Positions 1 to 64,000 of a DNA stretch of 64,000 nucleotides are shown piece by piece. The notes below the pieces were generated by a model. It did no database searches, had not been told where the DNA came from, and saw only the letters and a program-made list of their open reading frames with translations. This stretch comes from Nocardia nova SH22a. GTDB lineage: Bacteria; Actinomycetota; Actinomycetes; Mycobacteriales; Mycobacteriaceae. Made by a program: the position numbers and the translations under genes. Position 1 is the stretch's first letter, and each line of letters starts with the position of its first letter. Location of the stretch: NCBI RefSeq assembly GCF_000523235.1, contig NZ_CP006850.1, forward strand, positions 3,782,001-3,846,000. The letters are read 5' to 3'.

Positions 1-443
1 AACATCAGATGATCACCACCGGGCGTCAGCTTCGCGGCACCGTGCGGCGGAATCACCAGACCACCGGCCTTGGGCCGCATCATGGTCCCGCCGTCCGCGG
101 CGACGACCTCGTGGATCTCCATCCGGGCCGCGACCGGGGCGGTCGCGTCCACGATGCGCACCTCGCGGTCGCTGCCGTTGGCGAATTCCGCGAACGCCGA
201 GGACATCCCCGAATCGGCGGCCTTGATCCACTGATTGCTCACGGTGACCGCATCGGCGTCCGCGCCGGGGTGTTCGGTACTCGAGGAACAGCCGGTGAGG
301 GCGATCGATACGGCCGTCACCCCGGTCGCGAGTGCGGTCGCCGAGCGGCGTGCAGCGGTGCCGGGCCGGAAGCGGCGTGCGGACGGTGAAATGCGAGCGG
401 GACGATGCCCGGACGCACGGGTTGGGCAAGGGACAAGAGACAT
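1..443 (-). CDS. PCu(A)C-family copper chaperone lipoprotein (3' end outside window)
   Basis: The minus-strand frame starts at an ATG at 443, preceded by GGAG with a 7-base spacer, and runs off the left edge, so the C-terminus is missing. The N-terminus is long and Arg-rich, followed by a hydrophobic stretch ending in a lipobox (LTGC), which predicts a lipid-anchored exported protein. The mature part has the PCu(A)C layout: a His in EIHEVV, a Met in the MMRP segment, then IPPHGAAKLTPGGDHLM, which supplies the H-x(n)-M and HxM copper-ligand pattern of the family. Family members bind Cu(I) outside the membrane and deliver it to cytochrome oxidase or resistance systems. No other in-frame start lies upstream of the lipobox, which supports this long N-terminus. 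The adjacent minus-strand membrane proteins may share its transcription. Confidence 0.82.
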   Translation of the reverse strand, partial: MSLVPCPTRASGHRPARISPSARRFRPGTAARRSATALATGVTAVSIALTGCSSSTEHPGADADAVTVSNQWIKAADSGMSSAFAEFANGSDREVRIVDATAPVAARMEIHEVVAADGGTMMRPKAGGLVIPPHGAAKLTPGGDHLM

Positions 444-1038
444 GTCTGGACTCCAGATGTGAGGAAAGGATGGTCGTCCCCGGGAGTGACCGTGGCGGCG
501 GCAACCCGACGGTCGCTGCCGACACCACCGGCGGCGAACACCGGCAGATCACCGACCGCGTCGATCACCGGCGGGACGGATGCCGGGACGTCCGGTGGCG
601 CGGCCGCACACCGGATGCCTGGCACGTGGATCGGTTCTTCGCGGGGGAAGGCGCTCACGAACTCGCGGCCCAGTGCGCAGCACCGCGCCTCGCTCGGCGT
701 CCATTCCCGATCGCCACTCGCCCGGTTTCGACGGTTCGGCGCCGATCTCTCGGCCGAGCGGACGGACACGATCGTGAGGGCCCGGGACGTGTGGGTTCCG
801 CGCGACCGGAACGCAGCGACGGCTGGAACGACGCGAGGACGTGTGGCGTCAGGTCGGAGCGGCGCAGGATCCGATGCCTCGCCATTCCGGGCGCACCGGC
901 ATGTGGACAGTGCCCATGGTCCCGGCCGACACCGTTGCACATCCCGGCATCGATAGCCCGTGCCACCACATCGGATGGTCCGGAAACCAGCACTGCGGTC
1001 GCAACGACGAGGAGACAGACGGTCCTGTGCCGACCCGA
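444..1038. other. 595-bp stretch without a supported gene; faint minus-strand coding bias
   Basis: No gene with a credible start and recognisable product is visible here. On the minus strand between about 870 and 480, one frame has codon choice similar to neighbouring genes (for example a segment reading SEARCCALGREFVSAFPREE). That frame has no clear ribosome-binding site or family match, and it runs on to 317 inside the chaperone gene in another frame. It could be the remnant of a decayed gene or chance in GC-rich DNA. Confidence 0.3.
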
Positions 1039-1584
1039 TCAGGCCCGCGAAGGTTCGAGAAGCAGTCCCCACCCGACCGGCGGACCGCGCCGCCCGGTCC
1101 CCGACGCCGCGACCAGTCGGCGCCGCGGTGCGAAGACCTCGGGGAACGACGCGAATACCGGCGCCGAGGTGAATCCCAGGACCTGGCAGAGCTGCCGCAC
1201 CGCCCGCCGGATCCGCGAAACGGCCCGCAGCAGCGTCATTTCCGCACCGCGGATCAGTATCGCCCCGGCCACGACGGCCACGGCGTGCGCGACGAGCATC
1301 GGCGTCGTGAACAACGCGCCGTGACAGTGCGAACCGGTCGACAGCGCGATATGCCCGGACATCTGGCCGACTGTCAGCAGCCCCATCAACCGCACGGCCC
1401 CGGTGCGGCTGTACGCGGCCAGGCAGCCGATCACGCAACTACTCGCCAGGAGCAGCATGAGCGCGGCGGATCCGGGCGACACCGGGCCACCGGCCAGCGC
1501 GTGCGCGGCGATACTCACCGTCGCCGACGCGGCGGCGACACAACTGCCACGCAGCCGCATGGCCGGATCCGCAGTCGTTCGCAC
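1039..1584 (-). CDS. Small multi-span membrane protein, function unknown
   Basis: This is a hydrophobic protein of about 181 residues with several membrane segments: one around VAAASATVSIAAHALAGG, one rich in Leu and Ala around LMLLLASSCVIGCLAAY, and one near LVAHAVAVVAGAILI. It has a Cys/His motif (GSHCHGALF) and Met-rich turns between helices. The C-terminal 60 residues are basic and probably cytoplasmic. Starts are ambiguous: GTG at 1650, GTG at 1584 and ATG at 1560 are all in frame and none has a strong ribosome-binding site. 1584 is chosen because it leaves a short polar N-terminus before the first helix. It lies between GtrA and the copper chaperone on the same strand, so a role in copper handling is possible, but that is inferred only from position and the Cys/His/Met content. 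Confidence 0.6.
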   Translation of the reverse strand: MRTTADPAMRLRGSCVAAASATVSIAAHALAGGPVSPGSAALMLLLASSCVIGCLAAYSRTGAVRLMGLLTVGQMSGHIALSTGSHCHGALFTTPMLVAHAVAVVAGAILIRGAEMTLLRAVSRIRRAVRQLCQVLGFTSAPVFASFPEVFAPRRRLVAASGTGRRGPPVGWGLLLEPSRA

Positions 1585-1674
1585 CCGGGCATCGTATCGA
1601 GGCCCCGGCCGCGACCCCATGCCCAGGCCCATCGGTGTGCGGCGACTCACCCGGCGGCGCTGCGGACCGCACGA

Positions 1675-2193
1675 TCACAGGATCTCGAGCTCGGCCTCGC
1701 GCAGGTCCTCGGGAAACACGAAGCGCCGCAACGCCCAGAACCGGAAGGCCATCGCCAGCAGCACGCCCAGGATCTGGCCGGTCACGAAGTTGGACACCGC
1801 TTGCGCGAACGAGCTCACATGCGGCACCCGGATATCGAAGACGTAGAGCGCCACGGCCTGCGGAATCACCGTCACGCCGACCGCCAGCGCACTCACTGCG
1901 AAGAACAGCGCCGCCTCGTGACCGCGCTGGCGTCCGCCGCGCGTGTTGAACGACCACTCGCGATTGAGGATGTAGGACACGATCGTGGCGATCAGCACGC
2001 CGAACGCGCGCGCGGTGAGCGGCTTGTCCTGCAGCACCGTCAGCTTCAGCGCGTACACCACCCCGGTGTCCACGAACCACGTCATCGCGCCGACCACGGC
2101 GAATTTCATCAGCTCCCGGTGCGCGAGCAGCATCATCCGCCAGCGTTCGGGCAGCCGGTCCAGTCCAACCTGCACCAACGACACGCAATCCAC
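1675..2193 (-). CDS. GtrA-family membrane protein
   Basis: A small protein of about 172 residues with four predicted membrane helices, at roughly FAVVGAMTWFVDTGVVY, GVLIATIVSYILNREWSF, FFAVSALAVGVTVIPQAVAL and FVTGQILGVLLAMAFRFWAL. The 'FxxVG' opening, the 'NR.WSF' motif after helix 2 and the basic 'RFWALRRFVF' end are typical of GtrA/DPMS-like proteins. Family members are proposed to flip or present polyprenyl-linked sugars for cell-wall or glycan synthesis. The start is uncertain: GTG at 2193 is used, GTG at 2184 is nearly as good, and the open frame extends to 2262. It ends 24-90 bases before the next minus-strand gene, depending on that gene's start, which suggests co-transcription. Confidence 0.8.
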   Translation of the reverse strand: MDCVSLVQVGLDRLPERWRMMLLAHRELMKFAVVGAMTWFVDTGVVYALKLTVLQDKPLTARAFGVLIATIVSYILNREWSFNTRGGRQRGHEAALFFAVSALAVGVTVIPQAVALYVFDIRVPHVSSFAQAVSNFVTGQILGVLLAMAFRFWALRRFVFPEDLREAELEIL

Positions 2194-2285
2194 CCTAACC
2201 CCGGGGCCGGGCCGCGGCATCCGCACCACGACCATGACCTCACGGGTAATCGTGGCGACCACCCGGCCCGCCTACCATCGGGCAG

Positions 2286-3086
2286 GTGCCCACCCACACC
2301 GCCGGAGATCTACTGCGCCACTGGCGCCGCACCCGCCGCCTGAGCCAGCTCGAACTCGCCGGCCGCGCCGAAACCTCGACGCGCCACCTGAGTTTCGTCG
2401 AAACCGGCCGCTCCACACCCAGCCGCCAGCTCATCCTCCATCTCAGCGAGGAATTGGAAATCCCGCTGCGCGAACGCAACCGGATGCTGCTGGCCGCCGG
2501 GTACGCCCCCGTCTACGCCGAACCCGCATTGGACACTCCCGCGATGGCTCCCGTCCGCACCGCGATCCGGCAGATCCTCACCGGTTACGAGCCTTATCCC
2601 GCCCTGGCCGTCGATGCCCAGTGGAACATGGTCGACGCCAATGCCGGTGTCGCCCTGTTCCTCGACGGCATTCCCGCCGAGCTGCTCATCCCGCCGGTCA
2701 ACGCGTTGCGGCTGAGCCTGCACCCGGCCGGTCTCGCTCCGCGCATCGTCAACCTCGCCGAGTGGCGCGGTCACCTGTTCGAACGGATCGAACGTCAGAT
2801 CGAGGCCACCGGCTCCGCCGATCTGGCCGCCCTGCGCGCCGAACTGCTCACCTATCCCGGTGGCCGCGACGACCCGGGACTGCCCGAACCCGATCAGGCC
2901 GTGGTGCCGCTGCGCCTGCGCCACCACGACCCCGACCACGGCGCCGTCGAACTGGAATTCATCAGCACCATGACGATCTTCGGCAGCCCGATGAACGTCA
3001 CCGTCGCCGAACTGGCCGTCGAATCGTTCCTCCCGGCGAGCCCCGCCACCGCCGAATTCCTGCGCCGCCGTTCACATATCGAGTAG
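2286..3086 (+). CDS. XRE-family regulator with MmyB-like ligand-binding domain
   Basis: A 266-residue protein. Residues about 8-65 are a helix-turn-helix of the Xre/Cro type (DLLRHWRRTRRLSQLELA, then STRHLSFVETGRSTPS for the recognition helix). The remaining 190 residues match the MmyB-like (MLTR) ligand-binding domain, with features such as ALAVDAQWNMVDAN and PPVNALRLSLHP. Such regulators usually control a neighbouring oxidoreductase gene. Its 3' end overlaps by 15 bp the 3' end of the convergent FAD oxidoreductase gene, so it is not in that operon. The start is a GTG with no ideal ribosome-binding site (GGGCAG upstream). It is divergent from the GtrA gene, with a short shared upstream region. 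Confidence 0.85.
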   Translation: MPTHTAGDLLRHWRRTRRLSQLELAGRAETSTRHLSFVETGRSTPSRQLILHLSEELEIPLRERNRMLLAAGYAPVYAEPALDTPAMAPVRTAIRQILTGYEPYPALAVDAQWNMVDANAGVALFLDGIPAELLIPPVNALRLSLHPAGLAPRIVNLAEWRGHLFERIERQIEATGSADLAALRAELLTYPGGRDDPGLPEPDQAVVPLRLRHHDPDHGAVELEFISTMTIFGSPMNVTVAELAVESFLPASPATAEFLRRRSHIE

Positions 3087-4841
3087 ATGCGGCAGTCCGG
3101 CCCGGTAGCGGTCGGCGTCGATCCGTTTCAGCGGCTCCAGCTCGGCCGGGGCGTACATCGGGAACACCGAGGCGCGCGGGGCGTTGTCCCCGGCCGCGTC
3201 CAGGATCCCGTTGGCCGCCTTGCGCCCGGCCTCGCACGCGCTCTCCATGGTCGCCAGGTTGATTCCGGTGCGGACGTGGTCTCCGGCGACGAACAGATTG
3301 CCGATCGCCGATCGCGCCTCCGGGCGGTGGTCCCACGAACCCACCGTATTCACCAGCAGGGGAGTGTCGTTGCGATTGCCGCCCTCCTCGAAATGCACGC
3401 CCGGATCCACGAACCAGGACCGCAGATCCTCGTCGCGCAGCCACCCGGTGCCGGTGTTGAGCCAGCGCTTCAGCTGTGCCCAGACCTCCTGCACCACTTC
3501 GTCCTTCGAGCACTGCTTGGCGGGTTTGCCGAACAGGATGCCGGGTGTGTCCCAGTCCGACACATCCGCCGACAGGCATTCCACGACCGTCCCGTCGCCG
3601 TAGCGGGCCGCGAAATCACCGCGCCACATCGGCGCCTGCCGCAGCGCCGTGATCGCCCACGGTGACCCGAGCGCCGCGATGTGGCCCTCCGGGACGCCGG
3701 TCGGCTGCCGCAGATAGAACTGCACGCCGACCATCCAGTCCATCACCAGCTCCCGCATGCCGGCCAGCGCCGGATCGGCGGTGAGCACGGCGTCGTCGAG
3801 AATCGTGGCGGCGCGATCGGCGGGCATCGCGCACACATACCAATCCGCCTGTACCGCACGCCCGCCCGCATTCGCGCCGGTGATCCGATCGCCTGACACC
3901 CGCAGACCGGTCAATCCCGCACCGGTGACGAACCGCACGCCCTGTCCCGACAGATGCGCCACCCACGGATCGATCCACGCCTCGTTGGTCGGTCCGTTCA
4001 GGATCCGGTCGACCCCACCGCGATACGGCCCGATCCCCGCCCCCGCGAAAACCAGTGCCTCCCCGATGGTTCCGATGGTGCGCGCCGAACTGGTCTCCGA
4101 TTTCGCCGCCACGGTGATCCGGGTCAGCGCCCGCGCCAGATACTCCCGGTAGGCCAGCGACTTCCCGTCGGCGCGCACCGCGTCCATCCACGACCGGTAC
4201 TCCCATTCCCCGAGTCGGCGCTCGTCGCAGGTGGTGAACCACATCAGCATCCGATCACCGAAGAACGCCAGCTCCGACGGCGGCAGCTGCGGAACGAATC
4301 CCAGTCCCGCGACCAGCGAGTTACGGATGCGGTCGGGGTTCAGCTGGGTCAGCCCGGCCACCTCGGTCGGTACCGTCACCGGCGGCAGATCCGGAAATCC
4401 TGCCACCGTGGATTCGACCCGGATCAGGTTTCCGGCGACCCCGTTCGCGTTGCCCGGGAACGGAATTCGGGCCATCGTGTCCGGGACGTGCTGATAGCAG
4501 CCGGGAAAGAACCGGAAACCGTGCTCGCCGGGAAGATCCGCCCGTCCGCCCGCTCCGGTGCCGGGCACGCTCATACTGCGGGCCTTACCGCCGAGCGCGG
4601 TGGGCTCGTACACCGTCACCGCGTATCCGCGCTCGCAGAGTTCGTGCGCCGCGGTCAAACCCGATACGCCCCCGCCGAATACGGCCACACTGCGACCCGG
4701 CGCGAGCTGCCCGTGCACCGGTCTCGCCTGCGCCCGCGCGCCGTTCCACACACTCCCCGCCGCCAGCACCGCACCCGCGGCCGCCGCACCGCGCAGCAGT
4801 TGCCGCCTGCCGAACACACCCGCACCGTCCCGACCGGTCAT
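3072..4841 (-). CDS. Tat-exported FAD-dependent oxidoreductase (amine oxidase / hydroxysqualene dehydroxylase-like)
   Basis: A 589-residue protein from an ATG at 4841 with a good ribosome-binding site (GAGGAG, 5-base spacer). The N-terminus carries twin arginines (GRRQLLRG) before an Ala-rich hydrophobic stretch and ARAQA, so Tat export is likely. Around residues 50-80 is the FAD-binding Rossmann motif (FGGGVSGLTAAHEL, then TVYEP as the ribose-binding acidic end and GGKARS). Near the C-terminus NLFVAGDHVRTG is the second FAD-contact motif seen in amine-oxidase and phytoene-desaturase-type enzymes. The HGFRFFPG motif is shared with HpnE/phytoene-dehydrogenase-like proteins. The substrate is unknown. 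Many homologues in actinobacteria are annotated only as NAD(P)-binding proteins. Confidence 0.78.
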   Translation of the reverse strand: MTGRDGAGVFGRRQLLRGAAAAGAVLAAGSVWNGARAQARPVHGQLAPGRSVAVFGGGVSGLTAAHELCERGYAVTVYEPTALGGKARSMSVPGTGAGGRADLPGEHGFRFFPGCYQHVPDTMARIPFPGNANGVAGNLIRVESTVAGFPDLPPVTVPTEVAGLTQLNPDRIRNSLVAGLGFVPQLPPSELAFFGDRMLMWFTTCDERRLGEWEYRSWMDAVRADGKSLAYREYLARALTRITVAAKSETSSARTIGTIGEALVFAGAGIGPYRGGVDRILNGPTNEAWIDPWVAHLSGQGVRFVTGAGLTGLRVSGDRITGANAGGRAVQADWYVCAMPADRAATILDDAVLTADPALAGMRELVMDWMVGVQFYLRQPTGVPEGHIAALGSPWAITALRQAPMWRGDFAARYGDGTVVECLSADVSDWDTPGILFGKPAKQCSKDEVVQEVWAQLKRWLNTGTGWLRDEDLRSWFVDPGVHFEEGGNRNDTPLLVNTVGSWDHRPEARSAIGNLFVAGDHVRTGINLATMESACEAGRKAANGILDAAGDNAPRASVFPMYAPAELEPLKRIDADRYRAGLPHLLDM

Positions 4842-4944
4842 GTCCACTCCTCGTTTCAGCGACGGGATCGGCACCGCGTCGACCCCTGAGATCGGATTAC
4901 TGTGTCCCCCAATCGGTCCCGAGCGATCTCGGCACCTTCTCCGG

Positions 4945-6426
4945 CTACTTGGACGCGGCCGGAACCCATCGCGTGACCGTGGCGCCCCAGCGCGCCAGCT
5001 GCCGTTCGCGCCAGTCCACCGCGTTGTCCCGTATCTCCTGCAGTACGGTCCCCGCCACGGCGGCGGGAGACGCGTGGCGCAGTGCCTGCACCGCGAATCG
5101 CGCCGCCCGGCTCGGTGTGAGCAGCTGATCGGGGGTGCGTGCGCGGGTCATCACATCCAGCGCGAGCGCGGCCAGGTGCGGGTCGGTGGCTCCGGTCCGG
5201 TACATCTGCACCTCGAGCGGCGTCATCTCCGTGCCGCGTGCGAGCCGGTTGGTCCACTGGTACATCGGCAGGCATTCGAGTTCGCGCTGCCGTTCCCAGC
5301 GCGTGACCGCCCGATCCAGTGCGGGCGCGTCGTCCAGTACCGATGCGGTGTGCTCGCCGAGCAGCCGCCCGTACCGCATGGCGTCGCGCATCCCCTGTGC
5401 CGTCACGGGATCCTTGAAATGCCCGGCGTCACCGGCCAGCGCCCACCCCGGACCGCTGGAATGCCGGAAATACGAGACGATGTCGGTCGCCGAGCGCACC
5501 CGTCCGATCAGTTCGCTCCCGTCGAGGCGGGCCGCGAGATCCGGGATGGCGGCCACCATCTCCCGATACCGCCGTTCGGTGTCGCGCCCGGTCCGCGGCC
5601 CGCGCCGCACCGGAGGCTGGATCAGCGACAGCACCGTGCCGTCCTCGCACGGGAAGGCCGTTCCCAGCAGATCCCCGTCCCGCCACTGCGCCGCGGTGTC
5701 CCGCCACTCCGGGCGCCCGTCGCGCCAATACCCGAAGTAGCAGGCCCGCCCGCTCGGCTTGGCCCGGTACGGTTCGAGGGTTCCGGCCAGGCGCGCCACG
5801 GTCGAGCGGCGGCCGTCGGCGCCCACCACCAGCCGGGCCCGTACCTCGTGCACGGCGCCCACGCGATCCACCGCCCGCACGCCCGTGACCCGGCGGCCGT
5901 CGCGGATCAGCTCGGTCACCCGCATGGACTCGTACACGGTGGCACCGGCCGCCCGGGCGGTGGCCACCAGCGCCGCGTCGAATCCGGTGCGGCGCACGCA
6001 CATCGCGTAGCCGATGCCCTCGATCGGGGTGAACGGCGCACGCACGATCTGGCCCGCACCCGCGGCGAAGGCGATCCGCAGCGGGGGAGCTCCCAGTTCG
6101 CGCACCCGCTCCAGGGCGCCGAGGGCGGCCACCTCGGCGACCCCCGCGGGCCAGAGCAGATGGGTGGACAGGGTGTCGGCGGGGAACCGCGCGGAGTCGA
6201 GGACCACCACCCGCCGCCCGGCCCGCGCGAACGCGATGGCGGCGGCCGATCCCGCACAGCGTGCCCCGACCACCACGACATCGGCGAATTCCCGCTCCGG
6301 ACAGTCCGTTTCCTCCGAGGTCACCCGGCCCGGTCCCGCATCGTGATGCTCCGTGCGGGCTCGCGGGGGTGTCGCGTGAGGGTTCGGATCCGCCGGCTGC
6401 GACTCGGCGGGGTCATCGGTGGGCAT
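4945..6426 (-). CDS. FAD-dependent oxidoreductase of the geranylgeranyl-reductase-like family
   Basis: A 493-residue flavoprotein. After about 50 disordered, Pro-rich residues comes VVVVGARCAGSAAAIAFARAG, the GxGxxG-type FAD motif in its GARCAGS variant, which is common in the FixC/geranylgeranyl reductase group. VVGADGRRSTVARLAG is the DG motif and WALAGDAGHFKDPVTAQGM is the GD motif contacting the FAD ribityl chain, so all three class A flavoprotein motifs are intact. The start is taken at ATG 6426 (AAGG 8 bases upstream); a GTG at 6447 is in frame. It is divergent from a TetR gene, with repeats and a perfect palindrome in the gap, so it is probably that regulator's target. The substrate cannot be told from sequence. 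Confidence 0.8.
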   Translation of the reverse strand: MPTDDPAESQPADPNPHATPPRARTEHHDAGPGRVTSEETDCPEREFADVVVVGARCAGSAAAIAFARAGRRVVVLDSARFPADTLSTHLLWPAGVAEVAALGALERVRELGAPPLRIAFAAGAGQIVRAPFTPIEGIGYAMCVRRTGFDAALVATARAAGATVYESMRVTELIRDGRRVTGVRAVDRVGAVHEVRARLVVGADGRRSTVARLAGTLEPYRAKPSGRACYFGYWRDGRPEWRDTAAQWRDGDLLGTAFPCEDGTVLSLIQPPVRRGPRTGRDTERRYREMVAAIPDLAARLDGSELIGRVRSATDIVSYFRHSSGPGWALAGDAGHFKDPVTAQGMRDAMRYGRLLGEHTASVLDDAPALDRAVTRWERQRELECLPMYQWTNRLARGTEMTPLEVQMYRTGATDPHLAALALDVMTRARTPDQLLTPSRAARFAVQALRHASPAAVAGTVLQEIRDNAVDWRERQLARWGATVTRWVPAASK

Positions 6427-6444
6427 CGGTGCCGCCTTACGGGT

Positions 6445-6467
6445 CACTATGTTCGGACACTATGTCC
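6445..6467. promoter_or_regulatory. Candidate TetR operator: palindrome GGACA-CTA-TGTCC plus direct repeat CACTATGT
   Basis: GGACA (6455-6459) and TGTCC (6463-6467) are perfect inverted arms around a 3-base centre. CACTATGT occurs twice (6445-6452 and 6458-6465), 13 bases apart. The site lies just upstream of the FAD oxidoreductase start and faces the TetR gene at 6636, a typical position for a shared operator. Confidence 0.55.
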
Positions 6468-6635
6468 TATTGAGAGAATGAGGTGACACGTCTCACATTG
6501 TCAATGGATTGGCGAAAATACCGGGCGCATCGGAGAGCGGCCGCGCCCCAATGGGATTGCCAAGTATTCGCTACCTCGCGTGGTCTCGTGGTTGCGGCAC
6601 AATGTCGGCATGGCCGTCCTCGACGAACACCCGCC

Positions 6636-7283
6636 ATGGCGTCGCTGACGCGGCCGGGTTCCCGGTCCCGGCAGCGCGATGAACGCCGCGACGCCGTGGA
6701 ACGGCGCGTCCTCGCGGCCGTCGACCGACTGCTCGCCACGGGCGTGACCTACACCGAGCTCCCGGTGGCGCGGATCGCCGCCGAGGCCGATATCGCTCGC
6801 TCCACGTTCTACCGCTACTTTCCGGACAAGAGCCGGCTGCTCATCCGGATGGCCGATCTGGCGACCGACGAGCAGTTCCGGACGGCCGAACTCTGGTGGG
6901 CCGCCGACCATCTCGACGGTGAGGAGGGGGTCGTCACCGCGATGCGGCTGATGATCGCCGGAACCCGCGCCCATCATCTGGTCCTACGGGCCCTCACCGA
7001 GGTGGCGGGCTACGACCGCGATGTCGGCGAGTACTGGCGCGACCGGATCAGCCGCTTCACCGAACTCGTCCGAGCCCGGCTGGACCGGGAGCGCGAACGC
7101 GGACGGATCTCCGCCGACCTCGAGGTCGAGGCCACCGCGATCGCGCTCACCTGCATGGTTGAGCGCGCCATCGATTTCACCTTCGCGATCGGCAACCCGG
7201 TCGACGACGAACAACTCGCCCGCGCCCTCGGTCGCACGATCTGGCAGGCCGTGTACGCGGGGGGAGCGCCGACGGCCACCTAG
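6636..7283 (+). CDS. TetR-family transcriptional regulator
   Basis: A 215-residue regulator. After a basic N-terminus (GSRSRQRDERRDAVERR) comes the TetR DNA-binding domain with ARIAAEADIARSTFYRYFPDK, the hallmark helix-turn-helix and the following 'FYRYFPDKSRLL' helix. The rest is the variable ligand-binding helical domain, containing EVAGYDRDVGEYWRDRI. An open frame reaches back to 6483, but the ATG at 6636 begins the conserved part. It is divergent from the FAD oxidoreductase gene, with an operator-like palindrome between them, and probably represses it in response to an unknown ligand. Confidence 0.85.
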   Translation: MASLTRPGSRSRQRDERRDAVERRVLAAVDRLLATGVTYTELPVARIAAEADIARSTFYRYFPDKSRLLIRMADLATDEQFRTAELWWAADHLDGEEGVVTAMRLMIAGTRAHHLVLRALTEVAGYDRDVGEYWRDRISRFTELVRARLDRERERGRISADLEVEATAIALTCMVERAIDFTFAIGNPVDDEQLARALGRTIWQAVYAGGAPTAT

Positions 7284-7544
7284 CGACCGCCCGGACGCGC
7301 GATCTCCGGTAGGGGACCCACGAGAGCGGCGACCGGAAGCGATCTCGCCCGGCGGAGCGAAAACCATTGCCCACCAGGTCTGTCCGTAGACAGTTGAAAT
7401 GCCGCGTGCGGCACAGCACCTTTGAACATATCTATATCGACCTATGCGCATCTACTTATTAGTTATCCGAGTGGCGGCTACATGGCACAGAAAACCCCCG
7501 CGGCCCCGACGGGGGAGGGTGTCATCGCGCGCTAGCGTCGGACC
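7284..7544. other. AT-rich intergenic region with a terminator-like hairpin
   Basis: No gene is seen. The stretch 7428-7470 is unusually AT-rich for this genome and holds TATGCGCATCTA (7443-7454). A near copy, TATGCGTATCTA, follows the next gene (7991-8002). CCCCCG (7495-7500) and CGGGGG (7510-7515) form a hairpin after an A-tract; it could end transcription of the TetR gene or shape the leader of the VOC gene. Confidence 0.4.
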
Positions 7545-7931
7545 ATGGAGTTGCGCAGGGTTCACCACGTGGCCGTGATCACATCGGACTATGAGCGGTC
7601 GAAGGCGTTCTACACCGAGGTCCTGGGGCTGCGGGTGATCGCGGAGAACTACCGGGCCGAACGGCGTTCCTGGAAGCTGGATCTCGCGCTGGCCGACGGG
7701 ACGCAGATCGAGCTGTTCTCCTTCCCGGATCCACCGGCTCGCCCGTCGCGGCCGGAGGCATGCGGCCTGCGGCACCTGGCCTTCGCCGTCGACGATGTCG
7801 AGGCGGCGCTCACGGAGTTGCGGGGGAGGGGAGTGGCCGTCGAACAGGTGCGGGTCGACGAGTACACGGGGCGGCGGTTCGCCTTCTTCGCGGATCCGGA
7901 CGGCCTTCCTCTGGAGCTTTACGAGGTCTGA
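7545..7931 (+). CDS. VOC-family metalloprotein (glyoxalase-like, YaeR type)
   Basis: A 128-residue protein with the two beta-alpha-beta-beta-beta modules of the vicinal oxygen chelate fold. Likely metal ligands follow the family pattern: His7 or His8 in RRVHHVAV, Glu56 in TQIELF, His77 in GLRHLAF and Glu124 in LPLELYE. The compact single-subunit length and the sequence around SDYERSKAFYTEVLGL resemble YaeR/SMU1112c-type lyases rather than classical glyoxalase I. It is flanked on both sides by AT-rich DNA and stands alone. The substrate is unknown. Confidence 0.82.
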   Translation: MELRRVHHVAVITSDYERSKAFYTEVLGLRVIAENYRAERRSWKLDLALADGTQIELFSFPDPPARPSRPEACGLRHLAFAVDDVEAALTELRGRGVAVEQVRVDEYTGRRFAFFADPDGLPLELYEV

Positions 7932-8125
7932 AGGCAGACAGGGCATCCCAGCCTGCGAGGGCTGCCGTATATTACAGTAAGAAATGGGCATATGCGTATC
8001 TATGCATGTCAAATCTGGTCAGCGTGTCATCGGTTCACCACGAAACCGCCATTACTACAAAACGCCCCGAGGAGACCGGTGAGGGGTTGTCGAGCGGCTG
8101 GGGGTGGCTGCCATACGATGGCCGG

Positions 8126-8617
8126 ATGACCACAGTGTTGCTCAACACATCAGCAGGGGACATCACCCTCGAATTGGATGAGGAGAAGGCGCCGAAGACG
8201 GTTGCCAACTTCGTGGACTACGTCAAGGCCGGTCACTACTCCGGGACGATCTTTCACCGCGTGATTCCGGGTTTCATGGTGCAGGGCGGTGGCCTGACCG
8301 CTGACATGCAGCAGAAGCCGGCGCCGAACAAGGTCGAGAACGAGGCCAAGAACGGGCTGCGCAACGACAAGTACACCGTTGCGATGGCGCGCACGTCGGA
8401 TCCGCATTCGGCGAGTGCCCAGTTCTTCATCAACACGTCGAACAACGACTTCCTGAACTACCCGGGCCAGGACGGCTGGGGTTACACGGTGTTCGGACGG
8501 GTCGTGAACGGCAGCGAGGTCGTCGACGCGATCGAAGGCGTGTCGACGGGTTCCCAGTCCGGTCACCAGGATGTGCCCAAGGACACGATCACGATCGAGT
8601 CCGCACAGCTGGTCTGA
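8126..8617 (+). CDS. ppiB: Peptidyl-prolyl cis-trans isomerase, cyclophilin type
   Basis: A 163-residue cytosolic cyclophilin with no signal peptide. The catalytic motif is intact: Arg45, Phe50 and Gln53 in TIFHRVIPGFMVQGG, followed by AMARTSDPHSASAQFFIN, which lines the proline pocket. The enzyme speeds proline isomerisation during protein folding. The ATG at 8126 begins the conserved TTVLLNTSAGDITLEL strand; an open frame reaches further back, but without homology. A strong hairpin follows the stop, so the gene is probably transcribed alone. Confidence 0.92.
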   Translation: MTTVLLNTSAGDITLELDEEKAPKTVANFVDYVKAGHYSGTIFHRVIPGFMVQGGGLTADMQQKPAPNKVENEAKNGLRNDKYTVAMARTSDPHSASAQFFINTSNNDFLNYPGQDGWGYTVFGRVVNGSEVVDAIEGVSTGSQSGHQDVPKDTITIESAQLV

Positions 8618-8627
8618 CGGCCGTCGC

Positions 8628-8674
8628 GAGGCCCCGCCGCCGGTTCCGACTTCGGTGACCGGCGGCGGGGCCTC
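8628..8674. terminator. Strong bidirectional terminator hairpin
   Basis: A perfect 17-bp inverted repeat (arms 8628-8644 and 8658-8674, 13-base loop) lies between the 3' ends of the convergent cyclophilin and SDR genes. It lacks a U-tract, as is usual in high-GC actinobacteria. Confidence 0.8.
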
Positions 8675-8687
8675 GTCGTGTCGGAGG

Positions 8688-9395
8688 TCAGACGAGGCGG
8701 TGCCCGCCGTCGACGTGCAGGACGGTTCCGGTCGTGAAGCCGTTGTCGATGACGGCGTGGAAGGCGGCCGCGATGTCGGCGGGGGAGCCGACGCGGCCGC
8801 TGGGCAGCCGCGCGGCCATCTCGGTGAGGCGCCGATGCTTGTCCGGACCGGCGAAGTCGTCCCAGATCGGGGTGTCGACCCAGCCGGGAGACACCGCGTT
8901 GACGCGGACGGGCGCCATTTCGAGGGCCAGCGCGCGGACGAGCCCTTCCAGCGCGGCATTGGCGGTGGCGACCAGCGATCCGCCGGTGGCGGGGCGATAG
9001 GCGGCGATGCCGGAGGTGACGGTGAGGGAGTCGCGGACGCGCCCGGCGGCGTGTTTGGCCACGAGCCAGGGGCCGAGGACCTTGATGTCGAGGACCGTGT
9101 GCGCGTCGCCGGTGGTGAGTTCGGTGAGCGGGCCGTAGCCGTGGCGCATGTCGGCGGCGGTGACGACGACGTGGTCGGGGTTTTCGATGCGGTCGAAAAG
9201 TGTTGCGATGGAGTCTTCGTCGGCGATGTCGACCGGGTGGGTGGTGAGGTGGTCGTGATCGAGCCGGTCGGCCGCGGCGGTGAGTCGGCGCGGGTCGCGG
9301 GCGGCGACGGTGACGTGGTGACCGGCGTGCAGGAGTCGCTGGGCGAGCGCGAAACCCATTCCTGAGCTGCCGCCGATGACGAGGGTGTGGGTCAT
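8688..9395 (-). CDS. Short-chain dehydrogenase/reductase-like protein with degenerate active site
   Basis: A 235-residue Rossmann protein. The cofactor motif (LVIGGSSGMGFALAQRL) is intact and Ser128 of the catalytic triad is present in TVTSGIAAY. At the usual YxxxK position the sequence reads VATAN, so the catalytic Tyr is Val142 and the Lys is Asn146. The C-terminal NAVSPGWVDTPIW and GTVLHVDGGHRLV motifs are typical of SDRs. The protein may bind NAD(P) without classical dehydrogenase chemistry, or may use a different mechanism. It is divergent from an XRE regulator and is probably controlled by it. Confidence 0.85.
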   Translation of the reverse strand: MTHTLVIGGSSGMGFALAQRLLHAGHHVTVAARDPRRLTAAADRLDHDHLTTHPVDIADEDSIATLFDRIENPDHVVVTAADMRHGYGPLTELTTGDAHTVLDIKVLGPWLVAKHAAGRVRDSLTVTSGIAAYRPATGGSLVATANAALEGLVRALALEMAPVRVNAVSPGWVDTPIWDDFAGPDKHRRLTEMAARLPSGRVGSPADIAAAFHAVIDNGFTTGTVLHVDGGHRLV

Positions 9396-9440
9396 GGTTG
9401 TCACTGTGCTGCGTGGGAACGGGTGCGGGGAGACCGCGTG

Positions 9441-9461
9441 AGCCCTGGTCCTGGCAGGGCT
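9441..9461. promoter_or_regulatory. Inverted repeat AGCCCTG-N7-CAGGGCT between SDR and XRE genes
   Basis: The perfect 7-bp arms at 9441-9447 and 9455-9461 lie in the 101-bp divergent gap, 36 bp before the regulator start. This is a candidate operator for the XRE regulator. Confidence 0.5.
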
Positions 9462-9496
9462 ACCCGGCCGGGCGGAGAAGCGGGCAGACTGGTGGA

Positions 9497-10363
9497 GTGA
9501 ACGATCGTGCGCTGGGGGACTTTCTGCGGGCGCGCCGGGCGCGGTTGCAGCCCTCGCAGGTAGGTCTGCCGCCGGGGGTACGGCGGCGGCAGACTGCGGG
9601 CCTGCGCCGGGAAGAGGTGGCGGCGCTGGCGGCGCTGAGCGTGGATTACTACATCCGGCTGGAGCAGGGGCGCGATCGTAATCCGAGTTCGGAGGTGCTG
9701 TCCGCGCTGGCGTCGGCGTTGTTGCTCGATGCCGACGAGACCGCGCATCTGCGGGGGCTGGCGCGGCTGGCGGGTGGCCGGGCACCGGCGGCGCCCACGG
9801 TGGGGGTGGCCGGGCCGGGGCTGCGGCTGATGCTCGGATCGTTGCGTCCGACACCGGCTTTCGTACTCGATCAGGTGAGTAATGTGCTGGCCGCGAATCC
9901 GGAGGGCTGGCGGTTGCTGTGGGGTATCGAGGAGTGGGAGCCGGTGCGCCGCAATTTGATCCGGTATGTGTTCACCCATCCGGCGGCGCGGGCGGTGTTC
10001 GAGGATTGGACGGGGATGGCGCGGGACTGTGTCGCGCATCTGCGGGTCGTGCAGGGGGAGGGGACGCACGATGCCGCACTCGCGGCGCTGACGGGTGAAT
10101 TGTGCGCCGCGAGTGCGGAGTTCGACGAGCTGTGGGCGCATTACGACGTGCGCACCAAGCGGGGGACCCGGCGGATGTTCCGGCACCCGGTGGTGGGCCG
10201 GATGGAGTTGACCTCGGAGATCCTGACGGCGCCGGATGGTCAGCGGCTGGTGGCGTTCCAGGCGGAGCCGGGCAGTCCGGACCGGGATGCGGTGACGTTG
10301 TTAGGGCTGATGGGTGATGACGTACCAGAGTGCGGCGAGGGTGCCGAGCACGAACAGCGGTGA
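9497..10363 (+). CDS. XRE-family regulator with MmyB-like ligand-binding domain
   Basis: A 288-residue regulator. The N-terminal helix-turn-helix contains TAGLRREEVAALAALSVDYYIRLEQGRD, the signature of the large actinobacterial group that pairs an Xre-type DNA-binding domain with an MmyB-like (MLTR) sensor domain. The sensor part holds TPAFVLDQVSNVLAANPEGW and later HPVVGRMELTSEIL. The GTG at 9497 follows GGTGGA; upstream codons lack homology. Group members usually control a divergent SDR or other oxidoreductase gene, matching the arrangement here. The last 63 bp overlap the convergent membrane hydrolase gene. Confidence 0.88.
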   Translation: MNDRALGDFLRARRARLQPSQVGLPPGVRRRQTAGLRREEVAALAALSVDYYIRLEQGRDRNPSSEVLSALASALLLDADETAHLRGLARLAGGRAPAAPTVGVAGPGLRLMLGSLRPTPAFVLDQVSNVLAANPEGWRLLWGIEEWEPVRRNLIRYVFTHPAARAVFEDWTGMARDCVAHLRVVQGEGTHDAALAALTGELCAASAEFDELWAHYDVRTKRGTRRMFRHPVVGRMELTSEILTAPDGQRLVAFQAEPGSPDRDAVTLLGLMGDDVPECGEGAEHEQR

Positions 10364-11011
10364 GAGGATCCAGGTTTCGACCTTGTTGCCGGTGCGGTCG
10401 ACGATCGGGATGCGGGTGCGGATGTCGAGGGGCCAGAACAGGCGGCAGCCGCGGTCGGTGAGGCAGTCGCCGAGGAGGTGGGCGAGGGAGCCGAGGCCGA
10501 CGGAGAAGGGGAGCCAGGCGGGTTTGTCGGAGATCCACTGGTCCATAGCGAAGGTTCCGGCCCCGGCGAGGATGACGATGGTGGCGTAGGAGCGGAATCC
10601 CTCGCCGGGTGGGCAGAGGTTGAGGGCCCGGACGGCGAGGGCGAGCAGGAAGAACACGAGTGAGAGGGTGAAGTAGCGGCCGATCCAGTGTTCGCCCGCC
10701 CAGGTGCCGAAGGCGATCGCGACGACGAAGGCCAGGGAGTGGGTGGCGTGGCGGTGTCCGCCGGAGACGGTGGAGATGACTTTGCAGGCCGCGTGTGAAA
10801 CCGGGCCGAGCACATGCGAAATGGTGCCGCTGGGATGGTCGGCGTCGGGGAGCAGGGCGGCGCCGGCGGTGAGGAATGTTCCCATCAGCAGGTCGACGGT
10901 GCCGAGGTGGCCGATCTGTGCGGCGGGGAAGGTCAGTATCGAAAGTGGTAGCGCGGCAGCGGCTCCCGCCCACGCGAGCGCACCACTGGTCGCATGTGAA
11001 TGTCCTAGCAC
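10301..11011 (-). CDS. Membrane-bound metal-dependent hydrolase (YdjM/DUF457-like)
   Basis: A 236-residue multi-span membrane protein. It has the YdjM/LexA-binding-type motifs: GHSHATSGA at the N-terminus, LLPDADHPSGTISH with its Asp/His cluster, HRHATHS, and a C-terminal HLLGDCLTDRG. The conserved His and Asp residues sit at membrane faces and are thought to bind metal. The biochemical role of the family is not established. The GTG at 11011 is chosen because it begins the conserved motif; the open frame extends upstream without homology. It lies 43 bp downstream of the kinase gene on the same strand and may be co-transcribed with it. Confidence 0.8.
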   Translation of the reverse strand: MLGHSHATSGALAWAGAAAALPLSILTFPAAQIGHLGTVDLLMGTFLTAGAALLPDADHPSGTISHVLGPVSHAACKVISTVSGGHRHATHSLAFVVAIAFGTWAGEHWIGRYFTLSLVFFLLALAVRALNLCPPGEGFRSYATIVILAGAGTFAMDQWISDKPAWLPFSVGLGSLAHLLGDCLTDRGCRLFWPLDIRTRIPIVDRTGNKVETWILSPLFVLGTLAALWYVITHQP

Positions 11012-11054
11012 CGCCTCGAGATTAGACGATCTTGGTCGGACGACCGTACTCGCC

Positions 11055-13346
11055 TCAGGTGCGGGGGTGCGGGTCGAGGACGCGGTCGAGGGCGTTGAGG
11101 TCGGTTTCGAGTGCGTAGAAGGTGCGCAGGGTGATGAGGAAGGCGAAAAGTCCTCCGACACAGAGTCCGACGATGGGTCCGATGACGAGCTGTTGCTGGT
11201 CGGGGGTGAGGAAGACGAGTCCGGCGGGGACGCCGATGAGCGGTACGCAGGCGGCGACGCCGAGGTAGATGCGGCTGCGGTGGACCATGCGCCGGAGCAT
11301 GGCGGCGTCGGCGGGGGTGGTGGGGCCCGCGGCGACCAATCCCGGGTAGTACCAGTGCAATACGAAGTAGGTGACGGGGAAGTAGGTGTAGACGACCGCG
11401 ACGCAGGCGGCGACGAGGTAACAGGCGATGAGGCTGGTGGTGAGTCCGGCGGGGAGTCCGCCGAGGCGGTGGAGTTCGGCGAGGAAGATGGCGAGTGCGG
11501 CCAGCCATCCGGCGAAGGTGGCGATGGCGATGCGGTCGCCGCAGGCGAGGGTGGCGGCACGGGCTGCGGCGAGGGTGTCGGCGTCGAATTGTCTGCCGCG
11601 GCGTAGTCCGTTGGGGACGATGAATACCGATCTGCACCAGTAGAGCAGGGCGCCGATGGCGATGGGGTAGCCGATGAGGATGACGATGATGCCGAGTCGT
11701 GCGACTTGGCCGGCGGCGTCGGGGCCGAGTGCGTCGCGGATGAGGCGCAGGTCGTGGGAGCCGAGGTAGAGGCCGGCGAGGAGGTGGCCGAGGAGGCTGG
11801 AGAGGGTGACGACGGGCATGGGGCGCATGCGCAGGCGGGCGCGCAGGCTGTGGGTGGGTGGGTCGACGAGGTCGCGGGCGGCGCGGTCCTGGCTGAGGTC
11901 GAGTTGCTGGGCGAGTTCGGCGCCGGTGGCGTAGCGGTCGGCGGGGTCGGGGGACAGGCAGGTGAGCAGGGCGTGGCGCAGGAGGGCGGGGGTGTCGGGG
12001 GGTAGGTCGGCGTCGAAGCGTTCGGCGATGGGGGTGCGGCGCCGGTCGATCATGGCTTGGAGTGATTGTTCGGTTTCGCCGGCGTCGTGGCCGTCGTCGA
12101 AGGGGATGCGGCCGGTGAGCAGTTCCCAGAGGACGACGGCGAGGGCGTAGAGGTCGGCGCGGGTGTCCAGGTCGGCGGCGGTGGTGTCGAGGTTGGGGTG
12201 GCAGGCCTCGAGTTGTTCGGGGGCCATGTAGGGCAGGGAGCCGCCGAAGTAGGCGACGGGGTTGGCGCCGGGGAGGTGGCGGCTGAAGCTGATGTTGAAG
12301 TCGGCGAGTTTGGGTTGTCCGTCGGCGGTGAGCAGGACGTTGGCGGGTTTGATGTCGCGGTGCAGGATGCCGCGGTGGTTGGCGTAGTCGAGGGCGGCGG
12401 CGAGGCGGCTGCCGAGGCGGGCGACGGTTTCGGGCCAGCTGAGGCGGGAGATTTCGGTGCGGGTGGGGGAGGGTTGTGGTTCGAGTACGCCGCCGGTGGT
12501 GGTGGCGGCGTCGATGGCTTCGAGCAGCAGTTGTCCGTTGCGTTGTGCGGGGGTGGTGCGGCGGAGCATGCGCAGGACGCCGAGCAGGGTGCCTCCGGGC
12601 ACGTACTGCATGTACATGAGTTTGAGGTGCTGGTCGGTGATCTGGCGTTTGTCGAAGACTCGGACGATGTGGTCGTGGTCGAGTTGGGCGAGGGTTTGTG
12701 GTTCGCTGCCGCGGTCGTGGGAGATCTTGACGGCGACGAGGCGGCCCATGGAGCGTTGGCGGGCGAGGAAGACGCGGGCGAAGGCGCCTTGGCCGAGGGG
12801 GAGCAGGAGGTCGAAGTCGTCGACGGTGGCGCCGGGGTTGATGGTGTCGAGGGCGTCGAGGGCGGTGGGGTCGGCGAGCATGGTGGTGCGCAGTGCGGGT
12901 TCGGCGTCGGGGTCGGCGGGGTCGTCCTGGTGGCCGGTGTCGAGTCGCTGGCTGATGCGGGCCATCTGGGTGGGGTAGTCCTGCCGGTATTCGGTGAGGT
13001 CGACGTCGTGGTTGTCGCGGCGGCTGCGGGCGCTGATCTCTTCGTAGACGAGGTCGGGGGGTAGTGGTGCGGCGGTGAGTTCGGGGAAGCGGCGGCTGTA
13101 GTCGGCGAGGCGGGGGGCGTCGGTGTCGCGTTGCCAGCGTTCGTGGAGGTCGACCTTGATGAGTTCGATGAGGGCGCTGCGGCGGAGGGCGGGTTCCGCG
13201 GGCAGGTGTGCGGAGAGATCGGGTGGGTCGCCCGGCGTCTGCCATTGCTGGGCGAACCGGGCGACGAGGGAGGTCAACGCGGTCTGCGTTGCGGTGGCGC
13301 GGTCGGCACCGGGGTCGGGTGCGGTCGCGCCGAGGTCGTGTGTCAT
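11055..13346 (-). CDS. Membrane Ser/Thr protein kinase with DFN variant
   Basis: A 763-residue protein. Residues 25-135 form an N-terminal region (WQTPGDPPDLSAHLP, then ELIKVDLHERW and LADYSRRFPEL) like that found before kinase domains in many planctomycete-type kinases. The kinase domain spans about 180-455: Gly loop LGQGAFARV (184-192), Lys207 in VAVKIS, HRDIKPANVLL with Asp331, DFN at 349-351 instead of DFG, and APE at 375-377. About 270 residues at the C-terminus hold roughly six membrane helices and no extracellular PASTA repeats. The kinase domain should be active since Lys, Asp and the metal-binding Asp are present. The ATG at 13346 is chosen; the frame reaches 13409. Confidence 0.88.
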   Translation of the reverse strand: MTHDLGATAPDPGADRATATQTALTSLVARFAQQWQTPGDPPDLSAHLPAEPALRRSALIELIKVDLHERWQRDTDAPRLADYSRRFPELTAAPLPPDLVYEEISARSRRDNHDVDLTEYRQDYPTQMARISQRLDTGHQDDPADPDAEPALRTTMLADPTALDALDTINPGATVDDFDLLLPLGQGAFARVFLARQRSMGRLVAVKISHDRGSEPQTLAQLDHDHIVRVFDKRQITDQHLKLMYMQYVPGGTLLGVLRMLRRTTPAQRNGQLLLEAIDAATTTGGVLEPQPSPTRTEISRLSWPETVARLGSRLAAALDYANHRGILHRDIKPANVLLTADGQPKLADFNISFSRHLPGANPVAYFGGSLPYMAPEQLEACHPNLDTTAADLDTRADLYALAVVLWELLTGRIPFDDGHDAGETEQSLQAMIDRRRTPIAERFDADLPPDTPALLRHALLTCLSPDPADRYATGAELAQQLDLSQDRAARDLVDPPTHSLRARLRMRPMPVVTLSSLLGHLLAGLYLGSHDLRLIRDALGPDAAGQVARLGIIVILIGYPIAIGALLYWCRSVFIVPNGLRRGRQFDADTLAAARAATLACGDRIAIATFAGWLAALAIFLAELHRLGGLPAGLTTSLIACYLVAACVAVVYTYFPVTYFVLHWYYPGLVAAGPTTPADAAMLRRMVHRSRIYLGVAACVPLIGVPAGLVFLTPDQQQLVIGPIVGLCVGGLFAFLITLRTFYALETDLNALDRVLDPHPRT

Positions 13347-13608
13347 CCTCGCTCGCTTCGAGATCGGTGGTACCCGGGCCCGCACCCGAGAATAGGTGAA
13401 TCCTCCCATGAATCATGGTGAACGTGCCGATACCGTTACGTTATACGGGATTTGGGGTGGGGTGTGCGGGGTGCCCGGTGGTGGGAAGGGTGCGGGTGGC
13501 GGATTGCAGACGAGGGCTGGCATTAGTTGACAGAAGCGAGATAAGCTCCGGTCGATCGCAGAATCCATCGAGCGGCCGTGGGGTCGTTCTCGTCGAAAGG
13601 GGACCGCC
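13347..13608. other. Divergent intergenic region with possible promoter
   Basis: No gene is seen. TTGACA (13527-13532) is a possible -35 element for the plus-strand gene at 13609, though no well-spaced -10 follows. The region also serves as the upstream region of the kinase gene. Confidence 0.35.
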
Positions 13609-14355
13609 GTGTCGGTGCCGGCCGCGGTGAAGTCCGAGATCCAGAACATCGGGGGCGCGTTCATGTTCTCCCGCGAGACGAAGGCGTTCGGTGCGAGCAC
13701 CGGGGTGGACGGTTTCATCGGCCCGTACACCCGCGGCCGTGGCGGTGTGCTCGGCGACGTGGATGCCGACGTGGTGACCGCCGCGTTCGGGTTCTTCGAA
13801 CCGGCGACCGTGCGGGCGGCGTGGGAGTCGGTGTCGATGCCGCCCGCCGAGGCGGCATCGGGCTATCTGGCGGCGTGCCGGGATTTCGGGCGCCGCAAAC
13901 TGGCCGGATTCGATTCCGCCGAGCGGCTGGCCGAACTGTTGCAGACGGTGGTGGACGACGCCGATGTGGCGGGTGTGAGCCTGTTCGCGGGCTGGCGGGC
14001 GCTGCCGTCGGCGCCGGACGCGCCGGGGCAGGTGCTGCAGCTGATCCACTGTCTGCGGGAGTTGCGCGGCGGAGTGCATCTGATCGCGGTGCGGTCGGTG
14101 GGATTGGCGCCGTTCGAGGCGGTGCTGATCGGTGGTTCGCCGCTGGCCGACGGTCCCACCCAGGCACGGCGGTTCGGGTGGGGAGATCGGGTGGACTCGA
14201 CGGAGGTGACCGTGGCGATGCGGCAGCGCTGGGATGCGGCCGAGGCGCTGACCGACGAGCTGATCGCACCGGCGTTCGCGGGGCTGGACGAGGCCGCGGG
14301 CAAGGAACTGGTCACGTTGCTGCAGGAGGCGCACGCCACGGTTTTCACGCGCTGA
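13609..14355 (+). CDS. SCO6745-family (HTH_67-like) protein
   Basis: A 248-residue soluble protein resembling the actinobacterial SCO6745 family. Its helical N-terminus (VKSEIQNIGGAFMFSRETKAFGA) is followed by a small-residue-rich segment and by DADVVTAAFGFFEPATVRAAW, which corresponds to the family's conserved 'AAFYNFxPxxVxxAxP' motif. A winged-helix-like fold has been assigned to the family, but the function is unknown. It has no membrane segments. The GTG at 13609 follows AAAGGGGA. It stands apart from the kinase behind it and from the small gene in front. Confidence 0.6.
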   Translation: MSVPAAVKSEIQNIGGAFMFSRETKAFGASTGVDGFIGPYTRGRGGVLGDVDADVVTAAFGFFEPATVRAAWESVSMPPAEAASGYLAACRDFGRRKLAGFDSAERLAELLQTVVDDADVAGVSLFAGWRALPSAPDAPGQVLQLIHCLRELRGGVHLIAVRSVGLAPFEAVLIGGSPLADGPTQARRFGWGDRVDSTEVTVAMRQRWDAAEALTDELIAPAFAGLDEAAGKELVTLLQEAHATVFTR

Positions 14356-14632
14356 TCCGCGGCCACGCCTTGCCGCGCGCGGGCGGTACACACGATTGTG
14401 ATACCGGCTGCGGTCGCGGCGGCGGGTCGAGCACCGATCCGGCCGGGCGGACTGGATATTCTCGCGGTACTGCTGGAGTTGCCGCACACGGTGGTGACGG
14501 ACTCCGAGGCGGCGGTGCGTAATCGGCCGTGTCCGACCGTGCGGCCGGATATGTTGCGACGGATGGATCGGCTGGTGCCGGTCGATCCGCTGCCTCGAGC
14601 CAGGGCTGCTCGACGACGAGGAGAGGACCGCG

Positions 14633-15175
14633 ATGATGGCACCGGCCCTGAGCCCCAGGATCTCCCGGCTGCGTGGGTTGATCGACCATCCGGCGACGCC
14701 GCCGGCCGAACGCGATGCCGCGCAGCGCATGCTGGATCGGATTCTGGCCAAGCATCCGTCGTCGGGGCCGGTGGGCGATCGTGATTACGGGCAGCGGTAT
14801 CACCGGATCGGGCGGCATGCGACGCTGGCGAGTATCGCGGAGATGATCGGTCAGGACATCGCTTTCGCGAAGGTCTTCAGCATGCCGCAGCATCGGGCCG
14901 AGATCGTGGAGCGGTCTCCGATCCGGGATGCGCCGGTGGAGATCGGTTATTCGGTGGCCGCGCCGTATGTCGGCAAGATCATCGTGACGATCGAGGGGGT
15001 GCCGCGGGAGTGGGGGTGGGTCAGCGATTGCGGTATCGACAATCCGAGTCCGGCGCTGCAGGAGCTGGCCGACGAGGTCGCCGAGATCATGAACGCCTAC
15101 AACCACGACGGCAGTGATATCGGTAAGCGGTTCTTCGCGTGTGTGCGGGTTCCGGGGCGGACGCTGATCTGGTGA
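14633..15175 (+). CDS. Conserved hypothetical protein, possible DUF2786-like N-terminus
   Basis: A 180-residue protein that I do not recognise with confidence. The N-terminal helical segment (RLRGLIDHPATPPAERDAAQRMLDRILAKH) resembles the N-terminal repeat of DUF2786 and similar phage or actinobacterial proteins. The rest is mixed alpha/beta with VGKIIVTIEGVPREWGW. GAGAGG 6 bases before the ATG at 14633 supports the start; a second ATG follows directly. Its stop is 3 bp from the end of the convergent monooxygenase gene. The function is not predictable. Confidence 0.6.
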   Translation: MMAPALSPRISRLRGLIDHPATPPAERDAAQRMLDRILAKHPSSGPVGDRDYGQRYHRIGRHATLASIAEMIGQDIAFAKVFSMPQHRAEIVERSPIRDAPVEIGYSVAAPYVGKIIVTIEGVPREWGWVSDCGIDNPSPALQELADEVAEIMNAYNHDGSDIGKRFFACVRVPGRTLIW

Positions 15176-15178
15176 CGG

Positions 15179-16417
15179 TTATCGGGGGCGCGCGAAGTCG
15201 GGGGCGTGTTCGGGTCTGATGCCGAGACCGCCGAGGCGTGCGGTGAGCCCGCGCAGTGCGGGGAAGCGCCGCAGCAGCCGTAGTGGGAGCGGGAGCCGGT
15301 CGGGGTCGAGGGTGGCGCGCAGGGCGGGGCGCAGCAGCATGTCGTGTTCGCCGCGCTGGGATCGTTGCGCGACGAGCATCGGCAGGGTGCGCCGTCGCTG
15401 GACCCGGGCGAGGTCGGTGGTGGTGACCAGGTCCCGGCGCAGGGGTTCGGCGAGCAGGCGGGCCGCGGCTGCGGCGTCCTGGACGGCGAGGTTGATGCCG
15501 ACGCCGCCGACGGGGGACATGGTGTGGGCGGCGTCGCCCAGGCACAGCACGCCGTCGCCGTACCAGCGGCGTAGCCGGTTCATGCCGGTTTCGAGCAGTT
15601 TGACGTCGTCCCAGTCGCGCAGGGTGTCCAGGTGGGGTTCGGGCCAGTCGAACAGGGCCGCGAGGCGGGCGCGGAGTTCGGCGATGTCGGCGGTGCGGCG
15701 GGTGGTGTCGGTGCCCTTCTCGATGAGGTAGGAGGTCTGGTAGTAGTCGCCGCGGTCCATGGTGACCGCGGCCTGTCCGCCGCCGAAGTGGCCGAACACT
15801 TCGCCGTCGAGACCGGAGGCGGGGGCGCCGGCGGGTTTGGGGATGCGGACCTGCCAGACGTCCATCGGGACCTCGGTCTCGAGGGGACGCAGGCCCGCGG
15901 CCCGGCGCACGATCGAGTGGCGGCCGTCGCAGCCGACGGTGAGGGTGGCGGCGAGTTGCCTGGTCTGCCCGGTGTCGTCGAGGTAGTGCACGCCGGTGAC
16001 CCGGCCGTCGCGGTCGCGTCGCAGGCCGGTGACCGTGCAGTCGCGGTGCAGGGTGAAGGTGGGTTCGCGGGTGGCGGCCTCGGCGAGCAGGTCGAGGAAG
16101 TCCCATTGCGGCACCATCGCGATGTAGTTGTGCCGCCCCGGGATTCGGCGGAAGTCGGCCATGACGACGGTGGTGGCGCCGATGCGGACGCGCATCTGTT
16201 CGAGCCGTCCGGCGGGGAGTTCGGCGAAGCGTTCGCCCAGGCCGAGTTCGTCGAGCAGGGCCAGGGTGGACGGGTGCACGGTGTCGCCGCGGAAGTCGCG
16301 CAGGAAGTCGGCGTGTTTCTCCAGGACGGTGACCTGCACGCCCGCGCGGGCGAGGAGTAGTCCCAGCATCATGCCCGCGGGCCCGCCGCCGACGACGGCG
16401 CATCGGGTTCGTTCCAT
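15179..16417 (-). CDS. FAD-dependent aromatic-ring-hydroxylase-type monooxygenase
   Basis: A 412-residue class A flavoprotein monooxygenase. CAVVGGGPAGMMLGLLLARAG is the FAD-binding GxGxxG motif, TVGCDGRHSIVRRAAG the DG motif, and GVLCLGDAAHTMSPVGGVGINLAVQDA the GD motif; all three are intact. The protein resembles UbiH/PHBH-like hydroxylases. The ATG at 16417 begins MERTRCAVVGGG; the frame continues upstream into the regulator's promoter without homology. It is divergent from the TetR gene at 16480 across a short AT-rich gap with an operator-like palindrome, so it is probably repressed by that regulator. The substrate is unknown. Confidence 0.88.
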   Translation of the reverse strand: MERTRCAVVGGGPAGMMLGLLLARAGVQVTVLEKHADFLRDFRGDTVHPSTLALLDELGLGERFAELPAGRLEQMRVRIGATTVVMADFRRIPGRHNYIAMVPQWDFLDLLAEAATREPTFTLHRDCTVTGLRRDRDGRVTGVHYLDDTGQTRQLAATLTVGCDGRHSIVRRAAGLRPLETEVPMDVWQVRIPKPAGAPASGLDGEVFGHFGGGQAAVTMDRGDYYQTSYLIEKGTDTTRRTADIAELRARLAALFDWPEPHLDTLRDWDDVKLLETGMNRLRRWYGDGVLCLGDAAHTMSPVGGVGINLAVQDAAAAARLLAEPLRRDLVTTTDLARVQRRRTLPMLVAQRSQRGEHDMLLRPALRATLDPDRLPLPLRLLRRFPALRGLTARLGGLGIRPEHAPDFARPR

Positions 16418-16446
16418 GGCGTCACGGTAGCAGAAATTTATATTGA

Positions 16447-16460
16447 CTCTAAAAATAGAG
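16447..16460. promoter_or_regulatory. Candidate TetR operator CTCTA-AAAA-TAGAG
   Basis: Perfect 5-bp arms lie in the 62-bp AT-rich gap between the divergent monooxygenase and TetR starts. TTGACT (16443-16448) overlaps it and could be a -35 element toward the TetR gene. Confidence 0.55.
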
Positions 16461-16479
16461 ACAGTGTAATAATTATTGC

Positions 16480-17079
16480 GTGACGCCCTCCGGACTCCGC
16501 GAACAGAAGAAGAAACGCACCAAGCAGGCGCTGATCCGGTCCGCGCTGAACCTGTTCGCGGACAAGGGATACGACGCCACCACCGTCGCGGAGATCGCCA
16601 CCGCCGCCGAGGTGTCACCGGCGACGTTCTTCAACTATTTCGCCACCAAGGACGAGGTGGTCTTCGCCGACGACGACCTCTACGACGATCTGGTGGGCCA
16701 GGCGCTGGCGCGGCGCACGACCCGGGAGGGCCCGGCCGATCTGCTGTTGCGGGTGGTGCGCGAGATCGCCGCGGCCGATGCGTGGAGCTTCCCGCTCGAC
16801 CACGAGCTGACCGATGTGCGCGCCCGCCTGATCGCCGAGGTGCCCGCGCTACAGGCGGGTGCGTTTCTGCGCCTGGCCGCACTGCAGCAGCGCCTGGCCG
16901 ACGCCCTGCTCGATATCCACCCCGACGAGGTGGACCGGTTGTATGCCACCGCTCTGACCGGATCGGTACTGGGCGCGGTGGACGCGGTCCTGCGCGGCAC
17001 CGGCGGCGACGTCACCTCCCGCACCGCCGACGTGACCGCTGCCGCCGAGATCGCGCTGCGCGGTCACCTTCGCGAATAA
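16480..17079 (+). CDS. TetR-family transcriptional regulator
   Basis: A 199-residue regulator. The N-terminus (REQKKKRTKQALIRSALNLFADKG) leads into TVAEIATAAEVSPATFFNYFATKDEVV, the TetR helix-turn-helix. The rest is an all-helical ligand-binding domain. It sits between two flavin monooxygenase genes: divergent from the first and 77 bp upstream of the second in the same direction. It may control both. It starts at GTG 16480, which is close to where a leaderless transcript from the AT-rich promoter would begin. Confidence 0.88.
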   Translation: MTPSGLREQKKKRTKQALIRSALNLFADKGYDATTVAEIATAAEVSPATFFNYFATKDEVVFADDDLYDDLVGQALARRTTREGPADLLLRVVREIAAADAWSFPLDHELTDVRARLIAEVPALQAGAFLRLAALQQRLADALLDIHPDEVDRLYATALTGSVLGAVDAVLRGTGGDVTSRTADVTAAAEIALRGHLRE

Positions 17080-17120
17080 CGCTGAACCACAACACTGTTC
17101 ATCACCTGTCCGAATACCGG

Positions 17121-17147
17121 AAGGAGAGGGGCCGCGCCCGCGGCCCC
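17121..17147 (+). promoter_or_regulatory. Distant ribosome-binding site followed by a perfect GC hairpin
   Basis: A strong Shine-Dalgarno-like run (AAGGAGAGG, 17121-17129) lies 27 bases before the ATG at 17157, too far for normal use. GGGGCCGC (17128-17135) pairs perfectly with GCGGCCCC (17140-17147). If this hairpin folds, the run is brought to about 9 bases from the ATG, a normal distance. It may be a translation-control structure. Confidence 0.45.
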
Positions 17148-17156
17148 GATACGATC

Positions 17157-18308
17157 ATGACTGTTTCCTCTCGAACCGATGTCCTGGTGGTGGGTGCGGG
17201 CCCGGTGGGCCTGGCCGCGGCCGCCGCGCTGCTCGACCGCGGCGCGGAGGTGATGATCGCCGACGCGCAGCCCACCGCCGCCGACACCTCGCGGGCCGCG
17301 GTGGTCCACGCGCGCACCCTCGAAGTGCTCGAACAGGTGAAGCTGACCGCGGAACTGATCGATCGCGGTGTGCGGGTCGAGCGGTTCACCGTGCGTGAGC
17401 GGGACCGGGTCCTGTTGCACATCGGTTTCGGTGAGCTGCCCTGCGACTATCCGTTCACCCTCCTGGTTCCGCAGAACGTCACCGAGGAACTGCTCGTGCG
17501 GCGGCTGGAATCGCTGGGCGGCAGTGTGATTCGGCCGTGCCGCGTTCTCGCTCTCGCCCAGGACGGCGACGGGGTCACCGCGGACCTCGACTCCGGTCAG
17601 CGGGTGCGGGCACGGTATGTGATCGGCGCCGACGGTATGCACAGCACGGTGCGCGAGCAGGCCGGGATCGAATTCCACGGCGCCGCCTATCCGGAGTCGT
17701 TCGTGCTGGCCGACGCGGTGCTCGGCGGGGACGTCACCGACGAGGAGGTGCGGCTGTACTTCGCCTCCGAAGGGGTGAGCGTGCTGGCGCCCCTGCCGGG
17801 CGGACGGCACCGGATGGTCGCCACCGTTGCCGACGCGCCGGCGCACCCCGACGCCTACCACGTCGGACTGCTGCTGAAAGAGCGTGGACCGCAAGCGAAT
17901 CCGATCACCGTGCAGTCACTGGTGTGGTCGTCCCGGTTCCGGGTGCACCACCGGCTCGCCGACCGGTACCGCGCGGGCCGGATCCTGCTCGCCGGTGACG
18001 CCGCCCACGTGCACAGCCCCGCCGGTGGGCAGGGTATGAACACCGGCATCCAGGACGCGCTGGCGCTGGCCGACGCCCTGGGCGCGGTCGTGGTGGACGG
18101 TGCCTCCGATGCGGTTCTCGACGCCTACGAGTCCGCCCGCCGCCCGATCGCCGAGCGGGTCGTGTCGTTCACCGACACCATGACCCGGGTCGCGACCGTC
18201 CCCGCGGCACTGCGCGGTGTGCGCAACAGCGCGCTGCGCGTCCTCGACCGGATCCCCGCCGTGCATCGCCGGATGGCTCTGGAACTGTCCGAACTGGCCA
18301 ACCGGTAG
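17157..18308 (+). CDS. FAD-dependent monooxygenase (PheA/TfdB-like)
   Basis: A 383-residue class A flavin monooxygenase. VLVVGAGPVGLAAAAALLDRG is the FAD Rossmann motif, YVIGADGMHSTVREQAG the DG motif, and RILLAGDAAHVHSPAGGQGMNTGIQDA the GD motif, with the strong GGQGMNTGIQDA signature of phenol and polyketide hydroxylases. It is shorter than the 530-residue phenol hydroxylases because it lacks the C-terminal thioredoxin-like domain. NADPH-dependent ring hydroxylation is likely; the substrate is unknown. It lies downstream of, and co-directional with, the TetR gene. The ATG at 17157 has an unusual leader (hairpin between the ribosome-binding site and the start). Confidence 0.88.
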   Translation: MTVSSRTDVLVVGAGPVGLAAAAALLDRGAEVMIADAQPTAADTSRAAVVHARTLEVLEQVKLTAELIDRGVRVERFTVRERDRVLLHIGFGELPCDYPFTLLVPQNVTEELLVRRLESLGGSVIRPCRVLALAQDGDGVTADLDSGQRVRARYVIGADGMHSTVREQAGIEFHGAAYPESFVLADAVLGGDVTDEEVRLYFASEGVSVLAPLPGGRHRMVATVADAPAHPDAYHVGLLLKERGPQANPITVQSLVWSSRFRVHHRLADRYRAGRILLAGDAAHVHSPAGGQGMNTGIQDALALADALGAVVVDGASDAVLDAYESARRPIAERVVSFTDTMTRVATVPAALRGVRNSALRVLDRIPAVHRRMALELSELANR

Positions 18309-18336
18309 CCGCGCATCACACCACTGCCCGAATGGG

Positions 18337-18352
18337 TAATACCCGCGTATTA
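18337..18352. promoter_or_regulatory. Palindrome TAATAC-CCGC-GTATTA, likely autoregulatory operator
   Basis: Perfect 6-bp arms lie 10 bp before the GTG of the toxin-like gene. TATTAT (18348-18353) is a good -10 box overlapping the right arm, so a protein bound here would block transcription. This is the usual arrangement for toxin-antitoxin operons. Confidence 0.6.
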
Positions 18353-18362
18353 TGGTGACTGC

Positions 18363-18674
18363 GTGGAGTACGCATGGTGGATCGGAGTCCACTCGTTCCT
18401 GGCTCGTGCGGACGTGGCGCCCTGGGAGGTGATGGAGGTGCTGTACTCGTCGCGGCGCTGGCCGCGCCCCGCCCGCACCGCCGCGGGCCTTCCGGTCACG
18501 ACCGTGTGGGGCCGCACCGACACCGGGCGGCCGCTGGTGGTGCTGCTGCGGGAGCTGCCGGGACCCACCGACATCCAGCAGATACAGTCTCGGGGCACGT
18601 GGGAGATCCTCATGGCCGCGCAGATGCGCCCGCAACAGCTCGAGGAATTCACGGCATGGGAGGCGAACCGATGA
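18363..18674 (+). CDS. Putative toxin of a BrnTA-like pair
   Basis: A 103-residue protein. HSFLARADVAPWEVMEVLYS followed by VWGRTDTGRPLVVLLREL resembles the compact BrnT/DUF4258 fold, a RelE-related RNase group in which a His/Arg helix, an 'EVxEVL' turn and a 'GRTxxGRxLxVxxR' strand recur. The match is by pattern only. The stop overlaps the start of the next gene (ATGA), so the two are translationally coupled. The order toxin first, antitoxin second, is that of brnTA. It starts at GTG 18363, about 10 bases after a -10 box, so the transcript may be leaderless. If it is a toxin, it would probably be a ribonuclease that slows translation. Confidence 0.55.
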   Translation: MEYAWWIGVHSFLARADVAPWEVMEVLYSSRRWPRPARTAAGLPVTTVWGRTDTGRPLVVLLRELPGPTDIQQIQSRGTWEILMAAQMRPQQLEEFTAWEANR

Positions 18675-18994
18675 GCGACAACCACACCTTCGAACCGAAC
18701 CCCGGCGCCGACCCGCAGGCCCTGGTGGACGCGCTGGTCTTCGACGACACCGCGCCCGCGCCGACCCTGCCGCCGACCGCCGCGGAGATCGAGCGCGGCA
18801 TGGTCACCACCTCGCTCAAACTGCCCAAGGAGCTGCGCGACCGGGTGCGCGAGGCCGCCGCCGAACACTGCATCACCCCGTCGATGCTGATTCGCCAGTA
18901 CATCGAAATGGGGTTGCTGGCCGAACAGCCCGGCCGGATGATCCCGCTGTCGGACGCGATCCGCGTCCTGAGCAGCCTGCGTCCCTCGGCCTGA
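18671..18994 (+). CDS. Putative ribbon-helix-helix antitoxin / DNA-binding protein
   Basis: A 107-residue protein with an acidic, Pro-rich N-terminus of about 55 residues. It is followed by MVTTSLKLPKELRDRVREAA and ITPSMLIRQYIEMGL, a clear strand-helix-helix pattern of CopG/MetJ-like (RHH) DNA-binding antitoxins. The start overlaps the toxin-like gene's stop by 4 bp. Antitoxins of this type neutralise the toxin and repress their own operon, and the palindrome at 18337 is a plausible site. The RHH motif lies in the C-terminal half rather than at the N-terminus, so the acidic N-terminal arm may be the toxin-binding part. Confidence 0.68.
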   Translation: MSDNHTFEPNPGADPQALVDALVFDDTAPAPTLPPTAAEIERGMVTTSLKLPKELRDRVREAAAEHCITPSMLIRQYIEMGLLAEQPGRMIPLSDAIRVLSSLRPSA

Positions 18995-19002
18995 CCGGCG
19001 CC

Positions 19003-19557
19003 CTACATCCGGGTGAGGATCTCCAGGGCGATACCGGTCGCCGCGGCGTTGCTGTCCTCGTCGCCGAGATCCAGATCGCCCATCATCGACAGGCTCCAGC
19101 TGACCGCGAGCAATGCCTGCCGCGCATGGAACACCGCCAGCGGTGAGGGCTGCGGCTCCGCCACCAGATCCGCCAGCACCCGGAACTGATAACGCAGCCC
19201 GGCGCCGATGTCCAGCGCCCGGAACGCGGACTGATTGTCCGTCCAGAACCGGACCATGCTCTTGCCCAGGCCGTGCAGCAATGCCCCGTAGCGCAGCACG
19301 ATCTGCTGCGAACGTTCGCGGCCGGGGGGTTCGGACCGCGCCCACGCCACGATGTCGTCGATGCCGCCGCGCAGATCCTCCGACAGGCTGACGACGATGT
19401 CCTCCTTGCTGCGGAAGTGGTAGTACAGCGCGGCCTTCGTGACCCCGAGTCGCTCGGCGATCTCGCGCAGCGAGGTCTTGTCGTAGCCGTGTTCGGCGAA
19501 CAACTCCATGGCCACCGCGCGGATCCGTTCCCGTGTGTCGCTGCGACGCCTGTCCAT
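19003..19557 (-). CDS. TetR-family transcriptional regulator
   Basis: A 184-residue regulator. ELFAEHGYDKTSLREIAERLGVTKAALYYHFRSKEDIV is the TetR DNA-binding domain in near-consensus form. The C-terminal domain is helical (VLRYGALLHGLGKSMVRFW and ALLAVSWSLSMMGDLDLG). It is divergent from a methyltransferase gene across an 82-bp gap with overlapping palindromes, so it probably controls both that gene and itself. Its 3' end is convergent with the antitoxin-like gene, 8 bp apart. Confidence 0.9.
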   Translation of the reverse strand: MDRRRSDTRERIRAVAMELFAEHGYDKTSLREIAERLGVTKAALYYHFRSKEDIVVSLSEDLRGGIDDIVAWARSEPPGRERSQQIVLRYGALLHGLGKSMVRFWTDNQSAFRALDIGAGLRYQFRVLADLVAEPQPSPLAVFHARQALLAVSWSLSMMGDLDLGDEDSNAAATGIALEILTRM

Positions 19558-19570
19558 CGACCCTCTCAGA

Positions 19571-19601
19571 TTACTTGACGACCGGTAAGGTAAATATTAC
19601 C
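19571..19601. promoter_or_regulatory. Overlapping palindromes in the TetR/methyltransferase gap
   Basis: GGTAA-ATA-TTACC (19589-19601) has perfect 5-bp arms. A second GGTAA (19584-19588) pairs with TTAC (19571-19574). TTGACG (19575-19580) inside the same stretch could be a -35 element for the methyltransferase gene. This is a candidate operator for the TetR at 19003. Confidence 0.6.
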
Positions 19602-19639
19602 GTGGCCGCGACGACGCAGGACCATCGGATGGGGAGATC

Positions 19640-20503
19640 ATGACCGAGCAGACGTCGAATGTTCCAGTGGCGGGGGTGGCGATGACCGCGGTCGGGGTGG
19701 CGGTGATCCGGGCACGCGAAACCGCCCGCGCCGACCGGCTCTACGCCGATCCGCTGGCCCGGATGTTCGCCGACGCGGCGCGCGCCGGATTCGGGGAGCA
19801 GCGGTGGGCGCGGCTCACGGCGCTGGCCGACCAGTTCTACGAGGGCCGCACCGTCGGCGTGCGCCTGGTCGACGACCGGTTCCGGGCCGCCGCCGACGCC
19901 GGAATACGCCAGTTCGTGCTGCTGGGAGCGGGACTCGACACCCGGGCCTTCCGGATGGACCTGCCGCCGCGAGTGCAGATCTACGAGATCGACCTGCCCG
20001 AGACCTTCGCCTTCAAGGAGCCGATCCTCGACGCGGCGGGCGCGGTGGCGAGCTGCGGGCGCCGCGTCGTGATCGCCGATCTGCGCTCGGACTGGCAGAA
20101 AGCATTGCTGGACAGCGGATTTCGCCCCGACCTGCCGACCTCGTGGGTCGATGAGGGCAGTCTGGGGCGGCTGACCCAGGAATGGAATCAGCGGGTGGTC
20201 ACCACCCTCACCGGCCTGTCGGCGCCCGGCAGCCTGTTCGGCGCGAGCCGCCTGATCGCCGAACCCGACGGCGCGCAGTACCGCGAACTGCGGCGCATGG
20301 TCGCCGACGCCGCCCCCGAAGCCGACGTGCCCGCCGAACCCGTCACCGCCGACGCCGATTTCGATGTCGAGCGGTGGCTGGGGGAGCTCGGGTGGGACAC
20401 CGAATTCCGCAGCTGGAACGACATGGTCGCCGGACTCGCCCGCCCCGCGGCCCTGCAGGATTCGCGCATCGGCACCATCGCCGCGGTACGCCGGGCGGAG
20501 TGA
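19640..20503 (+). CDS. Class I SAM-dependent methyltransferase (TIGR00027/LCMT-like family)
   Basis: A 287-residue protein of the family expanded in mycobacteria and nocardiae. The N-terminus MTAVGVAVIRARETARADRLYADPLA and the SAM-binding motif FVLLGAGLDTRAFRM, followed by YEIDLPETFAFKEPIL, are diagnostic. The family is related to leucine carboxyl methyltransferases, but substrates are mostly unknown; small molecules or lipids are suspected. It is divergent from a TetR gene with an operator between them. A short hairpin and a 12-bp tandem repeat follow the stop. Confidence 0.9.
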   Translation: MTEQTSNVPVAGVAMTAVGVAVIRARETARADRLYADPLARMFADAARAGFGEQRWARLTALADQFYEGRTVGVRLVDDRFRAAADAGIRQFVLLGAGLDTRAFRMDLPPRVQIYEIDLPETFAFKEPILDAAGAVASCGRRVVIADLRSDWQKALLDSGFRPDLPTSWVDEGSLGRLTQEWNQRVVTTLTGLSAPGSLFGASRLIAEPDGAQYRELRRMVADAAPEADVPAEPVTADADFDVERWLGELGWDTEFRSWNDMVAGLARPAALQDSRIGTIAAVRRAE

Positions 20504-20521
20504 TGTGCGCTCCGGCAGGCG

Positions 20522-20535
20522 GGGGCTTCGGCCCC
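20522..20535 (+). terminator. GGGGC-TTCG-GCCCC hairpin after the methyltransferase gene
   Basis: A perfect 5-bp stem with the very stable TTCG tetraloop lies 18 bases after the methyltransferase stop. It has no U-tract. It could terminate transcription or stabilise the 3' end. Confidence 0.5.
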
Positions 20536-20538
20536 GCC

Positions 20539-20644
20539 GCCGGGGCGGATGCCGGGGCGGATGCCGGGGCGGATGCCGGGGCGGATGCCGGGGCGGATGC
20601 CGGGGCGGATGCCGGGGCGGATGCCGGGGCGGATGCCGGGGCGG
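20539..20644. repeat. 12-bp tandem repeat (GCCGGGGCGGAT), 8 full copies plus one partial
   Basis: Eight identical 12-base units run head to tail from 20539, then a 10-base partial copy. As 12 is a multiple of 3, one frame reads Asp-Ala-Gly-Ala repeats, but no supported gene covers it. It lies between the methyltransferase stop and the MarR promoter. Such arrays commonly vary in copy number between strains. Confidence 0.95.
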
Positions 20645-20649
20645 TCTGG

Positions 20650-20683
20650 TTTATTAAGCTAACTGTGCAGCTGGCTTAATAAA
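20650..20683. promoter_or_regulatory. Perfect 10-bp inverted repeat TTTATTAAGC-N14-GCTTAATAAA, likely MarR operator
   Basis: The arms are 20650-20659 and 20674-20683. A -10-like TAGTAT (20688-20693) follows, so the palindrome overlaps the -35 region and transcription would begin near the ATG at 20700, giving a leaderless message. The position fits autoregulation by the MarR protein. Confidence 0.7.
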
Positions 20684-20699
20684 CTGCTAGTATGGAGTC

Positions 20700-21143
20700 A
20701 TGAGCAGACAACCCGTGGCAACAGCGTCCGCGGTGGCCGCTGATCTGCGCGTCGCCGTCAGTGGCCTGCTGCGGCAGTTGCGGGCCCAGGCCGAGGGCAG
20801 TGACCTGACCAAATCGCAGAGTTCGGTACTGATCCGCCTCGAACAGGGCGGGCCCGCCACCGCCACCGAACTCGCCAATGCCGCCGGGATGCGGCCGCAG
20901 TCGATGGCGAAAATCGTTCGCGCACTGGAAGAAGCGGGACTGATCGCCGGTAGGCCCGATCCCGCCGACGGCCGCAAGACCGTCCTCGACCTCACCGACG
21001 CCGCCCGCGACGAATTCCGCACCGGCCGCCGCGCCAAGGAGGACTGGCTCACCCGCGTCATCGAAGCCGAATTCGACCCCGCCGAAATCGAACAACTCGC
21101 CGCCGCGGTCACCCTGCTCGAACGCATCGCCCGCAGCACCTGA
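20700..21143 (+). CDS. MarR-family transcriptional regulator
   Basis: A 147-residue winged-helix regulator. The core reads LTKSQSSVLIRLEQGGPATATELANAAGMRPQSMAKIVRALEEAGLI, the MarR recognition helix region, followed by the wing RPDPADGRKTVLDLT with the conserved DxR motif. Helices at both ends form the dimer interface. It precedes isochorismatase-fold and MFS genes in the same direction, 129 bp apart. It probably represses these and itself, as MarR proteins often do with efflux pumps. It starts at the ATG at 20700, probably leaderless. Confidence 0.92.
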   Translation: MSRQPVATASAVAADLRVAVSGLLRQLRAQAEGSDLTKSQSSVLIRLEQGGPATATELANAAGMRPQSMAKIVRALEEAGLIAGRPDPADGRKTVLDLTDAARDEFRTGRRAKEDWLTRVIEAEFDPAEIEQLAAAVTLLERIARST

Positions 21144-21272
21144 ACCGGGCCGCCGCAACCTCAGCGCGCACCCCGGCCGGGGCCGCGCCGATCGACGCTG
21201 CCCGCCGACCGCAGGTGACGTAGCGAACCTTCCCGCACAGCAGAAAACCTCAGCACCGCAAAGGAATCCGGC

Positions 21273-21827
21273 ATGCCCATCACCACCCTGGACACCGACA
21301 CGGCCCTCATCGTCGTCGACCTGCAGCACGGAATCGTCGGGCGCGCGCCCTCCGCCGACGTCATCGCCCGCGCCGCCACCCTCGCCCAGGCATTCCGGCA
21401 CCGCGATCTGCCGGTCGTGCTGGTCAACGTCGCCGGAACCCCGCCCGGGCGCACCGACGCGGGCCCCACCGCTCTGGGCGAGCTGCCCGAGGACTGGGCC
21501 ACCCTGATCCCCGAACTCGACCAGCAGCCCGGCGACGTCCTCGTCACCAAATACGCGCGCAGCGCCTTCGCCGGTACCGGACTGGCCGACCGGCTGCGCG
21601 CCGAGGGCGTCACCCAGGTCGTGGTCGTCGGCATCGCCACCGGCGCCGGAGTCGAATCCACCGCCCGCGACGCCCACGAGCAGGGCTTCCATGTCACCCT
21701 GCCCGTCGACGCCATGACCGACCCCGACGCCGGACGCCACGAGCACAGCATCGCCCACATCTTCGGCCGCATCGCCGAGACCGGCACCACCGACGATGTA
21801 CTACAGATCCTGGCGGCCCGCTCGTGA
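21273..21827 (+). CDS. Isochorismatase-fold hydrolase family protein lacking the catalytic Cys
   Basis: A 184-residue protein of the cysteine-hydrolase superfamily. Asp16 (TALIVVDLQHG) and Lys93 (VLVTKYARSAFAGT) match two of the three catalytic positions. At the nucleophile position, where nicotinamidases and N-carbamoylsarcosine amidases have 'TNxCVEST', it reads TGAGVEST with Gly126. Loss of Cys with Asp and Lys retained is known in PhzD-type isochorismatases, which hydrolyse a vinyl ether without a nucleophile. An isochorismatase-like reaction or a non-hydrolytic role are both possible. The ribosome-binding site AAAGGA precedes the ATG. The stop overlaps the next start (GTGA), which indicates an operon with the MFS gene. 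Confidence 0.85.
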   Translation: MPITTLDTDTALIVVDLQHGIVGRAPSADVIARAATLAQAFRHRDLPVVLVNVAGTPPGRTDAGPTALGELPEDWATLIPELDQQPGDVLVTKYARSAFAGTGLADRLRAEGVTQVVVVGIATGAGVESTARDAHEQGFHVTLPVDAMTDPDAGRHEHSIAHIFGRIAETGTTDDVLQILAARS

Positions 21828-23230
21828 CAGCCGCCCCCACCGACACCACCACCGCCCGCAGCGACCCGTTCACCACCCGGTTCGTCGGCCCGCTGCTGCT
21901 GGGCTCCACTCTCAACCCGATCAACACCTCCACCATCGCCACCGCCCTGGTCGGCATCGGCGTCGACTTCCACCGCGGGCCCGCCGCCACCGCCGTCCTG
22001 ATCTCGGTGCTGTATCTGTGCAGCGCGGTCGCGCAGCCCACGATGGGCAAACTCGCCACATTGTTCGGGCCGCGCCGCGTCTTCGTCAGCGGACTGGTCG
22101 TCCTCATCGCCGCGGGCATCATCGGCACCGCCGCACCGGCCTTCGGATTCCTCGTGGTATCCCGCGCCCTGATCGGCGTCGGGACCTCCGCGGCATTCCC
22201 CACCGCCATGGCCCTGGTGCGCCGCCGCGCCGACGCGGCGGGCACCGGAGTGCCCGCGCGGGTGCTGGGCAACTTCTCCATCGCCGCTCAGGTCACCACC
22301 GTCGTCGGCCTGCCGCTCGGCGGGGTGCTGGCCGGTGTGTTCGGCTGGCGCGCAATCTTTTTCGTCAACATCCCGCTGGCGGTCGTCGCGCTCGTGGCCA
22401 CCCTGCGCGGGGTTCCGGCCGACGAGCCCGCCAGCGTGCGGGTTGCGGCGCTGCCGGGCGCGGTCGACCTCGTCGGCATCGTGTTGTTCGCGGGCACCGT
22501 GATCAGTGTGCTGATGCTGCTGTCGGATCTGAGCTCGCCGGACTGGGCGCTGGTGCCGATCGCGGTCGTGCTGGGCGCCGCGCTGATCGGATGGGAACTG
22601 CGCAGCCGCAGCCCGCTCATCGATGTGCGCATGCTCACCCGCCACAGCGACCTGCTGCGCACCTACCTGCGTCAGGCCGTGGTCTCACTGGGCACCTACA
22701 CCGCGCTCTACGGCACCAGTCAATGGATGGAGCAGGCCGCCGGATACAGCGCCACCCAGGTCGGGCTGATCCTGCTGCCGCTGTCGGCGATCAGCATCGT
22801 GGTGGCCAGGCTCGTGTCCGACCGCGGCTGGATCCGGTGGCCGCTGATCGTCAGCGGTGTCGCGCTGGCCGCCACCGGTGTCATGATGCGGTTCATCACC
22901 CACGGCTCACCGGTGCTCGTGCTGATCGCGATGTCGCTGCTGTTCGGGCTCGCTTCCGGGTTCTCCGGATTCGCCAACCAGGCGTCGCTGTACGTGCAAG
23001 CACCGGCCGACCAGGTCGCGGTCGCCTCGGGGCTGTATCGCACCTTCGCCTATCTAGGAGCGATCTTCTCCTCGAGTCTCATCGCGCTGACCTTCGGCCC
23101 CGCGCCCAGCGATGCCGGGCTGCACGCCGTCGCCTGGGTGATCCTCGGTCTCGGCGCCGCGATCGGGCTGATGACGGTGGCCGACAACAGGATTCCCGCT
23201 CATACGCGCGCCCGGGCGGCTCAGGCATAG
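21824..23230 (+). CDS. MFS transporter, DHA2 (drug efflux)-like
   Basis: A 468-residue membrane protein with about 14 predicted helices. Features of the DHA2 drug:proton antiporters include LLLGSTLNPINTSTIATALVGIG in helix 1, the loop 2-3 motif (GKLATLFGPRRVFVSG), and GGVLAGVFGWRAIFFVNIPLA, the typical 'GWRxIFFINxP' end of helix 6. It overlaps the isochorismatase-fold gene by 4 bp and lies in a MarR-controlled group, suggesting ligand-inducible export of a toxic compound. The GTG start is set by the overlap. It is convergent with the TerC gene, 16 bp apart. Confidence 0.9.
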   Translation: MTAAPTDTTTARSDPFTTRFVGPLLLGSTLNPINTSTIATALVGIGVDFHRGPAATAVLISVLYLCSAVAQPTMGKLATLFGPRRVFVSGLVVLIAAGIIGTAAPAFGFLVVSRALIGVGTSAAFPTAMALVRRRADAAGTGVPARVLGNFSIAAQVTTVVGLPLGGVLAGVFGWRAIFFVNIPLAVVALVATLRGVPADEPASVRVAALPGAVDLVGIVLFAGTVISVLMLLSDLSSPDWALVPIAVVLGAALIGWELRSRSPLIDVRMLTRHSDLLRTYLRQAVVSLGTYTALYGTSQWMEQAAGYSATQVGLILLPLSAISIVVARLVSDRGWIRWPLIVSGVALAATGVMMRFITHGSPVLVLIAMSLLFGLASGFSGFANQASLYVQAPADQVAVASGLYRTFAYLGAIFSSSLIALTFGPAPSDAGLHAVAWVILGLGAAIGLMTVADNRIPAHTRARAAQA

Positions 23231-23246
23231 GCGCGATCCGCGATGG

Positions 23247-24458
23247 TCACATCCGCAGGGGCAGACCGGCGCGGATGCGTGCCATCCGGTCCTCGTGCAC
23301 CGCGTGGGCGCGGTCGAGGAGATCCGGCAGATCGTCGGCGCCGAAGCGGTGCACGAACTTCTCGGGCAGTCCCGCGATCGCCTGCTCGGCGGCCAGCAGT
23401 CGCGCGTAGGTCTTCTCCCGCAGCGTCTGATCGGCCTCGTAACCCAGGTCCAGATACCGGACCGCGTAGCGGTGCGCTCCCGCGAGGACGGTCTGCGCGC
23501 GTCCGGCCGGACTCCACAGCGACACCGCCACCGTCACCACCAGCACCGCGACGATCACCACCAGCGACCACGGTGTCGAGATCTCGCTCACCGGAACCGG
23601 ATCGCCGTCGTTGACGAAGGCGACCCCGTTGTGGTGCAGCGCGTGCAGGATCAGCTTCACGCCGATGAACCCGAGGATCACCGCTAGTCCGAAACTCAGA
23701 TAGATCAGCCGGTCCAGCAGACCCTCCAGCAGGAAGAACAACTGCCGCAACCCCAGCAGGGAGAACGCGGTCGCGGTGAACACCAGGAACACGTTCTGGG
23801 TCAGGCCGAAGATCGCCGGAATCGAATCCAGCGCGAACAGCACATCGGTGCCGCCGATCGCGATCATCGCCGACAGCATCGGCGTGAGCCTGCGCCGCCC
23901 GCGCACCGTCGTGGTCATCGCGTCGCCGTCGTAGAAATCGGTGGTGCGCAACACCTTCCGCGTCAGCCGCGCCACCACGCCGTCACCGTCGCGTTCCTCC
24001 TCACCCTCCGGGCGCAACATGTTGCCCGCCGTCACCAGCAGCAGCCCGCCGAAAATGTAGAACACCCACGCGAACCGGTTGATCAGCGTCGCGCCCAGGA
24101 AGATGAATCCCGTCCGCGCCGCCAGCGAGATCACGATCCCCACCAGCAGCACCTTCTGCTGCGCGGCCGCCGGAACCCGGAACGCGGTGAAGATCACCAG
24201 GAACACGAACAGGTTGTCCACCGACAGCGCCTTCTCGGTGATGTAACCGGCGAAGTACTCCACCCCCATCTCCGAACCACCGAACGCCCACACCACGAAC
24301 CCGAACGTCACCGCCACACCCACATACGCCGCCGACCACACCGCCGCCTCCCGCAACGACGGCGAATGCGGTGTGCGCACATGGAAGACGAAATCGAACA
24401 CCAGCAAGGCGACGATCAACGCCACCGCGCCCAGCCACGCCGGCAGCGCAACGCTCAC
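23247..24458 (-). CDS. TerC-family integral membrane protein (Alx type)
   Basis: A 403-residue protein with about nine membrane helices. YFAGYITEKALSVDNLFVFLVIF is the signature of the TerC/Alx family; Asp and Glu residues in membrane segments (including GGTDVLFALDSIPAIFG) are conserved. Family members export metal ions, mainly manganese, at the membrane, and Alx is induced by alkali. The C-terminal 60 residues are a soluble helical tail. The GTG at 24458 has an excellent ribosome-binding site (AGGAGG, 5-base spacer); a longer frame reaching 24824 overlaps katG and is rejected. Confidence 0.9.
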   Translation of the reverse strand: MSVALPAWLGAVALIVALLVFDFVFHVRTPHSPSLREAAVWSAAYVGVAVTFGFVVWAFGGSEMGVEYFAGYITEKALSVDNLFVFLVIFTAFRVPAAAQQKVLLVGIVISLAARTGFIFLGATLINRFAWVFYIFGGLLLVTAGNMLRPEGEEERDGDGVVARLTRKVLRTTDFYDGDAMTTTVRGRRRLTPMLSAMIAIGGTDVLFALDSIPAIFGLTQNVFLVFTATAFSLLGLRQLFFLLEGLLDRLIYLSFGLAVILGFIGVKLILHALHHNGVAFVNDGDPVPVSEISTPWSLVVIVAVLVVTVAVSLWSPAGRAQTVLAGAHRYAVRYLDLGYEADQTLREKTYARLLAAEQAIAGLPEKFVHRFGADDLPDLLDRAHAVHEDRMARIRAGLPLRM

Positions 24459-24550
24459 AGCGGCCTCCTGTGCCCGAAGGGTCTCGCGGTGACTGTAACC
24501 CTCGTCGCCGGCACCGGGCCGATATCGACATGCACCGGGTGTGAACACAC

Positions 24551-24590
24551 CGGATGCCCCGCGGACCGGGATCGGTCCACGGGGCATCCG
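24551..24590 (-). terminator. katG terminator hairpin
   Basis: Perfect 11-bp arms (CGGATGCCCCG 24551-24561, CGGGGCATCCG 24580-24590) enclose an inner 5-bp stem (GGACC/GGTCC). It starts 9 bp after the katG stop on the minus strand. Confidence 0.8.
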
Positions 24591-24598
24591 TGCGGTGA

Positions 24599-26854
<2,256 letters not shown>

Positions 26855-27295
26855 TCACGGCTGTGACCGGGAGGAGGACGGGGAACAGGCAGGGCACAGA
26901 CCCCAGTAGATGACTTCGGCCTCGTCGAGCCGGAATCCGTTGTCCTCGGCGGCGGTCAGACACGGTGCCTCGCCGACGGCACAGTCGACGTCGGCGATCA
27001 CACCGCAGGAGCGGCATACGAGATGGTGGTGGTTGTCGCCCACCCGCGTCTCGTACCGGGCCACCGAACCCATCGGCTGGATCCGGCGCAACAGGCCCGC
27101 CTCGGTCAACGCGCGCAGCACGTCGTACACCGCCTGATGAGACACCGTGCCCAGGGTGCCCCGAACCAGACCGAGGATGGTGTCGGTATCGGAATGCGGA
27201 TGGGAGTGCACAGCGGCCAGTACCGCGATCCGCGGGGCGGTGACCCGCAGCGCGGCCCGGCGCAGCATGCGCTCGAAATCCGCCGTAGTGGACAC
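26855..27295 (-). CDS. furA: Fur-family regulator FurA
   Basis: A 146-residue Fur-family repressor. The N-terminal winged helix holds [24 protein letters not shown] and [31 protein letters not shown] is the metal/Zn motif and LCPAC the second Cys pair. FurA proteins sense iron and peroxide and repress the linked katG; the gene pair and order are those of mycobacteria. It starts at GTG 27295. A -10-like CATACT ends 7 bases before the GTG, so the message is probably leaderless, as reported for mycobacterial furA. Confidence 0.95.
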
Positions 27296-27304
27296 GATCC
27301 GAAG

Positions 27305-27319
27305 TATGACTCATTCCAG
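27305..27319 (-). promoter_or_regulatory. Likely FurA box / furA promoter
   Basis: TATGACTCATTCCAG closely resembles, from memory, the AT-rich operator described for mycobacterial furA, and sits at the same place: directly upstream of the start codon, over the -10 region. Autoregulation of furA-katG is inferred. Confidence 0.55.
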
Positions 27320-27619
27320 TAACCGGCAGGAGCAGAACCGGAAATCGAATTTCCGCCGGCGTGCACGCCCGGTGGCCGACGGCCTCGGGCGGCCCGGCGG
27401 GCGTGGCGTGCGGACGCCCGGGCGCGAGTGGTGGCGTGATCGCTGTGGGGTTCCTGTGGTTCCTGAGAGTGGTGACCGATTCGATACCGGAATGGTCGAG
27501 GGCGTCGTTTTCGTAACGGTGCGCGAGACATCCGCATGTCATCACCTGGAATTGCGGGACGCGACTTTGCATCGGGCGATATCGGTGTACTCACCGGCGC
27601 CGAAATCGTAGGAATCCTC

Positions 27620-27633
27620 TAAAATTATTTTTA
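27620..27633. promoter_or_regulatory. AT-only palindrome TAAAA-TTAT-TTTTA upstream of NRPS1
   Basis: A 14-base run with no G or C is striking in this genome, and its 5-bp arms are perfect. It lies 372 bp before the NRPS start and could be an operator or promoter core for the synthetase genes. Confidence 0.4.
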
Positions 27634-27680
27634 TCCGCTGGGTGGTCGGCACCGAATACTTGAACGACATATCGAGGAGA

Positions 27681-27695
27681 GGTACGCGACGTACC
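27681..27695. promoter_or_regulatory. Inverted repeat GGTACG-CGA-CGTACC in NRPS1 leader
   Basis: Perfect 6-bp arms follow a GAGGAGA run. It could be an operator or a small leader hairpin; no regulator for it is visible. Confidence 0.35.
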
Positions 27696-27712
27696 GGAAG
27701 GTTGATCGGTGG

Positions 27713-27817
27713 ATGCCGATGAATGTCAACGATGTCGACGACCAACTCGCCGGACCACGCGAGTCCGGTCCGCAACGGCGGCGCAACCACAGGCTTCGCC
27801 GTAAACGTGCCGGCTGA
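27713..27817 (+). CDS. Possible 34-residue leader ORF with basic tail
   Basis: ATG to TGA, 34 codons. The N-terminus is acidic (MPMNVNDVDDQLAG) and the C-terminus strongly basic (QRRRNHRLRRKRAG). GGAAGG lies 11 bases upstream, a loose spacing. It sits in the NRPS leader, 190 bp before the synthetase start. It could be a leader peptide or chance; no family is recognised. It is not an MbtH-like protein. Confidence 0.2.
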   Translation: MPMNVNDVDDQLAGPRESGPQRRRNHRLRRKRAG

Positions 27818-28004
27818 CGCTCCGGCTGCCACTCCCTGAGTTTTCGTTTCCTATACGAATTATCCCGACAGTGCGCGACGACGATGTGCCGCGTCGCACG
27901 CGTATGCCCTCGACCGATTGTGCACGGCATTTTCTACTGCGATGACCGGACATATTTCGAATACCCCGGCACCGCACGAGGTAAACGCACCCGATGGAGG
28001 ACCG

Positions 28005-31000
28005 GTGACCCAAATCGACAACCCCTTCGGCGGTAGCCCGCGCGCATCGGATCGCCCGGCGCGAGGTACCGCGTCAGCCGAAAGCAGTCACTCGACCTCG
28101 GGAAACAAGTCACACCCGCAGCGCCGGAACGGGGAGGCCGTACCGTCGCGGCCGGGTGCGGTATTCGCGCTGACCGCCGCACAGCGCGGAATCTGGTTCG
28201 CGCAGCACCTCGCCGGATCGTCCCCCATTTCGGTGGCGCAATACGTCGACATCGAAGGCGAATTGGATACCGATCTGCTGGTCGAGGCGTGCCGCACCGC
28301 CAGCCTGGAATTCGGCTCCGGACATCTGCATCTGATCGAGGTCGACGGAGAACCACGGCAATACGTCGACGAGTTACGCGGCGCCCCGGTGACGGTGGTG
28401 GATCTGCGCGAGCACGCCGATCCCGTCGCAACCGCTCATCGAATGATGCGCGACGACTATTCCGCGCCGCTGGATCTGCTGCACGACCCGCTCATGAATT
28501 GCTACATATTCCACGTCGGGACGGACCACTACCTGTGGTACCAGCGCGCCCACCATATCGCACTGGACGGATTCGCGGCAGTCACGATGCTGCAACGAAT
28601 AATCGAGCTCTACAACGCGGCCGTACACCGAGAAGAAGCACCGGCGGTAGGGGCTAAAGACCTTTCCGAAATCACCGCACAGGATCTCGCATACCGCGAT
28701 TCGGACCGATTCGGCAACGACCGCCGGTATTGGACCGAACATCTGGCCGGAGCACCGGCGGTGGTCGGGCTCGCCGGGCGCGTGGGCACCCCCACCATCC
28801 ATCCGGCCTTGGTCAGCGAACCGGTCGCCGCCGAGACCGCGCGGCTGCTCGACACCGTCGTCACCGAACGCGGCACCAGCGTCACCCCCGTGATCGTGGC
28901 GGCCTTCGCCGCCTACCTCGCCCGCATGACCGACAGCACCGAGGTGCTGCTGAGCCTGCCGGTGTCCGGGCGGCACTCGGCGATCCTGCGCCGCTCCGGC
29001 GGCATGGTCGCCAACGTGGTGCCGCTGCGCGTGCACGTCGGCGGCCGCGACGCCGGTGAACTGATCACCGCCGTGCAGAGCGAACTCACCAGCGCGCTGC
29101 GCCGGCAGCGGTACCGGCAGGAGGACATCTTCGCCGACATGGGCATCGCCCGCGACGAGACCGCCTCCTTCGGGCCCGCGATCAACCTGATGATGGTCGA
29201 CAACGACGTCGTCCTCGGCGACACCACCGGACGCCTGCACGTGCTGACCTCCGGGCCGACCGCCGACCTGTTCGTCAACATCTATCCCGGCGCCGGAAAA
29301 GACAGCACCCACATCGACTTCCAGGGCAACCCCGACACCTACAGCCACGACGAACTCGCCGCCCACCACCGCCGGTTCCTGATGTTCCTGCACGAATTCC
29401 TCGCCCGCGGCAGCGGCCAGCCGATCGGCGCGCTGCCGCTGCTCGAGGCCGGGGAGCGGGCCGCGCTGGCGCCGGTGCGCGGAGCGCACGGCGTGCGGGC
29501 GCGGCTGCTGGCCGACATCCTCGCCGACAGCGCCCGCCGCCACCGCGACGCCGAAGCCGTCGCCGCCCCCGGAACCCGGCTCAGCTACGGCGAACTCGAC
29601 ACCCGCTCGACACAGCTGGCCCGCCACCTCATCGGCCTGGGCTGCGGGCCCGACGACACCGTCGCGATCATGCTCGCCCGCTCGGTGGAATCGGTCGTCG
29701 CCGCCTGGGCGGTCGCCAAGACCGGCGCCGCCATCGTCCAGATCGACCCCGACTATCCCGCCGCCCGCATCGAGCACATGATCACCGACAGCGGCACCCG
29801 CGTCGCGGTCACCGACACCGCGCACCGGCAGCGGCTGCCGCGGCCGGTGCGCGCGGTCGCCGTCGACGATCCCGCCGTCACCGACGCCTGCGCGGCCACC
29901 TCGACCGCGCCGATCACCGACGCCGACCGCGTTCGGCCGCTGCGAAGCGACAACCTCGCCTACCTCACCTACACCTCGGGCTCGACCGGTACACCGAAAG
30001 GCGTGCAGGTCACCCATGCCGGGCTGGCCAACCTCATCGCCGACCGCACCGAAACCTGCGGCATCGACGCCGACGCGCGCGTGTCCTACGCGCTGTCACC
30101 GAGTTTCGACGCCGCGCTCGAACAGTTCCTGGTGTGCTTCGCCAACGGAGCGACCCTGCTGGTCGTGCCGCCGGAGGTGATCGGCGGCGAGCCCCTGACG
30201 CTGCTGCTGGCCGCCCAGCACGTCACCCACCTCACCCTCACCCCGGCGATGCTGGCCACCGTCGACCCGCAGCGGCTGCACGAGCTGCGCGTGGTCGTGG
30301 TCGGGGGAGACGTGTGCCCGCCGCACGTCATCGAACGGTGGACCCCGGCGGTGACCATGTACAACGAATACGGTCCCACCGAATCCACCATCACCGCCGC
30401 CGCGGCCCCGATCCGCGCCCACCGGGCCCCGACCGTCGGCGGCCCGCTGCGGGGCGTCTCGGCGATGGTGCTCGACCACGCCCTGCAGCCCGTGCCGATG
30501 GGTACCGCGGGCGAACTGTATCTGGCCGGGCCCGCGCTCGCGCGCGGCTACAGCCGCCACTTCGCCGACACCGCCGCCCGCTTCGTCGCCGACCCGCACG
30601 GCGAACCCGGGCGCCGCATGTACCGCACCGGTGACATGGCGCGCTGGACCGGTGACCTCGCCGCGCCCGCGCTGGAACTGCTGGGCCGCAGCGACTTCCA
30701 GGTCAAGATCCGCGGTTACCGGGTCGAGCCCGGTGAGATCGACGCCGCGCTGAGCGCACATCCCGACGTCGACATCTCGGTCACCGTGCCGGTGGCCAAC
30801 AACGCCGGCGCCACCGTGCTGGCCTCCTATGTCGTCGCCGTGCGCGGCCACCACCTCGACCCGCTCGCCCTCGCGCAGTTCGCCCGCGACACGCTGCCCA
30901 AACATCTGGTGCCCACGGTGATCACCCCGCTCGACAGCCTGCCCACCAACGCCTTCGGCAAACTCGACCGCTCCGCGTTACCGGCCCCCGAATTCGGCGC

Positions 31001-34000
31001 CGCACCCGCCGGGCGGGCACCGGCCACACCGCGCGAACAGCTGATCGCGGACCTGTTCGCGCAGATCCTCGGGCTCGACCGGGTCGGCGCCGACGACAGC
31101 TTCTTCGCCCTCGGCGGCGACTCCATCCTGTCCATCCAGTTGGTCGCGCGCGCCAAGGCCGCCGGAGTGAACCTGTCCACCCAGGACGTGTTCGAGCAGA
31201 AGACCGTCGCCGCCCTGGCCGCGGTCGCCACCGACACCGATGCGGGCGAACAACCCGACGAACTGCCCGGCGGCGGCGTCGGGACGATGCCGCTGTCGCC
31301 GATCATGTACGACATGCTCGGCCGCGGGCACATCGACCGCTTCGCCCAGGCCACCCTGGTCCAACTGCCCGCGGATCTGCGACCCGAGCACCTCGAGGCC
31401 GCCCTGGCCGCCGTGCTCGAACGCCACGACATGCTGCGCGCGGTCCTGCGCGGGCAGTCCACCCCCGACTGCCATCTCGAGGTCCTCGATCACGGCGCCG
31501 TCGACGCCGCCGCGATCCTGCGGCAGGTGCGGATGCGTCGCCGCGACGACACCGAGATCGACACCGCCCTGCAGCAGGCCGCCGACCGGCTCGACCCCGC
31601 CAACGGTGTTCTCGTACAAGCGGTATGGCTGTGCTGCGACGACGAGCGCGGCCCCGATCTGCTGTGGCTGGTCGTCCATCACCTCGCCGTGGACGCGGTG
31701 TCGTGGCGGACCCTGCTGTTCGATCTGGCGCAGGCGTGGCAGCAGATCGCCACCGGCGCGCCACCACAGTTCGGGGCGCCCACCACCTCGGTGCGGCGCT
31801 GGAACCACGGGCTGACCGAACAGGCCGCCGCCCGGCGCGCGAGCGAACTCGACCGGTGGACCGGCATCCTCGCACCCGGTGAACCCCCGCTGGGCAACCG
31901 CCGCCTCGACCCCGCCCGCGATATCGCCGCCCGCTCCGGACGCATCCGCGTCCATCTGCCCGCCGACATCTCCGAGGCCGTGCTCACCACCGTCCCGGCC
32001 CGCTTCCACGGCACCGCCAACGATCCGCTGCTGACCGCGCTGGCCCTCGCGCTGGGGCAGTGGCGGCGCGGGCGCGGCGGCGCCGCCGACACCGAACTGA
32101 TCGGGCTGGAGGGCCACGGCCGCGAGGAAAAGGCCGTGCCCGGCGCCGATCTGTCGGCCACCGTCGGCTGGTTCACCACCCGCTTCCCGGTCCGGCTCGA
32201 CCTGCGCGGCATCGACACCGACGACGCGTTCGCCGGTGGCCCGGCCGCCGGGCGCGCGATCGAACAGGTCAAGGAACAACTGCGCGCGATCCCCGGCAAC
32301 GGCATCGGCTACGGCATGCTGCGCCACCTCGACCCCGAGGCCGCCGCCGTCCTCGCCGACATGCCCGAACCGCAGATCGCGTTCAACTACCTCGGCCGCG
32401 TCGGCGCCCACGAACACACCGGGCCCTGGACGCCGACGACCGAATTCACTTCTCTCACAGCGACAGTCGACCCGCGCACCGCACTCCCGGCCGTACTCGA
32501 CGTCAACGCCATCGCCGAACCGGGACCCGACGGACTCGAACTCGACGCCACCTGGGAATTCGCCACCGGCATCCTCAGCGCCGCCGACGTCGAGGAACTC
32601 GCCGGGCTGTGGACGCGCGCCCTGGGCGCGCTGGCCACCCACGTCGAATCCGATTCCGCGGGCGGATTCACCCCCTCGGACTTCCCCCTGGTCACCACCA
32701 CCCAGGACGATATCGACCGGTGGCTGACCCGCTACCCGAGCGCCACCGACGTGTGGCCGCTGACCGCACTGCAGGCCGGGCTGCTGTTCCACGCCGTCTA
32801 CGACGCCGCCGGACAGGACGGCTACACCGTGCAGGCCGAACTGCGGCTGCGCGGCGACCTCGACACCGACCGGATGCGCCGCGCCGCCCAAGCCCTGATC
32901 GACCGGCACGACAGCCTGCGCACCGCGTTCGTCGACAGCGCCGCGGGCCCCCGCCAGATCGTGGTGGGCGCGGTGCGCGCGGACTGGCATCACGCCGACC
33001 TCACCGGACTCGGCGACACCGCGGCCCGCGCCCGCGAACGCATCGCCGCCGCGGCGTCTCGGCCCTTCGACACCGCCCGTCCGCCGCTGCTGCGATTCCA
33101 CCTGATCCGCACCGGCGCAGACGAATTCGAACTGCTGGTGACCAACCATCACATCGTGCTCGACGGCTGGTCGATGCCGCTGCTGATCCACGAGCTACTC
33201 ACCCTCTACATCGCCGACGGCGGCCCCGCCGGACTCCCGCCCGCGGGCACCTACCGCGATTACCTGCACTGGCTGCACGCCCAGGACCGCGACGCCGCGA
33301 TCGCCGCCTGGCAGCGGATGCTCGCCGGAATGGACGCGCCCACCCTGGTCACCGGCCGCCCCGACCGCAGCGCGACCACCACCGCCGGAACCCTCACGCG
33401 CACACTGACACCCGAGATAAGCACGGCGATCGCCGCCCTGGCCCGCAGTCACGGCATCACCGCCAACACCACCGTGCAGGTGGCGTGGGCGATGCTGCTC
33501 GGCGTCGTGACCGGCCGCTCCGATGTCGTGTTCGGCAACACCGTCACCGACCGGCCGCCGCATCTGCCCGGCGTGGAGCACATGATCGGGCTGTTCATCA
33601 ACACCCTGCCCGTGCGGGTGCGCATCGAGCCCGACGAACCGATCGCCGACCTGCTCGCGCGGGTGCAGTCGGAGCAGGCCACCACCCTCGCGCACCGCCA
33701 CCTCGGTCTGGCCGAACTGCAGCGTGCCACCGGATTCACCGACATGTTCGACACCGTGACCGTGCTCGAGTCCTATCCGCTCGACCGCGGCCTGCTGGCG
33801 CGCACCCTCGACGAGGCCGGTCTGGCGCTGGTCGACATCGACGCCCACGACGCCACCCCGTATCCGCTGAGCCTGCAGGTCACCCCGCCGCGGCCCGGGT
33901 ACGCCGGGCCCACCGGCAACGACACCCACACCGTCACACTGCGATTCGCGCGCGACCGGTTCGCCGACGCCGACGCCGCGGCCCTGCTCGACCGATTCGA

Positions 34001-37000
34001 GCTGATCCTCGCCGGGATCGCCGCCCACCCCACCGGCACCGTCGCCGCGCTGGCCGCCCTGCGCACCGGCGAGCACCGCGAACTGCTGCGCGCCGGATGC
34101 GGCAGCGCGCCCGCCCCCGAACGCACCCTGGCCGACATCCTCACCGGCACCGCGCACCGCTATCCCGACGCGGTCGCGGTGCGCGAGGGCGCCCGCACCC
34201 TGACCTATCGTGAACTCGCCGCCCGCGCGGACGATCTCGCGCGCCGGCTCACCGCCCGCGGCGCCCGGCCCGAATCGCTGGTCGCGATCGTCGTGCCCCG
34301 ATCCGCCGAACTCGCCGTCGCGATGTGGGCCGTGGCCCGCACCGGCGCCGCGTTCGTGCCCCTGGATCCGGCCAATCCGGCGGCGCGGCTGCGGGATCTG
34401 CTCACCGACTCCGGCGCCGCGCTCGGCGTCACCACCGCCGCTGTCGCACCGCGTCTTCCGGCGCTCGACGGCCGCTACATCGAATGGACCACCGTCGAGA
34501 TCACCGGCACCCCACCACGATCCGGGCACACCCCCGCCGCGCCCGTGCACCTCGACAACGCCGCCTACCTGATCTACACCTCCGGCTCCACCGGCACGCC
34601 GAAGGCCGTGCACGTCAGCCACCGCGGCCTGGCCGGGCTCGCCGCCGAACAGGGCGAGGCCTTCGACGTCGACACGACCTCGGCCGTGCTGCAGGTCGCC
34701 TCACCGGGATTCGACGCCTGCCTGTCGGAACTGCTGCTCGCCCACGCCCACGGCGCCGCGCTCGTGATCGCCCCGCCCGACACCTATGCCGGGACCGCGC
34801 TGGAAGATCTGCTGCGCACCGAAGGGGTGACCCATGCGATCATCACCCCGTCGGCGCTGGGCACCATGAACCCCGCGCACGTCCCCGATCTGGGCACGGT
34901 CGCCGTCGTCGGTGAGGCCACCGGCAGCGACCTCGTCACCCGGTGGGCGCCCGGACGTCGCCTGCTCAATCATTACGGGCCCACCGAAACCACCATCTGG
35001 GCCACCGGTTCCGATGCGCTGGATCCCGCGCGGCCCGTCACCATCGGCGGCCCGATCCGCGGACTGGCGCTGTCGGTGCTCGACACCTGGCTGCGGCCGG
35101 TGCCCGTCGGCGTCGCGGGGGAGCTGTATCTGGGCGGGCCCGCGCTCGCCCGCGGCTACCTCGGACGCCCGGCCACCACCGCGTCGCGGTTCGTCGCCGA
35201 CCCGGAATCCCCACGCGGCGAACGGATCTACCGCACCGGTGACAGTGTGCGCTGGATCCGCAGCGGCACCGGCCTGGAACTGGAGTATCTGGGCCGCAGC
35301 GATCAGCAGGTCAAAATTCACGGCCTGCGGATCGAACCGGGGGAGATCGACGCCCACCTGGCCCGCCACCCCGCCGTCGCCGCCGCGGCCACCGTCGACC
35401 GCCGCGGTCCCGCCGGGGAACCGGTCCTGGTGTCCTATGTCGTCGCCGCGCCCGGCGCCACCATCGACCCGCCCGCCCTGCACGCCGCGCTGGAATCGGA
35501 GCTGGCGCACTACATGAACCCGGCCGCCATCGTCGAAATCGACGAGCTGCCCCGCACCGCCGTCGGCAAGATCGACCGCAAGGCGTTGCGGCAGATCGAC
35601 TTCCGTGCCGAGCAGGCCGACGGGCGGCCCCCGGTCACCCTCGACGAACAGCTCGTGGCGAAACTGTTCGCGACCGTGCTGAACCTCGACACCGTCACCG
35701 CTGAAGCCAACTTCTTCACCCTCGGCGGCGACAGTATCGTGTCCATGCGGCTGGTCGCCCTGGCCCGCGAGGCCGGTATCGCCCTCACCCCGCGCGACAT
35801 CTTCGAACGCAAAACCGTTGCCGCACTGGCCGAACTGATCCACACCACGCGCACCCGCACCGGCCCCGCCCCGGTGGCGCCCGCGCCGCGGCGCACCGGC
35901 GACCGGCCCGCCGGGCCCGCCGACTTCCCGCTGGTCGCCCTCACCCCCCTCGACGTCGAACACCTCGAACAGCACTACGACGATCTGGCCGACGTGTGCC
36001 CGCTGTCGCCGATGCAGGCCGGAATCCACTTCCACTCCACCTACAGCGACGACACCGGCGACACCTACACCGTGCAGACCGCGATCGAGTTCACCGGCCA
36101 CCTCGACAGCGCCCGCCTGCGCCGCGCCGCCCAGCTCGTGCACGACCGCCACGACATCCTGCGCACCGCCTTCGCCGACACCACCGGCGGCCCCGCCCAG
36201 ATCGTCACCGGCCACGCCGAGGCCCGATTCCGCGACATCGACCTGCGCGGCCACGCCGACCCCGCCGCCGACGCGGCCCGCCTCGCCGCCGCCGACGCCG
36301 CCGAAGGCTTCGACCTCACCACCGCGCCGCTGCTGCGATTGACGCTGATCCGGTTGCGCGACACCGGTTTCCGGCTGCTGATCACCAACCATCACATCAT
36401 CCTCGACGGCTGGTCCATGCCGCTGCTGATGGCCGAACTGCTCGACTACTACGCCAGCCCCGCCAACGCCGACACCGCCGCACCCGCCCCGGCCTACCGC
36501 GACTACCTCGCCTGGTTGCACACCCAGGACCGCGAGGCCGCCGAAACCGCCTGGGCGCGCGAATTCGCCGACGTCGAACAACCCACCCGCGTCGCCCGCG
36601 CCGACGCCACCACCCGCGAGGCCACCGCCGGTGAACTCGACGCCCACCTGAGCCCCGCGCACGCCGAACGGCTGCGCCGCGTCGCCGCCGACCATGCCGT
36701 CACCCTCAACACCGCCGTCGCCGCCGCCTGGGCGCTGAACCTGCGCACCCTCACCGGCGACACCGACATCATCTTCGGCAGCGCCGTGTCCGGACGCCCG
36801 CCCGAACTGCCCGACGTCGACCGCACCCTGGGCATGTTCCTCAACACCATCCCCGTCCGCGTCCACCTCGACCCCGCCGCCACCGTCGAACAGCTGCTGA
36901 CCACCATGCAGGCCGACCAGGCCCGCATGCTCGACCACCACTTCATCGGCCTGCCCGACATCCACCGCGCCGCCGGTGTCGGCGCCCTGTTCGACACCGC

Positions 37001-40000
37001 GATCGCCTTCCAGTCCTTCCCCGTCGACCGCGCCGCGCTGCAGCGCCTCGTCGACAGCGCCGGGCTGCGCGTGGACGCCGTCACCGGCGTCGACGCCACC
37101 CCGTATCCGCTGAGCCTGGTCGTCGCCCCCGAACATCCCGCCGGACTCGCCATCACCCTGCGCTACCTCGACCACGAATTCGACGATGCCCGCGCCCGCG
37201 CGATCCTCGACGGCTTCTGCGACCTGCTGCAGCGCATCGCGACCGAGCCCACCGCGCACCTGGCCTGCCTGGCGCCCGACGCCGAACCGGATCCGCCGCG
37301 CCCCACCACCGGCCGCCACCACATCCCCGCCACCCTCGGCGCCATCCTCGGCGCCGCCGCGGCCGGCGCGCCCGGCGCGCCCGCGCTCACCTTCGGCGCC
37401 GACACCCTCACCTACCGCGAACTCGACGAACGATCCAACCGCCTGGCCCGGCTGCTGCTGGGCCGCGCGCCCGCCGGCGCCGTCGTGGCCTGCGCGCTCC
37501 CGCGCTGCGTCGACGCGATCGTCGCGGTGTGGGCGGCCGCCAAAGCCGGTATCGCGTTCGTGCCGATCGACCCCGGCCTGCCACCGGAGCGCATCGCGTT
37601 CCTGCTGTCGGACTCCGGCGCCGCCCTCGGACTCACCACCGGCGACGACGCCCGGCGACTGCCGTCGCACATCGACTGGCTCGCCCTCGACGACCCCGCC
37701 ACCCGCGCGACCCTCGACACCGTGCCCGCCGACGCGATCACCGGCGCCGACCGCGCGGCGACCGTCACACCCGACCACACCGCCTACCTGATCTACACCT
37801 CCGGATCCACCGGAACCCCCAAGGGCGTCCCCGTCACCCACCGGGGCCTCGCCGACCTCGTCGCCGCCCAGCGCCGCCTGCTCGGCATCGACCACACCGC
37901 CACCGTCCTGCAGGTCGCCTCGCCCAGCTTCGACGCCTCGGTGTTCGAAATCCTCATGGCACACGGCTCGCGCGGTCGCCTCGTCATCTCCCCGCCCGAC
38001 GTCTACGGCGGCCCCGAACTCGCCGATCTGCTACGGCGCGAACACATCTCACACGCCGTACTCACCCCTTCGGCGCTGGCCACCCTGCCCACCGGCGACC
38101 TGCCCGCCCTGCGCGTGCTCGCCACCGCCGGGGAACCCCTCGGCCGCGAACTCGTCGACCGCTGGGCCCGCGAACACACCATGATCAACCTCTACGGGCC
38201 CACCGAATCCACCATCTGGGCCACCGCGAGCGACCCGCTGACCCCCGGCGCCCCCATCACCATCGGCACCGCCGCCGGACCCGTCGCCGTCACCGTCCTC
38301 GACAGCTGGCTGCGACCCACGCCGCGCGGTGTCGCGGGAGAGCTGTATCTGTACGGGCCCGGACTCGCCGACGGCTACCTCGGGCGCACCGCCCTGACCG
38401 CGGCCCGGTTCGTCGCCGGTCCCTTCGGCGAGGCCGGGCAGCGCATGTACCGCACCGGCGACATCGTGCGCCGCCGCGCCGACGACACCCTGGAATTCGT
38501 GGGCCGCAACGACTTCCAGGTCAAGGTCCGCGGCAACCGCGTCGAACTCAGCGAGATCGACGCCGTCCTGGCCACCCACCCCGAGGTCACCTACGCGGTC
38601 ACCGTGCCCCGCACCGACGACGACCGGCCCGCCTACCTGGCCTCCTACGTCGTGCGCGCCCCCGGCGCCGAACTCACCGGCGCCGAACTGACCACGATGC
38701 TGGCCGACGCCCTGCCGTCCTACATGGTGCCCGCCGCCGTCACCGTCGTCGACCGCATCCCGCTCACTCCGACCGGCAAACTCGACCGTGCCCGCCTCCC
38801 GCACCCCGACCTGCCCGAACGCTGCTACCGCGCCCCGGCCACCTGGCTCGAAGGTGTCGTCGCCCGCGCCTACGAACAGGTCCTGCACCGCGACCGTGTC
38901 GGCGCCGACGACGACTTCTTCACCCTCGGCGGCGACTCGCTCAGCGCCGCCCTGGTCACCGCCCGCATCGGCGCCACCCTCGACATCCGCATCCCCGTGC
39001 GCACCCTGTTCGAAGAACCCACCGTCGCGGGCCTGGCACGCCACGCCGGAACCCGCACCACCGGCGCCCGGGTGCCGCTGACCCCGGCCGTGCGTCCCGA
39101 CCCCGTCCCGCTGTCGCTGGCCCAGCAGCGCATGTGGTTCCTCAATCGCTTCGAACCCGGCTCCGCGGTCTACAACATCCCGGTGATGCTGCACCTGACC
39201 GGACGGCTCGACACCGCCGCCCTGCGCGCCGCGCTCGACGACGTCGCCGCCCGCCACGAGGTCCTGCGCACCATCTACCCCGACACCGGGGGAGAACCGC
39301 GCCAGCTCGTCCTGCACCACGCCCGCGTGCCCTTCGAGACCGCCGACCTCACCGCCGAATCCGTCGCACCGGCCCTCGGCGAATTCGTGCGCCGCGGATT
39401 CGACGTCACCACCGAGGTGCCGTTGCGCGTCGGACTGTTCGGACTCGGCGCCGACCACTACATGCTCGTGCTCGTCGTCCACCACATCGCCGGGGACGGA
39501 CAATCCATGGGGCCCTTGGCCCGTGACGTCATGACCGCCTACGCCGCCCGCCGCGGCGGGCAGGCTCCGCAATGGCAGCCGCTGGCCGTCCAATACGCCG
39601 ACTACGCGCTGTGGCAGCGTCAGGTCCTCGGCGACGCCGACGACCCGTCGTCGCTGATGGCCGCCCAGCTGCACTACTGGCGCACCACCCTCGACGGGTC
39701 CCCGGACCTGCTCGACCTGCCCGCCGACCGGCCCCGCCCCGCCGTGGCCGGACTCACCGGCGCCCGCATCCCGCTCGAGATCGACGCGGACCTGCACGCC
39801 CGCCTGCAGGAACTGGCCCGCGCCCACAACGCCACCCTGTTCATGGTCGTGCACGCCGCCGTCGCCGTCCTGCTGGCCCGTCTCGCCGACACCGGCGACG
39901 TCGTGATCGGCACACCGGTCGCCGGGCGCGGCGAACCCGGTCTGGACGACCTCGTCGGCATGTTCGTCAACACCCTCGCCCTGCGCACTCCCATCGACAC

Positions 40001-43000
40001 CGGCGAACCGTTCACCGGCCTGCTCGCCCGCACCCGCGAAACCGACCTGCAGGCACTCGAACACGCCGACGTCCCCTTCGAACGGGTCGTCGAAGAACTC
40101 AACCCGCAGCGATCCACCGCACAGCACCCGCTGTTCCAGGTCGCGCTCGCGTTCCAGAACATGGCCGGCACCGACGTCGCGCTGCCCGAGGTCACCATCA
40201 CCCGCGGCACCGTCGACACCGGCATGTCCCCGTTCGACCTGCACCTGGTGCTGTCGGACTCCTACGCTGAAACCGGAGCCGCACAAGGCATCTCGGGAAC
40301 CATGACCTACGCCTGCGACCTGTTCGACGAGACCACCGTCGCCCGCTTCGCCGAACGCCTGCTGCGCATCCTCGACGCCGCCGCCACCGGCCCGGCCACC
40401 CCGGTCGGCGACCTCGACTGGCTCGACGCCACCGAACACCACACCCTCACCACCGGCCCCGGCACCCACGCCGAAACAACGCTGCTACCACAGGTATTCG
40501 CCGACGCCGTCGCCCGCAACCCGCACGGCGTCGCCGTGCAGGCCGGTACGACCAGGCTCACCTACACCCAGCTCGACGAGCACACCAACCGGCTGGCGCA
40601 CCTGCTCGTCGAAAACGGCGCCGGACCCGAAATTCCCGTCCTCGTCGCCGCACCCCGCAGCCTCGACTCCGTGATCGCCTGGTGGGCGGTCGTGAAAACC
40701 GGCGCCACCTACGTCCCCGTCGATCCCGCCTACCCGGCCGGGCGGATCGAGCAGATGATCACCGACTCCGGCGCCGGACTCGGCCTCACCGTCACCGCCG
40801 CCCGCACCGCACTGCCCGGCAGCGCCGACTGGATCGCACTCGACCACCCCGCCACCAGCGGCTACCTCGCCACCCGCCCCGCCACCCCGATCGACGACAC
40901 CCACCGGCTGCGCCCCCTGCACCCGGCCGACACCGCCTACATCGTGTTCACCTCCGGCTCCACCGGAACCCCCAAGGGCGTCGCGGTCACCCACACCGGC
41001 ATCGCCGACCTCGTCACCACCCAGCGCGCCCACGGCCTCGAACCGGGTTCGCGCATCCTGCATTTCGCCTCACCGTCGTTCGACGCCTCGCTCCTGGAAA
41101 TCCTCTACGCCACCGCCGGGGCCGCCACCCTCGTCATCGCGCCCACCGGCGTCTACGGCGGCGCCGAACTCGCCGACCTGCTGCGCGCCCAGCACGTCAC
41201 CCACGCCTTCGTCACCCCTGCCGCACTGGCATCGGTCGACCCCGCCGGACTCGACGAACTGCGCCTCGTGCTGTCCGGCGGCGAAGAAGTCCCCGCCGAA
41301 CTCGTCAACCGCTGGGCCGGAACCGACCGCGACGGCGCCCGCGAATTCCGGGTGCTGTACGGGCCCACCGAAACCACCATCCTCGCCACCGCCACCACCC
41401 CCGTGCGGCCCGGGCACCGGCCCACCATCGGCGCCCCGCTGCCCGGCATGCGGGCGATGATCCTCGACAGCCGCCTGCACCCCGTCCCGGCCGGGGTCGT
41501 GGGAGAGCTCTACCTCGCCGGAGACGCGCTGGCTCGCGGCTACCTCCACCGCACCGCCACCAACGCCGCCCGCTTCGTCGCCGGACCCCACGGCACCCCC
41601 GGAGGGCGCATGTACCGCACCGGCGACCTCGTGCGCCGCACCGGCGACGGCGACATAGAATTCGTGGGCCGCAACGACTTCCAGGTCAAGATCCGCGGAT
41701 TCCGCATCGAGCTCGGCGAGATCGACGCCGTGCTCACCGCCCGGCCCGACATCGCTTTCGCCACCACCCTCGCCCACCGCGAGGGCAGCGGCCCCGCCCT
41801 GCTGGCCACCTACGTCGTGCCCGCACCCGGCGCCACCGTCTCGAGCGCGGACCTCACCGCCGCGCTGGCGCGCGCACTGCCGTCCTACATGGTGCCCGCC
41901 GCGATGACGATCCTCGACGAGATCCCGTTGTCGCCCAACGGAAAACTCGATCGCGCGGCGCTGCCCGCACCCGTGGCGCAGGCCCGGCACTTCCGTGCGC
42001 CCGCCTCACCCGTCGAAGAGATCGTCGCCGGTGTCTTCGCCGAGGTACTCGGCCTGACCGGTACCGTCGGCGCCGACGACGACTTCTTCGAACTCGGCGG
42101 CAACAGCCTGGTCGCCACCCGCGTCGCCGCCCGCATCGGCGCGGCCCTCGACACCCGTGTGCCCGTCGCCATGATCTTCGAGGCGCCCACCGTCGCCGCG
42201 CTCGCCGCACGCGCCGAATCCCACACCGACACCCACCGCATCGCGCTCACCGAACAGCCACGCCCGCAACACATCCCGCTGTCCTACGCGCAGCAGCGCA
42301 TGTGGTTCCTCAACCGCTTCGAACCCGACACCGCCGCCTACAGCATCCCCATCGTCATCCGGCTCACCGGCCGCCTCGACATCGACGCCCTGCGCGCCGC
42401 GGTCGCCGACGTCATCGAACGCCACGAAGTACTGCGCACCATCTACCCGGCCGTCGCGGGCCGCCCCACCCAGCACGTCCTCACTCCCGCCGAGGCCACC
42501 CTGCCGGTCACCGTGACCCGCCTGCCCGAATCCGAACTCCCCGCGACCATTTCGGAACTGGTCACCACCGTCTTCGACGTCACCGACACCATGCCGATCC
42601 GGGTGCGGCTGTTCGACCTCGGCGACGACCAGTGGGTACTGGCCCTGGTGGTCCACCACATCGCCGGAGACGGCTCCTCGCTCGGCCCGCTGGCCCAGGA
42701 CATGACCACCGCCTACTCCGCACGCCTGGCCGGGGACGCGCCCGCCTGGCAGCCGCTGCCGGTCCAGTACGCCGACTACGCGCTGTGGCAGCACACCGTC
42801 CTGGGCCGCGACGACGATCCGGGCTCGCTGCTCAGCTCCCAGATCGACTACTGGACAACACAACTCGACGACGCGCTCGCACTGCTGACGCTGCCCGCCG
42901 ACCGGCCCCGCCCGCCCGTGCAGACCTACGCCGGAGCCACCGTGCCGATCACGGTCGACGCCGACCTGCACGCGAATCTGCAACGCATCGCCCGCGCCCA

Positions 43001-45494
43001 CAACACCACCCTGTTCATGGTGTTCCACGCCGCGCTGGCCGCCACCCTGGCCCGCCTCGCCGCCACCGACGACATCACCATCGGCACCCCCTACGCCGGA
43101 CGCGGCGAGCCCGAACTCGACGACCTCGTCGGCATGTTCGTCAACACCCTCGTGCTGCGCACCCGCCTCGAACCCGCCATGTCGTTCACCGACCTGCTCG
43201 AACAGGTCCGCGACACCGACCTGGCCGCCTTCGGTCACGCCGACGTCCCCTTCGAACGTCTCGTGGAAGAACTCAACCCCGCCCGCTCCCACGCGCATCA
43301 CCCCCTGTTCCAGGTGCTGCTGGCGTTCCAGAACCTCGCCGCCACCGAATTCGACCTGCCCGACCTGACCCTGTCGGCCGTCGAAGCCGACATCGGCACC
43401 TCCCTGTTCGACCTCCAGGTCACCGTCTCCGACACCTACGACAAGACCGGCGATCCCACCGGCCTCACCGGCACCCTCACCTACGCCCGCGACCTGTTCG
43501 ACCCCGCCACCGCCACCGGCATCGCCGAACGCCTGCACCGCATGCTCACCGCGCTGGCCGCCGACCCCGCCACCGCCGTCCACGACGTCGACCTGCTCGA
43601 CACCGCCGAACGCGACAACGTCCTCGTGCGCTGGAACGCCACCGGGCACGTGCTCGCCGACGGCGACACCGTCGCCTCGCTGTTCGCCCGATCCGCGCAC
43701 CGGCACGCCGACCGCGTCGCCGTCACCGACGGTGAGCAGTCACTGACCTACGAGCGGTTCGCCGCCCGCGTCAACCGGCTCGCCCGCCACCTCATCGCCC
43801 AGGGGGTGGGACCGGAATCGCTGGTGGCACTGCGCATGTCACGCTCCCTGGAGCAAGTGACCGCGATGTACGCGGTGCACGCCGCCGGTGGCGGCTACAT
43901 CCCCGTCGACCCCGCCCTGCCCGCCGATCGCATCGACTACATGCTCGCCACCGCCGCACCCGTCCTGGAGCTGACCACACTGGACGGACTCGGCGACGAC
44001 TACGACGAGGGCCCGGTCACCGACGCCGACCGGATCGCACCGCTGCGACCGGGCAACATCGCCTACGTCCTGTTCACCTCCGGATCCACCGGCCGCCCGA
44101 AGGGCGTCGCGGTCACCCACGCCTCCGTGGTCAACCAGTTGCGCTGGATCACCGACCGCTACACCCTCACACCCGGCGACGTCGTCCTGCAGAAGACACC
44201 GGCCACCTTCGACGTGTCGGTGTGGGAACTGTTCGCCACCCTCGCCGCCGGCGCCCGGCTGGTGATCGCGCGCGCGGACGGCCACACCGACCCCGCCTAC
44301 CTCGCCGAAACCATTGCCGCACACCAGGTCACGATCACCTCCTTCGTGCCGTCGATGCTCGCCGTGTTCGCCGACGCCGCACCCGCCGCCGCGCTCACCT
44401 CGCTGCGCACCCTGCTCGTGGCGGGGGAGGCGTTCGGCGCCGACACCGTCACCGCCGTGCGCCGCGTCCTGCCCGAGGTCGAACTGCACAACCTCTACGG
44501 GCCCACCGAATTCACCGTCCACGCCACCGCCCACCAGGTCACCCCCGCCGACGACGGCGCCATGCCGATGGGAACACCGGTCCACAACGCCCGCGCCTAC
44601 ATCCTCGACGCCCGCCTGCGCCCCGTCCCGCCCGGCGTCGCGGGCGAGCTGTACCTGGCCGGAATCCAGGTCGCGCGCGGCTACCACGCCCGCCCCGGCC
44701 TCACCGCCGAACGTTTCGTCCCCGACCCGTACGGGAACGGCGAACGTCTCTACCGCACCGGCGATCTGGCCCGCCACCGCCGCACCGGCGAACTGGAATA
44801 CCTGGGCCGCACCGACTTCCAGGTGAAACTGCGCGGCCTGCGCATCGAACTCGGCGAGATCGAAACCGTCCTCGCCGAACACCCCGGCATCGCCCGCGCG
44901 ATCGCCGCCGTGCACTCGACCGGCACCGCGGCGCAACTGGTCGGCTACCTCGTGCCCGAGAACGGCGCCACCGTCGACACCGACGCCGCCCTGGCCCACG
45001 CCGCCGCCGAACTACCCAACTACATGGTGCCCGCCACGCTCATGATCCTCGACACCGTGCCCCTGACGGCCTCGGGCAAACTCGACCGCAAACGCCTGCC
45101 CGAACCCGTCGCCGCGGCAGGGGAGTTCCGGGCGCCGTCGTCGTGGCTGGAGGAAGAGGTCGCACACGCCTTCGAACACGTCCTCGGACTGACCCGCGTC
45201 GGCGCCGACGACGACTTCTACGCCCTGGGTGGCAACTCGCTACGCTCGGTCCAGGTCGCCAGCGAACTCACCAGAGAACTCCATTTCGATGTCCCCGTCG
45301 GATGGATGCTGTCCGACCCCGCCCCGCCGATCTGGCTCGGCGCATCGAAACCGGCATGCGCACCGGACACCACGAAACCGCCACTCCCGCACTCGGATTC
45401 GATGTCCTGCTCCCCATCCGCAGCACCGGCGACAAGGCCCCGCTGTTCTGCATCCACCCGGCCTCCGGCCTGTCCTGGTGCTACCGGCCCCTGA
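28005..45494 (+). CDS. Giant non-ribosomal peptide synthetase 1 (five modules)
   Basis: A 5829-residue NRPS as read to the stop at 45494. Domain order is C-A-T-E, C-A-T, C-A-T, C-A-T, C-A-T, with a thioesterase that continues in another frame (see 45356). All five C domains keep HHxxxDG, all A domains keep the YTSGSTGxPKG and GK-D/x-DR-type cores, and each T domain has its phosphopantetheine Ser (GGDS or GGNS). The protein assembles a peptide on carrier domains by amino acid activation, condensation and, in module 1, epimerisation. The GTG at 28005 is chosen for its GGAGGA site; ATG 27942 and TTG 27918 are in frame but have no such site. The last 56 codons after about 45324 are out-of-frame translation of the thioesterase linker. 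No MbtH-like gene is in the window. Confidence 0.93.
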   Translation: MTQIDNPFGGSPRASDRPARGTASAESSHSTSGNKSHPQRRNGEAVPSRPGAVFALTAAQRGIWFAQHLAGSSPISVAQYVDIEGELDTDLLVEACRTASLEFGSGHLHLIEVDGEPRQYVDELRGAPVTVVDLREHADPVATAHRMMRDDYSAPLDLLHDPLMNCYIFHVGTDHYLWYQRAHHIALDGFAAVTMLQRIIELYNAAVHREEAPAVGAKDLSEITAQDLAYRDSDRFGNDRRYWTEHLAGAPAVVGLAGRVGTPTIHPALVSEPVAAETARLLDTVVTERGTSVTPVIVAAFAAYLARMTDSTEVLLSLPVSGRHSAILRRSGGMVANVVPLRVHVGGRDAGELITAVQSELTSALRRQRYRQEDIFADMGIARDETASFGPAINLMMVDNDVVLGDTTGRLHVLTSGPTADLFVNIYPGAGKDSTHIDFQGNPDTYSHDELAAHHRRFLMFLHEFLARGSGQPIGALPLLEAGERAALAPVRGAHGVRARLLADILADSARRHRDAEAVAAPGTRLSYGELDTRSTQLARHLIGLGCGPDDTVAIMLARSVESVVAAWAVAKTGAAIVQIDPDYPAARIEHMITDSGTRVAVTDTAHRQRLPRPVRAVAVDDPAVTDACAATSTAPITDADRVRPLRSDNLAYLTYTSGSTGTPKGVQVTHAGLANLIADRTETCGIDADARVSYALSPSFDAALEQFLVCFANGATLLVVPPEVIGGEPLTLLLAAQHVTHLTLTPAMLATVDPQRLHELRVVVVGGDVCPPHVIERWTPAVTMYNEYGPTESTITAAAAPIRAHRAPTVGGPLRGVSAMVLDHALQPVPMGTAGELYLAGPALARGYSRHFADTAARFVADPHGEPGRRMYRTGDMARWTGDLAAPALELLGRSDFQVKIRGYRVEPGEIDAALSAHPDVDISVTVPVANNAGATVLASYVVAVRGHHLDPLALAQFARDTLPKHLVPTVITPLDSLPTNAFGKLDRSALPAPEFGAAPAGRAPATPREQLIADLFAQILGLDRVGADDSFFALGGDSILSIQLVARAKAAGVNLSTQDVFEQKTVAALAAVATDTDAGEQPDELPGGGVGTMPLSPIMYDMLGRGHIDRFAQATLVQLPADLRPEHLEAALAAVLERHDMLRAVLRGQSTPDCHLEVLDHGAVDAAAILRQVRMRRRDDTEIDTALQQAADRLDPANGVLVQAVWLCCDDERGPDLLWLVVHHLAVDAVSWRTLLFDLAQAWQQIATGAPPQFGAPTTSVRRWNHGLTEQAAARRASELDRWTGILAPGEPPLGNRRLDPARDIAARSGRIRVHLPADISEAVLTTVPARFHGTANDPLLTALALALGQWRRGRGGAADTELIGLEGHGREEKAVPGADLSATVGWFTTRFPVRLDLRGIDTDDAFAGGPAAGRAIEQVKEQLRAIPGNGIGYGMLRHLDPEAAAVLADMPEPQIAFNYLGRVGAHEHTGPWTPTTEFTSLTATVDPRTALPAVLDVNAIAEPGPDGLELDATWEFATGILSAADVEELAGLWTRALGALATHVESDSAGGFTPSDFPLVTTTQDDIDRWLTRYPSATDVWPLTALQAGLLFHAVYDAAGQDGYTVQAELRLRGDLDTDRMRRAAQALIDRHDSLRTAFVDSAAGPRQIVVGAVRADWHHADLTGLGDTAARARERIAAAASRPFDTARPPLLRFHLIRTGADEFELLVTNHHIVLDGWSMPLLIHELLTLYIADGGPAGLPPAGTYRDYLHWLHAQDRDAAIAAWQRMLAGMDAPTLVTGRPDRSATTTAGTLTRTLTPEISTAIAALARSHGITANTTVQVAWAMLLGVVTGRSDVVFGNTVTDRPPHLPGVEHMIGLFINTLPVRVRIEPDEPIADLLARVQSEQATTLAHRHLGLAELQRATGFTDMFDTVTVLESYPLDRGLLARTLDEAGLALVDIDAHDATPYPLSLQVTPPRPGYAGPTGNDTHTVTLRFARDRFADADAAALLDRFELILAGIAAHPTGTVAALAALRTGEHRELLRAGCGSAPAPERTLADILTGTAHRYPDAVAVREGARTLTYRELAARADDLARRLTARGARPESLVAIVVPRSAELAVAMWAVARTGAAFVPLDPANPAARLRDLLTDSGAALGVTTAAVAPRLPALDGRYIEWTTVEITGTPPRSGHTPAAPVHLDNAAYLIYTSGSTGTPKAVHVSHRGLAGLAAEQGEAFDVDTTSAVLQVASPGFDACLSELLLAHAHGAALVIAPPDTYAGTALEDLLRTEGVTHAIITPSALGTMNPAHVPDLGTVAVVGEATGSDLVTRWAPGRRLLNHYGPTETTIWATGSDALDPARPVTIGGPIRGLALSVLDTWLRPVPVGVAGELYLGGPALARGYLGRPATTASRFVADPESPRGERIYRTGDSVRWIRSGTGLELEYLGRSDQQVKIHGLRIEPGEIDAHLARHPAVAAAATVDRRGPAGEPVLVSYVVAAPGATIDPPALHAALESELAHYMNPAAIVEIDELPRTAVGKIDRKALRQIDFRAEQADGRPPVTLDEQLVAKLFATVLNLDTVTAEANFFTLGGDSIVSMRLVALAREAGIALTPRDIFERKTVAALAELIHTTRTRTGPAPVAPAPRRTGDRPAGPADFPLVALTPLDVEHLEQHYDDLADVCPLSPMQAGIHFHSTYSDDTGDTYTVQTAIEFTGHLDSARLRRAAQLVHDRHDILRTAFADTTGGPAQIVTGHAEARFRDIDLRGHADPAADAARLAAADAAEGFDLTTAPLLRLTLIRLRDTGFRLLITNHHIILDGWSMPLLMAELLDYYASPANADTAAPAPAYRDYLAWLHTQDREAAETAWAREFADVEQPTRVARADATTREATAGELDAHLSPAHAERLRRVAADHAVTLNTAVAAAWALNLRTLTGDTDIIFGSAVSGRPPELPDVDRTLGMFLNTIPVRVHLDPAATVEQLLTTMQADQARMLDHHFIGLPDIHRAAGVGALFDTAIAFQSFPVDRAALQRLVDSAGLRVDAVTGVDATPYPLSLVVAPEHPAGLAITLRYLDHEFDDARARAILDGFCDLLQRIATEPTAHLACLAPDAEPDPPRPTTGRHHIPATLGAILGAAAAGAPGAPALTFGADTLTYRELDERSNRLARLLLGRAPAGAVVACALPRCVDAIVAVWAAAKAGIAFVPIDPGLPPERIAFLLSDSGAALGLTTGDDARRLPSHIDWLALDDPATRATLDTVPADAITGADRAATVTPDHTAYLIYTSGSTGTPKGVPVTHRGLADLVAAQRRLLGIDHTATVLQVASPSFDASVFEILMAHGSRGRLVISPPDVYGGPELADLLRREHISHAVLTPSALATLPTGDLPALRVLATAGEPLGRELVDRWAREHTMINLYGPTESTIWATASDPLTPGAPITIGTAAGPVAVTVLDSWLRPTPRGVAGELYLYGPGLADGYLGRTALTAARFVAGPFGEAGQRMYRTGDIVRRRADDTLEFVGRNDFQVKVRGNRVELSEIDAVLATHPEVTYAVTVPRTDDDRPAYLASYVVRAPGAELTGAELTTMLADALPSYMVPAAVTVVDRIPLTPTGKLDRARLPHPDLPERCYRAPATWLEGVVARAYEQVLHRDRVGADDDFFTLGGDSLSAALVTARIGATLDIRIPVRTLFEEPTVAGLARHAGTRTTGARVPLTPAVRPDPVPLSLAQQRMWFLNRFEPGSAVYNIPVMLHLTGRLDTAALRAALDDVAARHEVLRTIYPDTGGEPRQLVLHHARVPFETADLTAESVAPALGEFVRRGFDVTTEVPLRVGLFGLGADHYMLVLVVHHIAGDGQSMGPLARDVMTAYAARRGGQAPQWQPLAVQYADYALWQRQVLGDADDPSSLMAAQLHYWRTTLDGSPDLLDLPADRPRPAVAGLTGARIPLEIDADLHARLQELARAHNATLFMVVHAAVAVLLARLADTGDVVIGTPVAGRGEPGLDDLVGMFVNTLALRTPIDTGEPFTGLLARTRETDLQALEHADVPFERVVEELNPQRSTAQHPLFQVALAFQNMAGTDVALPEVTITRGTVDTGMSPFDLHLVLSDSYAETGAAQGISGTMTYACDLFDETTVARFAERLLRILDAAATGPATPVGDLDWLDATEHHTLTTGPGTHAETTLLPQVFADAVARNPHGVAVQAGTTRLTYTQLDEHTNRLAHLLVENGAGPEIPVLVAAPRSLDSVIAWWAVVKTGATYVPVDPAYPAGRIEQMITDSGAGLGLTVTAARTALPGSADWIALDHPATSGYLATRPATPIDDTHRLRPLHPADTAYIVFTSGSTGTPKGVAVTHTGIADLVTTQRAHGLEPGSRILHFASPSFDASLLEILYATAGAATLVIAPTGVYGGAELADLLRAQHVTHAFVTPAALASVDPAGLDELRLVLSGGEEVPAELVNRWAGTDRDGAREFRVLYGPTETTILATATTPVRPGHRPTIGAPLPGMRAMILDSRLHPVPAGVVGELYLAGDALARGYLHRTATNAARFVAGPHGTPGGRMYRTGDLVRRTGDGDIEFVGRNDFQVKIRGFRIELGEIDAVLTARPDIAFATTLAHREGSGPALLATYVVPAPGATVSSADLTAALARALPSYMVPAAMTILDEIPLSPNGKLDRAALPAPVAQARHFRAPASPVEEIVAGVFAEVLGLTGTVGADDDFFELGGNSLVATRVAARIGAALDTRVPVAMIFEAPTVAALAARAESHTDTHRIALTEQPRPQHIPLSYAQQRMWFLNRFEPDTAAYSIPIVIRLTGRLDIDALRAAVADVIERHEVLRTIYPAVAGRPTQHVLTPAEATLPVTVTRLPESELPATISELVTTVFDVTDTMPIRVRLFDLGDDQWVLALVVHHIAGDGSSLGPLAQDMTTAYSARLAGDAPAWQPLPVQYADYALWQHTVLGRDDDPGSLLSSQIDYWTTQLDDALALLTLPADRPRPPVQTYAGATVPITVDADLHANLQRIARAHNTTLFMVFHAALAATLARLAATDDITIGTPYAGRGEPELDDLVGMFVNTLVLRTRLEPAMSFTDLLEQVRDTDLAAFGHADVPFERLVEELNPARSHAHHPLFQVLLAFQNLAATEFDLPDLTLSAVEADIGTSLFDLQVTVSDTYDKTGDPTGLTGTLTYARDLFDPATATGIAERLHRMLTALAADPATAVHDVDLLDTAERDNVLVRWNATGHVLADGDTVASLFARSAHRHADRVAVTDGEQSLTYERFAARVNRLARHLIAQGVGPESLVALRMSRSLEQVTAMYAVHAAGGGYIPVDPALPADRIDYMLATAAPVLELTTLDGLGDDYDEGPVTDADRIAPLRPGNIAYVLFTSGSTGRPKGVAVTHASVVNQLRWITDRYTLTPGDVVLQKTPATFDVSVWELFATLAAGARLVIARADGHTDPAYLAETIAAHQVTITSFVPSMLAVFADAAPAAALTSLRTLLVAGEAFGADTVTAVRRVLPEVELHNLYGPTEFTVHATAHQVTPADDGAMPMGTPVHNARAYILDARLRPVPPGVAGELYLAGIQVARGYHARPGLTAERFVPDPYGNGERLYRTGDLARHRRTGELEYLGRTDFQVKLRGLRIELGEIETVLAEHPGIARAIAAVHSTGTAAQLVGYLVPENGATVDTDAALAHAAAELPNYMVPATLMILDTVPLTASGKLDRKRLPEPVAAAGEFRAPSSWLEEEVAHAFEHVLGLTRVGADDDFYALGGNSLRSVQVASELTRELHFDVPVGWMLSDPAPPIWLGASKPACAPDTTKPPLPHSDSMSCSPSAAPATRPRCSASTRPPACPGATGP
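28156..32660 (+). other. NRPS1 module 1: C-A-T-E
   Basis: The C domain (HHIALDG at 28551-28571) resembles the EntF condensation domain in its length and in segments such as FGPAINLMMVDN, suggesting it accepts a donor from a separate protein, perhaps an acyl starter. The A-domain specificity code read by hand is D-A-E-T-V-G-E-I-T-K; an acidic residue at the third position often goes with basic substrates, so Lys/Orn/Arg-like is a weak guess. T has GGDSI (31110 on). The E domain has HHLAVDA (31677-31697), EGHGREE and TVGWFT, so a D-residue is expected. Confidence 0.85.
32680..35850 (+). other. NRPS1 module 2: C-A-T (E absent)
   Basis: The C domain begins PLTALQAGLLFHAVY, the type that accepts a D-configured donor, consistent with the E domain before it; HHIVLDG is intact. 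The A code is D-A-S-I-A-V-H-I-W-K, which I cannot assign. The T domain reads LGGDSIVSM, the form usually seen before an E domain, but the next C domain follows after a linker of about 35 residues. Confidence 0.85.
35925..39055 (+). other. NRPS1 module 3: C-A-T
   Basis: The C domain starts PLSPMQAGIHFHSTY, again of the type that takes a D-donor, with HHIILDG (36390-36410). The A code is D-A-F-V-A-A-L-I-W-K, not assigned; Phe at the third position suggests a hydrophobic substrate. T reads LGGDSLSAA. Confidence 0.83.
39090..42225 (+). other. NRPS1 module 4: C-A-T
   Basis: The C domain is of the L-donor type (PLSLAQQRMWFLNRFEPGS, HHIAGDG at 39480-39500). The A code is D-A-L-F-L-G-L-I-L-K, mostly hydrophobic, so an aliphatic or aromatic amino acid is likely. 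T reads LGGNSLVAT. Confidence 0.84.
42255..45323 (+). other. NRPS1 module 5: C-A-T
   Basis: The C domain is of the L-donor type (PLSYAQQRMWFLNRFEPDT, HHIAGDG at 42656-42676) and is nearly a copy of the module 4 C domain. The A code is D-V-W-S-L-A-L-V-H-K, with FDVSVWE and FVPSML motifs, close to the Ser/Thr clade; a hydroxy amino acid is a weak guess. T reads LGGNSLRSV (45225 on). The reading frame breaks just after it. Confidence 0.84.
45318..45331 (+). other. Apparent one-base deletion between last carrier domain and thioesterase
   Basis: Up to Asp-Pro-Ala (45315-45323) the frame is that of the synthetase. From 45326 the other frame reads Ala-Asp-Leu-Ala-Arg-Arg-Ile-Glu, the natural end of the carrier domain leading to the thioesterase. 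One base is missing in a CCCCGCCCCGCC run (a GCCCCGGCC would restore the frame), or the ribosome slips back one base at CCG. A sequencing error in the GC run is the simplest explanation. Confidence 0.8.
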
Positions 45495-46192
45495 GCGAAT
45501 ACCTCGCCGAAGGCCACCCGATCTACGGCCTGCAGGCGCCGCAGATCGGCGGAGAAATGCCCGGGCCGAGAACATTCGACGACATCGCGCGGCGCTACCT
45601 CGACGAGATCCGCACCGTGCAACCACACGGCCCCTACCATCTGCTGGGCTGGTCGCTGGGTGGTCAGCTGGCCCACGCCATCGCCGCCGAAATGCGTTCC
45701 GCCGGAGAACAAGTCGCTCTGCTGGCCCTGCTCGACGCCGAAGCCGACGGAATCGACCCCGCCGAGGTCTCCGCCGTCACCGCCGGTGAACTCGTCAGCA
45801 ATCTGGGCCCCGTGCTCGGCATCGACTTCGTCGACGCGGACGCCACCGCCGAAGAGGCCGCCCGCCTGATCTCCGAGCGCCTCGGCGACGGCCTGCCCAT
45901 CGACGCGGCCACCATCGAACGCCTCACCGACGCCTACAACCTGTCGATCGCCGCCGCCGGTGACTGGCGCCCGCCGGTCGTCGACACCGACATGCTGTAT
46001 TTCACCGCCGCCGAGGACAGGCGGCCCGGCGCGGCGGGCCACCACGGCTGGACCGGCGTCGTGGGCGGCCACGTCACCAATATCGACATCGACGCCGACC
46101 ACCTCGCCATGACCGACCCCGCGGCCCTGGCCCGCATAGCCGACATTCTCAATCAGCGACTCGAGCCATCGCGTGGTGGTTCCGTGAGATGA
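45356..46192 (+). CDS. NRPS1 C-terminal type I thioesterase domain (in shifted frame)
   Basis: Reads in the frame one base back from the synthetase. From ATG 45356 it would be 278 residues; homology to the carrier-domain end begins at 45326, before this ATG, so it is really part of NRPS1. It is an alpha/beta hydrolase: APLFCIHPASGLSWCYRPL at the oxyanion strand, the nucleophile elbow GWSLGG (45647-45664, Ser codon 45653-45655), an Asp in ALLDAEADG, and His in VVGGHVTNIDIDADHLAM. Terminal thioesterases hydrolyse or cyclise the finished peptide off the last carrier. If the frameshift is real, the ATG could allow separate translation, but no ribosome-binding site is obvious. The gene ends at 46192. 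Confidence 0.85.
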   Translation: MRTGHHETATPALGFDVLLPIRSTGDKAPLFCIHPASGLSWCYRPLSEYLAEGHPIYGLQAPQIGGEMPGPRTFDDIARRYLDEIRTVQPHGPYHLLGWSLGGQLAHAIAAEMRSAGEQVALLALLDAEADGIDPAEVSAVTAGELVSNLGPVLGIDFVDADATAEEAARLISERLGDGLPIDAATIERLTDAYNLSIAAAGDWRPPVVDTDMLYFTAAEDRRPGAAGHHGWTGVVGGHVTNIDIDADHLAMTDPAALARIADILNQRLEPSRGGSVR

Positions 46193-46808
46193 CGGTAGCT
46201 GCAAATGTGCTTGCATTTGCAATCCGCGTCAACGTGCATTGCCTTTCTTCGCTCGAATGGTGTCGATCTTGCCTGGTAGGCCCCTTGGTTGTTACGCTCG
46301 TCGCCGTCTGATTGCCGTAGCATCGGTCCGAGTCAATTGCCCTGAGTGGCAGTTGCTTTGGATCATGTGACCAGATGTTCCCATTTGCTCCAGCGAGTTG
46401 TCGGCGTTCGGTCGGTCGTCGCGGAAAAGGTGAGAACGCGCCGGAAAAGCGGGTCACCGGCGCCTTCGGTGGCAGGTATTCTTCGGATTAGCTGTCGCGC
46501 TTTCTTGGGATTCTTTTGCCAGAGGTTCGAAACGTCCGATTGTTCTGGATTCGAGATGCTGGGAGACGTCGACAAATGGGAGTTGTGAGGTGGACCGCGC
46601 TACGACGTGGCGTCGGGGTCGGTGCCGGCATTCGGCAACCTGGAATGGCTGTTCGCGCGCTTTCCTGACGGGTGTGACCGCACAGGAACAGTGAGCGCCG
46701 TCTCGGAGTGGACGAGACGCCCGCCAGGAGTCTTCGGGCACGAAGCAGGTGGATCTGCCGTGCGTTCTGTCGTGTCCGGTATTTCGAGTTCGAGCTAGGG
46801 GTGTATGG
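46193..46808. other. 616-bp gap between the two NRPS genes
   Basis: No convincing gene on either strand; short frames here have no family match or ribosome-binding site. The GC content looks lower than in the synthetases. It starts with a hairpin-forming palindrome (46200-46221). The length suggests a separate promoter for NRPS2. Confidence 0.55.
46200..46221. promoter_or_regulatory. Palindrome TGCAAATG-N6-CATTTGCA right after the NRPS1 stop
   Basis: Perfect 8-bp arms (46200-46207 and 46214-46221) begin 8 bp after the thioesterase stop. AT-rich arms and no U-tract make an operator or regulator site more likely than a strong terminator. No similar site was noticed upstream of NRPS1. Confidence 0.45.
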
Positions 46809-49800
46809 ATGAATCTGTCTTCGGCCGAATCTCCCGCCGACCGGGCGGACTTGATCCCGCTGTCGCGAGCGCAATACGGTATGTGGCTGGCGGGAAACCT
46901 GCCCGGCGGGCAGGCGATGAATATCGCGCACTACGTCGAAATCGACGGGCCGATGGACATCGATGCCTTCACCGAAGCGGTGAATACCGCCGGTCACGAA
47001 ACCGAATCCCTCATCGTCCGGGTCGTCGAGACCGACGGTGTTCCTTGTCAATTCGTCGACCACAGCATCTCCTACGACGAGGCCGTACTGGATGTCGGTG
47101 GTGAGCCCGATCCGCTCGCCGCGGCACTGGAATGGATGCGTCACGACTACAACACCAAAACCGTCGATCCCAGCCGCGACCGGCTCGCGGCGACCCGGCT
47201 GATCCGGATCGGCGAGAACCACCATCTGTGGTACGCGCGTGCGCACCATCTCGTCATCGACGGCTACGGCGCCTTCAACGTCCTGACCCGGGTGGCCGAG
47301 CACTACAACGCATTGCTGGAGGGCAGGGCGCCGGTCCCCATGGCGGGGGCGAAGTTACGCGACATCATCGACGCCGAGCACGCGTACCGCAACAGTTCCC
47401 GGTTCGAGGACGACAAGGCGTACTGGCTCGCCAAGGTCGCCGACCTCCCGGCGCCGACGAGCCTGTCCGGGCGCACCGCACGCGTCGGCAAGGTCGATCG
47501 CGTTGCCGGACTGGAGCTTTCGGTGCAATTGTCCGAAGATCTGGAGCGACTGGCCGCCGGTGTGAACGCCTCGACCGCACAGGTGATCATCGCCGGTTTC
47601 GCCGCCTTTCTCGCGCGGATGACCGGCAGCGAGGACGTGGCGCTGTCGATGCCGGTCACCGGCCGGGTCACCAAACGCCTGCGCAATGCCGCCGCGATGC
47701 TGGCCAACATGGTGCCGATCCGGTTCACCGTGGACACCACGACCACGGTGGAACAGCTGATCCGCGCGTCGATGTCGGAGCTCGTCCTCGCGATGCGCCA
47801 CCAGCTCTACCGCTTCGAGGACCTGCGCCGCGACTCCGACGCGCTGGACGCGTCCGCGAACTCCTACGGCCCGATCGTCAACATCCTGTTCTTCGACTCC
47901 GCGATCCGCCTCGGCCGCGCCACCGGCCGCTACCGCGCACTGACCTCCGGCGTCCTCGACGATCTGCAGCTCAACATGTACCGCTCGGGCCCCGACGCGC
48001 CGCTGCTGATCGAACTGCACGGCAACGCCAATCTCTACGGCCAGGACGAACTCGACATCCACGCCCGCCGGTTCATCGGATTCCTGGAGCGGCTCGCGCG
48101 AACACCGCTCGACACACCGGTGACCACGGTGCCGCTCACGGCCGCCGCCGAACAGGCGCACATCGTCGGCGAACTCGCCGGTCGCGACGGCACCACGAGC
48201 ACCGCCACACTCGTGGACCTGCTGGAATGGCAGGTCGCGGCCACACCCGACGCCGAGGCCGTCACCGCGGGCGCGCTCACCCTCACCTATCAGGAACTCG
48301 ACGAACGGTCCACCCGCCTGGCCCGCGCGCTGATCGCACGGGGCGCGGGCCCCGACAGCCTGGTGGCCATCGCGATGCCACGCGACACCGACCTGGTCGT
48401 CGCCGCGCTGGCCGTGCTCAAATCCGGCGCCGGATATCTGCCCCTCGACATCGCGCACCCGGCCGACCGGCTGGCCTACGTGCTCGACGACGCCGACCCG
48501 ATCGCCGTGCTGACCACTCGTGCTGTGCGCGAGCGCATTCCGGGCGATCCCGGACGGACAGTGCTGGTCGAGGAGGCGACCGCCCCGGACGGCGAAGCGG
48601 CCACCGCGCCGATCACCGACGCGCACCGGATCCGCCCGCTGCGGCTCACCAACATCGCCTACGTCATCTACACCTCCGGGTCGACCGGACGGCCCAAAGG
48701 CGTGGCCGTCAGCCACCGCGCGGTCGCGACCTACCTCGCCAACGCCTGCGACGAGATCGGCGTACGGCCCGGTGACGTGTGGATGCTGTTCCACTCCTTC
48801 GCATTCGACTACTCGGTGTGGGAGATCTTCGGCGCACTGGTCACCGGCGGCCGCCTGGTGGTTGTGGACGCCGACACCACCCGATCGCCCGGCGAGGTCG
48901 TGCGCGCGGCGGCCCGCGAACAGGTCACCGTCCTGAACCAGACCCCCTCGGCCTTCCAGCAGTTCGCCACGGCGAAGCAACGCTACGACGAGGCCGGTGA
49001 CCCCGACGGCCCGCTGTCACTGCGACTGGTCGTGCTCTCCGGCGAACGTCTCGACCCGGCGGGACTGTCGGACTGGTACGAGCACAACCCCACACTGCCG
49101 GTGCTGGTGAACAGCTACGGCATCACCGAGACCACGGTCTTCGTCACCCGCCACTGCCTGACACCGGACATCGCGGGGCCGGGAGCGCCGAGCACGATCG
49201 GCACGGCACTGCCCGGACTGCGCACCTACGTTCTCGACGACCGCCTGCGACCCGCTCCGATCGGCGCCTGGGGTGAGGTCTACGTCGCCGGAACCCAGCT
49301 CGCCCGCGGCTATCTCGGCCGCCCCGCCCTGACCGCGGCACGCTTCGTGGCCGCCCCGTTCGGCGGCCCGGGCGCGCGGCTCTACCGCAGCGGCGACGTC
49401 GCGCGCTGGAATCCCCAGGGCGAGTTGGAATATCGCGGCCGCGCCGACCAGCAGGTCCAGCTGCGCGGATTCCGGATCGAACTCGGCGAGATCCGCAACG
49501 CGTTGCTCAGCCACCCCGCGGTGTCGGCCGCCGTGGTCACCGTGCACCTGCCGGGCACCGACGCCGCCCGCCTCGTCGCCCACGTCGTCACCGACGACGC
49601 CACCGGCGCGGCCGACACCTTGCGCGCGCACGTCGCGACCATGGTGCCGGAGTACATGATTCCGGCCGTCGTGCTCCCGGTCGACAACATCCCGCTGACG
49701 GTCAACGGCAAGGTCGACCACCGCGCACTGCCCGAGCCGGTGTTCGAATCCTCGGCCGCCTATGTCGCGCCACGCGCCGCCGTCGAGGAGGCCGTCGCCG

Positions 49801-52800
49801 ACATCTTCGCCGAGGTGCTCGGCCTCGAACGAGTCGGCGTGCTGGACAACTTCTTCGAGCGCGGCGGCAACTCGCTCACCGCGACCGGAGCGGCGGCGCG
49901 CATCGCCGAACTGACCCGGTCCACGGTCTCGGTCCGCGATCTGTTCGCCAAGCCGACCGTCGCCGAACTCGCCGCCGGAATCGACACCGCCGAACGCTCC
50001 GCACGGCTCGCGCTGCGTGCGCGACCGCGCGTCGAGCCGATCCCGCTGTCACCGGCGCAGAACCGGATCTGGCTGATCAATCAGCTCGATCCCGCCTCCA
50101 CGGCCTACAACATCCCGCTGGTGGTACGGCTGACCGGGCGCCTCGATGCCACCGCGCTGCGCACCGCCCTCACCGATGTGATCGACCGGCACGAATCCCT
50201 GCGAACGGTCTACCCGGAGGTGAAAGGCGAAGGGACACAAGTTGTCCTGACCGCCGAACAGGTCGTCGCCGAACTCGACACGACGCCCGTGCCGATCGAT
50301 CCCGCCGATCTCACCGACCGGATCCGGGCCACGTCCGCGGCCGGATTCGACGTCAGCGCGGCCGTCCCCATCCGCATCGCCCTGCTGGCCTGCGGGAACA
50401 CCGACCAGCACGTCCTCGTGCTGATCCTGCACCACATCTGCTGCGACGGATCGTCGCTGCCACCGCTGGCCGCCGACATCGCCACCGCCTACGCCGCCCG
50501 ATCCCAGGACAAGGTCCCCGACTGGGTCCCGCTGACCGTGCAATACCCCGACTACAGCATCTGGCATCGCGCGATACTCGGCGACGAGCACGACCCCGAT
50601 TCCACCGCCGCACGCCAATTGCGTTTCTGGACCACACAACTGGCGGGAATGCCGCCCCTGCTCGATCTCCCCGCCGATCATCCGCGCCCGGCGCGGCGAA
50701 CGCTGCGCGGCGACGTCGCCCACAGCGTGATCCCCGCCGAGACCTACGCCGGGATCGAACGTCTCGCGCAGGACGCCAACGTGACGACCTTCATCGTCGT
50801 CCATGCCGCGCTGGCGACCCTGCTGGCCCGGCTGGCCGGCAGCGACGACATCACCATCGGCACACCGGTCGCGGGCCGCGGCGAGACCGCGCTGGAACCG
50901 TTGATCGGCATGTTCGTCAACACGGTGCCGCTGCGCACCCGGGTGCGGGCCGATGAATCCTTCCTCGCATTCCTGGCGCGGGTCAAAGACATCGACCTCG
51001 ACGCCTTCACCCACAGCGACCTGCCCTACGAACGCGTCGTCGACGAGATCGTCCCCGCACGCCCGGCCGCGCACGCCCCGTTGTGCCAGGTCTACCTGGC
51101 CTTCGAGAACATGGCCCTGCCGAGTCTGGAACTGCCCGAACTCACCGTCGAACCGCTGGACGCGGGCCCACAGCCCGCGAAGGTCGACATCATCGTCACC
51201 GTCGCCGCGAACACCGCCGCCGACGGCGATGTCGCCGTCCGGATCGACTACGCGACAGACCTGTTCGACCGCGCGACGATCGAGGACCTCACCGGACGGC
51301 TCCACCGCGTTCTCGACACGGTCGTGTCCCGCCCGCGGCAGCGAGTCGGCGACCTGACCGTGCTGACCGAATCCGAACGGGCCGGACTGGTACCGGCCAG
51401 CGGCGGGCCCGCCGCGACGCCGACGGTGCTGGCGGACTTGCTGACCGTCGCCGATCCCGACGCGGTCGCGGTCGTCTCGCACGAGCGCACCGTGACCTAC
51501 GGCGAGGTCGACGATTGGTCGAATCGCCTTGCGCGGCAGCTGATCGCGTGGGGTGTGGGCCCGGGCGACCAGGTCGCGCTGGCGATGGGCCGATCGGTGG
51601 AATTCGTGACCGCGATCTGGGCGGTGACCAAGGCCGGCGCCGCCTTCGTCCCGATCGACCCGCGCAATCCGGCCGAGCGGACCGCGCTGATGCTCACCGA
51701 TGCCGGTGTGCGCGTGGCGATCACCGTCACACAGTCGCGGGATCTGGTGCCCGACCCGGTGCGGCGGCTGGTGCTCGACGATCCGCAGACGGCGGCCGAT
51801 CTCGCGGCGCTGTCGGAGGCCGCGGTGACCGACGCCGAGCGGGCGCGGGCCTGCCGCACCGCCGACACCGCCTACGTGCTGTACACCTCCGGCTCGACCG
51901 GAACTCCGAAGGGCGTCGCGGTCACCCACGAGGGACTGGCGAATTTCGCCGCCGAACAACGCGATCGCTACTGCCTCGACCCCTCGGCACGAGTGTTGCA
52001 GCTGGCCGCACCGGGTTTCGACGCGGTGGTCCTCGAATTGCTGATGGCGCACACCTGCGGCGCGGCCCTGATTGTCGCGCCCCCCGACGCCGTCGCCGGT
52101 GACGCACTGGCGAAGTGGACTGCCGCACAGCGTGTCTCGCACGCGTTCGTCACACCCAGCGTGCTGTCGACCATGCGGCCCGACGGACTGGACTCGCTGC
52201 GCGTCCTGGTCGCGGGCGGGGAGGCGGTATCGTCGGAGACGGTCGCGGTGTGGGCGCCGGGCCGTCGGCTGTTCAACGGCTACGGACCGACCGAGACGAC
52301 GATCATGGTCGCCATCAGCGATCCGCTGTGCACCGGGGACCGCGTCACCCTCGGCGGGCCGATCCGCGGTGTGGACGCCGTGGTACTCGACACCTGGCTG
52401 CGGCCGGTGCCGGTCGGAGTGCCGGGGGAGCTGTACGTGTCGGGGGTCCAGCTCGCCCGCGGATACCACAACCGGACGGCCGCCACGGCCGCCGCGTTCG
52501 TCGCGAATCCCCACGGCCGCCCGGGAACTCGCATGTACCGCACCGGCGACATGGTGCGCTGGACCTCTGCCGAAACCCTCGAATACCTCGGCCGGGCCGA
52601 TTTCCAGGTCGAGATCCGCGGACAGCGGATCGAACCCGGCGAGATCGAGGCCGCGCTCACCTCGCACCCCGCGGTGTCGGCGGCGGTCGTGATCGGCGCC
52701 GACAGCGGTGGCCAGTCGCGCCTGGCCGCCTACGTCGTGCCGGCCGACGGCTCGATCGACACCACCGAACTGCTCGGCCACGCGGCGCGACGGCTGCCCT

Positions 52801-55800
52801 CGCACATGGTCCCGGAGGCGGTGACCGTGCTCGACGCGCTGCCGCTGTCACCGGTGGGCAAGGTCGACCGGGCGGCGCTGCCGGAACCGGTGTTCGGTGT
52901 CGCCGCAACACGATTCGTGGCACCGCGCGACGTCACCGAACAACTGGTCGCCGATGTGTGCGCCACCGTGCTGGGCCTCGACCGGGTCGGCCTGGCCGAC
53001 AACTTCTTCGACCTGGGCGGCAACTCGCTGTCGGCGACCCGGGCGGCGGCCCAGCTGAGCGCCGCACTCGGCGCCGACGTGTCACTACGGGCCCTGTTCG
53101 ACGCGCCGACGGTCGCGGCGTTGGCCGAATCCGTCCGCTCCGCCGGAGGCACCGGCCGTCAACCGCTGGTCCCGCAACAGCGCCCGGACCGGATCCCGCT
53201 CTCGCCCGCGCAGACGCGCATGTGGTTCCTCGCCCGGCTCGACACCCGCTCACCGATCTACAACATCCCGATGGCCGTCCGGATGTCGGGCCGACTCGAC
53301 CCCGCGGCCCTGCGCGCCGCGCTCACCGACGTGATCGACCGGCACGAGTCGCTGCGCACGATCTACCCCGACAGCGACACCGGACCACATCAGGTGATCA
53401 TGCCGACCGAGGTGGCGGCCCCCGCGCTCGCGATCGTGTCGTGCCCGGCCGGTGAGATCGACGCGCGGATCACCGTCGAGGCCCGCGCCGGGTTCGACGT
53501 CACCTGCGAGATCCCGTGCCGAATCGTGCTGCTGCGCAGCGCACCCCACGACCACACCCTGATCATCGTCGTCCATCACATCGCCTTCGACGGCTCCTCA
53601 CTGGCACCGCTGGCCGCCGACCTCGCCACGGCCTACGAAGCCCGGTTGGGCGCACAGCCGCCGCGCTGGGCCCCGCTGCCCGTGCAATACGCGGATTACG
53701 CTGTGTGGCAACAGAAACTGCTCGGCGCCGACCAGGATCCCGGCAGCGTCGCCGCGACCCAGATCGCCTATTGGCGTGCCGCGCTCGCCGCGCTGCCCGA
53801 AGTCCTCGACCTGCCCGCCGACCGGGCGCGCCCGGCCAAGCAGTCCTTCCGCGGAGCGACGGTGACGGCGACGCTGCCCGCCCACCTGCACCGGGAGCTC
53901 ATCGATCTGGCCCGCGGTCACGACGCGACCGTGTTCATGGTGCTGCACGCGGCATACGCGGTACTGCTGGCGCGCCTGTCGGGCACCGGCGACATCGCCG
54001 TGGGCACACCGATCGCGGGGCGCGGCGAACGCGGACTCGAGGGACTGATCGGCATGTTCGTCAACACCCTGGTGCTGCGCACGGCCGTCGACCCCGCCCG
54101 GTCCTTCACCGAACTTCTCGAACAGGTCCGGCGCACCGATCTCAGCGCCTTCGACAACGCCGACATCCCGTTCGAACGGCTCGTCGAGGTGCTCAACCCG
54201 GCGCGCTCGACCGCGCACGCGCCCCTGACCCAGGTCGGATTCTCCTTCCAGAACATCGATATTCCGGTGGTGGAACTGGCGGGGCTGACCGTCGCGGCGC
54301 GCATGGCCGACCCGGGCGTCGCCAAATACGATCTGCACCTCAATCTCGTCGATCTCCCCGCACGCGAGGACGGGCCCGGCGAGATGACCGCCGAATTGAG
54401 CTATGCGACAGACCTGTTCGACGAAGCCACGGTCGCGTCGATATTCCAGCGGTTCGTGCTGCTGCTCGGCGCGATCGTCGCCGATCCGGCCGTCGCCGTC
54501 GGCGATATCGAACTGCTGACCCCCGACGAGACGAACCGGCTCGCACTCCGCGCGACGGGAGAACGCACCGGCCCGTCCTCGGCGACGCTGGCCTCGGTGT
54601 TCGCCGCACAGGCGGCCCTGTGCCCGGACGAGACCGCCCTGATCGATGCCGCCGACGGCGCCCGCTACAGCTACGGAGACTTCGCCGCGCGGGTGAACAC
54701 CCTCGCCCGGACACTGATCGGGCGCGGGATCGGGCCCGGCGACCTCGTCGCCGTCGCGATGCGCCGCAGCGTCGACCTGCTCACCACGCTGTATGCCATC
54801 CACGCCGCCGGTGCGGCCTATCTGCCGCTGGACCCGGACCATCCGGTCGAACGGACGCGCGCGATCCTGGCCGACGCGCGCCCGGCGGCGGTGCTCACCC
54901 GCCGCGGCGAGGCGGCGAATGTGCCCGGCGAGGCATGGGCGTTCGAGGAGCTCGGCGACGAATACGCCGACGCGGCCCCGATCACCGACGCCGAACGAAT
55001 CCGCGCCCTGACCGCCGACGATCTGGCCTACGTCGTCTACACCTCCGGCTCCACCGGCGTGCCCAAGGGCGTGGCGGTGCCGCACCGCGCGGTGGTCAAC
55101 CAATTGCGCTGGCTGCGTGACCATTACGGGCTCGGCGGCGAGGACGTCATGCTCTGGCGCACGCCGGTCACCTTCGATCTGTCGGTCTGGGAGCTGTTCT
55201 CCGCCCTGACCTGCGGCGCGTCACTGGTCGTCGCGGGCCCGCACGCGCACACCGACCCCGGCGCCGTGGCCGGACTGCTGACCCGATACCGGGTCACGAC
55301 AGTCGATTTCGTGCCGTCGCTGCTGTCGGTGTTCCTCGACACCGCCGGGGCGGACGGATTCCCGGACCTGCGGCGGGTGCTGTGCATCGGTGAGGCGCTG
55401 CCGGTCGAGACCGTGCGGCGTTTCCGCCGATTCGCCGCCGCCCGGATCGACAATCTGTACGGTCCGACCGAGGCTGCGGTCAGCGTCACCGCGCACCGTA
55501 TCGGCGAACTCGGCGACGGCACCGTGCCGATCGGCGTCCCGGAATCGAACACCGTTGTGCGCGTGCTGGATTCACGCCTGCGCCCGGTCCCCGACGGTGT
55601 GACCGGTGAACTGTACCTGGGCGGTGTGCAGCTGGCTCGTGGATATCACCACCGTCCCGGGCGGACCGCGGCGAGCTTCGTCGCGGACCCGGCCGACGTG
55701 CCCGGCGCCCGGCTGTATCGCACCGGCGATCTGGTCCGCTGGGGCGCCGACGGGGCCCTGCACTACATCGGCAGGGCCGATACCCAGGTGAAAGTGCACG

Positions 55801-58800
55801 GCCTGCGTATCGAACCGGGGGACGTCGAGGCGGCGCTGCTCGCGCACGAGCAGGTGAGCGCGGCGATCGTCCGGGTCCGCGCCGAGGGCGAGGATCGGCG
55901 GCTGGTCGCCCACGTCGTCGCCGAGCCCGCACTCGACGTCCGGCGGATGCGCGGATTCCTGCTGGAACGGCTGCCCGCCTACATGGTTCCGTCCGCGCTG
56001 GTGCGCATCGACGCCGTACCGCTCACCGCCAACGGCAAGATCGACCACCGGGCCCTGCCCGCGCCGCCGGTGCGCGGTCACGACCTGGGCCGGCGCGCAC
56101 CGCGCGGCCTGCTGGAGGAGACCGTCGCCGGCGTGTTCGGCGACCTGCTCGACCGCCCGGACATCGGCGCCGACGACGACTTCTTCGAACTCGGCGGCAA
56201 CTCGCTCGTCGCGACCCGCGCGCTGAGCCGGATCGGCGAGATCACCGGAGTGACCGTACCGGTGCCGACGATCTTCGAAGCGCCCACCGTCGGCGAACTC
56301 GCCGAACGTATCGCGCGACTGCGCGCACTGCCCGGTCTGCCCGCCCCCACCCGCAGGACTCGCCCCGACCGAATTCCGTTGTCACCGGCTCAGGTTCGGA
56401 TGTGGTTCCTCAACCAGTTCGATCCCGGATCGGCCGAATACGTGATCCCGCTGGCGCTGCGGCTCGGCGGCGCGGTCGACACCGAGGCGCTCGTCGCGGC
56501 CGTGGGCGACGTCATCGAGCGACACGAGGTGCTGCGGACCGTGTATCCGGGCGCCGACGGCGTCCCCGGTCAGGTCGTGCTCGCCACCGGCGAGGTCACC
56601 GCACACCTGGATCTCGTACCCGAACCGGTGCGGGAGCGCGAACTGCCCGCCCGGCTGGCCGAATTCCTCGCCACCGGATTCGACGTATCGACCCGGGCGC
56701 CGCTGCGGATCGCGCTCTACCAGCTCTGCGATCAGGCGTGGGTGGTGGCACTGGCGATCCACCACATCAGCTGTGACGGATTCTCGGTGGCGCCGCTGGC
56801 GGCCGATATCGTCACCGCCTACCGCGCGCGGGCCCGCGGCAGCGCCCCGGACTGGGCGCCGCTGGAGGTGCAGTTCGCCGACTACGCCCTGTGGCAGCGG
56901 GAAACGCTCGGCTCGGCCGACGACCCGGACGCGCCCCTGGCCCGCGACATCGCCTACTGGCGCGACCGGCTCGCCGGTGTCCCCGAGGTGATCGAGCTGC
57001 CCGCCGACCGGCCGCGCCCGCCCGCCCGCACCGGACGCGGCGCCGTCGTGCGCGCCACGGTCCCCGGCGAGGTGCAGAACCGGGTGGAAGCGCTGGCACG
57101 GCGCTGCGGCGCCACCTCCTTCATGGTCGTGCACGCCGCGCTGGCGGTCCTGCTGTCACGACTGTCGGGCAGCGACGACATCACCATCGGCGTACCGCAT
57201 GCCGGGCGAGGCCACCGGGCGCTGGACAACCTGGTCGGCATGTTCGTCAACACCCTGGTGCTGCGCAGCCGGGTCGACGCCGACCGATCGTTCGAAAGTC
57301 TGCTCGACCAGGTGCGCCGCACCGCGGTCGAGGCATTCGACCACGCCGGTGTGCCGTTCGAGCAGTTGGTCGAGACACTCGCACCCGCCCGCTCGACCGC
57401 GCACACGCCGCTGTTCCAGGTCATGCTCGCCTACCAGAACATGACGCGGGCGCGCGTCGACCTGCCGGGCCTGACCGTGGAGAACCTGGACCCCGACGAC
57501 GGCTCCGCGATCTACGACCTGCTGCTGATGGTGACCGAGGGGCACGGCCCCCGCAACGAGCCCACCGGCATGACACTGCGATTGACCTACGCCACAGACC
57601 TTTTCGACGAGGACACGATCGTCGGCTTCGCCGGACAGTTCGTGCGTGTACTCGACGCCGTCACCGCCGACGCCGGAATCGCCACCGGCGCCGTCGACGT
57701 CCTCGATCCCGGGCAGCGGCGGCTGATCCTGGAGCAATGGAACGACACCGGCGCTCCCGCGGACTCGGGCCGGACGCTGGCCGACTCCCTGCCCGAACAG
57801 GCGGCCCGAACCCCGGAGGCCCCGGCCCTGATCGTGCCGGGCGGCGAGGTCGTGAGCTACCGGGAATTCGACGCGCGCGTCAACCGGCTGGCCCGATGGC
57901 TCATCGCCCAGGGGGCGGAACCGGAAACCGTTGTGGCGGTGGGTATCCGGCGATCGGTGGACCTGGTCACCGCACTGTACGCGGTGGTCGCCACCGGCGC
58001 GGCGTTCCTGCCGATCGATCCGGATCATCCGAGCGCCCGGACCGCCGAGGTCCTGCACGCGGCCCGGCCGCTGCTGACACTCACCACCACCTCCGACCGC
58101 GACACACTGCCCGCCGGATTCGAGGCGGTGTGCGTCGACCGCATCGACCTGTCCGGCGGGGCGAGCACTCCGATCACCGACGCGCAGCGGCGCGCGCCGC
58201 TGCGGCCGGACACTGTGGCCTACGTGCTGTTCACCTCCGGCTCCACCGGAGTGCCCAAGGGCGTAGCGCTCACCCACGCCGCCACCGTGAGCCAGCTGGC
58301 CTGGGCGCAGCGGCAGTGGCCGCACGGCCCGGACGACGTCGTCCTGCACAAGACCCCGGTGACCTTCGACATCGCGATCTGGGAGTTGTTCTGGCCCTTG
58401 CGGACCGGGGCGCGGATCGTGATCGCCGAACCCGGCGGCCATCGCGACCCCGCCTACATCGCGGACCTCGTCGCCGAATACCGGGTCGGCACCGTGCATT
58501 TCGTGCCGTCGATGCTCGACGTCCTGCTCGACACCGCCGGATCGGCGGCGCTGTCGCCGATCCGGCGGGTATTCGTGGCCGGTGAGGCGTTCGCGCAGCG
58601 CACCGCCGACGCGGCGGCGGCGATGTTCACCGACGCCGACATCGTGAACTGGTACGGCCCGGCCGAAGCGGAGGTCGTCACCTTCGCCCGGTGCCTGCCC
58701 GGGGTACGCGACCGGGCGACGGTTCCCATCGGCACGCCGGTGGCGGGCATGCGTGTGCACGTGCTGGATTCGCGGCTGCGGCCGGTCCCGGTGGGCGTGG

Positions 58801-61800
58801 TCGGCGACCTCTACGTGTCCGGGGTGCAGGTGGCGCGCGGCTATCACGGCCGCGCGGATCTCACCTGCGGCGCCTTCGTCGCGCATCCGTTCGGCGCGCC
58901 CGGCGAGCGCACGTACCGCACCGGCGACCTGGTCCGCTGGACCAAGGCGGGGGAGCTGGAGTATCTGGGCCGCAAGGATTTCCAGGTCAAGGTCCGCGGC
59001 CAGCGGGTCGAACCCGGAGACATCGAAGCGGCACTGTGCGCGCTGCCCGGCGTCGCGCGGGCCGCCGTCGTCGCCACCGCCGAACGCATCGCCGGCTACG
59101 TGACACTCGTGCCGGGCGCGGGCGCCGACGGCCGGACGCTGCGAGCCCGCCTCGCCCGCACACTGCCCGCCTATCTGGTGCCCGCGGTGGTACAGGTCCT
59201 CGACACCATGCCGGTGACGGCCAACGGCAAACTCGATCGAAACGCCCTGCCGCAACCGGTGTTCGACGTCGGCGACGACATCGTGGCGCCCCGCACGGAA
59301 CGCGAACGGGCACTCGCGGCGATCGTCGCCGACATCACCGGCGCCGACCGGATCGGCGTGACCGCCAACCTGTTCGAGAGCGGGGTCGACTCGCTGTCGG
59401 CCGCCCGCATCGCCGCCCGGGCCACGGCGACCCTCGGGGTCGAGACCGGCATCCGCGACATCTTCGACGAGCCCACCATCGCGGGCCTGGCCGAACGTCT
59501 CGCCACCCGAACGGGTTCGGCCGTCCCGCCACTGGTGGCGCGGCCGCGTCCGGCGGAAATCCCGCTCGCTGCGGCACAACGCCGGATGTGGTTCCTCGAT
59601 CAGTTCGACACCGCCTCGGCCGCCTACAACATCTGCCTCGCCGCCCGGCTCATCGGCACCCTGGACACCGATGCGTTGTGCGCGGCGCTGCGCGACGTGC
59701 TGTCCAGGCACGAGCCGCTGCGCACGATGTATCCGGCAGGCGCCGACGGTGAGCCGTATCAGCTCGTGCGCGAGATCGCGGACCTGGCCGCCGACGTGAT
59801 CCCGGAACCGGAACCGGAACCGGTCGGCGACGAGCGAGAACTCACCGATCGGATCCGCCGGGTGGTCGAGACGGGATTCGATGTGGCGCAGGCGCCGCCG
59901 CTGCGTGTCCGGATCTACCGGACCGCCGCCGACCGGTATGTGATCGTGCTGGTGGTGCATCACATCGCCGCCGACGGCGCGTCGATGGCGCCGCTGGCCG
60001 CCGACCTGTTCACCGCCTACGAGGCGCGAACGAAAAACTCCGCGCCACAATGGAAACCGATCGAGGTCCAGTACGCCGACTACGCGATGTGGCAGCGCGA
60101 GATGCTCGGCGCGGAAAACGATCCGGATTCGCCGATCGCCCGCCAGATCGCCCGGTGGACCACCGTCCTCGGCGACGCACCCGAACTACTCGACCTCCCG
60201 ACCGACCGGCCACGCCCCGCCGCCATGTCGATGTCGGGTGCGAGCATCCGGTTCGCGCTGCCGCCGCACCTGCACGCCGAGGTCGTGCGCCTGGCCCACC
60301 GTGAGAACGTCACCGTCTTCACCGTGCTGCACGCCGCGCTCGCGATCCTGCTGGCACGCACCGCGCACAGCGACGACATCTCGATCGGCTCCCCGGTCGC
60401 CGGGCGCGGCGACCGGGAACTCGACGATCTGGTCGGCATGTTCGTCAACACCGTCGTGCTGCGCACCCGGGTCCGCGACGACCTGTCGTTCCGGGAATTC
60501 CTGGCGCGGGTGCGCGAGGTGGACGTGGACGCGCTCGCGCACGCGGACCTGCCCTACGAACGGCTGGTCGACCTCCTCGATCGCGGCCGATCCATCGCCT
60601 ACACCCCGCTGTTCCAGGTGATGTTCGGGCTGCAGAACATGCGCGAGGCCCGGTTCGAGCTGCCCGGTGTCGATGTCGAACTGCTCGATCCCGGTCTGGC
60701 ACAGGCCAAGACCGACCTCACCGTGCTGATGACCGAACGCCGCGACGGCGACCGGCCGGACGGGATCGACGGCGAGATCATCTACGCCACCGACCTTTTC
60801 GACGCGCCCACCGCCGAAGCGTTCGCGCACCGGTTCACCCGAGTGCTCGAATCGGTCCTCGCCGATCCCGCGCGGCCGGTGGGCGGGATCGAACTGCTCG
60901 ACACCGCGGAGGCCCGGCGCCTGGTCCCCGCGCGCGGCGGTCGCGGCGCCCAGCCGTGCCCGCTGCCCGATCTGCTCGCCGCCGCCGTGGCCGCGAGACC
61001 GGCGGCGACCGCCCTGATCGGCACATCGGCGACCCTCACCTACGCCGAACTCGATTCCCGATCGAACCGGCTCGCCGCACACCTGCTCGCACTGGGCGCC
61101 GGGCCGGGGGTGTTCATCGCGCTGGCGGTGCCCAGATCGGTCGACTACCACGTCGCGATGTGGGCGATCGCGAAGACCGGCGCCACCTTCGTGCCGGTGG
61201 ATCTGCGCTATCCCACCGAACGGATCGCGCACATGATGCGCGACTGCGCCGCCGCCCTCGGCATCACCGTCGAGTCCGCGCGCCCGGCCCTGCCCGGCGA
61301 CATCGAATGGCTCTCGCTCGACGACCCCGACACCGCAGGGCGGATCGCCGCACACACCGACCGGGCCGTGACCGACGCCGATCGCCCACGGCCGCTTCGG
61401 ATTTCCGGTGCCGCCTACCTCGTCTACACCTCGGGTTCGACCGGAACGCCGAAGGGAGTCGTGGTCGCTCACGCGGGGCTGGCGGGCTTCGCGGAAGAAC
61501 AACGCGTCCGCTATCGGGTCGAACCCGGCTCCCGGGTGCTGCAGGTGGCCGCACCGGCCTTCGACGCGGTGCTGCTGGAGGCGCTCATGGCCTGCGCGGC
61601 CGGAGCGTGCCTGGTCGTCTCACCGCCGCACGTGTACGGCGGCCCGGATCTGGCGGCGCTCATCCGCGACCATCGGGTGACCCACGCCTTCCTGACGCCG
61701 AGCGTGCTGGCGACGGTGTCGACCACCGACCTCACCTCGGTGCGGGTCCTGGCGGTCGGCGGGGAACGGGTCTCCGCGGACCTGATCGCCGCCTGGGCGC

Positions 61801-64000
61801 CGGGACGGCAGCTGCACAACATCTACGGCCCCACCGAGACGACCATCGTGGTCACGATCAGCGAGCCGGTGACCCCCGGCGAGGTGATCACCATCGGGGG
61901 CCCGATCCGCGGTGTGGACGCGCTGGTGCTCGACGCCCGGCTGCGGCCGGTGCCGGTCGGCGTGACCGGCGAGCTGTATCTGTCCGGTGCGGCGCTGGCG
62001 CGCGGCTATCTGAACCGGCCCGGCGCGAGCGCGGCCGCGTTCGTCGCGAATCCGTACGGCGGGCCGGGGACACGGATGTATCGCACCGGCGATATCGTCC
62101 GCTGGACCGCGTGCGACGCGCTGGAGTATGTGGGCCGCAGCGACTTCCAGGTCAAGATCCGTGGCCAGCGCATCGAACTCGGCGAGATCGACGCCGCGCT
62201 GATGGCGCACCCGCGGGTGGCCGCCGCGGTCACCGTCGCCCGCACCGGACCCGGCGGTCAGCCCACCCTCGCCGCCTACCTCGTGCCCGAATCCGGGACT
62301 GTCGCCGACCCCCGGGCGATACTCGACCATCTCGCCGCCGGACTGCCCGCGCACATGGTGCCCTCGACGGTCACCGTGCTCGACAGCATGCCGCTGGCCT
62401 CGACCGGCAAGGTGGACCGGAAAGCACTGCCCGAACCCGTCATCGACCTCGCCGACGACGATGCCGTGGTCGCGGCCACCGATCTGGAACGCACCATCGC
62501 CGCCGCGTTCGCCGACGTGCTCGGTATCGCCTCCGTCGGGGTGACATCGTCGTTCTTCGCGCTCGGCGGCGATTCCATCATGTCGATTCAGCTGACCTCC
62601 CGGTTGCAGGCGGCCGGTGTCGTCGTCACGGCCCGAGACATCTTCGAACGCAAGACCGTTCGCGCGCTCGCACAGGTCGCCGCGACGCAACGGGCGGGCC
62701 TGCCGGAGCTGCCCGGCGGCGGGATCGGCGACATCGCCCGCACCCCGATCGTGTCCTGGTTCGCCGAACGGCCCGGCCCCGCCGGCCGTTTCGCGCAGTC
62801 GATGCTCGTCCGCCTGCCCCGCCACGCCCGCCTCGAACAGGTCGTCGCCACTGTGCGCGCGGTCCTCGAACAGCACGACATGCTGCGGGCGCGGTGGCAC
62901 GAACACTGCCTGCGGGTCCCGCCCGCCGCGGCCGCCGACGCCGCCGCGGTCTTCGTACGGACCTTCGGCGCAGACGAGACGCCGGGCACCGACGGTTTCA
63001 CCACGGTGGTGGAGGCGGCGCTGTCGCAGGCGTCGGGACGTCTCGATCCCGGCGCGGGGCGGATGGTCCAGGTCGCGTGCCTGCTCCCGGAGCCGGGAAT
63101 TGACTCCGATGCCCGCGCGCTGATCGTGATCCATCACCTGGTGGTCGACGCGGTGTCGTGGCGAATTCTGCTGCCCGACTTCGCCGCCGCGTGGGAGCAG
63201 CTCGGCCGCGCGGACGCGGTCGCACTCCCCGCACCCGGAACTTCCATGCGGCGCTGGGCCCACGGGCTCAGCGGCGCGGCGGCCGAGCGCACCGGCGAAC
63301 TGGCGCTCTGGCAGCGGATGGGATCGGCGGCCGATCCACTGCTCGGCGCGGCCGAACCGGATCCGGCCCGCGACACCCAGGCCACGGTGCGCCACCTCAC
63401 CGCGACCGTCTCCGGCGCGGTCACCTCGGCACTGCTGGAGTCGGTGCCGCGGGCCGTGCGCGGCGGTGTCGATATCGCCCTGCTCGCGGGTTTGGCTGTG
63501 GCCCTGACTCGTTGGCGTCGCCGTCGCGGTGTCGAGCATCCGGGAATGAAGGTTCTGCTGGAAGGGCACGGCCGCGAAGAACAGCTCGTGCCGGGAGCGG
63601 ATCTGTCCCGCACCGTGGGCTGGTTCACCAGCGCCTATCCGGTCGCCCTGGATCTGACCGGAATCGACGACACCGATGTACGCGCGGCAGTGCTGTCGGT
63701 CAAGGACCAATTGCACGAGATCCCCGACCGGGGAATCGGTTACGGCCTGCTGCGCTATCTCAACCCCGAGACCGCCGACCGGCTCGCGGCCGCGCCACCA
63801 CCGCAGATCGCGTTCAACAACCTCGGCCGCGCCGGGGTGGACCTCACCGCACTGGCGGATGTCGCGTGGGCGCCGACCGGCGAGCAGTTCGACCGCAGAG
63901 CCGCCTTCGATCCGGATATGCCCGCCGCGGCGGCGATCACGATCGACGTCGACATCCTCGACACCGCGTCCGGTCCCGAACTGTCGGCCCATGTCGGCTA
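46809..64000 (+). CDS. Giant non-ribosomal peptide synthetase 2 (five modules in window, 3' end outside)
   Basis: Open from ATG 46809 (AGGGG with 7-base spacer; ATG 46805 is in the wrong frame) to the window end, over 5,700 codons. Domain order is C-A-T four times, then C-A-T-E with the E domain cut by the edge. All C domains keep HHxxxDG: HHLVIDG (47244), HHICCDG (50430), HHIAFDG (53574), HHISCDG (56760), HHIAADG (59958). A-domain cores are intact throughout. The first C domain is EntF-like, as in NRPS1. No docking helices are obvious at the N-terminus. As E is not normally the last domain of an assembly line, the gene must continue with further modules or pass its D-ended chain to another protein. 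It is in the same direction as NRPS1 and is probably part of one cluster. Confidence 0.93.
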   Translation, partial: MNLSSAESPADRADLIPLSRAQYGMWLAGNLPGGQAMNIAHYVEIDGPMDIDAFTEAVNTAGHETESLIVRVVETDGVPCQFVDHSISYDEAVLDVGGEPDPLAAALEWMRHDYNTKTVDPSRDRLAATRLIRIGENHHLWYARAHHLVIDGYGAFNVLTRVAEHYNALLEGRAPVPMAGAKLRDIIDAEHAYRNSSRFEDDKAYWLAKVADLPAPTSLSGRTARVGKVDRVAGLELSVQLSEDLERLAAGVNASTAQVIIAGFAAFLARMTGSEDVALSMPVTGRVTKRLRNAAAMLANMVPIRFTVDTTTTVEQLIRASMSELVLAMRHQLYRFEDLRRDSDALDASANSYGPIVNILFFDSAIRLGRATGRYRALTSGVLDDLQLNMYRSGPDAPLLIELHGNANLYGQDELDIHARRFIGFLERLARTPLDTPVTTVPLTAAAEQAHIVGELAGRDGTTSTATLVDLLEWQVAATPDAEAVTAGALTLTYQELDERSTRLARALIARGAGPDSLVAIAMPRDTDLVVAALAVLKSGAGYLPLDIAHPADRLAYVLDDADPIAVLTTRAVRERIPGDPGRTVLVEEATAPDGEAATAPITDAHRIRPLRLTNIAYVIYTSGSTGRPKGVAVSHRAVATYLANACDEIGVRPGDVWMLFHSFAFDYSVWEIFGALVTGGRLVVVDADTTRSPGEVVRAAAREQVTVLNQTPSAFQQFATAKQRYDEAGDPDGPLSLRLVVLSGERLDPAGLSDWYEHNPTLPVLVNSYGITETTVFVTRHCLTPDIAGPGAPSTIGTALPGLRTYVLDDRLRPAPIGAWGEVYVAGTQLARGYLGRPALTAARFVAAPFGGPGARLYRSGDVARWNPQGELEYRGRADQQVQLRGFRIELGEIRNALLSHPAVSAAVVTVHLPGTDAARLVAHVVTDDATGAADTLRAHVATMVPEYMIPAVVLPVDNIPLTVNGKVDHRALPEPVFESSAAYVAPRAAVEEAVADIFAEVLGLERVGVLDNFFERGGNSLTATGAAARIAELTRSTVSVRDLFAKPTVAELAAGIDTAERSARLALRARPRVEPIPLSPAQNRIWLINQLDPASTAYNIPLVVRLTGRLDATALRTALTDVIDRHESLRTVYPEVKGEGTQVVLTAEQVVAELDTTPVPIDPADLTDRIRATSAAGFDVSAAVPIRIALLACGNTDQHVLVLILHHICCDGSSLPPLAADIATAYAARSQDKVPDWVPLTVQYPDYSIWHRAILGDEHDPDSTAARQLRFWTTQLAGMPPLLDLPADHPRPARRTLRGDVAHSVIPAETYAGIERLAQDANVTTFIVVHAALATLLARLAGSDDITIGTPVAGRGETALEPLIGMFVNTVPLRTRVRADESFLAFLARVKDIDLDAFTHSDLPYERVVDEIVPARPAAHAPLCQVYLAFENMALPSLELPELTVEPLDAGPQPAKVDIIVTVAANTAADGDVAVRIDYATDLFDRATIEDLTGRLHRVLDTVVSRPRQRVGDLTVLTESERAGLVPASGGPAATPTVLADLLTVADPDAVAVVSHERTVTYGEVDDWSNRLARQLIAWGVGPGDQVALAMGRSVEFVTAIWAVTKAGAAFVPIDPRNPAERTALMLTDAGVRVAITVTQSRDLVPDPVRRLVLDDPQTAADLAALSEAAVTDAERARACRTADTAYVLYTSGSTGTPKGVAVTHEGLANFAAEQRDRYCLDPSARVLQLAAPGFDAVVLELLMAHTCGAALIVAPPDAVAGDALAKWTAAQRVSHAFVTPSVLSTMRPDGLDSLRVLVAGGEAVSSETVAVWAPGRRLFNGYGPTETTIMVAISDPLCTGDRVTLGGPIRGVDAVVLDTWLRPVPVGVPGELYVSGVQLARGYHNRTAATAAAFVANPHGRPGTRMYRTGDMVRWTSAETLEYLGRADFQVEIRGQRIEPGEIEAALTSHPAVSAAVVIGADSGGQSRLAAYVVPADGSIDTTELLGHAARRLPSHMVPEAVTVLDALPLSPVGKVDRAALPEPVFGVAATRFVAPRDVTEQLVADVCATVLGLDRVGLADNFFDLGGNSLSATRAAAQLSAALGADVSLRALFDAPTVAALAESVRSAGGTGRQPLVPQQRPDRIPLSPAQTRMWFLARLDTRSPIYNIPMAVRMSGRLDPAALRAALTDVIDRHESLRTIYPDSDTGPHQVIMPTEVAAPALAIVSCPAGEIDARITVEARAGFDVTCEIPCRIVLLRSAPHDHTLIIVVHHIAFDGSSLAPLAADLATAYEARLGAQPPRWAPLPVQYADYAVWQQKLLGADQDPGSVAATQIAYWRAALAALPEVLDLPADRARPAKQSFRGATVTATLPAHLHRELIDLARGHDATVFMVLHAAYAVLLARLSGTGDIAVGTPIAGRGERGLEGLIGMFVNTLVLRTAVDPARSFTELLEQVRRTDLSAFDNADIPFERLVEVLNPARSTAHAPLTQVGFSFQNIDIPVVELAGLTVAARMADPGVAKYDLHLNLVDLPAREDGPGEMTAELSYATDLFDEATVASIFQRFVLLLGAIVADPAVAVGDIELLTPDETNRLALRATGERTGPSSATLASVFAAQAALCPDETALIDAADGARYSYGDFAARVNTLARTLIGRGIGPGDLVAVAMRRSVDLLTTLYAIHAAGAAYLPLDPDHPVERTRAILADARPAAVLTRRGEAANVPGEAWAFEELGDEYADAAPITDAERIRALTADDLAYVVYTSGSTGVPKGVAVPHRAVVNQLRWLRDHYGLGGEDVMLWRTPVTFDLSVWELFSALTCGASLVVAGPHAHTDPGAVAGLLTRYRVTTVDFVPSLLSVFLDTAGADGFPDLRRVLCIGEALPVETVRRFRRFAAARIDNLYGPTEAAVSVTAHRIGELGDGTVPIGVPESNTVVRVLDSRLRPVPDGVTGELYLGGVQLARGYHHRPGRTAASFVADPADVPGARLYRTGDLVRWGADGALHYIGRADTQVKVHGLRIEPGDVEAALLAHEQVSAAIVRVRAEGEDRRLVAHVVAEPALDVRRMRGFLLERLPAYMVPSALVRIDAVPLTANGKIDHRALPAPPVRGHDLGRRAPRGLLEETVAGVFGDLLDRPDIGADDDFFELGGNSLVATRALSRIGEITGVTVPVPTIFEAPTVGELAERIARLRALPGLPAPTRRTRPDRIPLSPAQVRMWFLNQFDPGSAEYVIPLALRLGGAVDTEALVAAVGDVIERHEVLRTVYPGADGVPGQVVLATGEVTAHLDLVPEPVRERELPARLAEFLATGFDVSTRAPLRIALYQLCDQAWVVALAIHHISCDGFSVAPLAADIVTAYRARARGSAPDWAPLEVQFADYALWQRETLGSADDPDAPLARDIAYWRDRLAGVPEVIELPADRPRPPARTGRGAVVRATVPGEVQNRVEALARRCGATSFMVVHAALAVLLSRLSGSDDITIGVPHAGRGHRALDNLVGMFVNTLVLRSRVDADRSFESLLDQVRRTAVEAFDHAGVPFEQLVETLAPARSTAHTPLFQVMLAYQNMTRARVDLPGLTVENLDPDDGSAIYDLLLMVTEGHGPRNEPTGMTLRLTYATDLFDEDTIVGFAGQFVRVLDAVTADAGIATGAVDVLDPGQRRLILEQWNDTGAPADSGRTLADSLPEQAARTPEAPALIVPGGEVVSYREFDARVNRLARWLIAQGAEPETVVAVGIRRSVDLVTALYAVVATGAAFLPIDPDHPSARTAEVLHAARPLLTLTTTSDRDTLPAGFEAVCVDRIDLSGGASTPITDAQRRAPLRPDTVAYVLFTSGSTGVPKGVALTHAATVSQLAWAQRQWPHGPDDVVLHKTPVTFDIAIWELFWPLRTGARIVIAEPGGHRDPAYIADLVAEYRVGTVHFVPSMLDVLLDTAGSAALSPIRRVFVAGEAFAQRTADAAAAMFTDADIVNWYGPAEAEVVTFARCLPGVRDRATVPIGTPVAGMRVHVLDSRLRPVPVGVVGDLYVSGVQVARGYHGRADLTCGAFVAHPFGAPGERTYRTGDLVRWTKAGELEYLGRKDFQVKVRGQRVEPGDIEAALCALPGVARAAVVATAERIAGYVTLVPGAGADGRTLRARLARTLPAYLVPAVVQVLDTMPVTANGKLDRNALPQPVFDVGDDIVAPRTERERALAAIVADITGADRIGVTANLFESGVDSLSAARIAARATATLGVETGIRDIFDEPTIAGLAERLATRTGSAVPPLVARPRPAEIPLAAAQRRMWFLDQFDTASAAYNICLAARLIGTLDTDALCAALRDVLSRHEPLRTMYPAGADGEPYQLVREIADLAADVIPEPEPEPVGDERELTDRIRRVVETGFDVAQAPPLRVRIYRTAADRYVIVLVVHHIAADGASMAPLAADLFTAYEARTKNSAPQWKPIEVQYADYAMWQREMLGAENDPDSPIARQIARWTTVLGDAPELLDLPTDRPRPAAMSMSGASIRFALPPHLHAEVVRLAHRENVTVFTVLHAALAILLARTAHSDDISIGSPVAGRGDRELDDLVGMFVNTVVLRTRVRDDLSFREFLARVREVDVDALAHADLPYERLVDLLDRGRSIAYTPLFQVMFGLQNMREARFELPGVDVELLDPGLAQAKTDLTVLMTERRDGDRPDGIDGEIIYATDLFDAPTAEAFAHRFTRVLESVLADPARPVGGIELLDTAEARRLVPARGGRGAQPCPLPDLLAAAVAARPAATALIGTSATLTYAELDSRSNRLAAHLLALGAGPGVFIALAVPRSVDYHVAMWAIAKTGATFVPVDLRYPTERIAHMMRDCAAALGITVESARPALPGDIEWLSLDDPDTAGRIAAHTDRAVTDADRPRPLRISGAAYLVYTSGSTGTPKGVVVAHAGLAGFAEEQRVRYRVEPGSRVLQVAAPAFDAVLLEALMACAAGACLVVSPPHVYGGPDLAALIRDHRVTHAFLTPSVLATVSTTDLTSVRVLAVGGERVSADLIAAWAPGRQLHNIYGPTETTIVVTISEPVTPGEVITIGGPIRGVDALVLDARLRPVPVGVTGELYLSGAALARGYLNRPGASAAAFVANPYGGPGTRMYRTGDIVRWTACDALEYVGRSDFQVKIRGQRIELGEIDAALMAHPRVAAAVTVARTGPGGQPTLAAYLVPESGTVADPRAILDHLAAGLPAHMVPSTVTVLDSMPLASTGKVDRKALPEPVIDLADDDAVVAATDLERTIAAAFADVLGIASVGVTSSFFALGGDSIMSIQLTSRLQAAGVVVTARDIFERKTVRALAQVAATQRAGLPELPGGGIGDIARTPIVSWFAERPGPAGRFAQSMLVRLPRHARLEQVVATVRAVLEQHDMLRARWHEHCLRVPPAAAADAAAVFVRTFGADETPGTDGFTTVVEAALSQASGRLDPGAGRMVQVACLLPEPGIDSDARALIVIHHLVVDAVSWRILLPDFAAAWEQLGRADAVALPAPGTSMRRWAHGLSGAAAERTGELALWQRMGSAADPLLGAAEPDPARDTQATVRHLTATVSGAVTSALLESVPRAVRGGVDIALLAGLAVALTRWRRRRGVEHPGMKVLLEGHGREEQLVPGADLSRTVGWFTSAYPVALDLTGIDDTDVRAAVLSVKDQLHEIPDRGIGYGLLRYLNPETADRLAAAPPPQIAFNNLGRAGVDLTALADVAWAPTGEQFDRRAAFDPDMPAAAAITIDVDILDTASGPELSAHVG
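46845..49990 (+). other. NRPS2 module 1: C-A-T
   Basis: The C domain resembles EntF and NRPS1 module 1 (YGPIVNILFFDS). The A domain has LNQTPSAFQQF and YGITETTV, motifs common in Thr-activating domains, and its code D-Y-W-N-V-S-S-V-F-K shares D-x-W-N-(I/V) with the Thr code D-F-W-N-I-G-M-V-H-K, so a Thr-like substrate is a fair guess. T reads FFERGGNSL instead of LGGNSL; the Ser is retained. Confidence 0.83.
50030..53140 (+). other. NRPS2 module 2: C-A-T
   Basis: The C domain is of the L-donor type (PLSPAQNRIWLINQL). The A code is D-A-L-F-V-G-G-I-M-K, close to NRPS1 module 4 and NRPS2 module 5, so these three domains may accept related hydrophobic amino acids. T reads LGGNSLSAT. Confidence 0.83.
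53185..56325 (+). other. NRPS2 module 3: C-A-T
   Basis: The C domain is of the L-donor type (PLSPAQTRMWFLARL). The A domain has FDLSVWE and VDFVPSLL; code D-L-W-D-L-I-L-V-S-K, not assigned, with Asp at the fourth position suggesting a polar or basic substrate. T reads LGGNSLVAT (56190 on). Confidence 0.82.
56365..59515 (+). other. NRPS2 module 4: C-A-T
   Basis: The C domain is of the L-donor type (PLSPAQVRMWFLNQF). The A domain has FDIAIWE, VHFVPSML and WYGPAEAEV in place of YGPTE; code D-I-W-H-F-A-W-V-V-K, not assigned. T reads ESGVDSLSAA, lacking the usual GG before the Ser motif but keeping Asp-Ser. Confidence 0.8.
59555..64000 (+). other. NRPS2 module 5: C-A-T-E (E cut by window end)
   Basis: The C domain is of the L-donor type (PLAAAQRRMWFLDQF). 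The A code is D-A-L-F-A-G-I-I-V-K, hydrophobic type. T reads LGGDSIMSI, the E-associated form, and E follows with HHLVVDA (63132 on), EGHGREE and TVGWFT, so a D-residue is predicted. The E domain is close to that of NRPS1 module 1. Confidence 0.83.

What the first reader, a model, noticed from the sequence alone, without database searches (positions are those of the whole stretch)
28005..64000. Two giant NRPS genes (at least ten modules) whose order implies non-collinear or dual assembly
Seen: NRPS1, the upstream gene, ends in a thioesterase, while NRPS2 lies downstream with no thioesterase inside the window. Both begin with EntF-like C domains, so neither is a simple continuation of the other. 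Known: a type I thioesterase marks the last protein of an assembly line. Inferred: NRPS2 may act first and hand its chain to NRPS1, giving a peptide of ten or more residues, or two lines share the locus. I match neither to a described product.
Basis: partly seen in the sequence, partly recalled or inferred. Interest (0 to 1): 0.75.

Follow-up and report, generated by a model that had tools for sequence, protein, structure and literature searches.

The report
Two separate lipopeptide synthetases, not one
Two giant peptide-making enzyme genes lie side by side in a Nocardia genome, but each is an assembly line of its own; the second probably makes a seven-residue lipopeptide of the long-known peptidolipin type, and the first has a break in its reading frame just before its releasing domain.

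Summary
The two giant NRPS genes are real: 12 modules, 5 in NRPS1 and 7 in NRPS2. The non-collinear reading fails. NRPS2 ends 7.25 kb past the window in its own thioesterase, both genes open with starter-like C domains, and among 150 Nocardia genomes orthologues of each are in 63: 38 with both, 25 with only one, 25 with only the other. In the 11 other genomes with both on one contig they lie 146-3,476 kb apart. So these are two independent lines that are neighbours here. NRPS2's anatomy (starter C, seven modules whose A domains group as 1+7, 2+5+6, 3+4, epimerase in module 5, thioesterase) fits peptidolipin NA / L-Val6-peptidolipin NA, and the reported producer species N. arthritidis carries an intact orthologue. 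Against: no epimerase for the D-Ala3 that I recall, and codes 3 and 4 are undecoded. Ordinary architecture; I saw the product link in no passage read.

The parts
27918..45494 (+). NRPS1 reading frame: five modules, C(starter)-A-T-E / C-A-T / C-A-T / C-A-T / C-A-T; the frame stops shortly after the place where the thioesterase match begins in another frame
   Evidence: T-core matches at 31092, 35703, 38907, 42075, 45207
28164..29468 (+). NRPS1 C1, starter-like condensation domain (EntF/MxcG-like)
   Evidence: PF00668; NCBIfam; clade with NRPS2 C1 and NRPS0 C1
31341..32654 (+). NRPS1 epimerization domain, module 1
   Evidence: PF00668 (profile 27-440, weaker score); E clade
43683..44687 (+). NRPS1 A5, last adenylation domain
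   Evidence: PF00501; code DVWSLALVH
45300..45350 (+). Frame break in the linker between the last carrier domain and the thioesterase of NRPS1
   Evidence: G+C by codon position changes frame near 45300; 15 of 15 fetched orthologues unbroken here
45440..46135 (+). NRPS1 thioesterase domain, in a different frame from NRPS1; GWSLGG motif present
   Evidence: PF00975; sequence; dN 0.147, dS 0.881 over 275 codons against G123
46809..64000 (+). NRPS2, part inside the window (modules 1-5); the gene continues to 71252 (modules 6-7, thioesterase 70494-71189)
46848..48164 (+). NRPS2 C1, starter-like condensation domain
48222..49316 (+). NRPS2 A1, code DYWNVSSVF (groups with A7)
51453..52469 (+). NRPS2 A2, code DALFVGGIM (branched aliphatic class, inferred)
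54600..55649 (+). NRPS2 A3, code DLWDLILVS (small residue, inferred)
57795..58847 (+). NRPS2 A4, code DIWHFAWVV (not decoded)
60981..62012 (+). NRPS2 A5, code DALFAGIIV (branched aliphatic class, inferred)
62790..63779 (+). NRPS2 epimerization domain, module 5
   Evidence: PF00668 (profile 27-343); E clade, and the following C6 is in the clade read as DCL

Best explanation
NRPS1 and NRPS2 are two independent single-protein assembly lines that are neighbours in this genome. Each starts with an acyl (or aryl) group taken up by a starter-like C domain and, in the normal state, releases its product through its own thioesterase. NRPS1 would make an acylated pentapeptide (residue 1 D and probably basic, residue 4 aliphatic), but in this assembly its thioesterase is out of frame, so the line is either freshly broken or mis-assembled. 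NRPS2 makes a seven-residue acyl peptide released by its thioesterase. Shown: seven modules, starter-like C, E only in module 5, own TE. Inferred: the product is of the peptidolipin NA / L-Val6-peptidolipin NA type (3-hydroxyacyl-Thr-Val-D-Ala-Pro-D-aIle-Ala/Val-Thr lactone; sequence recalled), perhaps with an O-methyl group from the FkbM-family methyltransferase whose gene starts 16 bases after NRPS2. The confidence given is for two independent lines; for the peptidolipin-type product it is about 0.5.
For: NRPS2 has its own in-frame TE. Starter-like C1 in both. Orthologues of NRPS1 (>=68% identity) in 63 of 150 Nocardia genomes, of NRPS2 (>=57%) in 63 of 150; both 38, only NRPS1 25, only NRPS2 25, neither 62; on one contig in 12 genomes, 16 kb apart here and 146-3,476 kb apart in the other 11. 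NRPS1 orthologues have the TE in frame, 15 of 15 fetched; 55 of 63 open frames are 6,047-6,181 aa. NRPS2 upstream genes differ between species: the commonest upstream family is in 11 of 53 loci examined, own included. Product: A-domain identity groups {1,7} 58%, {2,5,6} 56-64%, {3,4} 52%, the partition expected of peptidolipin; E in module 5 followed by a C6 read as DCL; the A7 code differs from the usual Thr code (recalled) at two of nine places; N. arthritidis NBRC 100137 (taken as IFM 10035T, recalled) has the orthologue, with 3 of 63 code residues different, and the species' strain IFM 10035T is reported to make peptidolipin NA and its L-Val6 form (passages of PMC11364655); the recalled composition gives 963.662 against 963.66 printed for peptidolipin NA. 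Two other seven-C-domain single genes of that draft genome have codes of Ser-rich peptides.
Against: NRPS1 and NRPS2 co-occur more than chance (odds ratio 3.8, Fisher p 2e-4), with no correction for shared ancestry. For the product: module 3 has no E and C4 is not in the clade read as DCL, which leaves the D-Ala3 that I recall unexplained; A3 and A4 match no Ala or Pro code that I recall, and in the tree they share a clade with a Ser-code domain; the FkbM gene predicts a methyl group that peptidolipin lacks, although N. arthritidis keeps only a 47-residue match to it; no N. asteroides or N. mangyaensis record is among the 58 loci, though strains of both are reported to make peptidolipins (for N. 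mangyaensis by automated spectral matching, with a listed precursor, 502.74 as M+2H, that does not give the 963.66 library mass). The peptide order and configuration are recalled, not read.
Confidence: 0.9

Rival explanations
1. Non-collinear line: NRPS2 builds seven residues and passes them to NRPS1, whose thioesterase releases a 12-mer.
For: The two genes are adjacent and same-strand, with 1.3 kb between the stop of NRPS1 and the ATG of NRPS2; within the window NRPS2 shows no thioesterase; some excess co-occurrence.
Against: NRPS2 ends in its own thioesterase; NRPS1 starts with a starter-like C domain; adjacency is not seen in 11 of 11 other genomes with both on one contig, and 25 + 25 genomes have only one of them.
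Confidence: 0.03
2. NRPS1 is a working line in this strain and the frame break is a sequencing or assembly error.
For: The thioesterase keeps purifying selection (dN/dS about 0.17 against G123), codon phase and its GWSLGG motif; 15 of 15 fetched orthologues unbroken.
Against: The assembly is one contig, and other very long NRPS frames in it are open (up to 16,764 aa), so errors look rare.
Confidence: 0.5
3. NRPS1 is truly and recently broken here, leaving a line that loads and extends but cannot release by its own thioesterase.
For: Frame break in a one-contig genome.
Against: The same data fit an assembly error; one genome per species is held, so no second strain could be checked.
Confidence: 0.45
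4. NRPS2 makes a conserved Nocardia heptalipopeptide that is not a peptidolipin (for example Ser or Gly at 3 or 4, all-L but residue 5).
For: A4 groups with NRPS0 A1, whose code is the Ser code (recalled), and A3 is in the same clade; among solved chains both A3 and A4 are closest to module 2 of LgrA, which takes Gly (recalled); C4 not in the clade read as DCL.
Against: Positions 1, 2, 5, 6, 7 fit peptidolipin; the two other seven-C-domain single genes in N. arthritidis read as Ser-rich: one with E in module 6, one starting with an A domain and without E.
Confidence: 0.45

Closest known systems
Peptidolipin NA / L-Val6-peptidolipin NA (Nocardia lipoheptapeptide lactones; genes not named in the passages I saw)
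   Same: Seven modules, starter-like C, Thr-like class at 1 and 7, aliphatic at 2, 5, 6, epimerase at 5, thioesterase; orthologue present in a reported producer species
   Different: No epimerase for the recalled D-Ala3; modules 3 and 4 undecoded; an FkbM-family methyltransferase gene follows NRPS2 here
Surfactin-type lipopeptide synthetases (works like; recalled)
   Same: Starter C domain for a 3-hydroxyacyl group, seven residues, macrolactone-forming thioesterase
   Different: One 8,147-aa protein instead of three subunits; different residues
Conserved Nocardia NRPS families of Maennle et al. 2020 (passages of PMC7413640)
   Same: GCF 4 (four modules, Ser first, transporters) fits the third line upstream of the window; GCF 6 (7 to 13 modules) resembles NRPS2 in module number
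   Different: GCF 6 is said to have invariant neighbours (nitropropane dioxygenase, metallopeptidase, esterase, epimerase, enoyl-CoA dehydratase); of these I saw only an M50 peptidase gene near NRPS2, and the upstream genes of NRPS2 vary
Komaki et al. 2014 cluster 4 (two thioesterases in one Nocardia locus: one 11-mer or two peptides)
   Same: The same question stated for another Nocardia locus (section 9, parts 1 and 2 read, PMC4035055)
   Different: Different module numbers; here comparison across species decides for two peptides

Membership tests
Type I multimodular NRPS with own termination (NRPS2) | Repeated C-A-T modules | tested here: met
   7 C and 7 A domains and 7 carrier cores with Ser
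Type I multimodular NRPS with own termination (NRPS2) | C-terminal thioesterase in frame | tested here: met
   PF00975 at 70494-71189, same 8185-aa frame, GWSLGG
Type I multimodular NRPS with own termination (NRPS1) | C-terminal thioesterase in frame | tested here: not met
   TE in another frame in this assembly; met in 15 of 15 fetched orthologues
Peptidolipin synthetase (NRPS2) | Seven residues, classes Thr / branched / Ala / Pro / branched / Val or Ala / Thr (recalled) | tested here: inconclusive
   Seven modules and class partition fit; modules 3 and 4 not decoded
Peptidolipin synthetase (NRPS2) | D-allo-Ile at 5 (recalled) | tested here: met
   E domain in module 5 only, followed by C6 in the clade read as DCL; that A5 takes Ile is inferred
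Peptidolipin synthetase (NRPS2) | D-Ala at 3 (recalled) | tested here: not met
   No E in module 3; C4 outside the clade read as DCL
Peptidolipin synthetase (NRPS2) | Present in producing strains | tested here: inconclusive
   Present in N. arthritidis NBRC 100137; no N. asteroides or N. mangyaensis record among the 58 loci
Peptidolipin synthetase (NRPS2) | Product lost when the gene is removed | not testable with these tools
   needs a mutant and LC-MS
Non-collinear two-protein line | Donor protein lacks a TE and acceptor begins with an elongating C domain | tested here: not met
Non-collinear two-protein line | Partner genes kept together in relatives | tested here: not met

The most novel reading that the evidence does not exclude
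NRPS2 is the unassigned synthetase of the peptidolipins, lipopeptides known since the 1960s, and the FkbM gene next to it is an ancestral tailoring step that N. arthritidis has lost: strains with an intact FkbM gene, this one included, would make O-methylated peptidolipins.
Probability: 0.35. Interest if true: 0.5.

Novelty: new member of a known kind. Interest (0 to 1): 0.35.

Why it matters
It removes a claim of unusual assembly logic and replaces it by a testable gene-to-compound link for a classic Nocardia lipopeptide. Of the 20 papers in the held library that name peptidolipin I saw passages of eight, and those passages name no genes for it; the other twelve I saw only in listings. The broad but patchy spread of both genes across Nocardia (63 of 150 genomes each) gives natural presence/absence sets for matching peptides to genes.

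Tried and rejected
Non-collinear hand-over: rejected on the downstream thioesterase and on the distribution of orthologues. Programmed or inherited frame change in NRPS1: not supported, since 15 of 15 fetched orthologues read straight through. Other candidates for the peptidolipin synthetase in N. arthritidis: two further single frames hold seven C domains, both on contig C35. One (7585 aa read, cut by the contig end, E in module 6) has codes DVWDFILVS, DVWSLALVH, DVWHFSLVD, DVWHFSLVD, DFWNVGMVH, DALFVGGIM; the other (8535 aa, begins with an A domain, no E domain found) has DVWHFSLVD, DVWDFILVS, DVPHFSGVE, DVWEHGAIS, DVWHFSLVD, DVWDFILVS, DALFTGTVI, DLWTLILVS. I read both as Ser-rich and rejected them; lines spread over several genes or contigs of that draft genome were not tested. 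Decoding A3 and A4 by solved relatives gave the same best chain (LgrA module 2) for both and nothing firm. Searching print for the peptidolipin sequence or genes gave neither (one search was too loose to use; led only to the two Nocardia surveys; one search listed five papers that I did not open). The structure paper PMC3349995 is not held. The C-domain tree held only the 18 C and E domains of this genome's three lines, with no domain of proven type, so 'starter', 'LCL' and 'DCL' are my readings. Rows dropped: three genomes whose only matches were 50-52% identical (G135, G144, G146) and weaker second matches (45-49%) in three more, all listed matches at 51-55% (mostly frames of 4.3-4.7 thousand residues; that list was cut). 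Limits in those calls (10 and 6 candidates scored per genome) may hide some orthologues. Six of the 58 loci were left out of the upstream comparison (L013, L030, L046, L061 for little or no upstream DNA, L050 although it has 4.8 kb, L063 as not Nocardia). A strict carrier pattern missed carriers 1 and 4 of NRPS2; a looser one found them. In the FkbM survey (34 genomes) the stretches of G076, G083, G085, G120 and G121 begin just after the estimated NRPS2 end, so a short remnant could be missed.

Full report
Where it lies. The window is bases 3,782,001-3,846,000 of a one-contig, 8.35-Mb genome; 57 of the 58 named loci found with the start of NRPS2 are Nocardia. I fetched the flanks and write positions outside the window by continuing its numbering.

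Anatomy. NRPS1 (27918-45494) holds C1-A1-T-E, then four C-A-T modules. NRPS2 (ATG 46809 to 71252, 8147 aa) holds seven C-A-T modules with one E domain, in module 5, and a thioesterase at 70494-71189, in frame. All five NRPS1 and seven NRPS2 carrier cores keep their serine. Both first C domains match EntF and MxcG profiles and form, with the first C domain of a third line upstream, a clade apart from the other C domains; C2 and C3 of NRPS1 and C6 of NRPS2 form a second clade that I read as DCL because two of the three follow an E domain. The tree held only the 18 C and E domains of these three lines and no domain of proven type.

The thioesterase of NRPS1. Its match lies at 45440-46135 in an 818-aa frame, not in the NRPS1 frame. 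Codon-position G+C switches frame near 45300, in the linker between the last carrier and the thioesterase. In 15 of 15 fetched orthologues carrier, linker and thioesterase are one open frame, with the thioesterase 67-77% identical; 55 of 63 orthologue frames are 6,047-6,181 aa long, against 5,884 here, and the seven other short ones (1,151-4,441) were not examined. The out-of-frame thioesterase still looks under purifying selection (dN 0.147, dS 0.881 over 275 codons against G123). This is a recent lesion or an assembly error; I cannot tell which.

One line or two. Orthologues of NRPS2 (>=57% identity over its first 471 residues) are in 63 of 150 Nocardia genomes, of NRPS1 (>=68% over 834 residues from its start) also in 63; both in 38, only NRPS1 in 25, only NRPS2 in 25, neither in 62. 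In 12 genomes both are on one contig: 16 kb apart here, 146-3,476 kb in the other 11. They co-occur somewhat more than independent genes would (odds ratio 3.8, p 2e-4), without correction for kinship. Upstream genes of NRPS2 vary: the commonest family is in 11 of 53 loci, own included. In nine of 57 loci a stretch upstream of NRPS2 matches the NRPS1 thioesterase at 40-42%, well below the 67-77% of orthologues, hence a different gene. With the thioesterase of NRPS2 this decides for two independent lines.

What NRPS2 makes. Nine specificity residues per module were read against GrsA: DYWNVSSVF, DALFVGGIM, DLWDLILVS, DIWHFAWVV, DALFAGIIV, DALFVGGIL, DFWSVGMVH. The last differs from the usual Thr code (recalled DFWNIGMVH) at two places. 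Whole-domain identity groups modules {1,7} at 58%, {2,5,6} at 56-64% and {3,4} at 52%; in the tree A3 and A4 share a clade with NRPS1 A5 and the Ser-code NRPS0 A1 and are not each other's nearest. In 27 orthologues including this one, module 7 reads DFWSVGMVH in 25 and module 4 DIWHFAWVV in 22. Peptidolipin NA, as I recall it, is 3-hydroxyacyl-Thr-Val-D-Ala-Pro-D-aIle-Ala-Thr lactone, with an L-Val6 congener; the classes Thr (1, 7), branched (2, 5, 6 in the Val6 form) and Ala or Pro (3, 4) are the same partition, which one in 210 random labellings with class sizes 2, 3, 2 would give (arithmetic, chosen after the fact). The E domain sits where D-aIle5 needs it. The recalled composition with a C20 hydroxy acid gives 963.662; the printed peptide mass of peptidolipin NA is 963.66 (passages of PMC10920908). 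The Val6 form with C18 has the same mass, so this checks composition only in part. N. arthritidis IFM 10035T gave peptidolipin NA and its L-Val6 form in co-culture with mouse macrophages, not alone (passages of PMC11364655); N. arthritidis NBRC 100137 (recalled as the same type strain) is G017 by matching contig coordinates and holds an intact orthologue with seven C domains and E in module 5, its codes differing from these at 3 of 63 residues. Two other single genes there with seven C domains read as Ser-rich.

Against this: module 3 has no E domain and C4 is outside the clade read as DCL, so a D-Ala3 is unexplained; codes 3 and 4 are not decoded, and the closest solved chain for both is module 2 of LgrA, a Gly module as I recall; N. 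mangyaensis, said to make peptidolipins by spectral matching with a precursor that does not give the library mass, and N. asteroides are not among the loci. I therefore do not file NRPS2 as the peptidolipin synthetase; I say it works like one and may be it (about 0.5).

FkbM gene. A 260-aa FkbM-family methyltransferase starts 16 bases after NRPS2. Among 34 other genomes it is full length in 4, matches over at least 107 residues up to an edge of the fetched stretch in 10, is a fragment in 5 (47 residues in N. arthritidis) and is not found in 15. Loss in N. arthritidis fits unmethylated peptidolipin there; an intact gene here predicts a methylated congener.

What NRPS1 would make. Codes in 16 orthologues including this one: A1 DAETVGE(I/V)T in 16 of 16, A2 DASIAVHIW or close, A3 DAFVAALIW or close, A4 aliphatic-like, A5 DVWSLGLVH- or DMWALGLVC-like. 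With the E domain, residue 1 is D and, from two acidic pocket residues, probably basic (inference). No product is proposed.

Known work. Komaki et al. 2014 (section 9, parts 1 and 2 of 3, PMC4035055) state the same one-or-two-peptides question for another Nocardia locus with two thioesterases. Maennle et al. 2020 (passages, PMC7413640) describe GCF 4, which fits the upstream third line, and GCF 6 (7 to 13 modules), whose invariant neighbours, a metallopeptidase apart, I did not see here. Passages of a 2025 survey of 263 genomes (PMC12153302) mention neither line. The genome holds 86 condensation-type matches, so neighbouring NRPS genes are no great surprise.

Noticed in passing
window 45300-46135: Frame break between the last carrier domain and the thioesterase of NRPS1, absent from 15 of 15 fetched orthologues.
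   Followed up: yes
window numbering -19413..-5794 (L002): A third NRPS (4 modules plus thioesterase, first code DVWHFSLVD, the Ser code as recalled) with ABC transporter genes on both sides; fits GCF 4 of Maennle et al. 2020.
   Followed up: partly
G000:C1 about 7,389,000-7,439,000 (- strand): A single open frame of 16,764 residues with many C and A domains, with NRPS frames of 8,474 and 5,961 residues within the next 65 kb; perhaps the Ser-rich lines of Komaki et al.
   Followed up: no
L070-L071 (G023), NRPS2 orthologue module 4: Module 4 carries the Thr-like code DFWSVGMVH instead of DIWHFAWVV, as if its specificity had been swapped.
   Followed up: no
NRPS1 C3, window 35991-37265: Groups with the domains read as DCL although module 2 before it has no epimerase: residue 2 may be D, achiral, or the domain a copy of C2.
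   Followed up: no
window numbering about 76000-97000 (L004, L005): A stretch of lower G+C (about 0.60-0.65 against 0.70) with mostly co-oriented genes for sugar, aldolase, radical SAM, glycosyltransferase and ABC export functions, beside a DDE-transposase-like gene: a likely acquired island.
   Followed up: partly
downstream of NRPS2 orthologues, 34 genomes: The FkbM-family methyltransferase gene ranges from full length through fragments to not found.
   Followed up: yes
L016, L017, L019, L020, L021, L023-L026: In nine loci (among them N. abscessus and N. arthritidis) a match to another NRPS-type thioesterase lies some kilobases upstream of NRPS2, perhaps a separate case of neighbouring lines.
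   Followed up: no
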